Both the position numbers and the translations under genes were made by a program. Source: an uncultured Sphingobacteriaceae bacterium (GTDB taxonomy: Bacteria > Bacteroidota > Bacteroidia > Sphingobacteriales > Sphingobacteriaceae). From it: a stretch of 43,612 bases of DNA. The notes under the pieces were generated by a model, which was given only the letters and a program-made list of their open reading frames with translations, was not told the origin of the DNA and did not search any database. Positions 1 to 43,612 of this stretch are shown in pieces. The stretch lies in assembly GCA_946887045.1 (NCBI GenBank), contig CAMPKC010000038.1:1-43612 (forward strand), written 5' to 3'. Within the stretch, counting starts at the first letter, position 1. Every line of letters starts with the position of its first letter.

Positions 1-1
1 C

Positions 2-3000
2 TTACTGAATTATAATCGTTTTCGACTGAACGAAACCATTCAAGCTAATACGAATCACGTAAGTGCCGGCTGGCAATTCCTGAAGCTTAATTTCTTTCTC
101 ATAAGCCCCAGTTTTGATATCATTGAGCGATTTTACAAGTGCACCATTTACATTATAAACCGATATCGATACCTTTCCATTCTCGGCGCTGTTTAGATTC
201 ACCTTAAAATTACCGTTCGATGGATTCGGATAAACACTTACCAACTCCGTAGAGATTAATTCAAGTCCAGAAACATTCGAGGTGCTTAAAACTCTTGCCC
301 TATCTCCCGCCTGACCGTTCTGCACCCGTGTTGCATTGCTTGCCAATGAACTATTTCCCGCAGCATCAACTGCTTTTACTGTAAACTCATAAAGGTTATA
401 ACCAATCGGCCGATCTGCTACGTAAGTAGTTCCTGCTATAAGTGAGGTATTCAACTGAACTCCGTTTTGATAAATGTTATAGCCAACAACTCCAACATTA
501 TCTGTTGAAGCGGTCCAGCTTAAACTTACCTGATGTGCCGTAGTTTTATTGGCGACCAGATTCTTTGGAACGCTTGGTGCCTGAGTATCCGGAGTGGTTA
601 CCGGGATACTTGCCGGATCTGAAACATTGCCTGCATTGTCTGTGGCAACAACCGCAAAAGCATAGGTTACAGATGAACTCATGCCAGTCACCATAAAGCT
701 TGTTCCGGTGCTTGTACCGGCTAATACGCCATCTTTATAGATCTTATATCCGGTTACACCGATAAAATCTGTTGAAGCTGTCCAGTTTAACGTAACTGTT
801 GAATCTGTTGCCATTGCTGTAAGATCTCCAGGAATTGTTGGGGGAATAGTGTCCGGCACAACCGTTAACATTTGACTAACCGAATCAGCAGGCAAGTATT
901 CCTCGTTTCCCGACTGGAAAGCTGTGATTTTACTTGAACCAGCACCCACAATTCTAATTTTGTCGCCCATTACAACAGCTACGGTCGTATCAGAGCTGCT
1001 ATATGAAACCGCTAAACCGGATGAAGCCGAGGCCAAAGAATCAAGATCTGCCTCGCCGAGCACTTTATCCGCGATAGGAGAGAAAGTGATAACCTGTTCT
1101 TTTGTCGGTATGTTGGCCTCCAAACTTATATAATCATACATAAGATGATTGCCAATATAGGAGGTTGAAGGCATCAATAATGTAATTGTATTTTCACCAA
1201 TCTTTAACCTGCTCATAGGTATTGTGATAGATTTGGTAGAATACTTCGCGTAATTTGACTGACGAAGAAGCGCATTTCCGCCGCCATTATCCGGATAGAA
1301 ATAACTAAAGAGCTTACTTTCACCATTCACATAAATCCATTGTTGAGCGTGATCCGCGCCGGCATACGCGATGTTAAGCGTAGCATTTCCTGTTAAGGGA
1401 GTGTTAGCCGGCAAATTAAAATTAATCCGCCATTTCCATTGAGACAAGCTGCCATTGGCGCCGATGTAGGGTGAATGAGCGTATGGCAATGCTGTGCCCC
1501 AATTTTTTTCTGCAGCATTGTATTCGATTATATTAGTGAAGTTATCTGCAAACTTATTGTAAGCAAATCCTTCCATATACTCCCGATGACCAAACTTAAA
1601 CTCATCTGCTGTCCGGTTAGGTACACCAATTTCGAAAACAAGGCTACCTTTGTCTCTGGCAATATTCCAGGTAACATCGCCGAGGTTTGTAACACCGCCG
1701 GCGGTAACGGTTACGTTCTGTTGACTGTAATCGCCGGTAACACCATCACTATACCCGAAAAATGAATATGTTCCCGGACGAACGTTGGGAATAGTAAAAT
1801 TACCTTCAGCATCTGTTTTAACCCAATACTGATAGTTTTTTGATTCCTGTTGCCATTGGTTTGCAGGATTATTAAGAATGGTAACTCCAACCCATGCGTT
1901 CTGGCCTTTAACTTCCGGCTTAAATGGATCGTTAATAATAAACTTCCCGCTCACGCTGCCTCTTTGCTCTTTTAATGGATACTGAGCAGTATTGGTTAGC
2001 CAGGAATATGGCCACTCTGCTTTTTCTTTCTCAACTCGTGCCTTTGCATCAGCCCAGTTTAAATCGCCTGTTGCTTTCGTGGAAGTGTAAATTAAGTATG
2101 GACCATAAATTTTACTCCAGTACTCGCCTTGATTTACAGTCATACCAATTGAATTATAATGCACCCCATTCATACACGAATGGATAATTCCCGCCGCGGC
2201 ATTTAACTCATGATAGGTAGGACCTTCGTTAAAAAACTCAGGACTTCCATACACAAACCAGCTGCCAATATTATTTACATCACTGGCATGTCCGTAAACC
2301 AGATCCTGCCAGAAAGATGGAGTCGCATATTCGTACTTTCCGTCATAAGTTCCAGCTTGAACACCAGTGTTTAATTTCACAATTTCTGCAATGCCCGTGG
2401 ACGATGCCTGAGAAAAATCATACAATGAAGGCATTTGCCAATTCCGGATAGAATCAACATAGATTTTTTCTGTTAAATAGTTATTTGTGTTTTTCGGGTC
2501 GGATGCAATCCACATTACCTGTCTCCAGGAGCCCATGTCGAACGTTGGATATTCTGCTTTATGCTCTAAGATAGAATAAGTATAAATTCCGGTATCCCCT
2601 CTTTTCAATACATAATGAATGTCGGCATCGCATGGAGTAACGTTCGAACCCGGAGTGTAAGGTCGTTTAAACGATACATCTACGATATCATCTTCTTCGG
2701 TTTTAACTGAAAAAGTAGCGCCAAAAATAGTTTCAAAACCTTTTGAAGTGGTAAAATCATAATAAGTTCCCTTTCTTGAAGTACCCGCCGTATTGAGCGT
2801 TTCCACCCCGTTTACTTTTAAAGAAGTGATGTTACTGGTCCATTTTTCAATCCGAGCTTCCAGATACTCGTTTTTTAGAATGATGTACTCAGGATATTCC
2901 GTAAGCAACCCATTCGGATCTTGTGGAATGCTAACAGACGTAGCCGAACCATCATAATTAACAGCCAGCGTTTTTCCGGCTGTACAGGTTATTTTTCCAC

Positions 3001-3730
3001 CGGCTATGTGATTGTTAATAGCAGTTCTTTTATCGCCATTAAGCTTCAACAAGCCTATGCCACTAATAAACACGCTTCCACCGGCGCCAATATTTAAATT
3101 TCCCGGCACATTAACAGCGCCGCCTGTAATTTTCAAACTAGCGGTTAAACCTGCGCCATTAGCTACGTTTAAATCTGTTCCTGCATTTAGAGAACCTCCG
3201 CTTACCATCACAGTGGCACTGCTTCCGGCAGAACCGCTGGCAAGAGAAAATGCTAAGCGACTGCTTATTTTACCTCCCGTGATATTTAAATTAGCCTGCC
3301 CGTTCCTGCCAACTGCCACAGCGCTCCTAAGGTTAAAATCAGCCGGTGAACTTACAGTAATGTTCCCATTTAAACTGTCGTTATTCCATGAATATAAAGC
3401 CCCTTTTACTGTAAAATTGGCCTGGCTGGTGGTATTAAAGTAGTTAGCCCGATAGTTAGTATTTGAGGCATTGCCCCCCGCATGAATGCAGTTGTACGGG
3501 TTTCCGGCTCCTACAATCAGCGTTCTTGTACCTAAAGAAGCGAAATTAATGGTATTATCACTCCAGTTATTCTTGTTGAAGTAATCTGTGCTTACTCCGC
3601 CTACCCAGTAGGTAACCTGCGCCGTAGTCTGTTCCAGGCATAAGCTAAACAGGAGAGTGAATAAAAGTGGCATTACCAATCGCCATGAGGCTTTTGGCGA
3701 CTTTGTAGTTTTGAGTAAAAGTGTAGTCAT
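2..3730 (-). CDS. Secreted PL4-type rhamnogalacturonan lyase with T9SS sorting domain
   Basis: This 1242-residue protein probably cleaves the rhamnogalacturonan I backbone by beta-elimination outside the cell. Residues 1-38 form a signal peptide. Residues about 40-270 are Gly/Asn/Thr-rich beta repeats with recurring LNITGG and SLKITGG strands, which suggests a beta-helical spacer or binding module. Residues about 280-875 resemble the three-part fold of PL4 lyases: a beta-sandwich core, an FN3-like middle domain around GSVSGKFIINDPFKP, and a CBM-like lectin domain ending near YDYISLEA. Then follow a bacterial Ig-like domain (about 878-957), two FN3 domains (about 958-1140) and a Por/T9SS C-terminal sorting domain (VYPNPSNG at 1166 onward). 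The ATG at 3730 starts directly at the signal peptide and the stop lies at the window edge, so the gene is complete. The last 800 bp are nearly identical to the end of the next gene. The PL4 call rests on recognised sequence pattern, and the catalytic residues were not located individually. Confidence 0.82.
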   Translation of the reverse strand: MTTLLLKTTKSPKASWRLVMPLLFTLLFSLCLEQTTAQVTYWVGGVSTDYFNKNNWSDNTINFASLGTRTLIVGAGNPYNCIHAGGNASNTNYRANYFNTTSQANFTVKGALYSWNNDSLNGNITVSSPADFNLRSAVAVGRNGQANLNITGGKISSRLAFSLASGSAGSSATVMVSGGSLNAGTDLNVANGAGLTASLKITGGAVNVPGNLNIGAGGSVFISGIGLLKLNGDKRTAINNHIAGGKITCTAGKTLAVNYDGSATSVSIPQDPNGLLTEYPEYIILKNEYLEARIEKWTSNITSLKVNGVETLNTAGTSRKGTYYDFTTSKGFETIFGATFSVKTEEDDIVDVSFKRPYTPGSNVTPCDADIHYVLKRGDTGIYTYSILEHKAEYPTFDMGSWRQVMWIASDPKNTNNYLTEKIYVDSIRNWQMPSLYDFSQASSTGIAEIVKLNTGVQAGTYDGKYEYATPSFWQDLVYGHASDVNNIGSWFVYGSPEFFNEGPTYHELNAAAGIIHSCMNGVHYNSIGMTVNQGEYWSKIYGPYLIYTSTKATGDLNWADAKARVEKEKAEWPYSWLTNTAQYPLKEQRGSVSGKFIINDPFKPEVKGQNAWVGVTILNNPANQWQQESKNYQYWVKTDAEGNFTIPNVRPGTYSFFGYSDGVTGDYSQQNVTVTAGGVTNLGDVTWNIARDKGSLVFEIGVPNRTADEFKFGHREYMEGFAYNKFADNFTNIIEYNAAEKNWGTALPYAHSPYIGANGSLSQWKWRINFNLPANTPLTGNATLNIAYAGADHAQQWIYVNGESKLFSYFYPDNGGGNALLRQSNYAKYSTKSITIPMSRLKIGENTITLLMPSTSYIGNHLMYDYISLEANIPTKEQVITFSPIADKVLGEADLDSLASASSGLAVSYSSSDTTVAVVMGDKIRIVGAGSSKITAFQSGNEEYLPADSVSQMLTVVPDTIPPTIPGDLTAMATDSTVTLNWTASTDFIGVTGYKIYKDGVLAGTSTGTSFMVTGMSSSVTYAFAVVATDNAGNVSDPASIPVTTPDTQAPSVPKNLVANKTTAHQVSLSWTASTDNVGVVGYNIYQNGVQLNTSLIAGTTYVADRPIGYNLYEFTVKAVDAAGNSSLASNATRVQNGQAGDRARVLSTSNVSGLELISTELVSVYPNPSNGNFKVNLNSAENGKVSISVYNVNGALVKSLNDIKTGAYEKEIKLQELPAGTYVIRISLNGFVQSKTIIIQ
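61..870. repeat. Long direct repeat, copy 1 (FN3-FN3-sorting-domain cassette)
   Basis: The 3' end of the PL4-type gene aligns without gaps to 4091-4900 at a constant offset of 4030 bp. Positions 447-790 are identical base for base to 4477-4820 (344 bp), and the flanks differ by scattered substitutions. The repeat encodes two FN3 domains and most of the T9SS sorting domain. Identity at synonymous sites implies a recent duplication or ongoing gene conversion. Confidence 0.95.
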
Positions 3731-3934
3731 ATAAATGGGTTAGTTTGTTAAGCAATAGGAATATAGAAAAGCTGTTAAGCCAAAAAATCAGATTAACAGG
3801 TATTGAATCACATATTTGTTCAATGAGACAATGCATTTCGTTATAACTGGCTGTGCGCTAATGATATTAGGATATCATTGAACTGCTTTTGTAAAATTAT
3901 TGTTATAGCAACAATTAATCATCCTGAGCCATCC

Positions 3935-3949
3935 TGCCCGGCATGCATT
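3935..3949. promoter_or_regulatory. Shared upstream element TGCCCGGnATGCATk, copy 1
   Basis: TGCCCGGCATGCATT lies about 205 bp upstream of the PL4-type start codon. It matches 8906-8920 at 13 of 15 positions, and that copy lies about 165 bp upstream of the other T9SS lyase gene. TGCCCGGCA is itself nearly palindromic. It may be a shared operator, but this is inferred from two copies only. Confidence 0.35.
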
Positions 3950-3962
3950 TAAGTTAAAAAAA

Positions 3963-4006
3963 AACGCAAAAAAAAATTAAGCCACTCATAATGAGTAGCT
4001 TAATTT
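3963..4006 (-). terminator. Rho-independent terminator of the PL1 T9SS gene
   Basis: Arms AAATTAAGCCACTCAT (3974-3989) and ATGAGTAGCTTAATTT (3991-4006) pair with one G-U, closing on a very short loop. On the minus strand the hairpin is followed by two T-runs. It begins 26 bp after the stop codon at 4032. Confidence 0.8.
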
Positions 4007-4031
4007 TAACTTAAAAGAATAAAAAAATGTA

Positions 4032-7000
4032 TTAATTCACGACAAAAGCATGATTGCTGGTAGTTTTTCCCAGATTAACCTTGATATAATAGATCCCGGC
4101 AGGTATGCCCTCAAGCTTCATTTCTTTTTCATAAGCCCCGGTTTTGATATCATTGATCGATTTTACAAGTGCACCATTTACATTATAAACCGATATAGAT
4201 ACCTTTCCATTCTCGGCGCTGTTTAGATTCACCTTAAAATTACCGTTCGATGGATTCGGGTAAACACTTACTGACTCCACAGAGATTAAATCAAGTCCAG
4301 CCACATTCGAGGTGCTTAAAACTCTTGCCTTATCCCCCGCCTGACCGTTCTGCACTCGTGCTGCATTGCTTGCCAATGAACTATTCCCCGCAGCATCAAC
4401 TGCTTTTACTGTAAACTCATAAAGGTTATAGCCAATCGGCCGTTCTGCTACGTAAACAGTTCCTGTTATAAGCGAAGTATTCAACTGAACTCCGTTTTGA
4501 TAAATGTTATAGCCAACAACTCCAACATTATCTGTTGAAGCGGTCCAGCTTAAACTTACCTGATGTGCCGTAGTTTTATTGGCGACCAGATTCTTTGGAA
4601 CGCTTGGTGCCTGAGTATCCGGAGTGGTTACCGGGATACTTGCCGGATCTGAAACATTGCCTGCATTGTCTGTGGCAACAACCGCAAAAGCATAGGTTAC
4701 AGATGAACTCATGCCAGTCACCATAAAGCTTGTTCCGGTGCTTGTACCGGCTAATACGCCATCTTTATAGATCTTATATCCGGTTACACCGATAAAATCT
4801 GTTGAAGCTGTCCAGTTTAAAGTAACTGTTGAATCTGTTGCCATTGCTGTAAGATCTCCAGGAACTGTTGGAGGAATAGTGTCAGCCGCAACAAACAGCA
4901 CATGACTCACCGGGACGGCTGACAGGTAATTTGAATTACCGTTTTGAGATGCTGTAATGGTTGTCGAACCAGCACCAACCAAATGAACTTTTCCATCCAC
5001 AATAGTGGCCACATTAACATTTGAACTATTATACGCTACTGGCAAATTTGAAGTGCTGGTGGCACCGGCATCAAAATCGGGTTCGCCGATAATTTTAGGC
5101 TCCATTGCTGCAAAGCTGATAGTCTGCGCATCCTTTGTAGCTGTCAAGCCGGATACCTCTGAAGCAGACAATGCATAATTGAAAATCTTAATTTCATCAA
5201 ACATCCCTTTAAAAGGAGCATTCAAGTCGTTCGAATTGGCGAAATTCAGAGGCTGAATAGCGCCGATTCCATTCACAGTACTGCTTGTATTTTCATTCCC
5301 CTCAACCACAAGTGTTCCATTGCGGTAAATACGCAACTTCCTGGCGGCAACATCTCTCACAAAAACCATATGTACCCAAGTATTATTCAGGAAAGTACTA
5401 TGTCCGGTTTGAACCGTACTCTTATTCACGTCATCATCCACATTAAAGCTAATGTTTCCGCTTTTCACTTCTACTCCATACCATCTTCCGGTTGCACCTG
5501 TGTTTGCGTTTTTCGCAAAAGTCCCTTTATGAAATATATATCCTGATGCTGAAGCCACTGCTGGCTGCGGAGCCTTGACCCATAGGGAAACACTGAAAGA
5601 GTTTTTGTCAAAAGCAATATTATCCTTGTGCGGAACCCGAATGACAGAACTTGAGCTAACGGTTTTTAAATTTAGACCATTGTTTACCCGTCCCGCTTCC
5701 CACGCATAATCTGTTATGTTTTGTAAAGTTCCATTAGTTTGATAGCTTGTACTATCTATTATAGCAGTTCCCGACGTGGCATCAAGTTTCCAGTCGGCCA
5801 CAATACCTTGAGGAAAAGGAGTCTTAAATGTCCAGACATCACCCTGGGTAACACCTTCAGGACCAATGGCATCTACTCTCCAGAAATAGTTTGAGTTTGG
5901 ACTTAAACCTGTAAACAAGTATGCAGGCGTATTAACCTGTACATCTGACCGGTAGATTAGATCGGTAGAAGTCGAACCCAGATAAACTTTATAGTTAGTG
6001 GTATTAATTCCACCTTTCCAGCTCGCACTTGCCTGCGTTGTGGTAGTAATAGTAGCATTATTTTCAGGACCTGGAGAGAATGCCTTTAATGGCAACGGAC
6101 TAGTATGATATAAACGAAGAATATCATTTTCGGTTAAAACATAGTTGAATGCCTTCATTTCGTCCAGCATTCCGGTAAAAGGGGCGTTAAATGAATTTGT
6201 ATTGGCTATCACCAGGGGTTCATCGCCACCTATTCCTCCGACGGTATTATCGTTTGATTCGACCATCAGTATTCCATTTTTATAAACTCTTAATTTTTTA
6301 GCAGAAGCATCCCTAACGACTACTAAGTGGTTCCAGCTGTTGTTAAAAAATGTAGAATTGCTGGTCGTTGCTGAGCTTTTTGTTACATCGTCATCAACTG
6401 AGAAAATTAAGTTCCCATCCTTAAGTTCCACTCCAAACCATTTACCGGTAGCACCCGCTGCGGTATTTTTAATAAATGTTCCTTTATGAAAAAGATATTT
6501 AGACACAGCAGACTGTGCCGATCCTTTAACCCACAGAGAAAAACTAAAAGAAGTTCTATCTAAAAACAGATGGTCTTCGTGCGGTACAAGTATGCCGGAA
6601 GCCATCGTCATTGTCATTAAATTAATTCCGTTATTAATTTTACCGGCCTCCCATGCATAATCCGGCACATCACTCACTTCTGCATCGTTTCGGTAAATGC
6701 TGCTGTCAGCTGCAACAGTACCTATGGTTTCGTCGAAGCGCCAGTCTCCAATAATTCCTGCCGGATAATTCTTTAATGTTTTAAAAGACCATGTATCTCC
6801 GCTTGTAGTCCCGAGGCTATTTACTGCATCTACACGCCAGAAATAGACGGTGCTTTCTGCCAAACCTGTAATCGGGTAGGAAGCCGATGTAACATCTCCC
6901 TTAAATTCCATATTGGACGTGTCGGCACCAAAATAAACTTTATAAAATGTGGTATTCGTACTTCCTGTCCAGGTAAGGTTACGGTTTACAATATCAATTC

Positions 7001-8741
7001 CTGTTGCTCCGTCTGCCGGAGTAGGCGCAGAGGGAACCGCGGGCGCAGAGGGCGGAGTGCTGGTTTTTGTTGTTAAGGTAGCATACGATGAAACTTCTGT
7101 GCTGGAAATCCCTTTTATTCTGTAATAATAGGTTTTGTTAGGCTCCAAACCGACATCACCAAAGCTTGTAACGTTCGCCGCCAGAGTATCAACAACATCG
7201 AAATTTGTCCCATTTGTAGATCGCTCAAGAATAAAATTGATTTCCGAATCCGAATTGTCAGTCCAGCTTAAATTGATAGAACTTGGAGTAATATTTCCGG
7301 CTACAAGATTCGATGGAGGCCTTAAAAAGCTTGTCGGCTGACTCACCGCAAGTTCGTTCACATAAACTTCGATGTTCAAATATCCAGGCTGAGAAACACT
7401 CATCGTTACGGCATCTGAGCTATCATTTTTATTAAGGCCATTTGCATCTTCCCATGCGTCCGGCATCCCATCGCTATCAGTATCTGTTGGTGCATTCGCG
7501 CCGAACACATTTCCCAATCCGCCGTTTGCCAGGGGTAGATCGGTTTCACGATAAACATAAAAACCTTTAACACCTTTAGACTGCACCTCATCTACCAAAA
7601 ACGCATCAAGTTCGTCTCTGTGAGGATAGGTTGCTCCAACATTATCAATTATATGTTGATAGGCTTGTGCCGCCGTAAGAGTCGGATTAGCAGCAGGATA
7701 CGGGTATGGCGATGTTTTAAATGCGTCGGCAGTAATTCCGGGATATCCTGATGGACTGCCATCATAAGGAATTTCTGCTCCGTCAAGAACACCATTTTTG
7801 TTATGATCGAAATAATTACCAGAGCCGTAAATATTGAAAGAACCTGTTCCTCTGGAAAAAGGACTTTGCTCGGAAGGTGGTGTTAAGGGTCCGCTTACAA
7901 AATAATTATTGATAACATTTACTTCAGAGACGCCTGACGAGCCTCCCATGATATACCCTTCGCCAGACCATCCATAATTTAAATTATCTCCTAATCTGTT
8001 GCCGTTACCCCAGTTATAAACTACGTTGTTGACAAATTCATTAACTCCCTTTACCTTGGGATTACGGGTTTTATTACTGATATACAGATTTTTTATTAAA
8101 CTCACTTTGCCACCATCGGGAGTCTGTATCAAACCTCCCGCCGAGTGGTTTTCTCGATGAAGTCCCTGCCCAATAATTGAGTTCTGTACGGTGATATTAT
8201 CCGGAGAAGTACCCTTTCCATCCCAGTTAATTGAGAAGACTTCGTCCATCGCCCAGGTGAATGACATATGGTCGAATATGATATTTGCACCACTGGCAAG
8301 TCCTGAAACATCTTTACCAGAGTTTCCTGTCGCGCCCAAACGAAGCCTTAAAAAGCGGGCAATAGTATTATTGGAACTCGTAAACGTCACCCGTTTGTTG
8401 GCAATAACAATTCCGTCGCCAGGTGCTGTCTGCCCTGCAATCGTAATATTAGGAGCTACACTTATATCAGTAACTAATCGGATAATGCCGCCGACGGCAA
8501 ACACTACAATTCTTCCGGGCTGACTTACAGCATCACGAAAGGAGCCTGCACCACTGTCGTTAAGATTTCTGACAATGTAAACCTGCCGGGTGGCTGACGC
8601 TCTTGCTCCCTGGGCAAAACGACCGAAACCTTCTGCGCCGGGAAATGCAGGCGTTTGCGCCTGCGCTTCAAAAGCACAAATGCAGCACAAAACGAGAATT
8701 AACGAATAAAATCGTCTTAAAGGCAATGTAAAAATGTTCAT
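4032..8741 (-). CDS. Giant secreted PL1-type pectate lyase with FN3, LamG and T9SS domains
   Basis: This 1569-residue protein is expected to cut polygalacturonate by beta-elimination outside the cell. A signal peptide ends near AQAQT (about residue 29). The right-handed beta-helix lyase domain follows (about 30-410), with FPGAEGFG, the IAGQTAPGDGI strand, and the DHMSFTWAMDE and NPKVKG motifs seen in Bacteroidota PL1 lyases. A DTDSDGMPDAWED segment at about 420 resembles a calcium-binding thrombospondin type 3 motif. Then come FN3 domains (about 475-655), LamG 1 (about 660-870), FN3 (about 880-965), LamG 2 (about 977-1195), an Ig-like domain (about 1204-1288), two FN3 domains and the T9SS sorting domain (about 1480-1569). 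The two LamG domains are clearly related to each other. The LamG and FN3 modules probably bind cell-wall polysaccharide. No residue-level check of the active site was made. Confidence 0.87.
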   Translation of the reverse strand: MNIFTLPLRRFYSLILVLCCICAFEAQAQTPAFPGAEGFGRFAQGARASATRQVYIVRNLNDSGAGSFRDAVSQPGRIVVFAVGGIIRLVTDISVAPNITIAGQTAPGDGIVIANKRVTFTSSNNTIARFLRLRLGATGNSGKDVSGLASGANIIFDHMSFTWAMDEVFSINWDGKGTSPDNITVQNSIIGQGLHRENHSAGGLIQTPDGGKVSLIKNLYISNKTRNPKVKGVNEFVNNVVYNWGNGNRLGDNLNYGWSGEGYIMGGSSGVSEVNVINNYFVSGPLTPPSEQSPFSRGTGSFNIYGSGNYFDHNKNGVLDGAEIPYDGSPSGYPGITADAFKTSPYPYPAANPTLTAAQAYQHIIDNVGATYPHRDELDAFLVDEVQSKGVKGFYVYRETDLPLANGGLGNVFGANAPTDTDSDGMPDAWEDANGLNKNDSSDAVTMSVSQPGYLNIEVYVNELAVSQPTSFLRPPSNLVAGNITPSSINLSWTDNSDSEINFILERSTNGTNFDVVDTLAANVTSFGDVGLEPNKTYYYRIKGISSTEVSSYATLTTKTSTPPSAPAVPSAPTPADGATGIDIVNRNLTWTGSTNTTFYKVYFGADTSNMEFKGDVTSASYPITGLAESTVYFWRVDAVNSLGTTSGDTWSFKTLKNYPAGIIGDWRFDETIGTVAADSSIYRNDAEVSDVPDYAWEAGKINNGINLMTMTMASGILVPHEDHLFLDRTSFSFSLWVKGSAQSAVSKYLFHKGTFIKNTAAGATGKWFGVELKDGNLIFSVDDDVTKSSATTSNSTFFNNSWNHLVVVRDASAKKLRVYKNGILMVESNDNTVGGIGGDEPLVIANTNSFNAPFTGMLDEMKAFNYVLTENDILRLYHTSPLPLKAFSPGPENNATITTTTQASASWKGGINTTNYKVYLGSTSTDLIYRSDVQVNTPAYLFTGLSPNSNYFWRVDAIGPEGVTQGDVWTFKTPFPQGIVADWKLDATSGTAIIDSTSYQTNGTLQNITDYAWEAGRVNNGLNLKTVSSSSVIRVPHKDNIAFDKNSFSVSLWVKAPQPAVASASGYIFHKGTFAKNANTGATGRWYGVEVKSGNISFNVDDDVNKSTVQTGHSTFLNNTWVHMVFVRDVAARKLRIYRNGTLVVEGNENTSSTVNGIGAIQPLNFANSNDLNAPFKGMFDEIKIFNYALSASEVSGLTATKDAQTISFAAMEPKIIGEPDFDAGATSTSNLPVAYNSSNVNVATIVDGKVHLVGAGSTTITASQNGNSNYLSAVPVSHVLFVAADTIPPTVPGDLTAMATDSTVTLNWTASTDFIGVTGYKIYKDGVLAGTSTGTSFMVTGMSSSVTYAFAVVATDNAGNVSDPASIPVTTPDTQAPSVPKNLVANKTTAHQVSLSWTASTDNVGVVGYNIYQNGVQLNTSLITGTVYVAERPIGYNLYEFTVKAVDAAGNSSLASNAARVQNGQAGDKARVLSTSNVAGLDLISVESVSVYPNPSNGNFKVNLNSAENGKVSISVYNVNGALVKSINDIKTGAYEKEMKLEGIPAGIYYIKVNLGKTTSNHAFVVN
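4091..4900. repeat. Long direct repeat, copy 2 (FN3-FN3-sorting-domain cassette)
   Basis: Second copy of the cassette described for 61-870, in the same orientation and at the 3' end of the PL1 gene. The identical core is 4477-4820. Homologous recombination between the copies would fuse the two lyase genes or remove about 4 kb. Confidence 0.95.
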
Positions 8742-8905
8742 ATAATAGGTATTATTTGGTTATTAAAATCTGCTCATCGGCCAGGCAATGGGGCAGGGCT
8801 TATCTTTGGTCTGATGCTTTTCCTTAAGTGAAAAGTTTGCTTTGGCTAATCTAAAATATCCATTAGCATGCGGCAACCTGTAGTGTTATGGTATCGGTAT
8901 TTTAT

Positions 8906-8920
8906 TGCCCGGAATGCATG
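8906..8920. promoter_or_regulatory. Shared upstream element TGCCCGGnATGCATk, copy 2
   Basis: TGCCCGGAATGCATG lies about 165 bp upstream of the PL1 T9SS start codon and matches the copy at 3935-3949. It sits between the terminator of the aldehyde dehydrogenase gene and the PL1 leader, which is where a promoter-proximal operator would be expected. Confidence 0.35.
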
Positions 8921-8950
8921 TAAAAAATCAGTTACGTAAAATCGACTAAA

Positions 8951-8982
8951 CAAAAAAAAAACCTCTCTTTAGAAAAGAGAGG
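8951..8982 (-). terminator. Rho-independent terminator of the aldehyde dehydrogenase gene
   Basis: The stem AACCTCTCTTT / AAAGAGAGGTT (8960-8970 and about 8974-8984) has a three-base loop. On the minus strand it is followed by a run of at least nine T. It lies 27 bp beyond the stop codon at 9011. Confidence 0.88.
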
Positions 8983-9010
8983 TTCATGACAATAAGTATG
9001 TAAAGACCGC

Positions 9011-10633
9011 TTAGAAAATATACTTTGTACTTAAGAAATTTGAATTCTCATCACTTATAATTTCATTAATTAAGTGCTTGTTATTTTCGTTCAGCTTCGT
9101 AGCTACTAAAGACCGAATTGAGAATGAACGTAGCGCATCCACCACCGACAATGTCCCTTCGGCGCTGTCTTTTCTTCCTGTAAAAGGAAAAACATCAGGT
9201 CCGCGCTGGCACTGGCAGTTTATGTTTACACGACTTACCTGATTTACTAATGGATCAATTAAAGAAGCCACTTCATTTGCATCGTTACTAAACACACTCA
9301 CCTGCTGACCATGAGTAGATTCAATAAGATATTGAATCGGCTCTTCCAGATCGTCAAATGCAATTACAGGTATCACCGGACCGAATTGTTCTTCGCGATA
9401 CAATTTCATGTCTTTATTTACCGGATAAACAATGGCAGGGTACACGAATGACTCGCTTGTTGCACCGCCGTTTTCATTCACCACACGAGCACCGTTTGCA
9501 ACTGCATCATCAATGCACTCTTTAAGATAGGCTGGTTTATGAGGCTCCGGAAGTGGAGTTAAAGCAACACCCTTCTCCCATGGCATACCGAATTTCAACT
9601 TTTCCACTTCTGTAGTTAGCTGACTTAAAAACTCATCTACAATATCTTTATGAACAAATATGATTTTAAGAGCCGTACAGCGCTGACCGTTGAATGATAA
9701 TGATCCAAGAACGGTTTCACCCACGGCTAATTTAATGTCTGCGTTTTGGGTGACAATGGCTGCATTCTTAGCGTCCAAACCTAAAATTGCCCGCAATCTG
9801 TTTACTTTAGGGTGCATCTTTTTCAATTCATCCGCCACCTTGCTGGATCCGATTAACGTTAACACATTAATTTTCCCCGACTGCATTAATACCGGAACAA
9901 TATTATGCCCCCGACCATAAATGGTGTTTACTACACCTTTCGGGAAGCATTCTTTAAATGCCTCAAGTAATGGATAAAATAATAAGGTTCCATGCTTAGG
10001 TGGTTTAAACATGATTGTATTACCCATAATAAGGGCCGGTATTAAAGTAGTAAAGGTTTCATTTAAAGGATAATTGAAAGGCCCCATACATAACACGACT
10101 CCTAGAGGAGAGCGTCGAACCTGAGCAACGATACCTTGCTCGATCTGAAAGCGTGATGAATCACGATCGATGTCCTTTAAAGCGTCTATGGTAGCATAAA
10201 TATATTCTACCGTGCGATCAAACTCTTTAATAGAATCGGCATACGACTTACCGATCTCCCACATAATAAGTTTAACAACAATATCCTTCTGGGCGATCAT
10301 TTTATGAGTAAAATTTTCGACACAGCTTATTCTTTCCTGCACTCCCATAGTTGGCCATTCGCCGCGGCCGTTATTATAGGCTGCAACAGCCGCGTCCAGC
10401 GAGTCGATTGCTTCCTTTTGAGAACACACGGGATAAGTACCAATAAGCTTTCGCTTTAATCCTTCAGGTGTTTGTACGCACACGGGCGAGTAAACAGCAT
10501 GAACATCACCATCCCAGGCTTTCATTTCGCCATTGCTCAAAAACTCTCTTTGATGCACTTCCTCAATAAGAAATTCTTGCGGAATCTGATTTTCTGCGAC
10601 GAAAATTGATTCTAAGTTTAAAGTAGTTTCCAA
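9011..10633 (-). CDS. GapN-like NADP-dependent aldehyde dehydrogenase (probable non-phosphorylating glyceraldehyde-3-phosphate dehydrogenase)
   Basis: An aldehyde dehydrogenase superfamily protein of 540 residues. It shows the Rossmann motif MGPFNYPLNE near residue 187 and the catalytic cysteine Cys319 in FNGQRCTALK, the SGQRCTA-type motif typical of GapN. A GapN would oxidise glyceraldehyde 3-phosphate from KDPG cleavage to 3-phosphoglycerate with NADPH formation, which fits the neighbouring KDPG aldolase and KDG kinase. Oddly, the usual LELGGK motif with the general-base glutamate reads LGLDAKN here, putting Gly285 at the Glu position. The start is TTG at 10633; an in-frame TAA lies two codons upstream and the next ATG is at residue 37, inside conserved sequence. 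The alternative is another semialdehyde dehydrogenase of uronate catabolism. Family assignment is firm and the substrate is inferred. Confidence 0.78.
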   Translation of the reverse strand: METTLNLESIFVAENQIPQEFLIEEVHQREFLSNGEMKAWDGDVHAVYSPVCVQTPEGLKRKLIGTYPVCSQKEAIDSLDAAVAAYNNGRGEWPTMGVQERISCVENFTHKMIAQKDIVVKLIMWEIGKSYADSIKEFDRTVEYIYATIDALKDIDRDSSRFQIEQGIVAQVRRSPLGVVLCMGPFNYPLNETFTTLIPALIMGNTIMFKPPKHGTLLFYPLLEAFKECFPKGVVNTIYGRGHNIVPVLMQSGKINVLTLIGSSKVADELKKMHPKVNRLRAILGLDAKNAAIVTQNADIKLAVGETVLGSLSFNGQRCTALKIIFVHKDIVDEFLSQLTTEVEKLKFGMPWEKGVALTPLPEPHKPAYLKECIDDAVANGARVVNENGGATSESFVYPAIVYPVNKDMKLYREEQFGPVIPVIAFDDLEEPIQYLIESTHGQQVSVFSNDANEVASLIDPLVNQVSRVNINCQCQRGPDVFPFTGRKDSAEGTLSVVDALRSFSIRSLVATKLNENNKHLINEIISDENSNFLSTKYIF

Positions 10634-10657
10634 AATTTATTTGTTTTAATAAATCCA

Positions 10658-10676
10658 GCTTGCCAAACCGGCAAGC
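10658..10676. repeat. Short perfect inverted repeat upstream of the aldehyde dehydrogenase
   Basis: GCTTGCC (10658-10664) and GGCAAGC (10670-10676) form a 7-bp inverted repeat with a 5-bp spacer, 25 bp upstream of the TTG start. It could be an operator or a leader hairpin. No T-run follows on the minus strand. Confidence 0.4.
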
Positions 10677-10843
10677 CAATAATACAGTTTAACACTTATA
10701 ATACTGCTCCACCTTCAATTTTAAAAAGGTCAACAAACATACAATTTTGAACTAAAGCTTCGATGTTGCCAAAAAGCATCCTTATGTCAAAATTGTTACC
10801 AGGTCAAAAGCCTTATATCAAATAAGCGACGATTACAAATAAA

Positions 10844-10872
10844 AAGGCCGTTTCATGTTTTGAAACGGCCTT
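10844..10872 (-). terminator. Rho-independent terminator of the MFS transporter gene
   Basis: A perfect 12-bp stem AAGGCCGTTTCA / TGAAACGGCCTT with a TGTTT loop, followed on the minus strand by further T residues. It starts 26 bp after the stop codon at 10898 and ends the aldolase-transporter unit. Confidence 0.9.
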
Positions 10873-10897
10873 ATAACTGTAATAGACTTACGTCTGT

Positions 10898-12283
10898 TTA
10901 AATTTCTACTGCTTTCATTCTCGGAACAAGTGCCTTCATTACCGCCCAGGCGATAACATAAGCAACTGCACAAATAGCAAACATAATAGTATATCCTGTC
11001 TGAAGGTCTCCTAAAGCCTCATACTTGTCGAAAATGTAACCACCTAATTTGGTCATTGCAACCCCGCCAAGACCGCCGGCCATACCGCCAATACCTGTAA
11101 CCGAAGCAACGCTCTTTTTCGGGAACATATCAGATACGGTTGTGAAAATATTAGCCGACCAGGCCTGGTGCGCCGAAGCGCCGATTCCGATCAAAATTAC
11201 AGGAAACCAAAAACTGATATGTCCAAGTGGCTGCGCCGCTAAAACAACTAAAGGAATTAAAGCTATAACAAACATCGCCCTCATCCGTCCATCGTAGGGT
11301 TTATATCCCTTATTAATGAAATATGTTGGGAAATAGCCACCGCCAATACTACCAACCATAGTCATGCTATAGAGAACGGCAATCGGCAGCATAATGTCAG
11401 TCCCAACCATCCCATATTGAGCTTTCAAATAAGCAGGAAGCCAGAACAAGAAAAACCACCAAACACCGTCGGTCATGAACTTACCAAATGCGAACGACCA
11501 TGTTTGTTTAAAGCCAAGAAGCCTGAACCAGGAAACTTTTTCTGCCGCTTCTGTAGAATCAGATTCCAATACAGGCTCTACATCACTATGAATATAGTCG
11601 TACTCCGCTTTACTTAAACGTTTTTGCTTTGATGGAATTTCATAAAACATGAACCAGAAAATCAACCATATAAAGCCAATTGCCCCAATAATCCAGAAAG
11701 TAAACTCCCATCCCCAGTGCGAAGCAATCCATGGAACTGTTAGCGGTGCAAGGATAGCACCCACGTTTGAACCAGAATTAAAGATCCCGGTAGCAAATGA
11801 ACGCTCTTTTTTAGGAAAGTACTCAGCAGTGGTCTTAATCGCTGCAGGGAAGTTACCCGATTCACCGAATCCTAATACGGCCCTTGCAATTATGAATCCG
11901 AGAACTGATACAGACACTGTCGAGAATCCAAGTAAAGCTGCTAACGGAGTAAATAAGGTTCCGATATTTACGGCATATGCATGTAAAATCGCACCTACCG
12001 ACCATATGATCAAAGCCAGGGCGAAACCCCACTTTGTACCTACGCGGTCGATTAACCTGCCGGCAAAAAGCATAGAAATAGCATAAACAAACTGGAAGGC
12101 TGCCGCGATATTGGCATAATCGCTGTTTGACCAGCCAAACTCTTCGGCCAGCAAAGGCTGCAGCAAGCTTAAAACCTGTCTGTCTAAATAATTAATAGTA
12201 GTTGCGAAAAATAACATGGCGCATATCGTCCATCTGTATTTTCCTATTTTTTCGAGGTTCATTATTGGGGCTGTTGTGATCAT
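10898..12283 (-). CDS. exuT: MFS hexuronate transporter (ExuT-like, anion:cation symporter family)
   Basis: This 461-residue inner-membrane porter is predicted to take up galacturonate or glucuronate with a proton. It has about 12 hydrophobic segments, beginning with RWTICAMLFFATTINYLDRQ, the N-terminal signature of the hexuronate/ACS branch of the MFS. The cytoplasmic loop motif GRLIDRVGTKWG lies between helices 2 and 3, and helix 4 carries RAVLGFGESGNFPAA. The chosen ATG at 12283 overlaps the stop codon of the KDPG aldolase gene as ATGA, implying translational coupling. A TTG six bases further upstream and an ATG at 12262 (before NLEKIGKYRW) are alternatives. The pairing with the aldolase supports a uronate substrate rather than another organic anion. 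Confidence 0.85.
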   Translation of the reverse strand: MITTAPIMNLEKIGKYRWTICAMLFFATTINYLDRQVLSLLQPLLAEEFGWSNSDYANIAAAFQFVYAISMLFAGRLIDRVGTKWGFALALIIWSVGAILHAYAVNIGTLFTPLAALLGFSTVSVSVLGFIIARAVLGFGESGNFPAAIKTTAEYFPKKERSFATGIFNSGSNVGAILAPLTVPWIASHWGWEFTFWIIGAIGFIWLIFWFMFYEIPSKQKRLSKAEYDYIHSDVEPVLESDSTEAAEKVSWFRLLGFKQTWSFAFGKFMTDGVWWFFLFWLPAYLKAQYGMVGTDIMLPIAVLYSMTMVGSIGGGYFPTYFINKGYKPYDGRMRAMFVIALIPLVVLAAQPLGHISFWFPVILIGIGASAHQAWSANIFTTVSDMFPKKSVASVTGIGGMAGGLGGVAMTKLGGYIFDKYEALGDLQTGYTIMFAICAVAYVIAWAVMKALVPRMKAVEI

Positions 12284-12939
12284 CTGCAAGATTTAACTAG
12301 TTCTAAAACTTTAATAGTATTTTCAGTCAGCAAGTCATACTGGCGGTTATCCATAACGTCTTTGCTAACTAGATTACTTCCCATACCAACGGCACAAACG
12401 CCTGCTTTAAACCATCCGGAAATGTTTTCTTTTGTTGTATCAACACCTCCAGTAGGCATAAATAGCAAATCAGGAAATAATGCTTTAATTCCCGAAAGGA
12501 AAGACGGACCTAAAATATTACCGGGAAATAACTTAACAAACTTTGCTCCTAATTTCTCCGCTCTGATTATTTCAGTCGGCGTCATGCATCCGGGCACCCA
12601 AAGCATATTGTTTTTATCCGCTACTTCGGCTGCATCTTCAACTAAACCCGGGCTAATTATATAATCAGCGCCAGCATCAATAAAAGCCTGGGCAGAAGCT
12701 GCATCTTTGATTGTACCAACTCCCAGATACATACCTTTTAATTCTGTCTCGCACACTTTCTTCATTTCCCGAAAGTTATTCAATGCTGCTTCGCCACGGT
12801 TAGTGTATTCTACAGTCTTTATACCAGCTTTATATAAGGCTCTTAACAGGTCGATACTTACCTGCGTATCTTTATTAAAATACAATGGAAGGACACCTTG
12901 TTCAGGGATCAATTTCAATAGTTCAGCTTTCTTATCCAT
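12280..12939 (-). CDS. eda: 2-dehydro-3-deoxyphosphogluconate (KDPG) aldolase
   Basis: A 219-residue class I aldolase that splits 2-keto-3-deoxy-6-phosphogluconate into pyruvate and glyceraldehyde 3-phosphate in the cytoplasm. The Schiff-base lysine is Lys136 in KFVKLFPGN. The early TVEYTNRGE segment carries the family glutamate and arginine. GVGTI, GCMTPTEI and the C-terminal PTGGVD phosphate-binding loop are all present, and the length is normal for the family. It is the first gene of a two-gene unit with the uronate transporter and is divergent from KDG kinase, which makes its substrate. The 230-bp divergent region between them contains an operator candidate at 13045-13060. Confidence 0.93.
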   Translation of the reverse strand: MDKKAELLKLIPEQGVLPLYFNKDTQVSIDLLRALYKAGIKTVEYTNRGEAALNNFREMKKVCETELKGMYLGVGTIKDAASAQAFIDAGADYIISPGLVEDAAEVADKNNMLWVPGCMTPTEIIRAEKLGAKFVKLFPGNILGPSFLSGIKALFPDLLFMPTGGVDTTKENISGWFKAGVCAVGMGSNLVSKDVMDNRQYDLLTENTIKVLELVKSCR

Positions 12940-13044
12940 GTTAGAAAAATAGGTTCTAATTATTTTAATTTATATAATTCTGGCTAAATTAGAAATTATA
13001 CGGTAAAAACCAGCAGATTGAATTTACAGCTCCGGTAATTTTTT

Positions 13045-13060
13045 ACGCAATCGTTCCCGG
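13045..13060 (+). promoter_or_regulatory. Pectin-regulon operator candidate, site A
   Basis: ACGCAATCGTTCCCGG is identical over 16 bases to 34957-34972 and closely matches 27042-27057 and both arms at 37025-37060. It is in the divergent promoter region of KDPG aldolase and KDG kinase. The CGCAAnCG core resembles operators of LacI-family regulators such as the PurR box, so a LacI-type regulator is one possibility. None is encoded in the window. Confidence 0.6.
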
Positions 13061-13112
13061 TGATTTTTAATGTTTTTCTTAGTGTAAAATTACTTACTAT
13101 CTAACTTTAATG

Positions 13113-13120
13113 TATTTTTG
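13113..13120 (+). promoter_or_regulatory. Candidate -7 box for KDG kinase
   Basis: TATTTTTG fits the Bacteroidota housekeeping -7 consensus TAnnTTTG and lies 49 bp upstream of the start codon. I see no good TTTG -33 element at the usual spacing, which would suit a promoter that needs an activator. Confidence 0.4.
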
Positions 13121-13169
13121 CCCATCAAAACAAAAATTATCAATCTTCTTTAAAGTATAATAATACACT

Positions 13170-14195
13170 ATGTCAAAAAAAGTAGTTACCCTGGGAGAAA
13201 TCATGTTGCGCTTGTCAACTCCGGGATTTGAGCGTTTTGTTCAGAGCGATAGCTTTGATGTAACTTATGGTGGTGGCGAAGCAAACGTTGCTGCTGCTGT
13301 AACAAATTATGGACTAAATGGCGTTTTTGTTTCTAAGGTTCCTGATAATGCCATCGGACAATCAGCAATTAATCACCTTCGTCGTTATGGTGTAGATACA
13401 CAATATGTGGCGAGAGGTGGAAAACGATTAGGGATTTACTTCCTTGAAACTGGTGCTTCTGCCAGAGCTTCTCAGGTTATTTATGACCGTGCCGACGCAG
13501 CGATCGCCGAAGTAGATGCCTCTGAATTTAATTGGGATGCTATTTTCGAGGGCGCAGACTGGTTCCACACAACAGGTATCACTCCGGCTTTAAGCGACAG
13601 AGCTGCTGAATTAACTTTAGCTGCGTTAAAAGCTGCAAAAGCAAAAGGAATTACTACCAGTATTGACCTTAACTACCGTAAAAAACTTTGGAGCAAAGAA
13701 AAAGCTCAAAAAGTTATGACTGAACTTTGCCAGTATGTTGACGTTTGTATCGGTAACGAAGAAGATGCTGAAACTACTTTAGGATTTAAAAGCGCTGGTA
13801 CCGACATCACAAAAGGTGAATTAAACCTTGACGGGTACAAAGATGTTTTTCAACAAATGAAAGCGAAGTTTAACTTTAAATATATAGCGTCAACTTTACG
13901 CGAAAGCCATAGTGCATCTGATAACGGATGGTCTGCTTTGGTGTATGACGGAAACGAATTCTATCACAGTAAGCAGTACGAGGTTCGTATTGTTGACCGT
14001 GTTGGTTCAGGCGACTCATTCGCTTCTGGTTTCATTTATGGTTTAGTTACAGGTTTGCCAATGGGCGAAGCAGCTGAATTTGGTGTTGCTGCTTCTGCGT
14101 TGAAACACACAATTCCTGGCGACTTAAATCATGCTACACTTTCTGAAGTTTCGACCTTGATGAAAGGTGATGCTTCCGGACGGGTTCAAAGATAA
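13170..14195 (+). CDS. kdgK: 2-dehydro-3-deoxygluconokinase (KDG kinase), PfkB family
   Basis: A 341-residue cytoplasmic ribokinase/PfkB-family kinase that phosphorylates KDG to KDPG, the step where the galacturonate and unsaturated-uronate branches meet. It opens with VVTLGEIMLRLSTPG and the substrate-binding YGGGEANVA motif. The anion-hole and catalytic signature DRVGSGDSFASG has Asp282 as the catalytic base. SIDLNYRKKLW is also shared by KDG kinases. The gene is monocistronic, bounded by a divergent regulatory region and a strong terminator at 14229-14265. A paralogue with the same key motifs lies at 17966-18976. This copy is better supported as the true KDG kinase because it faces the aldolase gene. 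Confidence 0.9.
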   Translation: MSKKVVTLGEIMLRLSTPGFERFVQSDSFDVTYGGGEANVAAAVTNYGLNGVFVSKVPDNAIGQSAINHLRRYGVDTQYVARGGKRLGIYFLETGASARASQVIYDRADAAIAEVDASEFNWDAIFEGADWFHTTGITPALSDRAAELTLAALKAAKAKGITTSIDLNYRKKLWSKEKAQKVMTELCQYVDVCIGNEEDAETTLGFKSAGTDITKGELNLDGYKDVFQQMKAKFNFKYIASTLRESHSASDNGWSALVYDGNEFYHSKQYEVRIVDRVGSGDSFASGFIYGLVTGLPMGEAAEFGVAASALKHTIPGDLNHATLSEVSTLMKGDASGRVQR

Positions 14196-14228
14196 TACCC
14201 TGCCCTTGTAGGGAGAATATAAAAATGT

Positions 14229-14265
14229 ATCCGTCTTGCTATATTAGCGGGACGGATTTTTTTTA
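14229..14265 (+). terminator. Rho-independent terminator of kdgK
   Basis: ATCCGTCTTGCTA (14229-14241) pairs with TAGCGGGACGGAT (14245-14257) through 13 positions including two G-U pairs. An eight-T run follows on the plus strand. Confidence 0.9.
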
Positions 14266-14286
14266 ACCAATTAAATTATTAACAAA

Positions 14287-14736
14287 ATGATTATAGATTC
14301 TTTAGAGAACGCTGATAAATATAACAGTCTGCACCCACTTTTTGCACCTGCATTTGAGTGGCTAAAAAGCCAGAACCTGGATGCCCTTGAAGACGGAACT
14401 TATCAAATTCAAGATGGACTAAAAGCAATCATGAGTGCAAAGGGCGGCAAAACCGTAGCCGAATCACTTGAAAAATTTGAGTGTCACCAAAAAGCGATTG
14501 ATATTCAACTTTGCATAAGCGGCACAGAGACTATTGGTTGGAAACCTATTTCAAAATGCCAAAACTTCAAAGCAGAATACAATCCTGAAAAGGATGTTAC
14601 TTTCTACAACGAAACTCCGGATATGTATTTTCAGTTGACGGACAATCAATTTGGAATTTTCTTCCCGGAAGACGTGCATGCGCCGATGATTGGTGAGGGG
14701 GTAATTAAGAAAATAGTGGTGAAGGTTAAGATATAA
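14287..14736 (+). CDS. YhcH/YjgK/YiaL-family cupin protein
   Basis: This 149-residue cytoplasmic protein matches the YhcH/YjgK/YiaL family (also the EbgC-like beta subunit family), a single-domain cupin found beside sugar-acid and sialic-acid catabolic genes. Visible family features are the acidic and His-bearing strand FECHQKAIDIQL, the ISGTETIGW strand and the C-terminal metal-site segment FPEDVHAPMIG. Its exact reaction is not established for most members; an aldose anomerase or isomerase role is usually proposed. It follows kdgK on the same strand but behind a strong terminator, so it is probably transcribed separately or by read-through. In this setting it may act on a keto-uronate or its anomers. 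Confidence 0.8.
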   Translation: MIIDSLENADKYNSLHPLFAPAFEWLKSQNLDALEDGTYQIQDGLKAIMSAKGGKTVAESLEKFECHQKAIDIQLCISGTETIGWKPISKCQNFKAEYNPEKDVTFYNETPDMYFQLTDNQFGIFFPEDVHAPMIGEGVIKKIVVKVKI

Positions 14737-14751
14737 AACACCCTGTATCCT

Positions 14752-14792
14752 AAATGTAAAAAGGAGCGCTTTTCGGCACTCCTTTTACATTT
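14752..14792. terminator. Bidirectional terminator between the YhcH-like gene and uxaA
   Basis: AAATGTAAAAAGGAG (14752-14766) pairs with CTCCTTTTACATTT (14779-14792) with one extra A, across a 12-nt loop. A/T-rich arms on both sides and the position between two convergent stop codons (14736 and 14809) fit a shared terminator. Confidence 0.85.
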
Positions 14793-14808
14793 CAATAGAT
14801 CTTTTCTT

Positions 14809-16299
14809 TTATAGTGTCACCCCAGTCTTAAAGATCGCGATTTCACGGAAACCGTTTTTCTCATGATGCGCCTTTTCGCCATTGGCAACCCTTAAAATTT
14901 TATCTACAAATTCTTCCAAAGCTTCATCAAAGGTTTTATCCTCAGCTAAAGGTCCGGCATTGTAATCAATCCAATGAGGTTTCTTGGTGGCTAATTCAGT
15001 ATTTGTGGCAATTTTCAAAGTTGGGATAAAGCTACCAAATGGTGTTCCCCGACCGGTCGTAAATAACACAATATGACATCCTGAGGCGCCTAATGCTGTT
15101 GTAGCAACAAGGTCGTTACCCGGAGAAGAAAGAAGGTTTAAACCTTTTTTGTGTAGTCTCTCTCCGTATTTCAACACGTCAACTACGTTCGCAATACCAC
15201 CTTTTTGAGTACAGCCTAAAGATTTATCCTCTAAGGTTGAAATACCACCCGCTTTATTTCCCGGTGAAGGATTCTCGTAAATCGGTTGTTTCTGATCGAT
15301 GAAATATTGTTTAAAGTCGTTGATCAGGTGAACGGTTTTTTCAAACACTTCAGGATTAACGCAACGATCCATCAAAATCTGCTCTGCACCAAACATCTCC
15401 GGAACCTCTGTCAAAATAGTTGTTCCACCCTGGCTAATTAACCAATCAGAAAAATAACCAACCAAAGGATTCGCTGTGATACCTGATAAACCATCAGATC
15501 CACCGCATTTCAATCCTACTCGCAATTCAGAAACCGGAATAGGTTCGCGTTTATCTTTGCGGATCTCTTCATAGATCTCTTTTAAGAGAGCTTTAGAATC
15601 TTCAACTTCATCTGAGGTACTCTGGCTCGAAAGGAACTTGATCCGGCTCTTGTCGAAATCACCTAACGATGCCATAAACTCGTCGATCTTGTTGTTTTCA
15701 CATCCTAATCCCAAAACTAAAACACCACCTGCATTTGGATGCAACGCGATATCTCCAAGAATTAAACGGGTGCTCTCATGATCATCACCCAATTGAGAAC
15801 ATCCGTAGCTATGTTTAAATACTTCAATTCCGTCAATATCTGTCGGGTTTTCTTCTGCTTTAAACTCGCGGATAATCTGCTCTGCAATTCCGTTTACACA
15901 ACCAACTGTTGGAACAATCCAAATCTCATTACGGATACCCACATCTCCGTTTTTGCGACGGAAACCATTGAACGTTAGGTTGCGGTTTGGATGAGGAAGT
16001 TCATCCAGCAAGCTCGGATTGTAAGAGTAATCAAATACGTCCTTAAGGTTAGTTTTTACATTTTGAACGTGAACATGCTCTCCAAGTTTGATATCTGCAA
16101 TTGCATGACCGATTGGATAGCCGTATTTGATAATATCGGTTCCGCTTGGTATTTCGTCGATCGCGATTTTATGCCCCTTCTCAATATCGTTAAGAACAAT
16201 TACGCGTTTTCCATCAACCTCAATTACATCTCCCACACTGAAATCTTTCAATGCTATGATCACATTATCCCTGGAATGTATTTTAATAAACTCTTTCAT
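14809..16299 (-). CDS. uxaA: Altronate dehydratase
   Basis: A 496-residue cytoplasmic dehydratase that converts D-altronate to KDG, the last step of the galacturonate isomerase pathway. Length and sequence follow the enterobacterial UxaA closely. An N-terminal SAF domain (about 1-95) opens with IKIHSRDNV. The C-terminal D-galactarate dehydratase/altronate hydrolase domain has RRKNGDVGIRNE, the cysteine motif YGCSQLGDDH (Cys167), GLGCENN, CGGSDGLSGI, EVPEMFGAEQ, SPGNKAGG, GCTQKGG and the terminal FKTGVTL. It is the last gene of the minus-strand uronate group, 91 bp after uxaB and ending at a shared terminator. The 550-residue protein at 20495-22147 is a distinct paralogue, so this gene is the orthologous altronate dehydratase. 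Confidence 0.94.
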   Translation of the reverse strand: MKEFIKIHSRDNVIIALKDFSVGDVIEVDGKRVIVLNDIEKGHKIAIDEIPSGTDIIKYGYPIGHAIADIKLGEHVHVQNVKTNLKDVFDYSYNPSLLDELPHPNRNLTFNGFRRKNGDVGIRNEIWIVPTVGCVNGIAEQIIREFKAEENPTDIDGIEVFKHSYGCSQLGDDHESTRLILGDIALHPNAGGVLVLGLGCENNKIDEFMASLGDFDKSRIKFLSSQSTSDEVEDSKALLKEIYEEIRKDKREPIPVSELRVGLKCGGSDGLSGITANPLVGYFSDWLISQGGTTILTEVPEMFGAEQILMDRCVNPEVFEKTVHLINDFKQYFIDQKQPIYENPSPGNKAGGISTLEDKSLGCTQKGGIANVVDVLKYGERLHKKGLNLLSSPGNDLVATTALGASGCHIVLFTTGRGTPFGSFIPTLKIATNTELATKKPHWIDYNAGPLAEDKTFDEALEEFVDKILRVANGEKAHHEKNGFREIAIFKTGVTL

Positions 16300-16390
16300 G
16301 TATTATATATATTTCTTACGAACAGTAAATCAGCAATTTACCCTACAAAAGTAAGATAAATCAAATTGACTTAAGTTTTTAAAATGTTAA

Positions 16391-17836
16391 TTAAACAGTT
16401 TCAATTGCTTTTGCCATCCCGTTGTTTACGATGTTCGCTAAATGCTTCGTAACAGCTGAGGTTAAGCCTTCAACCTTGGTCAAATCCATCTTCCAGTTTT
16501 TCTCGAAAGACAAAACCTCTACCACCACAGCCTCTAAAGACTCGTCGCTGCCATCGTATTTAGACCAGGCATTTTTCAATAATTCTAAAAGAACGGCATC
16601 ATCGTTAAGAGAAATCGCTTCTTCGCCACGTTTACCTTTATAGAAAGCAATAGTTGCAGCTAATGAAAACGAAAGTTTTTGAGGAATAGCGCCTTTCCTA
16701 TTTTTATACTCTAAAAGTGATGGGAGTACCCGGGTTTCGAACTTAGACCATGAGTTTAACGAAATACTCATTAGTAAGTGTTTGATGTATGGATTTCTGA
16801 AACGATCAATCACATCATTCGCGAATTGCTCTAACTCTTCTTTAGGAAGGTCTAAAGTTGGAATTATCTCATCAAAAATAGCCTCTTTAATAAACTTACC
16901 TACAACCTCGTGCTCAACAGATTCTCTAACAGTATCTAAGCCATATAAATATGCCACCGGAACCAAAACAGTATGCGCGCCATTAAGTATCCTTACTTTA
17001 CGTGTACGATAAGGAGTCATGTCCTTCACATATTTAACATCAAGGCCAATTGAAGGGAATTGAAGCTCTTGCTGAAGCGATTCTGGCGCTTCGATTACCC
17101 ATAAGTGGAAATGTTCGGCCTCAACAACCTGTTTATCTTCATAGCCAAGTTCTTCAGTAATTTCAGAAATTCTCTCTCTTGGATAACCGGGAACGATACG
17201 ATCTACCAAAGTGTTGCTGAATGTACATGCAGTATTTAACCAGTTTACAAACTCTTCGTCAAAGCTCCATTTTGCAGCTAGCTGAAGAACGATGCGTTTA
17301 AGATTATCCGCATTTTTTTCGATTAACTCGCAAGGAATGATATGCACTCCTTTAGAAGCATCACCATTAAAAGTTTTGTAACGATGATTTAACCAAACCG
17401 CAAGCTTTGCTGGATACGAATTTGGTGGAGTAGCGGTCGGAACATCGTTTTCATCGTAAGCAATACCCGCTTCGGTAGTATTAGAGATGATGTAACGCAT
17501 TTCAGGATTTTCCGCAGTTTTCAAGTATGCGTCAAAATCTACGTAAGGATTTATTCCTCTGCTGATAATGTCGATAGTTTCATGCGTACTTTCAGGCTTG
17601 CCATTTTTTAAGCCCCGAAGGTAAAGTGTATACAAGCCGTCTTGCTCATTAAGCATGTTAACCATACCATTAGCGATTGGCTGAACTGCTACGACCGATC
17701 CATTAAACTTTCCGCTTTTGTTTAACTCGTTGAAAAACCAGTCAACAAATGCGCGAAGGAAATTACCTTCTCCAAACTGAAGGATTTTTTCAGGATACTC
17801 TTTGTATCCTGTGTAAGTGGTTTTATTTAGTTGCAT
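16391..17836 (-). CDS. uxaB: Tagaturonate reductase (altronate oxidoreductase)
   Basis: A 481-residue member of the long-chain mannitol dehydrogenase family that reduces D-tagaturonate to D-altronate with NADH in the cytoplasm. The N-terminal nucleotide-binding stretch is [16 protein letters not shown] (about residues 18-33). The middle shows ISNTTEAGI, which is family-typical, and the C-terminal catalytic region contains [20 protein letters not shown] and [20 protein letters not shown], with the conserved Lys-Asn-His arrangement of this family. The length is normal for UxaB. Position between uxaC/kinase and uxaA supports the assignment over fructuronate reductase (UxuB). Confidence 0.93.
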
Positions 17837-17931
17837 ATTTTAAAAAATTCAAAAATTTAAATTCAAAAGGTAAAAGGCCTAACAAAAAACCTTCACCTAC
17901 TTTGCGGATATACCTTGTAAGTCTTGGTTTC

Positions 17932-17951
17932 GGTTGGTGTCCCTACCAACC
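17932..17951. repeat. Short inverted repeat between the second kinase and uxaB
   Basis: GGTTGGT (17932-17938) and ACCAACC (17945-17951) form a 7-bp inverted repeat with a 6-bp spacer in the 129-bp gap upstream of uxaB. No T-run follows on the minus strand, so it looks more like an operator or mRNA processing hairpin than a terminator. Confidence 0.4.
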
Positions 17952-17965
17952 AGCATCAAATCACA

Positions 17966-18976
17966 TCAATCGTGATCCGACCTTAACTTTGTTACGGTAA
18001 AAACGTCCTGTTGCGTAGCATCCCCCTGCTCCTGTAGCTTTCCGAAAGCTGCCGCAGTTGCATAGTTTACGATATCCTGCGGAGCGTGATTATTGTAAAA
18101 TCCATAGATCAATCCTCCCATAAAACAATCGCCGCTACCAGACCGGTCAATTACCCCTTTGGTTCTGAATTCTCCGGAATTATATTGTTCTCCGCCGGTA
18201 AACAAACTCGTATAGTATAGTAAATTGTCGCTGTCAAAACGAAATGTATTTCCTACATGCTTGCATCTGGGAAACTTGTCCATTATCTCCAATGATGTGG
18301 CGCGGGCATGTTCAAGGTAATCTTCCTTTCTACCTTTCTCATGAATCCGGCTATCAATCGACGTCCCTAACAAACTGTTTGCCGACCATATATTTCCCAT
18401 CACTAAATCGCAGTGTTCTACTAAGGCAGGCATTACCTCGATGGGCTCTTTTCCATACTTCCATAGTCGCGACCGGTAGTTCAGATCAATAGAAGTCATA
18501 ATTTTTTGCCTTGAAGCAGCTTCCAGAGCTTCAAGGCAAACATCAGCAACATTCGCATTCAAAGCCGGGCTGATAGCCGTCAGATTGAACCACGAAACAT
18601 CGCGCAAAACTTTATCCCAATCGATCATCCCGCGCTTCAATTCAGAGAACGAGGAATGTTCACGATCATAAACTACACTGCTTTTTAAATCAGCGCCACG
18701 ATCCAGGTAATAAACACCTACCCGCTTCCCCGCTAAAAGTATTGAGGAGGTGTAAATGCCCCTATACTCCAAATAATCAATAAGATATTCGGACATGAAG
18801 TTATCCGGCAAAACTGTGCAATATTTTACAGGCACATTCCATCCTGCCAAAGCAGTAGCCGTATTTGCTTCGGCACCACCCATATACAAGATAAAGGGGT
18901 TCTTTTCTGCTTCTTCAATCGAGGATGGCGATATCCGTAACATCAGCTCGCCAAAACACAACACTTTACTTATCAC
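17966..18976 (-). CDS. PfkB-family sugar kinase, second KDG-kinase-like paralogue
   Basis: A 336-residue ribokinase-family kinase. It has the opening VLCFGELMLRISP, the YMGGAEANTATAL substrate loop, TSIDLNYRSRLW and the catalytic signature DRSGSGDCFMGG with Asp283. These are the same landmarks as in the KDG kinase at 13170-14195, but the sequences are clearly diverged. It starts with GTG overlapping the uxaC stop codon as GTGA, so it is translationally coupled to uxaC and is probably dedicated to uronate catabolism. It could be a second KDG kinase, perhaps one expressed only with this operon, or act on a related keto-deoxy acid or aldonate. The sequence cannot decide this. Confidence 0.82.
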   Translation of the reverse strand: MISKVLCFGELMLRISPSSIEEAEKNPFILYMGGAEANTATALAGWNVPVKYCTVLPDNFMSEYLIDYLEYRGIYTSSILLAGKRVGVYYLDRGADLKSSVVYDREHSSFSELKRGMIDWDKVLRDVSWFNLTAISPALNANVADVCLEALEAASRQKIMTSIDLNYRSRLWKYGKEPIEVMPALVEHCDLVMGNIWSANSLLGTSIDSRIHEKGRKEDYLEHARATSLEIMDKFPRCKHVGNTFRFDSDNLLYYTSLFTGGEQYNSGEFRTKGVIDRSGSGDCFMGGLIYGFYNNHAPQDIVNYATAAAFGKLQEQGDATQQDVFTVTKLRSDHD

Positions 18977-20373
18977 AAGTTGAAATAGTTTTTAGCGTTA
19001 TTATAGCAAATATCCTTAACAACTTTTCCTAACCATTCCATGTCAGCAGGTAACTCGCCGTTTTCTACGTCATCTCCAAACATATTGCAAAGTATTCTTC
19101 TGAAATATTCATGGCGAGGGAAAGAAAGAAAACTACGTGAATCGGTAAGCATACCAACAAAACGGCTTAGCAATCCCATATTAGAAAGCGCATTGATTTG
19201 TTTGATCATACCATCTTTCTGATCAAGGAACCACCAGCCAGAACCAAACTGCACTTTACCGGCAACCGAACCATCGTTAAAGTTCCCGATCATAGTTGCC
19301 ATTAACTCGTTATCGGCCGGATTTAAATTATAGATGATGGTTTTGGCCAATCTGTCTTCAGTATCGAGTTTATTTAAAAACTTCGATAACTGGCGTCCCT
19401 GACTGAAATCACCTATTGAGTCCCAACCTGTGTCAGGTCCGAGGATTGATAACATACGTGCATTATTATTACGCAAAGCGCCTAAATGGTATTGCTGAAC
19501 CCATCCCTTTTCATGATCCCAGAAAGCAAAGTGAACCAGCATAGCTGACTTAAATTTCAGAACTTCCTGGTGAGAAAGAGCCTGGTTACTGCGGATTTTT
19601 AAGAAGATAGATTTTATCTCTTCATCCGTATAATCCTCGGCATAAATTTGCTCTAAACCATGATCCGAGATTGAACATCCATTTGCAGCGAAGTAATCAT
19701 GACGATTCTTAAGCGCTTTCAGGAAAATATCAAAATCTGAAATGCTCAAATCAGTTACAGCCTCCAATTTACCGATATAGGCATTTAGTCCTGCCACATC
19801 TTCTGCTGCCATTGCCTTATCAGGGCGGAAAGCAGGGCGAACAATTATTTCCGCGCCATCTTTTGAGATTTGCTGATGAAAGTTTAATGAATCAACAGGA
19901 TCATCGGTGGTGCACACCGCCTCAACCTTACGGCTTTTTAGTAATCCCTGTACAGAAAATTCTTTCGTTTGAAGTTTTGCTGTACACTCTTCATAAATTT
20001 TCGCAGCAGATTTCCCGTCTAAAATATCGTGAATGTTAAAGTATCGCTGAAGCTCGAGATGAGTCCAGTGGTATAATGGGTTACGCAAAGTGTAAGGAAC
20101 AGTTTCTGCCCATTTCTGAAACTTTTCGAAATCACTTTTTTTGCCTGTAATGTAATCCTCATTGATCCCATTAGCACGCATTGCACGCCATTTATAATGG
20201 TCGCCATACAGCCAAACCTGAGTTATATTTTCAAAGTTTATATCATTTGCAATCTGATCGGGAGGCAGGTGATTGTGGTAATCAATAATCGGCATATCCT
20301 TAGCAAATTCATGGTAAAGCTGCTGTGCCGTTTTTGTATTCAGTAAAAAGTTCTCGTCTAAAAAATTTTTCAT
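18973..20373 (-). CDS. uxaC: Glucuronate/galacturonate isomerase
   Basis: A 466-residue cytoplasmic isomerase of the amidohydrolase-like uronate isomerase family that converts D-galacturonate to D-tagaturonate (and D-glucuronate to D-fructuronate). The metal-site motif IDYHNHLPP (about residues 29-38) and the following QVWLYGDHYKWRAMRANG and WTHLELQRYF blocks are characteristic, as are CTTDDPVD and the C-terminal MLTDSRSFLSFPRHEYFRR. Length matches the E. coli enzyme. It lies 121 bp downstream of the uxaA-like gene and is coupled to the kinase by a 4-bp overlap. Confidence 0.95.
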   Translation of the reverse strand: MKNFLDENFLLNTKTAQQLYHEFAKDMPIIDYHNHLPPDQIANDINFENITQVWLYGDHYKWRAMRANGINEDYITGKKSDFEKFQKWAETVPYTLRNPLYHWTHLELQRYFNIHDILDGKSAAKIYEECTAKLQTKEFSVQGLLKSRKVEAVCTTDDPVDSLNFHQQISKDGAEIIVRPAFRPDKAMAAEDVAGLNAYIGKLEAVTDLSISDFDIFLKALKNRHDYFAANGCSISDHGLEQIYAEDYTDEEIKSIFLKIRSNQALSHQEVLKFKSAMLVHFAFWDHEKGWVQQYHLGALRNNNARMLSILGPDTGWDSIGDFSQGRQLSKFLNKLDTEDRLAKTIIYNLNPADNELMATMIGNFNDGSVAGKVQFGSGWWFLDQKDGMIKQINALSNMGLLSRFVGMLTDSRSFLSFPRHEYFRRILCNMFGDDVENGELPADMEWLGKVVKDICYNNAKNYFNL

Positions 20374-20407
20374 TACAATTTATTGCTTTTTAATGGAGAT
20401 GAAGCTG

Positions 20408-20447
20408 TCATGAGTCTTACTCTGTATTTCTGAGTGCAATCTCATGA
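20408..20447. repeat. Nested inverted repeat upstream of uxaC
   Basis: TCATGAG (20408-20414) pairs with CTCATGA (20441-20447), enclosing a smaller ACTC/GAGT pair. It sits 35-75 bp upstream of the uxaC start in the gap after the uxaA-like gene. It may be an operator or a processing hairpin; there is no following T-run. Confidence 0.35.
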
Positions 20448-20494
20448 TCGTTTCATTATTTATACTATCGCTAATGGGTAATTCATTTTAAAAC

Positions 20495-22147
20495 CTACAG
20501 AGACACGCCACGCTTCCATGGAATGAAGTCGTCCTGACCATGCCTAACGGCACTTACCTGTATTTCGCCGCTGGCCACCCTGATCACATAATCAAGGATA
20601 CGCTCACCTGCCTGCTCAATCGTTTCTTCGCCTTCGATAATCGATCCGGTATTCACATCCATGATGTCGTTCATCTTGTTATATAGGGTAGTATTCGTTG
20701 CAATTTTAACGACAGGAGCGATAGGATTACCAGTTGGTGTTCCTAAGCCCGTTGTAAATAAAACCACATTGGCACCCGAAGCCACTTCAGCCGTGGTAGA
20801 CTCGACATCATTACCAGGAGTGCACAATAAATTCAAACCTGGCTTGGTCACCTTTTCAGGATAATCAAGTATTTCGGTAACTGGGGATGTTCCTCCTTTT
20901 TTGGCCGCACCGGCAGATTTAATAGCATCCGTAATAAGTCCGTCTTTAATATTACCCGGAGATGGATTCATATCGAAACCTGAACCTGCTTCTTCTGCCC
21001 GCTGAGCATAGGTTTTCATCAGGTGAGAAAAGCGCTCGGCATTTTCTACCGTAACACAACGGTCGCTGATGTTTTGCTCAACACCGCAAAGCTCAGGAAA
21101 CTCTGCCAGAATAACTGAACCTCCTAAGGCCACCAACAAATCTGAGGTGTAACCAATAGCCGGGTTGGCAGAAATACCGGAGAAGCCATCGGAACCGCCA
21201 CATTCTAAACCGATGGTAAGTTTACTTAAAGGCGCTGGTTCGCGCTTACACTGATTGGCTTGTACCAAACCGGCAAAAGTTTTCTTAATAGATTCAGAAA
21301 GCAATTTAGCTTCTGTACCTATTTTTTGCTGTTCAAGAATAAACAGCGGTTTAGAAAAATTCGAATCACGTTTTTTAATTTCCTCCTCAAGCATTTGAAC
21401 CTGAGCATTCTGACAGCCAAGGCTTAAAACTGTTGCTCCGGCAACATTAGGATGAGTAATGTACCCGGCTAACAAAGCGCATAAAGCCTGAGCATCTGAG
21501 CGTGTGCCGCCGCAACCGCCGGCATGTTTTAGAAACTTTACACCATCAACATTTGGAAATAAACGTTCGGATGTTGGCATATAATCGACCTCAGATAGTT
21601 CAGCGCTTAAAAGGCTGTTCACATCCGATCCTGATTTATACATATTAATGAGCTGCTTTGCCTGGTTGGCATAGGTTTCATTGCGACCATAACCCAGTTG
21701 TTTCACCAAAGCTTCCTCAAGAACTTCAAGGTTACGATTCTCGCAAAAAACCATCGGTATAACTAACCAATAGTTTGCCGTTCCAACACTGCCGTCCGGG
21801 CGGTAAAAGCCATAAAACTTTTTCGACTGGAATTTCGACACGTCTGGTATATTCCAGCTTGTTTTTCTATCGCCGATAGTAAAACTGCTGGCAGCATGTT
21901 TTAGGTTTTCTGTAGAAATAAGTCCGCCTCTCGGGATTTCAACCTGAGCTTTTCCAACAAGCACACCGTACATGGTAACTTCATCCCCAGGTTGCAGATT
22001 ATTGATAGCAAATTTATGCTTCGCCTGAACTTTATCCTTAAGCTGAAATTCTTCACCTTCAAAGATTACCGTTTCCCCTTGCTCTAAATCAGTTAAAGCA
22101 ACCAGCACATTATCATCGGTGTGAACTTTTAAAACTCTCTGTTTCAT
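20495..22147 (-). CDS. UxaA-family dehydratase, long paralogue
   Basis: A 550-residue relative of altronate dehydratase with the same plan: an N-terminal SAF domain (about 1-95, starting LKVHTDDNVLVAL) and the GD_AH C-terminal domain with ECGGSDGFSGISANP, ELCGVEQ, MNPSPGNIKDG, GTSPVTEILDYPE and LLCTPGNDVESTT. It is about 55 residues longer than UxaA, with an insertion around residues 135-205. It carries HAGGCGGTR (Cys212) where UxaA has YGCSQLGDDH, and lacks the GCTQKGG motif. Such long forms occur in Bacteroidota uronate clusters and are usually annotated altronate dehydratase. Since a clear UxaA is present 4 kb away, this one may act on another aldonate or aldarate. It lies 69 bp downstream of PL10 and may begin the uronate operon or continue the GH28-GH105-PL10 unit. 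Confidence 0.85.
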   Translation of the reverse strand: MKQRVLKVHTDDNVLVALTDLEQGETVIFEGEEFQLKDKVQAKHKFAINNLQPGDEVTMYGVLVGKAQVEIPRGGLISTENLKHAASSFTIGDRKTSWNIPDVSKFQSKKFYGFYRPDGSVGTANYWLVIPMVFCENRNLEVLEEALVKQLGYGRNETYANQAKQLINMYKSGSDVNSLLSAELSEVDYMPTSERLFPNVDGVKFLKHAGGCGGTRSDAQALCALLAGYITHPNVAGATVLSLGCQNAQVQMLEEEIKKRDSNFSKPLFILEQQKIGTEAKLLSESIKKTFAGLVQANQCKREPAPLSKLTIGLECGGSDGFSGISANPAIGYTSDLLVALGGSVILAEFPELCGVEQNISDRCVTVENAERFSHLMKTYAQRAEEAGSGFDMNPSPGNIKDGLITDAIKSAGAAKKGGTSPVTEILDYPEKVTKPGLNLLCTPGNDVESTTAEVASGANVVLFTTGLGTPTGNPIAPVVKIATNTTLYNKMNDIMDVNTGSIIEGEETIEQAGERILDYVIRVASGEIQVSAVRHGQDDFIPWKRGVSL

Positions 22148-22216
22148 TTTAAGATTCTATAAACCGTAACTTAGTTTGCATTCTTAGCAATTTAAAAGAA
22201 TAAACTTATCTAAATA

Positions 22217-23287
22217 TTATTTAACAGTAACAGAATTAACACGGTTTATGCTTGCCCATTTCGGATATTCTTTCAGCACCTTACCTGGCCATGTACCATA
22301 CCAGGCATAGCCGTTTCTTCTTTCAGCCTCTATTTCATAAATGGATTTTTTCTTAACGCCATCGCGACCTGAGAAAAAGGGTTCTCCGCTTGATATATCA
22401 TAGAATCTGGCCCATATAACAGAATTAGCATCTTTAACAAGATTTTGTTGTTTCCCTTTTACAGGATCTCTGCTAACTTCAAACTTATATCCCCGAATTT
22501 TAGCTTGATCAAACCATTTTACCGCATTCACAATGGCATTTTTCATTTCTTCTGACGGATTCTTTTGATTCATCAGGAACTGAACGATAGCTGCAGATTC
22601 GCTACCACTTAAAGATATCAATTCAAAAGATCTGGCATTTGCAGGCTGAAGAGTTTTCTCATCATGCTGGGCGCACCATACCGTCAACTTTCCGTCTACT
22701 TTTATCTGTGATTTTAATATGCAGTCTATACCTTTTTTTACCGCTACGGATGCTTTACCAATAAAGGACTTATCTACAATCCCCATATTATTTTTTCCTT
22801 CATTAACATCCTGCAACAAAGTAAGTACATTAACCATGGCATTATCGTTATAGGTTATCAGATGCCTGTAATTGCTGAGATCGGGATAGAACTGCGGCCA
22901 TCCTCCGTTAGCGTATTGTGCTTTTAACAAGTACGAAATTCCCTTTTCCACGGCATCCAGATATTCCTTTTTATTGCTTTCTGCAAAATAGCCGGCTAGA
23001 AATCTTATCTCCTTAATGGTAGCATAATTATCAATAGTGGCATCTTTACCCGAAGCATAACTTGCTTTTACAATAATCAGGTCGGCCTCAGTTAAAGGCT
23101 TAGAATAGTCTATGCTTTTTTCCTTAAAATGTTTAGGCCATCCTCCGTTACTTCTTTGAAATAGCAACATGTTTTGGGCTATAACTTCTTTTTTCTCCGG
23201 AGAGGCATTACTGAAATCCTGGGCGTAACTTATCGGCAGCAAACAGCTAGCAAAAATTACAGTACAAAAGATTTTTAAGAAATTCAT
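22217..23287 (-). CDS. PL10-type pectate lyase
   Basis: A 356-residue exported pectate lyase that cleaves polygalacturonate by beta-elimination. The sequence matches the PL10 (alpha/alpha toroid) family, with the repeated RSNGGWPK and ANGGWPQFYPD motifs, YNDNAMVNVL, the central SFELISLSGSES and the C-terminal WARFYDI and RNGYAWYGTWP. The signal peptide begins MNFLKIFCTVIFASCLLPISYA. The ATG at 23287 was chosen because it starts exactly at that signal peptide and overlaps the upstream stop codon as TAATG. An in-frame TTG 27 bases upstream would add a non-signal extension. It is the third gene of the GH28-GH105-PL10 unit. No lipobox cysteine pattern is clear, so a periplasmic location is most likely. 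Confidence 0.88.
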   Translation of the reverse strand: MNFLKIFCTVIFASCLLPISYAQDFSNASPEKKEVIAQNMLLFQRSNGGWPKHFKEKSIDYSKPLTEADLIIVKASYASGKDATIDNYATIKEIRFLAGYFAESNKKEYLDAVEKGISYLLKAQYANGGWPQFYPDLSNYRHLITYNDNAMVNVLTLLQDVNEGKNNMGIVDKSFIGKASVAVKKGIDCILKSQIKVDGKLTVWCAQHDEKTLQPANARSFELISLSGSESAAIVQFLMNQKNPSEEMKNAIVNAVKWFDQAKIRGYKFEVSRDPVKGKQQNLVKDANSVIWARFYDISSGEPFFSGRDGVKKKSIYEIEAERRNGYAWYGTWPGKVLKEYPKWASINRVNSVTVK

Positions 23288-25191
23288 TACTTTTTGGATT
23301 GTGTTAATAACCAACTAACCAAGTCATTTGCAGCTTTAAAGTTTTCGTATTGTGCCGGAAGCTTTCTACCGTCTACATATTCATTATAAAACCATGGATC
23401 CCCCACGGCAAATACAGTCCCCTTGCCAACCTTAGCAGTAGCCATAACTACGTTTTTACCTGAGGTAAATGCAGGTTTGGCAGGTCCCGAAAGTTTAAGT
23501 GTGCTTATTTCTTTAATGTAAACTTTCCCGGAAGTTTTGAAAATCGGATGTTTAGCCGGGATATTAAATGCCCCGGTTTCATAGGCATCATTTTTTACTG
23601 CATTAATCATGTCTGCATTAAAATGAATCCCAAAACGTTCGGAAATAGTATTGAATTTAGTTAGTTCGGCATTTGTATAATCGTTCGTCATTAAAACCAG
23701 AACGCCACCGTTGTTTACCCATTTATACAGCTCATCGGCATCTTTTGCTGAAGCGAAGTTTGGCTTTGCAGTCTCTTTTTCTGTATCAGGATCAACGATA
23801 ATATAGACATCAGAATTTCGAAGATTTGAAGCTGTTGGTGCCTCAGTCAAGGTGTTGGTTTTTGCACCGGCATAGTTGAATAAGTTTCCAAGGAACCAGA
23901 AACCACTATTTGCGGCATCGTCCCAGGTATAATGAAACTTATAATTTTTCCCCAATACATCTTTCCTTATCTCGTTGTTAAAATAGTTATCCAGGGTTAC
24001 TACTTTACCTTTTCCTGGTTTAGGCAATGCAGCAAGTTCCATTTCGTTGGAGGCAAGCATGAACGAGCCTACACCTTTAGGATCATTTGTAATTACTTTT
24101 TCCCGCAGATAGTACTCATAACTTCCATCGCGGTAGGGCTTACCACCCAAACCCGAAACACTCACTGTTTTTGTCAGATTGATTTTATCCGCGTTAACGG
24201 TTTCAACAAACTCTTTTTGCATACCTGCATAGCCTTTTTGTGCCACACTCATATAGCTTTCCGGAAGATATCCCAACCGAACACCTTTAGATAAAGCGTA
24301 AACAAACATGCTCGAAGCTGAGGATTCTAAATAATTCCCTTTACCATTCGGCATATTCAGAATATCGTACCATACTCCGGATTTTGCATCCTGAACGCTT
24401 TGTACCGATTTCGCAAAACGATTTAAAATTGCGATTACAGAATCCCTTTTAGGATGATTTTCAGGAAAATACTCCAAAGCATCAACAAGCCCCATACCAT
24501 ACCAGCCCATTGCTCTTCCCCAGAAATGAGGAGAACGCCCGGTTACAGGATCCGCCCATTTTTGCTCTCTTGATTCATCGTACCCATGATATAGTAAGCC
24601 GGTTTTTGAATCAATGGAATTCTTCTCCATTAAGATAAACTGAGTAGCTATGTCATTGAAAGCCTGCCAGTCGTGCGCCATTGCAGAGTACTCCGCATAA
24701 AAAGGCTGCCCCATGTATAAACCGTCCAGCCACATTTGGTGCGGATAGATTTTTTTGTGCCAAAAACCGCCTTCCGCAGTACGGGGATGAGTACTTAGCT
24801 GCTGGCGTAAAGCCTGCACAGCTTTTAAATATTTTTCCTGGCCTGTAACTTTATAAAGCAGGATTAAAGCCCTGCCATTTTTAATATTGTCAATATTGTA
24901 GTTATCTCCATCGTATGTTCGTATAATTCCATCCGCCTGAACGAAATGATCCATACTTTTTTTGATATAATTGAAATATTTAGCATCCCCGGTTCGCTGC
25001 CAGATGGCCGCAATACCTTCCAGGATAACACCTTGATCATAGGTCCATTTGAAGGGCCGGCCTGTCCATAAAGAATCTGCCCATATATCCATAACCGTAG
25101 CAGCCATGCGCTCTGAAACGGGTTTACTTTGAGCAAACGATAAAGAACTTAAGAATATCGATACTATTATTAGAAAATTGGTTTTCTTCAT
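23287..25191 (-). CDS. GH105 unsaturated rhamnogalacturonyl/galacturonyl hydrolase with C-terminal GATase-like domain
   Basis: A 634-residue exported enzyme that removes the 4,5-unsaturated uronic acid left by pectin lyases. After a signal peptide (about 1-20), the (alpha/alpha)6 GH105 domain spans about 25-400. It has WTYDQGVILEGIA, the catalytic aspartate Asp156 in HQMWLDGLYMGQPFYAEY, FWGRAMGWYGMGLVDALE and YLESSASSMFVYAL. After a linker, residues about 435-634 form a second alpha/beta domain: SDVYIIVDPDT, LYKWVNNGGVLVLMTND, HPIFKTSGKVYI and KVGKGTVFAVGDPWFYNEY. This resembles the class I glutamine amidotransferase-like or DUF4350 fold, with no Cys nucleophile at the elbow. It sits 9 bp after GH28 and overlaps PL10 by one base. 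Typical GH105 enzymes stop at about 370-400 residues, so the fusion is notable. Confidence 0.88.
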   Translation of the reverse strand: MKKTNFLIIVSIFLSSLSFAQSKPVSERMAATVMDIWADSLWTGRPFKWTYDQGVILEGIAAIWQRTGDAKYFNYIKKSMDHFVQADGIIRTYDGDNYNIDNIKNGRALILLYKVTGQEKYLKAVQALRQQLSTHPRTAEGGFWHKKIYPHQMWLDGLYMGQPFYAEYSAMAHDWQAFNDIATQFILMEKNSIDSKTGLLYHGYDESREQKWADPVTGRSPHFWGRAMGWYGMGLVDALEYFPENHPKRDSVIAILNRFAKSVQSVQDAKSGVWYDILNMPNGKGNYLESSASSMFVYALSKGVRLGYLPESYMSVAQKGYAGMQKEFVETVNADKINLTKTVSVSGLGGKPYRDGSYEYYLREKVITNDPKGVGSFMLASNEMELAALPKPGKGKVVTLDNYFNNEIRKDVLGKNYKFHYTWDDAANSGFWFLGNLFNYAGAKTNTLTEAPTASNLRNSDVYIIVDPDTEKETAKPNFASAKDADELYKWVNNGGVLVLMTNDYTNAELTKFNTISERFGIHFNADMINAVKNDAYETGAFNIPAKHPIFKTSGKVYIKEISTLKLSGPAKPAFTSGKNVVMATAKVGKGTVFAVGDPWFYNEYVDGRKLPAQYENFKAANDLVSWLLTQSKK

Positions 25192-25200
25192 CTGTAAAGT

Positions 25201-26868
25201 CTATTTTATGATCAAAGATTTGCTTTTAGCATCCTGACTAAACTCGGCTTTTTTTACAGAGCCGGGAATATTGGTATTGGATACTCTTATGTTTGAACTA
25301 CGATCGCCTATAACATTAAATAAAAGCTCGGATCCCTGTTTATACTGCAGATTATTGAAAGTTATTGAGCTGCTGTTTTGAATGTTCACAACCGGCTTGG
25401 ATTGCTTGCTTATCACATTTACATTTTTTAAATGTATATCCTTCGCTTCTTCTATCTCTATTCCTGTTTCTGCTTGCAGGGTCATATTTTCAAGAAAAAT
25501 ATTATGAATATTCATCTCGGGTAAACCGCGGATAAAAATTGCTTTCGCCGCGCCATCAGCTACCACGTTACTGATATAGAAGTTTTTAAATGAGGGAGTT
25601 TCTTCTGTAACTGGTAATAATACCACTTTCGGAGCATCACGTTTTTCGCCGGCAACAGGAACCGGATCAACAGCTGCATAATACATATCGAATAAAAGCG
25701 CTTCGCCAACGATGTCTTTCATATTGATATTTTTGATGAAGATATTCTCTACCACACCGCCTCTTCCGCGGGTTGTTTTGAAACGAAGACCGATATCGGT
25801 GCCGATGAATGTGCAATCAGAAACATAGATATTTTTTGCGCCGCCAGACATTTCGCTGCCGATTACAAAACCACCGTGAGCATGATACACCACACAATTT
25901 CTGATTACCACATTCTGTGTTGGCATTGCACGCTTACGACCCTGTGCATCACGACCGGATTTAATGCAAATACCATCATCGCCAACATCGAAAACACTGT
26001 TTTCAACCAGAACATTGCTGCACGATTCCAGGTCGAGTCCGTCGCCGTTTTGTGCATACCAAGGGTTCTTAGCGTAAATATCTCTGATGATAATATTTTC
26101 TGACATCAGCGGATGGATGTTCCATGCCGGTGAATTCTGAAAAGTCACTCCTTCTAATAAAATGTTTTTACATTGAGTCAGCACGATCAGGTTAGGACGA
26201 AGAAAATCTTTGATCTCCGCGAAATCTGAAGCAGTCTTACCGTCGGAAATTACACCTGCCTGTTTAATTTTAGACCCTTTAAGAGAACTCTCTGTAGGGT
26301 ACCAGATCTTCTTATCCTCGCTTAAATATCCACCTGAAGCTATAAGATTTTTCCAATGGCTTTCGGTAAGCTTATCCTTTTTCACCATTCTCCATGCGTC
26401 GCCGTTACCGTCGATAATCCCTTTTCCGGTAATTGCAATATTTACCAGGTTGGTTCCTGAAATCGGAGACTGATTACGAACTGCACCTAAACCCTCCCAA
26501 TTGGTATGAACCAACTTGTATTGCGACAGATCTTTTGTAAACGACAGTAAAGCATCGGCATTTAAATGAAGATTGACATTGCTTTTCAATTCGATCGGAC
26601 CGGTTAACCAAAGTCCACGGGGAATTAAAACAACACCTCCGCCATTTTGAGAACATGCTGCGATAGCGCTGTTAATGCTATTGGTGTTCAGAGTTTTGCC
26701 GTCGTTTATTGCACCATATTTGACGATATTAAGGGTATCCTTTCTAAATACAGGAGCGTTTACAACGGGCATGTTTGCTGGCCATGGTTTGGCAACAGGT
26801 TGAGAAAAACTGCTAGCCGAAAACATAAGGGCACTTAAGATCAAGAATATAGAAAGTGTGTGCTTCAT
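25201..26868 (-). CDS. GH28 polygalacturonase (probable exo-acting)
   Basis: A 555-residue exported right-handed beta-helix hydrolase acting on polygalacturonate or oligogalacturonates. A signal peptide ends near SSFSQ (residue 23). All GH28 catalytic motifs are visible: Asp276 and Asp279 in NGDGLD, Asp297-Asp298 in GDDGICIKSG, His331 in HAHGGFVIGSE, and Arg362/Lys364 in RFKTTRGRGG. The N-terminal NIVKYGAINDGKTLNT block and the long loop insertion around 165-225 match exo-type bacterial members. It is the first gene of a unit with GH105 (9-bp gap) and PL10. The 342-bp upstream region contains operator candidate site B and a -7-like box. Confidence 0.9.
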   Translation of the reverse strand: MKHTLSIFLILSALMFSASSFSQPVAKPWPANMPVVNAPVFRKDTLNIVKYGAINDGKTLNTNSINSAIAACSQNGGGVVLIPRGLWLTGPIELKSNVNLHLNADALLSFTKDLSQYKLVHTNWEGLGAVRNQSPISGTNLVNIAITGKGIIDGNGDAWRMVKKDKLTESHWKNLIASGGYLSEDKKIWYPTESSLKGSKIKQAGVISDGKTASDFAEIKDFLRPNLIVLTQCKNILLEGVTFQNSPAWNIHPLMSENIIIRDIYAKNPWYAQNGDGLDLESCSNVLVENSVFDVGDDGICIKSGRDAQGRKRAMPTQNVVIRNCVVYHAHGGFVIGSEMSGGAKNIYVSDCTFIGTDIGLRFKTTRGRGGVVENIFIKNINMKDIVGEALLFDMYYAAVDPVPVAGEKRDAPKVVLLPVTEETPSFKNFYISNVVADGAAKAIFIRGLPEMNIHNIFLENMTLQAETGIEIEEAKDIHLKNVNVISKQSKPVVNIQNSSSITFNNLQYKQGSELLFNVIGDRSSNIRVSNTNIPGSVKKAEFSQDAKSKSLIIK

Positions 26869-26990
26869 AATTTATTAAAATTGATACTATGGTGATTTTC
26901 TCTGTTTTTTTAGCACAAATTCAATCTTAATAAAGATTTACTGCTGTGAGGATTATGCTTAGTGTATTTCAGAGAGAATGAACTCAACAA

Positions 26991-26998
26991 CAAGTTTA
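26991..26998 (-). promoter_or_regulatory. Candidate -7 box for the GH28-GH105-PL10 unit
   Basis: On the minus strand the bases read TAAACTTG, one mismatch from TAnnTTTG, 123 bp upstream of the GH28 start. The gap to operator site B is 43 bp, as in the other operator-box pairs. Confidence 0.35.
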
Positions 26999-27041
26999 GC
27001 GAGTTTAGAACAAAAAGAGGTAGGTTTTGGGAAATAAAGTT

Positions 27042-27070
27042 ATGCAATCGTTCCCGAGAACGTTTTCGTA
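27042..27070 (+). promoter_or_regulatory. Pectin-regulon operator candidate, site B
   Basis: ATGCAATCGTTCCCGA (27042-27057) matches sites A and C at 14 of 16 positions. Here the continuation gives AAtCGTTC-CCGA-GAACGttTT, a palindrome with a reverse half-site ending at about 27066. It lies about 175 bp upstream of GH28, with its GCAA end facing GH28. Confidence 0.58.
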
Positions 27071-27157
27071 AGAAGGTATTTACAAGAGGCTGTCGGATAA
27101 ACAGACTATACAGCGCTCCGCAGTTTTTTCATACGCTGTCATATCAAAATCAGAAAG

Positions 27158-27202
27158 GCAAAAAAGAATGCATCAATACCAGCGGCATTAATGCATTCTT
27201 TT
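27158..27202 (-). terminator. Terminator of the SusC/SusD unit
   Basis: AAAAGAATGCATCAAT (27162-27177) pairs with ATTAATGCATTCTTTT (27187-27202) with one G-U pair and a 9-nt loop. It begins 9 bp after the SusD stop codon. T-rich arms end the hairpin on both strands. Confidence 0.82.
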
Positions 27203-27210
27203 CATTCTGC

Positions 27211-29289
27211 TTAATTCTGTGAGAACCCGTACCCATTGGTGATCAGCCCATTTGATTTAGAAATGGTTTCTGAGGATAATGGAAGAAGATAACGGGGAGG
27301 ATCTCCTGCCTGATAGCCTTTAAAAATATTAGAAGTGTACTGATCAGTGTATTGAACAATTTTAGAACCCCAGTCAGTTTTTACATAACCCTGAGCAACC
27401 AAGGCCGCCGCCTCAACGCCATTGGGATCAATATAGCGATAAAGCCCTTTTATAGCGAGATTTCGTTTGCCCGAAGAGGCAGTAAATGCAGGCCAGGCGT
27501 CGCTGTTTCCTCGCCATCCGGGGCATTTTACAGGATAGGCTGGATCGGTTTCGTCTACGTTGCACTGCGTTGTTAACATCTTGTTAATTCCAAAATCTAC
27601 CATGTTAACAGCCTTCACGTAGATAAAATTAGAAATTGTATTACCATTTGGAAAAGTGTAGTATCCATTCGTCTTTAAACCATTTACCATCGCTAATTGA
27701 GCGTTCTTAATCTGTTGTATTTTTTCAGGCATTTTCCCGGTACGGATCAGATCGTATCGACGTAGCCCTTCGCCTGCAAACTCAAGTTTACGCTCCTGCT
27801 GTATGGCCTCTTTCAAAGCATCACCAGATAAAGCAGCGATGTAATTAGTAACCTGCGTAGTTTGGTCTGCGGCCAGAAATGCTCTGCTTCTCACTTTTTG
27901 CAATTCAGCTTTTGCCAATCCTTCCTCGCCTAGTTCGGCATACACTTCAGCAAGCATTAAAATCACATCAGCCATTCGCATTTGTGGCCAATTAACACCC
28001 GACTGCCGCTGTGATGCGATATAAGGGTTCGGCATCCGGCTTTCATCCCATTTATTATTAGGTAAGCCACCTAAATCACGCGATCCCGGAGCAAAAGAAA
28101 TTATTCTTTCCGAAGCACTTCCTGAGTTTGCTGTAACCGTTACAGTTACGTCTCTGCGTAAATCTTTAGGATTGTACTCCCCATAATAAAATGAAGCATG
28201 CATACGGCTTTGTCCGTATGACTTATTTGGGTATGCATTTTTGCTGCCACCACCCGAAGGGCGTCCGAATGCGTACGGGCGTTCTGAAAATTGACCCTGA
28301 GTCTCACCCACTTCGTATAATGATTCAGGGCTAACCACTAAATTCATATTATATTGAAAGTTGTACTGGAAGGGATTGTTAAACGCGGCTCCCCGCGGGT
28401 CGCTGGTAATTAACATAGCACTTCCCGGATTTTCTACAACTGCTTTTAGATACGTTTTTGCAATTTCATAATACTTCTTGTAATCTGTACGGCGCACATA
28501 TTTAGCGTTCCATTTTACACCGCCAATTTGATCGAACGTTACATTTCCGTAATTAAAATCTGTTCTGCGTAAGCCATACCCACCGGCAAACAAAGCCATT
28601 TTGCCGATTAAGCCCTGGGCGAAGGTTCTTGAAAAGCGTTCGGCATTGATACCACTCTGACCAAGGCGATACATTAAGGGCTCAACCCTTTGTAATTCCG
28701 AAATTTGAAAATCGTAGATCTCGTCACGCGAAACCAACGTAGCGCTGTCTGTCTGACTCGTTGAAATGATGGCTTCTTTGAAATGAGGCACATCGCCAAA
28801 ATAGCTAATAAGATTGTGATACGAATTTGCACGGAATACCGCTGCCTCACCATAAAGCTGGGTCCATGCATTGGGCGTGCCGGCCGCCACTGCACTTTGG
28901 TATTCGGGCTTCTTAGCTATCGCTTCCATAATAAGATTGGAACGGTTCGCTATTTTGTAAAGATTTGCCCAGGCACTAACAGAGTTCGAATAATCGATAG
29001 AAATTTCCGAAGCATATAGCCCTTCCGGGATATGGCGAAGCTGAGCATCGTAGCTTTCAGGGTGCGTTTCTGAATCAGAACCGACTACATCCAGATCATA
29101 GAACAAACCATTATTAGCTCCTCTCCAAATTTCATAATTACCAACCATCACTTTATAGGCCTCATCAGGAGAAGAGAATACGAAATCCTGATCAACGCTG
29201 GAAGGTGATTGTACATCCAGAAAATCTTTCTGGCAAGATGCGGTGATTAGGATCAAAGCACCTGAAATGATATATATTAATTTTTTCAT
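27211..29289 (-). CDS. SusD/RagB-family outer-membrane glycan-binding lipoprotein
   Basis: A 692-residue surface lipoprotein that captures pectic oligosaccharides and caps the SusC transporter. The ATG at 29289 gives a lipoprotein signal, MKKLIYIISGALILITASC, with the lipid-modified cysteine at residue 19. An ATG at 29313 would add eight mostly basic residues and is possible. SusD features are the DFLDVQSPSSVDQDFVF start, tetratricopeptide-like helices (LYKIANRSNLIMEAI and LYGEAAVFRANSYHNLISYFGDVPHF), and the C-terminal WPQMRMADVILMLAEVYAELG and LQQERKLEFAGEGLRRYDLIRTGK-type blocks. It follows SusC by 43 bp and ends at a terminator. Substrate specificity for pectin fragments is inferred from the surrounding genes. 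Confidence 0.93.
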   Translation of the reverse strand: MKKLIYIISGALILITASCQKDFLDVQSPSSVDQDFVFSSPDEAYKVMVGNYEIWRGANNGLFYDLDVVGSDSETHPESYDAQLRHIPEGLYASEISIDYSNSVSAWANLYKIANRSNLIMEAIAKKPEYQSAVAAGTPNAWTQLYGEAAVFRANSYHNLISYFGDVPHFKEAIISTSQTDSATLVSRDEIYDFQISELQRVEPLMYRLGQSGINAERFSRTFAQGLIGKMALFAGGYGLRRTDFNYGNVTFDQIGGVKWNAKYVRRTDYKKYYEIAKTYLKAVVENPGSAMLITSDPRGAAFNNPFQYNFQYNMNLVVSPESLYEVGETQGQFSERPYAFGRPSGGGSKNAYPNKSYGQSRMHASFYYGEYNPKDLRRDVTVTVTANSGSASERIISFAPGSRDLGGLPNNKWDESRMPNPYIASQRQSGVNWPQMRMADVILMLAEVYAELGEEGLAKAELQKVRSRAFLAADQTTQVTNYIAALSGDALKEAIQQERKLEFAGEGLRRYDLIRTGKMPEKIQQIKNAQLAMVNGLKTNGYYTFPNGNTISNFIYVKAVNMVDFGINKMLTTQCNVDETDPAYPVKCPGWRGNSDAWPAFTASSGKRNLAIKGLYRYIDPNGVEAAALVAQGYVKTDWGSKIVQYTDQYTSNIFKGYQAGDPPRYLLPLSSETISKSNGLITNGYGFSQN

Positions 29290-29332
29290 TTTGAATTTCT
29301 TTTTTCGTGTCATCGATTATTTCTTCAGATTA

Positions 29333-32300
29333 TTAAAACTGAACATTTAAGCCGAATGTAAATGAACGAGCGCGTGGATATGATCCCCAGTCAAGGCCGG
29401 TAGTCGGATATTGAGCTCCTCCCTGACTTGTACTTGTATTCACATCAGGATCTAAGCCGGAGTAATTAGTCAATATAAATGCATTATACACCGAGCCGTA
29501 CAAGCGAAGTTTACTTACCCCTATTCTATTTAACACTTTTGCAGAGAGGTTATAACCCAAAGTAATATTATTAAGTCGGAGATACGAACCGTCCTCAATA
29601 CCCAAAGTAGAGGTAACCGGATTCTCATGATACGGAAGGAAAGTCGTTGCGTTGGCATTTAAAGCATTTAAAGCAGTGGGGTCAGTTACATTAACCAGTT
29701 GCCCGTTTTGGATATCATAAATCTTGTATGATGAAGACAAATAATCTAAACGATTTTTATATAATCCGTCTTCTTTGCTACCGTAAAAAGCAGAAAGATA
29801 ACTTGCGTTGTAAATTTCATTACCGAAACTCCAGTTAAAGTCAAATCTGAAATCCAGCTTCTTAAAATTACCGGCAAGATTAAAACCCCCGGTATGTTTA
29901 GGGTTCATATCACCAATAATAGAAACATCGCTTTCATTTACGACGCCATCTCCATTCAGATCTTTATACTTGATAACACCAGGGTAAGCCACTTGCCCAC
30001 CTGGTTTATTGGCGGTGGTACCGTAAACAGTACCAATGATCCCCGACCCAATATCCGGAACACCTGCTTTTAACGTGTAAATACCGTTAGCATAGTTAAA
30101 ATCATCAACAGTATACCAATTGTCATAAGTGTATCCACGCACCTGGCCAACCGGTTTACCTTCTACAAGAATATAGTCCCCCGTGTTTGGCTGGGTCATC
30201 GATGAACCCCATTGAGTTTTATACAGTCCGTTTACACCCTCCGCAAGTTCATCTACCTTTCCTTTGTTTACGTTCACGTTGAAATTGGTATTGAGATTAA
30301 AATTTTTAGACCGGATTATATCAACTCCAAGTCCCAATTCAACACCTCTGTTACTGGTGCTACCTACGTTATCGTAAGTAGCAGAGAACCCGCTGATCGC
30401 TGAAATTGACGTTAGCATTAACAGATCCTTAGTAGAATTCTTATATAAATCTAATGATCCGTATACTCTATTGTTTAAAAAGCCAAAGTCAAAACCCAAG
30501 TTCCTAGTAATGGTAGTTTCCCATTTAAGCTCAGGGTTGGCTATCGTCGCTTCAGGAGAATACGCAACCTGTTGCTGTTCGTTTACAGAATATCTCGTCG
30601 GCCCGTCTGATTGCCAGTTCATTTTCCATAAATTGGCACTAATTCCATCATTACCTACAGAACCATAAGAAAGTCTGAGCTTTAAATTAGAGATCCAATT
30701 CACATCTTTCAGGAAGTTTTCATCAGAAACTCTCCAGCCTATAGCCGCTGCCGGAAAATACCCCCAGCGATTGGTAGGGGCGAACCTTGAAGAACCATCT
30801 GCACGAAACGTCGCAGTGAACAAATATTTGTCGGACAATGTATAATTAGCCCTCCCAAAAAACGACAGCAAACGATTAGGTGTACCAGTGTTTGAACTAT
30901 AACCATAATTTGTAGTACTTGTACCTGTTAAGTATTGATCCATCATGGCAAAAGCCCGTTCTGAATCAAATGACGCCGGATAATAATTACCCCAGATATT
31001 TGTACCTTCAGAACCCGAATTCATAATTTCCTGCCCTGCGAGCAGGTTTAAACTATGACTTTTGCCCAGACCCTGTACATCGTAATTGAGAGTATTTGCC
31101 CATCGCAAATTCCAGCCTTGAGAGTGGCTGATTGAAGCATTTCCACTAAAGGTTTTATTTCCTGCGGCATCGAAATAATTATTATAAACCGCGCCTGACC
31201 ATGTATTTGATCTGTTCCAGTTAGTGTTTAAACCGAGATCCGATTTAGCACTCAGCCCTTTGAGTATAGTCCAGCCTAATGAAGTATTTGCCCGGAGTGA
31301 TCTGTTTGTGCGAACCGGAGTATAATCACTCATTCGGGCGACAGGGTTATATATATCCTGCAGAACCACGTCGTACAAACCTAACTGAGTATTTTTACTA
31401 TCATCTAATTCGCCCATCACATCGCTTGTAGCGATAGGTCTGAACCAATATGCTGTTGACAAGAGCGACCCGCGTCCGTTTGTCGTACTTTCATCTCCTA
31501 CCGACTTAATATTGGTAAAACGTGTATCTAAAGAGAGAGACAGGTCTTTAAATAGCTTTTGATCAAGTTTAAATGAAACGTTTGAACGCTTAAACTGTGA
31601 ATTTACTTTCATCCCATCCTCATCCATATGGTTAAGAGCAATCAGAAATTTAGTTTTTTCATTCCCGCTGCTGATATTTATGTTATGATTTTGAGAGAAT
31701 GAATTGCCATACGCTTCTTTTGAAAAATTCGTAGCAGCTACATTCTTATAATGGTTAATTCCTTCAGGATTGTTATAAGTGGCACTTGATGCGCCAATAC
31801 CCCACAATTTCTCCCAACCCTGAGCATACGAATTACTGATCGCCTTAGCATAACCCCAATTATAAGCCAGGTAATCATAAGCACTCATCGTTTCAAGGTA
31901 TTTAGTCGGCGAATTAAACTTAGCAAAGCCATCATAGCCAATTTTCAATTTTCCGTCCTTACCACTTTTGGTGGTTACGATAATAACTCCATTCGCACCA
32001 CGTGCTCCGTATATCGCTGTTGATGACGCGTCTTTTAAAACATCAATGCTTTCAATTAAATTAGAGGGTATATCATTTATTGAGCCAACAGGAAAACCAT
32101 CAACTATAAATAAGGGATCATTGCTTTGCGAAATAGATCCGCCACCACGTACTCGTATAGAAATTGCAGCATCCGGACGACCATCCTGACTTATAACATT
32201 TACACCAGGGAGTTTACCTGCCAATGCCTGGGCAGCGTTAGCTACCGGGGCCGACGCAATGTCTTCACCCGAAACAGAAGAAACCGCACCCGTTAGATCT

Positions 32301-32944
32301 CGTCTTTTAACAGTTCCATAACCAATTACAACCACCTCACTCAACTGGCTCGTGGCAGGATTAAGCACAACATTTAATCTGGCCTGGCCCGAAACTTTTT
32401 GCTCCACTGTTTCATACCCCAAATACGAAAATACAAGAATGGCGTTTTCGGGTGCCGTTATCGAATATTCGCCATCTATGTTGGTGGTCACCCCCTTGGC
32501 AGAACCCTTTATCTTTATCGTTACGCCAATTAATCCTTCTCCAGATTTGTCTGTCACTTTTCCATTTATTACGATATCCGAAAGTGATTCTTTCTTGTTA
32601 ATCGCAATAAGCTCATTATTAATAAACTGATAACTTAAGCCCGATCCTTTTAAAACTTCCTCTAAAGCTTCGTCAATACTGGCATCTTCCAGATTAACTG
32701 ATACTTTTTGCGTTATCTCACCAAGATTCTGATTATACAGAAACCTGTAAGACGATTGTTCCTCAATCTTGCTTATAGCTTCAGCAATGGCTGATTTCTT
32801 GACCTGAAGATTAATTTTACTCTGAGAAAACCCTGTTGCCGAAGCACTTATCGTAAACAGAAGTATCAGAATTGTGGTTAGGTTCATAATAAGAACAAAA
32901 TTTGAAGGGAACGATTTTCGGGAAATCGTTAAAAAACATTTCAT
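29333..32944 (-). CDS. SusC-type TonB-dependent transporter with N-terminal STN signalling domain
   Basis: A 1203-residue outer-membrane transporter for oligosaccharides. After a signal peptide (hydrophobic stretch ILILLFTISASATGFSQ), residues about 42-120 form a secretin/TonB short N-terminal (STN) domain, used to signal to FecR-type anti-sigma factors. A carboxypeptidase-regulatory-like domain follows (about 125-205, GKVTDKSGEGLIGVTI), then a TonB-box-like SEVVVIGYGT, the plug domain (VRGGGSISQSNDPLFIVDGFPVGSIN and the LKDASSTAIYGARGANGVIIVTTK signature) and a long beta-barrel ending in F-x-F-G-LNVQF. The start at 32944 gives a 19-residue extension before MNLTT; the ATG at 32887 is an alternative. 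The FecI/FecR pair directly upstream completes a trans-envelope signalling system. Confidence 0.95.
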   Translation of the reverse strand: MKCFLTISRKSFPSNFVLIMNLTTILILLFTISASATGFSQSKINLQVKKSAIAEAISKIEEQSSYRFLYNQNLGEITQKVSVNLEDASIDEALEEVLKGSGLSYQFINNELIAINKKESLSDIVINGKVTDKSGEGLIGVTIKIKGSAKGVTTNIDGEYSITAPENAILVFSYLGYETVEQKVSGQARLNVVLNPATSQLSEVVVIGYGTVKRRDLTGAVSSVSGEDIASAPVANAAQALAGKLPGVNVISQDGRPDAAISIRVRGGGSISQSNDPLFIVDGFPVGSINDIPSNLIESIDVLKDASSTAIYGARGANGVIIVTTKSGKDGKLKIGYDGFAKFNSPTKYLETMSAYDYLAYNWGYAKAISNSYAQGWEKLWGIGASSATYNNPEGINHYKNVAATNFSKEAYGNSFSQNHNINISSGNEKTKFLIALNHMDEDGMKVNSQFKRSNVSFKLDQKLFKDLSLSLDTRFTNIKSVGDESTTNGRGSLLSTAYWFRPIATSDVMGELDDSKNTQLGLYDVVLQDIYNPVARMSDYTPVRTNRSLRANTSLGWTILKGLSAKSDLGLNTNWNRSNTWSGAVYNNYFDAAGNKTFSGNASISHSQGWNLRWANTLNYDVQGLGKSHSLNLLAGQEIMNSGSEGTNIWGNYYPASFDSERAFAMMDQYLTGTSTTNYGYSSNTGTPNRLLSFFGRANYTLSDKYLFTATFRADGSSRFAPTNRWGYFPAAAIGWRVSDENFLKDVNWISNLKLRLSYGSVGNDGISANLWKMNWQSDGPTRYSVNEQQQVAYSPEATIANPELKWETTITRNLGFDFGFLNNRVYGSLDLYKNSTKDLLMLTSISAISGFSATYDNVGSTSNRGVELGLGVDIIRSKNFNLNTNFNVNVNKGKVDELAEGVNGLYKTQWGSSMTQPNTGDYILVEGKPVGQVRGYTYDNWYTVDDFNYANGIYTLKAGVPDIGSGIIGTVYGTTANKPGGQVAYPGVIKYKDLNGDGVVNESDVSIIGDMNPKHTGGFNLAGNFKKLDFRFDFNWSFGNEIYNASYLSAFYGSKEDGLYKNRLDYLSSSYKIYDIQNGQLVNVTDPTALNALNANATTFLPYHENPVTSTLGIEDGSYLRLNNITLGYNLSAKVLNRIGVSKLRLYGSVYNAFILTNYSGLDPDVNTSTSQGGAQYPTTGLDWGSYPRARSFTFGLNVQF

Positions 32945-33019
32945 ACTTTTGATTTAGGTTAAATTAAATAATCCAACTTGTTGATGGGTTGGGGGTTAGT
33001 TGATTTTAATCTGATTATA

Positions 33020-33049
33020 ACGGGGAATGCGCCAACATTCTCCGTTTTT
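33020..33049 (+). terminator. Terminator-like hairpin between FecR and SusC, in plus-strand orientation
   Basis: ACGGGGAATG (33020-33029) pairs with CATTCTCCGT (33036-33045) with one mismatch, and a seven-T run follows on the plus strand. All nearby genes lie on the minus strand, where the hairpin is followed by no T-run. It may instead be a leader hairpin of the susC mRNA, or stop antisense transcripts. Confidence 0.5.
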
Positions 33050-34156
33050 TTATTTTACACCGGATGCATTTTTTTCATGGGATTTAATACGTATTTCTCG
33101 ACCTTGAATTTTAAAGTCAAATGATGCTACTTTTTTCAAAGCACTGAACGCCTGGTCGACCGTTTCCTTCTCAAAAGATCCATTGAAGGTTAGAGCCCGC
33201 ACACTGTCATCTTCAAACTCAATCGATACATTATACCAACGCTCAAGTTTTTTAGCTAGATCTTCAAATCTCTCAGCTCTAAATTCAACCCGGTTATAAA
33301 TCCAGGCAGTTTCGATTCGCTCTTTTTCCTGAAGTTTTGTATCCAGACTGATTAACTCATAAGCAGCTTTCGCCTCAGTACTTATCTTTGACTGGGCAGT
33401 TTTAACCGGGACAATCAATTTTTGATTCGGCGCCAGAAAAACTGAAGGTCTGGATTTATTCGTTTTGTCTGTCACCTCAATTTTGCCATGCAAAAGTGTT
33501 GTTTCGATATTTTTGTCCTCCGCATAGCATTTTACGTTAAAAGCCGTACCATGTACTTTAATAGCGATTTTTCCGGCATGCACAATAAAAGGGCGGCCCT
33601 TTTGCTTTACTACATCAAAAAATGCCTCCCCGTCTAAACGGACTTCTCGGGTAGGTCCTGAAAATTCAAAATCGTAATATAATCTCGACCCGCCATTCAA
33701 CCAAACAGTTGTACCATCGGGTAAAAGCACTTTGCTTCGGCTCCCATACTGGGCTGCAACAATCTGCTCCGGTTTAGATGCAACTGAAGGACTCGGTTTG
33801 TTGAGGAAAAATATAGCAGCTAAAGCTACTGAGGCTGCATAAGCAAGTATCAAACGCTTCGAAAAGATTTTCCTGAAAACTGATATTGACTTGGTTTCGG
33901 ACAGATCAACCGCGTGTTGCCGTTCAATTTCAGCTTTATTGATTATTTTTTTAAAAAGAAATCGCTCTTTTTTTTCTTCGTCTAAAACATCATCCTCTGG
34001 TAAGTTCTTATTCCAGAGCTGCTTTAACATACTGAATTGTTGGTTTAAATAGGGATCGCTATTAAGCAAGTCATTTAATTCGCTCTGTTCATCAGCTGAG
34101 ATTTCGCCACTCAAGGAGCGACCCATCATTATCCATATTTTGTTGTTACTGTCCAT
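33050..34156 (-). CDS. FecR-family anti-sigma factor
   Basis: A 368-residue inner-membrane regulator. A cytoplasmic N-terminal region (about 1-95) is followed by one membrane helix (about 99-118, LILAYAASVALAAIFFL). The periplasmic FecR domain contains AQYGSRSKVLLPDGTTVWLNGGSRLYYD, VRLDGEAFFDV and FIVHAGKIAIKVHGTAFNVKCY. A C-terminal DUF4974-type domain lies at about 285-360 (VEFRAERFEDLAKKLERWYNVSIEFED). It should hold the neighbouring sigma factor inactive until the STN domain of SusC signals that substrate is bound. It lies 63 bp after the sigma factor gene and 105 bp before susC. Confidence 0.93.
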   Translation of the reverse strand: MDSNNKIWIMMGRSLSGEISADEQSELNDLLNSDPYLNQQFSMLKQLWNKNLPEDDVLDEEKKERFLFKKIINKAEIERQHAVDLSETKSISVFRKIFSKRLILAYAASVALAAIFFLNKPSPSVASKPEQIVAAQYGSRSKVLLPDGTTVWLNGGSRLYYDFEFSGPTREVRLDGEAFFDVVKQKGRPFIVHAGKIAIKVHGTAFNVKCYAEDKNIETTLLHGKIEVTDKTNKSRPSVFLAPNQKLIVPVKTAQSKISTEAKAAYELISLDTKLQEKERIETAWIYNRVEFRAERFEDLAKKLERWYNVSIEFEDDSVRALTFNGSFEKETVDQAFSALKKVASFDFKIQGREIRIKSHEKNASGVK

Positions 34157-34219
34157 TAAGCTTTATTGAGCGCTTTTTTAATGAAGACAGTAAATCGAAA
34201 AAAATCTACTAAAACTTTT

Positions 34220-34819
34220 TTACTTTTTTTGAGGGAGGAGAAATCCCTTCGGAGATTTGATATTTAAAGCAGCACATAGGCGTTTAACCGCTATCGCCAT
34301 TTGAGCGTCTATGGTATTAACAGATATATTCAGAATTTCAGCAATTTCTTTGTATCGTAATTCATCCTCTCTTACCATCTGAAAAATTAACCTGCACCTT
34401 GGAGGAAGAGAATCTATCGCACTTTGAACTGATTGCATAAGTTCGGAGGTAACTAAAAGATCATGAGGAGTATGATCTTTTGAATGCAGGTCAAATTCTG
34501 AAACTTCTAATGATTGTGTAACTATTCTTCGGGCCTCGTATGACAGGGCATTTAACGACTGGTGCTTTATTGCTGTGTACAAGTAAACATTTAGATTCTG
34601 TATTTCAACCACATCTTCCCGTTTACACCATAATTTCACAAACACATCTTCTACCACCTCTTCAGAAAGCTCTTTAGATTTGGTAAAAGTTTGTGAAAAT
34701 GCTCTTAATCTTTTATGATAGTAGGCATATATTTTCTCAAAGGCTTGTTCATTACCTTCCGATACCAGTTTTTGATATTCGCCTAAGCAATCAAGAAAAG
34801 GTTTCTTATGCAAAATCAT
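34220..34819 (-). CDS. ECF (FecI-like) RNA polymerase sigma factor
   Basis: A 199-residue extracytoplasmic-function sigma factor of the Bacteroidota FecI-like type. Region 2 covers about residues 20-90 (FEKIYAYYHKRLRAFSQTFTKSKELSEEVVEDVFVKLW) and region 4 covers about 130-185, with the helix-turn-helix LRYKEIAEILNISVNTIDAQMAIAVKRL. It probably directs transcription of the susC/susD unit when released by the adjacent FecR protein. Operator candidate site C lies about 140 bp upstream, which would place the sigma factor under the control of the same regulator as the pectinase genes. Confidence 0.93.
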   Translation of the reverse strand: MILHKKPFLDCLGEYQKLVSEGNEQAFEKIYAYYHKRLRAFSQTFTKSKELSEEVVEDVFVKLWCKREDVVEIQNLNVYLYTAIKHQSLNALSYEARRIVTQSLEVSEFDLHSKDHTPHDLLVTSELMQSVQSAIDSLPPRCRLIFQMVREDELRYKEIAEILNISVNTIDAQMAIAVKRLCAALNIKSPKGFLLPQKK

Positions 34820-34907
34820 AATTAAATAAATGCTCTAAATTCGATTTAAAAGAGGCAAATCAATGCCGGATGATTTGACTTAAAGAACTGGTTAGCTTCT
34901 CTAACAA

Positions 34908-34915
34908 CAATGTTA
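34908..34915 (-). promoter_or_regulatory. Candidate -7 box for the sigma factor unit
   Basis: On the minus strand the bases read TAACATTG, one mismatch from TAnnTTTG, 89 bp upstream of the sigma factor start. The gap to operator site C is 41 bp. Confidence 0.33.
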
Positions 34916-34956
34916 CAAATTTGATCATTGCTTTTCAAATTTTCTATCAGGAATTT

Positions 34957-34972
34957 ACGCAATCGTTCCCGG
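34957..34972 (+). promoter_or_regulatory. Pectin-regulon operator candidate, site C
   Basis: ACGCAATCGTTCCCGG is identical to site A and is followed by CCGG, making a CCGGCCGG palindrome at its right edge. It lies about 140 bp upstream of the sigma factor start and just beyond the end of the esterase gene, with its GCAA end towards the sigma factor. Confidence 0.6.
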
Positions 34973-35012
34973 CCGGAGAGAACAAGCACAATTATTCATA
35001 ATACGACAGTAT

Positions 35013-35939
35013 CTATGGCCGTGTAAGATTTTTAACAAAGTTCATTTCCATTAGCCAGCTCTCACATAAGGCAGTCCATTGGTCAGTTGATCCGGGATTA
35101 TTTCGTAATGCTATGGCATGGCCGCCATAGGGAAAGGTATGAAGACTGGCAGAAATGCCTTTGTCAACCAATGCCGAATAATATAGCACGCTATTTTTAA
35201 CATTAACAGACTTATCGTTAAAGGCATGCACAATAAAAGCCGGCGGTGTTTCTGCGCTGACTCTGTAGTTTGGAGAATAGTCTTTCATCTTTTCTACGGT
35301 CGCGTTTTCTCCCAGTAAATTCTTCCGGCTTCCCAGATGGGGAAAATCAATCAGATCTATTACCGGTGATACAAGGATTGTAAAGTCGGGGCGGAAAGAG
35401 ATTCTATCCAACTTATCGCCTATCAACGAATAATCATCTTTGATTGTACTGCTTAAGGCTGCGAGGTGCCCGCCTGCGGATGAACCCTGAATCCCTACTT
35501 TATTTGAATCAATGCCCCATTTGGCCGCATTGGCGCGAATTAATTTTATAGCTCGCTGCGCATCCTGTAAAGGACCCTTTTCCCGTTCCTTCAGGTCGGA
35601 TGAATTTGGAAGGCGATAATTTAATACAAAGGCACTTATTCCCATCGTATTAAACCATTTTGCCAGCTGCGTTCCGCTGATGACGTATGCAAGACGTTCA
35701 TATCCGCCACCGGGACAAATAAGCACCGCTGCGCCTTTATTCTCCTGCGAGGATGGGAAATAGGCATAAAATCCGGGGGTAGCTACTCTAAAAATCCGCT
35801 CGTTTGAAACGCTGTCTTTGAAGTCTAAGCCTTTTGAGTTCGGCATTTTTCCTTTAGTCCACAACGGGAAAAATTCTTGTGCCTGCGCCGATAAAGCGAA
35901 TATTGAAAGAAGAAATGCCAGATAGGTTTTTTGAATCAT
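35013..35939 (-). CDS. Exported alpha/beta-hydrolase esterase (acetyl esterase/lipase type)
   Basis: A 308-residue serine esterase with a signal peptide ending near ALSAQA (residue 20). It shows the oxyanion-hole segment ICPGGGYERLAY, the nucleophile elbow GSSAGGH with Ser154, an aspartate in HAFNDKSVN and the histidine in PYGGHAIAL, the layout of the BD-FAE/acetyl-esterase group. In a pectin locus it most likely removes acetyl groups from galacturonate or rhamnogalacturonan, like acetylesterases found beside other pectinases. The family also includes feruloyl and xylan acetyl esterases. It follows the pectinesterase gene on the same strand. Confidence 0.85.
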   Translation of the reverse strand: MIQKTYLAFLLSIFALSAQAQEFFPLWTKGKMPNSKGLDFKDSVSNERIFRVATPGFYAYFPSSQENKGAAVLICPGGGYERLAYVISGTQLAKWFNTMGISAFVLNYRLPNSSDLKEREKGPLQDAQRAIKLIRANAAKWGIDSNKVGIQGSSAGGHLAALSSTIKDDYSLIGDKLDRISFRPDFTILVSPVIDLIDFPHLGSRKNLLGENATVEKMKDYSPNYRVSAETPPAFIVHAFNDKSVNVKNSVLYYSALVDKGISASLHTFPYGGHAIALRNNPGSTDQWTALCESWLMEMNFVKNLTRP

Positions 35940-35963
35940 AATTTGAAATTTAAGGGGCCGAAT

Positions 35964-36105
35964 TTATTGAAGGATATTAAGCTTACATAAACTGCTAAGC
36001 GGGTCCCAACCGGGAAAAACATGCTGTATTGAAATAGATTTAACCTCCTCATCAGACAGCTGCTTTGCCCAGCTTACTCTGGAGCGCGCATCAGCGCCAG
36101 TGCCC
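35964..36105 (-). pseudogene. Out-of-frame C-terminal tail of the pectinesterase
   Basis: In the +1 frame relative to the pectinesterase, the sequence after the CCC run at 36103-36105 continues the family C-terminus: GTGADARSRVSWAKQLSDEE and onward to a TAA at 35964. Dropping one base from that run joins YSEHKNYG to GTGADARSR and gives a full-length protein of about 326 residues. This is either a real frameshift or a sequence error. Confidence 0.75.
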
Positions 36106-36942
36106 ATAATTTTTATGTTCTGAATATCGTACCGTTTTAAAGTTTTCTGTTTCATTCCAGTTCGCCCAACCATCAGACATTATATGCTTATCAATATAGC
36201 AAAAGACAAAGGAAACATTTGAGTAGAGTCTCCATGGCCGGCCTAAAGAAACACTCCGGAGGGCACTGTCTCCGGTTAATTTGCAATCGTAAAAAACAAA
36301 TCCAAAAGGATGAGATTGAGGCGTTGAAGCAGCTGTAACATGAGAGTTTTTTTTACTATGGATGTGGCATTGTTCGAACCAAACGGTTGCCGATCCAAAT
36401 ATAAAATCAGTTGTTCCTTCGATATAACAGTTTTTATAATATTGTCTGCTGTTATCTCCGTTAACAAACAGAATATCCTGATTGCCAAGTACGCGGCAAT
36501 CGAGGAATAGAGCTTTGTCGCCCCGAACATCTAAAGCTACCGCCTGGCCTGCGGTAAACCCGGCATCATTGCGGAATGTAATATTTTTGGCCGAGAAATT
36601 ATCAGCGTTTATTTGAAAGCTGTAAGAATTATGGGTATTAACCGGTCCCACCCTGGGCGACACGATGCCCGGATGATCATCATAAGCAAGAATAGTCCTG
36701 AACTTATCCTGTCCAATTAAGGTCACGAAATTCTTTTGAGCAACAAGAAGTAATTTCTCTTTATAAAATCCATTCTTAATGAAAATCACAAATTCCTTTT
36801 TGTTACCAACCGGAACCGCATCCAGTGCCTCCTGAACTGTTTTAAAATTCCCTGACCCATCTTGCGCTACCACTATTCGCTTCGCCTGAGCGGCAATGAA
36901 AATCAAATTAAAAAAGAGAGACAGTAAAATGAGTTTTTTCAT
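36091..36942 (-). CDS. Pectinesterase (CE8), frameshifted near its 3' end
   Basis: As read, 283 residues. The enzyme removes methyl esters from homogalacturonan so that pectate lyases can act. A signal peptide (about 1-20, ending FIAAQA) is followed by the beta-helix domain. The catalytic set is complete: Gln133 in GQAVAL, Asp156 in GNQDILFV, the nucleophile Asp179 in GTTDFIFG, and Arg235 in LGRPW. The frame then ends at YSEHKNYGHWR, whereas family members continue NYGxGA and about 45 more residues. That tail is present in the next frame (35964-36105). The truncated product keeps the active site but loses the C-terminal strands and helix. It is divergent from the PL1 lipoprotein gene across a region with a double operator. 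Confidence 0.87.
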   Translation of the reverse strand: MKKLILLSLFFNLIFIAAQAKRIVVAQDGSGNFKTVQEALDAVPVGNKKEFVIFIKNGFYKEKLLLVAQKNFVTLIGQDKFRTILAYDDHPGIVSPRVGPVNTHNSYSFQINADNFSAKNITFRNDAGFTAGQAVALDVRGDKALFLDCRVLGNQDILFVNGDNSRQYYKNCYIEGTTDFIFGSATVWFEQCHIHSKKNSHVTAASTPQSHPFGFVFYDCKLTGDSALRSVSLGRPWRLYSNVSFVFCYIDKHIMSDGWANWNETENFKTVRYSEHKNYGHWR

Positions 36943-36973
36943 TTTTTCAAAACTAAAATTTCAGACAGGCACA

Positions 36974-36981
36974 CAAGATTA
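36974..36981 (-). promoter_or_regulatory. Candidate -7 box for the pectinesterase unit
   Basis: On the minus strand the bases read TAATCTTG, one mismatch from TAnnTTTG, 32 bp upstream of the start. The gap to the left arm of operator site D is 42-43 bp. Confidence 0.37.
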
Positions 36982-37024
36982 AAAAAGATTTTGATTACTA
37001 ATCAATCCATTAAGAATAAATCTA

Positions 37025-37060
37025 TGCAAACGTTGCCGGAACTTTCCGGGAACGTTTGCA
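37025..37060. promoter_or_regulatory. Pectin-regulon operator candidate, site D (inverted pair)
   Basis: The left arm TGCAAACGTTGCCGGAA (37025-37041) and the right arm TTCCGGGAACGTTTGCA (37044-37060) are inverted copies differing at one of 17 positions, with a 2-bp spacer. Each arm matches sites A-C. The pair sits between the divergent pectinesterase and PL1 genes, with one GCAA end facing each gene. No T-run follows, so it is not a terminator. Confidence 0.68.
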
Positions 37061-37104
37061 CACTTTTTAATGGCAAAATCCATACGTGAAGGACTCCCTT
37101 TTTG

Positions 37105-37112
37105 TATTTTTA
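37105..37112 (+). promoter_or_regulatory. Candidate -7 box for the PL1-GH2 unit
   Basis: TATTTTTA is one mismatch from TAnnTTTG, 38 bp upstream of the PL1 start. It lies 43 bp beyond the right arm of operator site D, mirroring the arrangement on the other side. Confidence 0.35.
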
Positions 37113-37150
37113 CTTCAACCAATTATTCCCGATAACCGAAAAATCATTTA

Positions 37151-38662
37151 ATGAGAAAATTAACCCTACTTATTTTAATGGTGGTTGTGTCAACGTTGGC
37201 ATTAACTAACTGCAAAAAGAAATCGACTCCAATTGTCGAAGGTCCCGGCACGCCGAACAATCCAGCACCAGAACAACCCGCCGCTCCGGTCCCGGTTAAT
37301 GAGCTGGCCAGTGCTTTTCCCGGTGCAGAAGGATTCGGGAAAGATGTGACCGGAGGTCGTGGCGGAAAAGTAATATTTGTAACAACCATTGCCGATGGTT
37401 CGCAGGAAGGAACCCTTAGGTATGCACTTAACCAAACAGGCCCCAGGATAATAGTATTTACGATATCGGGAACAATAGCGCTTAACTCCAGTCTCGACAT
37501 CAAGAACGGCAGTGTAACCATTGCAGGCCAAACAGCACCAGGCGATGGAATTTGCATAAAAAATTACCCTGTAACCATTAGTGCAGACAACGTCATCATT
37601 CGATACATGAGGTTTAGAATGGGAGATGAAAAGAACGTGGAAGCAGATGCGCTGGGCGGGAGATTCCACAAAGGCATAATTGTAGATCATTGCTCGATGA
37701 GCTGGTCGGTAGATGAAACAGTATCATTCTATGCAAACGAAAACACTACCATTCAATGGTGTATCGTTTCGGAGAGCCTAAGGTTTTCAGTTCACGATAA
37801 AGGGGCTCATGGATATGGTGGAATTTGGGGCGGTAAAAACGCATCTTTTCATCATAACCTGCTTGCTCACCACGATAGCCGGAATCCCCGTTTAGGCGAA
37901 GAAGCGGGTAAGGCCTTTGCGTTGACAGATCTGGTCGATATCAGGAATAACGTGATCTATAACTGGGCAAATAACAGTGCCTATGGCGGAGAAGCAATGA
38001 ACATCAATTTCGTAAACAACTATTACAAACCTGGCCCGGCAACTGCGACCGGATCAAAAGGAGGTAGAATCTTCTCGCCGGATAAAAATAAAACGATCGG
38101 CACTGAAATATATGACATCTGGGGCAAATTCTACATCAATGGCAATTACGTGGACGGTTATCCCGGTGCTACTGCCGACAATTGGGGTCTGGGAGTTTAT
38201 AATCAATTTCATAGTAGCTACGGCACTGTATCTCAGGCCGACAAAGATGCGATGAAACGATTAACCGAACATCCGACAAATAATAATGTAACAACACATA
38301 CAGCCGAAATTGCCTATTTAAGGGTACTCGACTTTTGTGGTGCTTCTTTAAAAAGAGATACTGTGGATCGAAGGGTGATCAAAAATGTCAGGAACAAAAC
38401 CTTTTCATTTCCGGGCTCGAACGGTTCGGTAAACGGAATTATTGATACCCAGGCCGATGTGGGTGGCTGGCCGATATTACAATCGTTACCGGCTCCAACT
38501 GATACAGACAAAGACGGAATGCCCGATGCATGGGAAACCGCGAAAGGCTTAAATCCAAATTTAGCAAATGCAAATGGCCGGAATTTAAGTACTGCATATG
38601 ACAACATCGAAGTTTACATCAACAGCTTAGTTAAAACTATCACAGAAGAACAGGTTAAATAA
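37151..38662 (+). CDS. PL1-type pectate lyase lipoprotein
   Basis: A 503-residue lipoprotein lyase acting on homogalacturonan. The signal peptide MRKLTLLILMVVVSTLALTNC places the lipidated cysteine at residue 21. A Pro-rich linker (about 25-50) then leads to the beta-helix domain with FPGAEGFGKDVTGGRGGKV, IAGQTAPGDGICIK, DHCSMSWSVDE, SRNPRLGE and VDIRNNVIYNWAN, all typical of Bacteroidota PL1 lyases and related to the domain at 4032-8741. A C-terminal DTDKDGMPDAWETAKGLNP motif resembles a calcium-binding segment and recurs in the larger lyase. It lacks a T9SS domain, so it is probably held at the cell surface or in the periplasm by its lipid. It precedes GH2 by 5 bp. Confidence 0.9.
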   Translation: MRKLTLLILMVVVSTLALTNCKKKSTPIVEGPGTPNNPAPEQPAAPVPVNELASAFPGAEGFGKDVTGGRGGKVIFVTTIADGSQEGTLRYALNQTGPRIIVFTISGTIALNSSLDIKNGSVTIAGQTAPGDGICIKNYPVTISADNVIIRYMRFRMGDEKNVEADALGGRFHKGIIVDHCSMSWSVDETVSFYANENTTIQWCIVSESLRFSVHDKGAHGYGGIWGGKNASFHHNLLAHHDSRNPRLGEEAGKAFALTDLVDIRNNVIYNWANNSAYGGEAMNINFVNNYYKPGPATATGSKGGRIFSPDKNKTIGTEIYDIWGKFYINGNYVDGYPGATADNWGLGVYNQFHSSYGTVSQADKDAMKRLTEHPTNNNVTTHTAEIAYLRVLDFCGASLKRDTVDRRVIKNVRNKTFSFPGSNGSVNGIIDTQADVGGWPILQSLPAPTDTDKDGMPDAWETAKGLNPNLANANGRNLSTAYDNIEVYINSLVKTITEEQVK

Positions 38663-38667
38663 TTTCA

Positions 38668-41600
38668 ATGCTTAAAAAACAAACCAGTGCCCTCGTATTA
38701 TCAGCATTCATGTATATCGCTCCGTCTGCAGCACAGCACACAGGGCGATATATACATGATTTAACTACAAACAATTGGAAGCTAGTTCTCGACAAAAAAG
38801 CATGCTGGAGAAATGATCAATTACATGCTCCTCCGGTTAATTTAAAAAACATTAAAGCAAACCTGCCGACGGGCGGCTGGGAATTATTGAGTAAAGAATC
38901 TGGAATTGTCACAAAGCTCCCCGCAACTGTCGAGCAGTTTTATTGGGGACAGAATGGAAACTCATTCGGTGTATCAGGAAATTATTTAGGCGTATCCTGG
39001 TTCAGCACAAAAACGAATGTCCCGGCTTCCTTAAAAGGTAAAAGATTAACCCTAAATTTTGAAAGTGTCCGCTTTAGAGCAGAAGTTTTCGTCAATCGCA
39101 AGCTGGTTGGGTACGATTTGGTGAATAGCACGCCATTCGAAATAGATATTACCAATGCAGTTCAATACGGTAGGGAAAATGAGATTGCAGTACGCATTAC
39201 CGACCCGAATGGAAATTTTGACTGGCGTGATTCTCAAAATTTTATGTGGGGAATTTACCGTACCAATCCAACCCACGGCTTTGGAGGCATAACCGGAAAA
39301 GTCAAACTGGTTGCCACTGATAAGATATTTATTGAGGATGTATTTGTGAAGAACAAACAAAAAGCAAACGAAATAGAAGTACAGATTACTACAACAAACA
39401 CTACCAGCAAAACCGCAAAAGGGAGTTTATTACTTGAGATTATAGAGAAAGGTACCCAACAAGCTGTATTTCAAAAAAAATATCCTGCTACGCAGACTTC
39501 AAAGGGCAACACAATAAATACCTATACAATTACTGTTGACGACGCAAAGCTTTGGAGCACTGATGAACCCAATTTATACACGCTCAAGACAAGATGGCAA
39601 GGTAGCGACCAAAGTAGCGACGAGCATAGTCAGCGTTTTGGATTCAGATGGTTCGAAGTACGGGATATTGACGGCGACAAGCAATTTTATTTAAACGGAA
39701 AGCGTTTTGTTGCACTTACCTCCATTAGTTGGGGCTTTTGGCCTGTGAATGGGATTGCTCCCTCGGACGAGCTGGCGAGAAAGCAGATTGAGACAGCTAA
39801 GAAGATTGGCCTGAACATGCTCAACTTCCATCGCACCATTGGGCAGCAAAACGTGCTCGACTATGCAGATGAACTTGGCTTACTTTACTTTGCAGAACCG
39901 GGAGGAAATCAATATCCTGCAGACCGGTTTAATGCAACAGATGCTGTCGGGAAAATGCAGGCAGACTTCTATTTCGCTACGCGGGATGAAAAGTTGTTCC
40001 GCATGATTAAAAGAGACAGGAGTCACCCCTCTCTTGTCATCTATAATATGCATAACGAACGCGGAGCGCAGCCACAAAAGCAGGACAGCCTGCAAATGCT
40101 TGCGGCCCATAAAATGGATGAAAGCCGCATCATAACCTATAATTCTTCAAATGGTAACATAAAGCTTGGACCCGATAAACGCTTCAAACTTCACTTACTT
40201 CCCTACGATTTCACATTCCGTGATTATGGCTGGTTCGATCAGCATCATGCTGGCGGCCCGGGTACATACCACGATAACTTGTACAGAAGCCCAAAAGATT
40301 ATCTGCGATATTTTGATCATAAAGACGAAATTATTTACTGGGGAGAAGAAGGCGCCATCGGTACACCTCCCAGACTGCAATTGATCAGAGATGAAATTTT
40401 AAAAACCGGTAAGAATATCGGTTGGGAGAGTGAAGCTTATCTAAAATGGTACGATGCGTATAACAGCTTCCTGCAGAATACCCCTGGCTTTAGCAAGGCA
40501 TTCCCAAATGTTGATTCGCTGACCCGTAAAATGGGAAATGTAGCTTTTTATTATCAGGGAAGAGCTATTGAGAACATTAAAATCAACAATCAGGCGGATG
40601 GCTACGCGGTGAATGGCTGGGAGAGCATGAAACTTGAGAATCACTCGGGTATCGTAGATAATTATCGCAATCCAAAAGGAGATCCGGAATTAATATCCCG
40701 GTATACCCAACCCGTTTACGTGGCTGTAAAAATGAATCGTAAGGTTCTGGGAACGGGCGATACCTCAACGGTCGACTTTCATATCGTAAATGAGGCAAAC
40801 CTACAGGGAAATTGTATTTTAGAGGTAAAAACAATTGCAGAAGACACAAAGATCGTGCTGAACAAAAGCTTCCCTGTAAAGGTAACTGGTGGCTCAACAT
40901 ATGGGGAATTGCTTTTTGAAGGGATGAAGCTGGTTCCTCAAAGCCCGGGCTATACCACGGTAAAAGCAGAGCTGAAACGAGATGGACAAACTGTCGCAAA
41001 AGGGACTGACCAGCTTTTTGCGGTAAGTTTGAATACTATCGGAATACCCTCGACCGGTATGGTTGCTGATACCAGCGGAGTAATTGTACCATTTTTAAAA
41101 TCAGTTGGTATAAACTCCTTCAAAGAATTTAAATCAGGCAGACCGGAAGGAAAATATATGGTTGTTGGCGCCTTTGAACCACAGCAAACCGGAAATCCAT
41201 TAGTAACCGAAATTTTAGAATGGGTAAATGAAGGCAATACGCTGATTGTTATTGGCAATATCGACAAATGGGCCACCTTTTTAGGCCGTAAGGAGCTGAT
41301 GGATTACCGTGGATTGAAAGAACTGGGCACCACCTGGTATGGCGGCAATTACTTTGTTAAAGAACATGAACTTTTTAATGGTCTGCCCCAGAACTGTGTA
41401 TTTAACTGGGAATACCAAAGCCTGGCTACGTACAATAAAAGCCGGATTGGTTTAAGAGTTTTAAATGGTGAAACCGTTGTTGCGTGCGTATCGGACCACA
41501 AACCTGAGGTATATTCTGCATTAAGCATCATTCCGCATGGACGCGGTAAAGTAATTCTTTCCGCTTTAGATATCATGTCGACCATAAAAGATGTAAACAT

Positions 41601-41724
41601 TGGAAAACGGGCTGAAGGCGACGGTGAAAATGCTGCAATGACCACGTTTAATACTTCTTCCAAAAATAAAGCCAATATTGTCGGACAACAGCTTTTGCTG
41701 AATATGATAAAGGCATCTAATTAA
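38668..41724 (+). CDS. GH2-family glycosidase with C-terminal GATase-like domain
   Basis: A 1018-residue exported glycoside hydrolase. After a signal peptide (about 1-22) come a sugar-binding jelly-roll domain (about 30-215, GVSGNYLGVSWFSTK, LNFESVRFRAEVFVN), an immunoglobulin-like domain (about 220-335) and a TIM barrel (about 340-620). The acid/base Glu464 lies in YNMHNE and the nucleophile is Glu560 or Glu561 in IIYWGEEGAIG. Residues about 640-790 are another beta domain. The last 220 residues look like a class I GATase-like alpha/beta domain (KYMVVGAF, ILEWVNEGNTLIVIGN, HELFNGLP, IPHGRGKVILSALDIM). GH2 enzymes in pectin loci include beta-galactosidases and beta-glucuronidase- or galacturonidase-like enzymes; the substrate cannot be fixed here. 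It shares a transcript with the PL1 lyase. Confidence 0.85.
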   Translation: MLKKQTSALVLSAFMYIAPSAAQHTGRYIHDLTTNNWKLVLDKKACWRNDQLHAPPVNLKNIKANLPTGGWELLSKESGIVTKLPATVEQFYWGQNGNSFGVSGNYLGVSWFSTKTNVPASLKGKRLTLNFESVRFRAEVFVNRKLVGYDLVNSTPFEIDITNAVQYGRENEIAVRITDPNGNFDWRDSQNFMWGIYRTNPTHGFGGITGKVKLVATDKIFIEDVFVKNKQKANEIEVQITTTNTTSKTAKGSLLLEIIEKGTQQAVFQKKYPATQTSKGNTINTYTITVDDAKLWSTDEPNLYTLKTRWQGSDQSSDEHSQRFGFRWFEVRDIDGDKQFYLNGKRFVALTSISWGFWPVNGIAPSDELARKQIETAKKIGLNMLNFHRTIGQQNVLDYADELGLLYFAEPGGNQYPADRFNATDAVGKMQADFYFATRDEKLFRMIKRDRSHPSLVIYNMHNERGAQPQKQDSLQMLAAHKMDESRIITYNSSNGNIKLGPDKRFKLHLLPYDFTFRDYGWFDQHHAGGPGTYHDNLYRSPKDYLRYFDHKDEIIYWGEEGAIGTPPRLQLIRDEILKTGKNIGWESEAYLKWYDAYNSFLQNTPGFSKAFPNVDSLTRKMGNVAFYYQGRAIENIKINNQADGYAVNGWESMKLENHSGIVDNYRNPKGDPELISRYTQPVYVAVKMNRKVLGTGDTSTVDFHIVNEANLQGNCILEVKTIAEDTKIVLNKSFPVKVTGGSTYGELLFEGMKLVPQSPGYTTVKAELKRDGQTVAKGTDQLFAVSLNTIGIPSTGMVADTSGVIVPFLKSVGINSFKEFKSGRPEGKYMVVGAFEPQQTGNPLVTEILEWVNEGNTLIVIGNIDKWATFLGRKELMDYRGLKELGTTWYGGNYFVKEHELFNGLPQNCVFNWEYQSLATYNKSRIGLRVLNGETVVACVSDHKPEVYSALSIIPHGRGKVILSALDIMSTIKDVNIGKRAEGDGENAAMTTFNTSSKNKANIVGQQLLLNMIKASN

Positions 41725-41732
41725 AAACTCTT

Positions 41733-41783
41733 ATCAGGTGCAAGCAACAAAGTATGAGAAATCAATTATTGCTTGCACCTGAT
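41733..41783. terminator. Hairpin between convergent GH2 and esterase genes, possible terminator
   Basis: ATCAGGTGCAAGCAA (41733-41747) and TTGCTTGCACCTGAT (41769-41783) are a perfect 15-bp inverted repeat with a 21-nt loop. It sits between two convergent stop codons, as a bidirectional terminator would, but neither side has a clear T-run. Confidence 0.5.
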
Positions 41784-41815
41784 GCTTAAACATCGCAGAT
41801 AAAACGTTTATATTT

Positions 41816-43120
41816 CTATTTCTTTAACTGTTTTTTAATCCAATCTATTGATTGCTGGTTTGTTTCCGGGAATCGCCAATGGCCCGATATTGGCGTGATA
41901 ACAACTGTTTTCGGCGCTTTAATAGAGTTGACAGCCGCGTAAACAGAGGTTGGTGGAACAACATTGTCATTATAGCCCCATGAATAAAATCCGGGCACCT
42001 TTATATTCTTCGCGAAATTTACGACATCATAATAACCAACTGTCCGGATTTTCTCGGGAGTATTGGTTGTGTGGAGGTTACTTTGGTTGAACAAGTGCGG
42101 CCATCCGCCCGCCCGTCCGTGTAAATATCCGGTAACATCGCTAAGAGCCGGGTAAAATGCCGACAAACCTGTCACTCTTTTATCTAAGCCTGCAGTAACT
42201 ATCGAAAGCGCCCCACCCTGACTTCCACCGGTAACAACAACATTTTTGCCATCAAACTCAGGTAAACTGCAAAGGAAATCTATTGCTCTTACACAGCCCA
42301 TATATACGCTTTTGTAGTAGTAGTTATCCTTATCGTCAAGCTTATTGAATACATAGTCGCCGAAAGCATTACTTATATTTCGATAGGATTCATTAGGGAT
42401 CAGAGGTGATAAGCCATGAATTTCAATATTAAAGACGATAAAACCCAGGCTGGCATAGCTTATAGATGGCGAAATAACTTTTATCCCGGCGCCAGGTGGC
42501 TCAAAAAGGACAGGGTATTTTCCGCGGGCCTTCGGCTTGCTGAGATATCCGTACAGACGCTTACCCTCTTTATAGTTTTGCAAATTCACCAGGTACACAT
42601 CGACTGTGGATGTAGATTTTTCAGGTAAATGGATAACTATCGCATCCATCGGAATTTTAGATGCATCATTCTTTGCATTGTTCCAAAACTGATCAAAATC
42701 CTCCGGCATCTGCACGGTAGGTACAATTTTCTCCGGCGAGAAAGCAAGTTTAATTTCTCCGCTGTAGCTTGCGCCGTCAATCAGGGTTCTCACTACTAAA
42801 CGTCGAAAACCAGGCTGCTTGCTGGTTCCAATCTCTATCGTCCCCTTTCCGCTTTTCAGCAAAAGATTCCCCTTTTTATCCGGCACCAGCATTTCCGGAC
42901 CGATCTCATAATCTATGGATGCATTCTGAACGGGCACGCCAAATTTCAAGACAGTTACTTCAACAACAGCAATCTCATCTACTTTATATTTCCAGTCGCT
43001 GTGATCTGGTGTAAGCACGAAGTCTACCAGTTTAATCGGAGCTGGTGCAGGTTGAGCAGCAACATCAGACAATACTAAAATGCAGGTAATTAAGGTAATT
43101 ATGTAGTTCAATTTCTTCAT
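41816..43120 (-). CDS. Acetyl xylan esterase-like (AXE1/CE7-type) exported esterase
   Basis: A 434-residue alpha/beta hydrolase. The ATG at 43120 begins a good signal peptide (MKKLNYIITLITCILVLSDVAA); an in-frame start 69 bases upstream would put a non-signal leader in front of it. Residues about 30-140 are an N-terminal beta-sandwich domain and about 145-434 the AXE1-type hydrolase: FDQFWNNAK, the nucleophile Ser300 in GGSQGGALS, the acid in WGYNDNVVPPTS and His in SGHWR. Family members remove acetyl groups from xylans, cephalosporins or other acetylated sugars. In this setting acetylated pectin is the likely target. It is downstream of KduI on the same strand, behind a terminator. Confidence 0.85.
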   Translation of the reverse strand: MKKLNYIITLITCILVLSDVAAQPAPAPIKLVDFVLTPDHSDWKYKVDEIAVVEVTVLKFGVPVQNASIDYEIGPEMLVPDKKGNLLLKSGKGTIEIGTSKQPGFRRLVVRTLIDGASYSGEIKLAFSPEKIVPTVQMPEDFDQFWNNAKNDASKIPMDAIVIHLPEKSTSTVDVYLVNLQNYKEGKRLYGYLSKPKARGKYPVLFEPPGAGIKVISPSISYASLGFIVFNIEIHGLSPLIPNESYRNISNAFGDYVFNKLDDKDNYYYKSVYMGCVRAIDFLCSLPEFDGKNVVVTGGSQGGALSIVTAGLDKRVTGLSAFYPALSDVTGYLHGRAGGWPHLFNQSNLHTTNTPEKIRTVGYYDVVNFAKNIKVPGFYSWGYNDNVVPPTSVYAAVNSIKAPKTVVITPISGHWRFPETNQQSIDWIKKQLKK

Positions 43121-43141
43121 TCGAATTGGCTTTAAAGGCAC

Positions 43142-43175
43142 AAAAAAAGAGGCTATCTGTAAAGATGCCTCTTTT
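43142..43175 (-). terminator. Rho-independent terminator of kduI
   Basis: AAAAGAGGC and GCCTCTTTT form the main stem, extended by ATCT/AGAT with one bulged base (43145-43175). On the minus strand a T-run (43142-43148) follows. It begins 18 bp after the stop codon at 43193. Confidence 0.85.
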
Positions 43176-43192
43176 CTAAAAATTATCATATA

Positions 43193-43612
43193 TTATCTCA
43201 GATCTCTCATTGCTACTGCATCCATATCAGAGTAAACAAGGTTTTCGCCGCTCATTGACCAGATAAAGCCATAGTTTGCGGTTCCGCCACCTGAATGGAT
43301 TGACCACGGCGGAGAAATAACCGCCTGGTGATTATGCATAATTACATGACGTGTTTCCTGAGGCTGACCCATCATATGAAATACAATCTGATTTTCAGGC
43401 ACATCAAAGTAGAAATATATCTCACTTCTTCTGTCGTGTACATGAGAAGGCATCGTGTTCCAAACACTTCCTTCATGCAACACAGTTAATCCCATCACAA
43501 GCTGACAGCTTTTTGCACCTTCAAGGTGAATGTACTTGTAAATAGTCCGTTCGTTGGCAGTTGCTTTACTTCCGATAGTGGTAGGAAATGCATCTTCCTT
43601 TTTAACTAACTG
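43193..43612 (-). CDS. kduI: 5-dehydro-4-deoxy-D-glucuronate isomerase, C-terminal part (cut by window edge)
   Basis: The reading frame stays open to the window edge and encodes the last 139 residues of KduI, which converts 5-keto-4-deoxyuronate (from unsaturated galacturonate) to 3-deoxy-D-glycero-2,5-hexodiulosonate on the way to KDG. The cupin zinc-site motif MPSHVHDRRSEIYFYF supplies two His and a Glu, and a further His lies in SPPWSIHSGGGT; both match KduI. The visible part starts QLVKKEDAFPTTIGSKATANERTIYKYIH, inside the second cupin. About 140 N-terminal residues lie outside. The usual partner KduD is not in the window and may lie upstream on this strand. Confidence 0.94.
   Translation of the reverse strand, partial: QLVKKEDAFPTTIGSKATANERTIYKYIHLEGAKSCQLVMGLTVLHEGSVWNTMPSHVHDRRSEIYFYFDVPENQIVFHMMGQPQETRHVIMHNHQAVISPPWSIHSGGGTANYGFIWSMSGENLVYSDMDAVAMRDLR

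Follow-up and report, generated by a model that had tools for sequence, protein, structure and literature searches.

The 16-bp element ACGCAATCGTTCCCGG recurs ahead of pectin genes in the 43,612-nt stretch of DNA analyzed here (the window). A LacI/GalR-family regulator probably uses it as its operator and activates a pectin/galacturonate regulon in a class-I-like manner. This is suggested by the sequence of the operator itself, by its orientation, spacing and helical phase, by a neighbouring lacI gene and by the regulon content in relatives.

Operator copies and promoter boxes in the window

A search of the window recovered two exact copies of the element, operator A (13045-13060, plus strand) and the identical operator C (34957-34972, plus strand). 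Operator A lies between kdgA, encoding a KDPG/KHG aldolase (12280..12939, minus strand; PF01081), and kdgK, encoding a pfkB-type sugar kinase (13170..14195, plus strand; PF00294), with its strong arm and T-tract directed toward kdgA. Operator C precedes the gene for an ECF sigma factor. By domain scan, the genes behind it encode this sigma factor and a FecR-type anti-sigma factor (33050..34819, minus strand), and a susD and susC pair with an STN domain on SusC lies at 27211..32944 (minus strand). Operator B (ATGCAATCGTTCCCGA, 27042-27057, plus strand) carries two mismatches and is a strong copy with a PWM score of 23.5. It is located ahead of GH28-GH105-PL10 genes and its strong arm points to the first of these, encoding a GH28 polygalacturonase-like protein (25201..26868, minus strand; PF00295). 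Operators D (ATGCAAACGTTGCCGG, 37024-37039, plus strand) and D' (GTGCAAACGTTCCCGG, 37046-37061, minus strand) match the motif with three mismatches each and are inverted to one another with an offset of 22 bp. D faces the pectinesterase gene (36091..36942, minus strand; PF01095) and D' the pectate lyase gene (37151..38662, plus strand). The latter ORF had no Pfam match in the domain scan and was assigned by its match to the solved pectate lyase 9buj_A (E 7e-76).

All copies listed by a sequence-only reading (13045, 34957, 27042 and the inverted pair at 37025-37060) were recovered with zero to three mismatches. A sixth copy, B' (27054-27069, minus strand; three mismatches), had been missed. It is a weaker, inverted copy overlapping B, and B and B' together form a 28-bp dyad, as in relatives. 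Six copies compare with 0.25 expected from shuffles, and none of 100 shuffles reached six. All six lie outside the listed ORFs (at least 100 aa), and the share of the window outside the main genes is about 7%, summed by hand from the ORF list. They occupy four intergenic regions ahead of pectin genes, and the proposed placement next to the genes for KdgA/KdgK, GH28, the ECF sigma factor, pectinesterase and pectate lyase was confirmed. The element in the window is confirmed as a real repeat and not a product of chance. A reading as terminator was dropped, given that the repeat is preceded on its 5' side by the T-tract.

Three -7-like boxes in the window have exactly the form TANNNTTG. These belong to the GH28 unit (TAAACTTG, 26991..26998, minus strand), the ECF gene (TAACATTG, 34908..34915, minus strand) and the pectinesterase gene (TAATCTTG, 36974..36981, minus strand), and lie 58, 56 and 57 bp from the dyad centres of B, C and D, respectively. 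The box for the pectate lyase gene (TATTTTTA, 37105..37112, plus strand) has one mismatch and lies at a distance of 58 bp from the D' dyad centre. Operator A has a box on either side. For kdgA, a weak box (TATAATTT, 12993..13000, minus strand; one mismatch to TANNNTTG) lies 59 bp from the dyad centre, and for kdgK a canonical box (TATTTTTG, 13113..13120, plus strand) lies 55 bp from the centre on the opposite side. TAnnTTTG-like boxes had been proposed at 26991, 34908, 36974 and 37105; their positions stood, at 43, 41, 42 and 43 bp from the respective site, but their form is better given as TAnnMTTG. As the sequence-only reading had stated, the window showed no LacI-family regulator in a scan of 26 of its ORFs. 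The cognate LacI/GalR-family regulator is presumably encoded elsewhere in the genome of the source bacterium.

Spacing, orientation and box form in related genomes

The spacing of operator and box was analyzed in Sphingobacteriaceae. Here, the distance between box and dyad centre was 57-59 bp in 57 of 78 non-redundant pairs (p 6e-34). Similar spacers had been removed for this set; the remaining spacers were divergent and the spacing was still conserved. Smaller peaks, one helical turn off, were seen at 46-48 bp (13 pairs) and 67-68 bp (3 pairs). The 46-48 bp class was larger in the 150 raw rows (49 rows, with 93 at 57-59 bp and 5 outside every peak) than in the non-redundant set. Among the 90 genomes listed, 58 Sphingobacteriaceae genomes contained a pair at 57-59 bp. 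In 63 stretches from Chitinophagaceae, 24 matches fell into the bin of 55-59 bp, compared with 3.0. The fixed spacing of 41-43 bp between operator and box, as claimed for the window, recurs in both families.

In Chitinophagaceae, an exact TANNNTTG at 56-59 bp was found in 15 of 46 sequences facing the T-tract arm versus 1 of 40 on the opposite side; shuffled sequences gave a mean of 0.32 and a maximum of 3. The box was enriched only if the gene lay on the side of the T-tract arm; 31 of the 46 usable facing sequences had no exact TANNNTTG at this distance. In the Sphingobacteriaceae set, position 5 of the box was A or C in 93% and T in 4% of 57 boxes. Upstream of genes in general, TAnnTTTG is the enriched form (28 sense versus 14 antisense). 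The operator-linked box is TAnnMTTG and not the canonical TAnnTTTG.

The arrangement resembles that of a class-I activator promoter, with an upstream site at a fixed and helically phased distance and, as the comparison of the two sides shows, in one orientation. As the fixed spacing recurs with peaks one helical turn apart, an upstream activator is favoured over a promoter-blocking repressor, in agreement with the sequence-only reading; activation is suggested here by geometry. LacI-family proteins are mostly repressors, and the same protein might instead repress from the same operator, with a site at about -62 excluding another activator until inducer releases it. We consider this unlikely. 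The fixed position could mean overlap with the site of such an activator, but no second strongly conserved element was found between operator and box, only A/T-rich stretches. For CcpA there is a precedent in the lev operon: bound upstream, it blocks LevR and thereby represses, according to the available text of PMC3463425. Strict orientation and a phasing of 10-11 bp suggest polymerase contact rather than repression, and non-canonical boxes fit activator-dependent promoters.

Regulon content and the linked LacI-family gene

Exact cores with reversed controls were used for the genome searches, because a search with one mismatch was too noisy for enrichment. The latter gave 47 matches versus 32 for the control in the first four relatives, and in the relative genome G002 the control count was above the motif count. 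The exact operator core gave 318 matches and was present in 133 of 294 Chitinophagaceae genomes, against 28 matches of the reversed control pattern. The operator-box composite was present in 95 of 251 Sphingobacteriaceae genomes. Conservation throughout the phylum was not upheld, as no more than 14 of 395 genomes drawn from the phylum matched the composite. The correct spacing was seen in one match inside an ORF and otherwise in five genomes, which belong to the two families.

In relatives, the operator precedes SusC, GH28, pectinesterase and sigma-factor genes. The first genes behind 66 composite promoters encoded a TonB plug (30), GH28 (16), pectinesterase (5), GH88 (4) and ECF sigma factors (2). 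Uronate catabolism was covered as well, with operators ahead of kdgA/kdgK, GH28-GH105-UxaB-UxaA and UxaC units. The order kdgA, operator, kdgK-yhcH recurs in one related locus (L326), in which the strong arm is directed toward kdgK; genes in two others (L327, L328) match it, judged by size and order alone. The proposed motif regulon is thus supported, since in the relatives scanned the motif behaves as a pectin/galacturonate operator ahead of pectin genes.

The operator is an imperfect palindrome around an axis between AWC and GTT. In relatives a 28-bp dyad with CCGG in its middle was observed, with a good second copy at 33 of 84 sites. We set this dyad aside as a single binding unit because A and C have no good second half (judged by eye) and the operators of three paralogues are centred between AAC and GTT. 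Two dimers on the 28-bp dyad are possible.

In support of a LacI-type operator core, as suggested from the window, a LacI-family gene adjoins the motif in other genomes. The operator was found upstream of the orthologous gene in 59 of 79 loci (20 of 79 had none), compared with 1 of 1000 shuffled stretches. The regulator domains, PF00356 with Peripla_BP domains, were detected in relatives only (L046, L037, L042). A divergent lacI at a distance of 53-198 bp from the composite was noted in 20 genomes of Sphingobacteriaceae that were picked by eye. Where the neighbouring LacI had at least 55% identity to the reference LacIs, the strong arm was directed away from its gene in all cases (11 of 11). 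In raw counts that ignore kinship, the composite was present in 91 of 151 Sphingobacteriaceae genomes with the orthologue versus 4 of 100 without, and the core in 48 of 66 Chitinophagaceae genomes with it versus 23 of 81 without. The nearest solved relatives of the LacI protein are CcpA and PurR. Among the families listed, no named LacI equivalog (CcpA, PurR, CytR, RbsR, GalR and others) was over its curated NCBIfam cut-off for the three LacI proteins scanned, with a best score of 217 bits versus a cut-off of 382. Five of six members of a sister LacI clade also carry the operator. Therefore, a one-to-one pairing of operator and regulator was rejected, and more than one regulator may bind the site.

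The 28-bp dyad with its central CCGG exceeds the usual length of a LacI operator, as might be expected if the site belonged to another regulator class (e.g. CRP/AraC-type) and the neighbouring lacI were merely linked to pectin clusters. This is very unlikely, since the core resembles the LacI/PurR operator type, CCGGnAACGTTnCCGG-like sites sharing this half are found at three paralogous lacI genes, and lacI presence tracks the composite across 251 genomes. A repeat arisen by chance, or intergenic DNA of common descent, in either case devoid of regulatory function, would fit the 26 of 112 sites that overlap an ORF call, but is scarcely credible in view of the shuffles, the reversed controls and a spacing conserved across divergent spacers.

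Proposed mechanism and relation to known systems

For the LacI-family activator we propose the following mechanism. A dimer would sit on the 16-bp half with its axis between AWC and GTT; a degenerate inverted second copy often overlaps this half across CCGG. The asymmetric operator keeps its T/A-rich flank toward the promoter, with the dimer axis about 51.5 bp from the first T of the -7 box. The equivalent box sits at -7 in other Bacteroidota, and if this applies here, the axis would lie near -62 from the transcription start. At this position the regulator would recruit RNA polymerase in the manner of a class-I activator, perhaps via an alpha-subunit domain on the A-tract at about -54 to -48. 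Target promoters would be poor in the -7 box (TAnnMTTG) and in the -33 region. In the window, kdgA, the GH28 unit, pectinesterase and pectate lyase would be switched on. As a second step, the SusC/D uptake pair would follow through the ECF sigma/FecR pair, whose genes lie behind operator C. Binding by the LacI orthologue, activation, the effector, the start site and the cascade are what we infer.

On balance, and with some reserve, we favour the broader view that in Chitinophagaceae and Sphingobacteriaceae the protein serves mainly as a dedicated class-I activator of the whole pectin/galacturonate regulon. Its action would depend on the composite operator and the TAnnMTTG box, strictly oriented and in helical phase, and in certain species an ECF sigma/anti-sigma pair that controls SusC/D would be placed under it.

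The sequence-only reading had called the pectin regulon undescribed. The regulon held, but its novelty is limited at most to operator, promoter geometry and lineage, because LacI-type uronate regulons, including galacturonate, have been predicted in Bacteroides by comparative genomics, namely KdgR (BT0487) and UxaR (BT0824) (Ravcheev et al. 2013; PMC3878776). In the available text of that study, these systems likewise combine the LacI family with uronate catabolism genes, and the KdgR regulon takes in a few periplasmic or extracellular proteins. Nothing on spacing or activation was found in this text. CcpA, also of the LacI family, activates from cre sites upstream of the core promoter (ackA, pta and ilvB in Bacillus) in a manner dependent on the helix face, according to the available text of PMC3463425. 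CcpA, however, works together with HPr-Ser-P in the global regulation of carbon use, mostly as a repressor, whereas here a whole pathway regulon appears to use one upstream geometry. PurR of Escherichia coli, the purine repressor, has a consensus with an ACGCAA-CGTT core and a central CG similar to the present operator, which differs in its right half, GTTnCCGG, and in an A/T tract on one side. Hybrid two-component systems (HTCS), SusR and ECF/anti-sigma systems of Bacteroidota also control SusC/D and pectin lyase genes, and HTCS_Rgu regulons cover rhamnogalacturonan, as given in the available text of PMC3878776. They represent another protein family and operator, and the ECF gene of the window appears downstream of a LacI-type operator. 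For the LacI family, the available text of the review PMC10766802 names repressors and CcpA. Among the matches listed in a search largely outside the subscription literature, no report was found of this operator, its geometry or LacI-family activation of Bacteroidota polysaccharide loci.

Control of Bacteroidota polysaccharide loci is usually credited to hybrid two-component systems, SusR-type proteins and ECF sigma factors. If the proposal is true, a LacI-family activator would add a simple layer of control to these, one that responds to a uronate signal in the cytoplasm. The 16-bp operator and its fixed promoter geometry are directly searchable in genomes and may offer a compact promoter module responsive to pectin. 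The system would also be a natural test of upstream activation of the unusual Bacteroidota RNA polymerase.

Pectin genes and operator copies in the window

The 16-bp element and its variants lie where the sequence-only reading had placed them (operators A at 13045, B at 27042, C at 34957, D at 37024 and D' at 37046). One further copy, B' at 27054, overlaps site B. All copies stand between genes, as had been claimed. The offset between inverted copies is 12 bp at B (27042-27069) and 22 bp at D (37024-37061); the two values differ by roughly one turn of the helix.

The window carries a pectin pathway, with genes for breakdown (pectinesterase, pectate lyase, GH28, GH88/105, PL10, rhamnogalacturonan lyase), uptake and control (SusC/D with FecR/ECF) and uronate catabolism (UxaA, UxaB, UxaC, KdgK, KdgA). 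A KduI-like ORF (43193-43498) aligns to the C-terminal part of PF04962 only; the missing part may be frame-shifted or fall past the end of the window. Of 37 ORFs of at least 100 aa, 26 were scanned, the other 11 being mostly overlapping reading frames. No LacI-type gene was found among these 26, in agreement with the earlier claim.

The operator and a LacI-family gene in relatives

SusD relatives were taken from a Niabella MAG, Filimonas zeae (Chitinophagaceae), Sphingobacterium shayense and Pelobium manganitolerans (Sphingobacteriaceae), and genome draws from these two families. A one-mismatch search of these four genomes was noisy (47 matches against 32 for the control). Several of the strong matches nevertheless precede GH28, pectinesterase, SusC/D and uronate gene units. 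Three of the four genomes have a divergent LacI-family gene across a site. The exact core YGCAAWCGTTNCCGG gave 318 matches in 133 of 294 Chitinophagaceae genomes, and the reversed pattern 28 matches in 24 genomes. Of 147 Chitinophagaceae genomes, 66 have a high-scoring orthologue of this LacI (two as fragments); the core occurs in 48 of these 66 and in 23 of the 81 without (Fisher p 9e-8, kinship uncorrected).

The operator was found upstream of the orthologue in 59 of 79 loci (Chitinophagaceae 20/30 and 16/19, Sphingobacteriaceae 23/30). As a control, 1000 shuffled upstream stretches contained one. Twenty lower-scoring paralogues were fetched, and 5 of the 14 with a LacI start identified by the filter also carry it. 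In the LacI tree the orthologues form a single group (80 rows, operator in 60) whose fork is weakly supported (87/52), while the next fork, adding two long paralogue branches, is well supported (100/99). In a sister clade of six, noted with loci L283, L286, L290, L291 and L302, five have the operator. Two loci were noted alongside: L151, which belongs to this clade (as L302), and L082, absent from the tree; in both, the neighbour checked is DUF6807 (PF14100). Among seven more distant LacI neighbours, the strong arm, the T-tract side of the operator, faces lacI itself in five, unlike in the pectin clade.

The consensus of 84 distinct intergenic sites is a T-rich tract, A, YGCAAWCGTTnCCGG and a degenerate nAACGAT, with a good-scoring second inverted copy in 33. 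Since three LacI paralogues have CCGGnAACGTTnCCGG-like sites, the LacI axis is predicted at AWC|GTT, which accords with the guess of a LacI-family operator.

Spacing between operator and -7-like box

On the strong-arm side of the sites, 63 upstream stretches held 24 one-mismatch TAnnTTTG boxes at 55-59 bp from the dyad centre (3.0 expected), such as TAGACTTG and TAAAATTG; 46 stretches on the opposite side held 4 (2.7 expected). Perfect TAnnTTTG is slightly above shuffles on the side away from the strong arm, with six at 45-74 bp against about one expected.

As an independent test, the composite of operator, 30-60 bases and TANNNTTG was searched in 251 Sphingobacteriaceae genomes. It matched in 95, and the reversed control gave 4 hits in 4 genomes. 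Of the 151 genomes that have the orthologue, 91 carry a composite, as do 4 of the 100 that lack it (p 5e-22, kinship uncorrected). Among the 150 matches listed, 93 are spaced 57-59 bp, 49 at 46-48, 3 at 67-68 and 5 elsewhere. We took 113 of these rows, leaving out near-copies, and pruning of similar spacers reduced them to 78. Of these, 57 lie at 57-59 (39 at 58), 13 at 46-48 and 3 at 67-68; positions 43, 52, 53 and 64 hold one or two rows each. None of the 78 falls at 49-51, 54-56 or 60-63; by chance, pairs would be scattered across 31 positions. Neighbouring peaks differ by 10-11 bp, which is one turn of the helix. The fixed spacing noticed in the window recurs in relatives. In Chitinophagaceae, a recount with the new box found it in 15 of 46 stretches on the strong-arm side and in 1 of 40 on the other.

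Of the 57 pairs at 57-59, 93% have A or C at the fifth position of the box, whereas gene upstream regions (n=141) prefer T there (28 sense, 14 antisense); no TTG is prominent at -33 in these pairs. In the window, exact TANNNTTG boxes lie 58, 56 and 57 bp from the dyad centres of B, C and D, and one-mismatch boxes at 58 bp from D' and 59 bp from A. As a divergent pair, D and D' provide each gene with its own correctly oriented operator. Nine loci of relatives (L323-L325, L329-L334) belong to the 46-48 class, one helical turn closer; four downstream genes scanned are GH28 (L325, L331) and GH43 (L329, L333).

Regulon range and proposed mode of action

Loci in hand gave 70 distinct composite stretches; four were left out (no downstream gene in the locus, or inside an ORF). 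The first genes after the other 66 include TonB plug/SusC (30), GH28 (16), pectinesterase (5), GH88 (4), GH43 (2) and ECF sigma (2); right-handed beta-helix proteins follow 20, overlapping with the GH28 count. The operator stands between kdgA and kdgK again in locus L326, and L327 and L328 have the same gene sizes and order. In a phylum draw the composite occurred in 14 of 395 genomes; rows spaced 57-59 came from four Chitinophagaceae genomes and G004, with one exception inside an ORF (G563). The system therefore looks confined to Chitinophagaceae and Sphingobacteriaceae at the search sensitivity used.

The LacI-family regulator probably activates from the upstream operator. A class-I-like activator would fit, since the operator is upstream, fixed in orientation and distance, and helically phased to a poor -7 box; these features favour the upstream activator proposed from the sequence. 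The closest solved structures to the LacI include CcpA, a family relative that, according to PMC3463425, activates from upstream sites in a manner that depends on the face of the helix. The same paper also describes repression by CcpA, bound upstream, through interference with a second activator, and such repression is the main rival here; strict orientation and phasing argue for activation. For an activator, the polymerase alpha subunit may dock on the A-tract, and an ECF sigma cascade could form a second regulatory step. A SusC with STN domain and a FecR/ECF pair lie at 29333-34819, and operator C before the sigma gene hints at such a two-step cascade to SusC/D.

LacI-type uronate regulators, KdgR and UxaR, were already predicted in Bacteroides (PMC3878776; PMC4052901), which limits the claim of an undescribed regulon to the operator, its promoter geometry and the lineage. 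The operator, its geometry and its mode of action were not reported among the literature matches listed, and to that extent the claim of novelty may stand. The proposed mode of action would be unusual and is directly testable.
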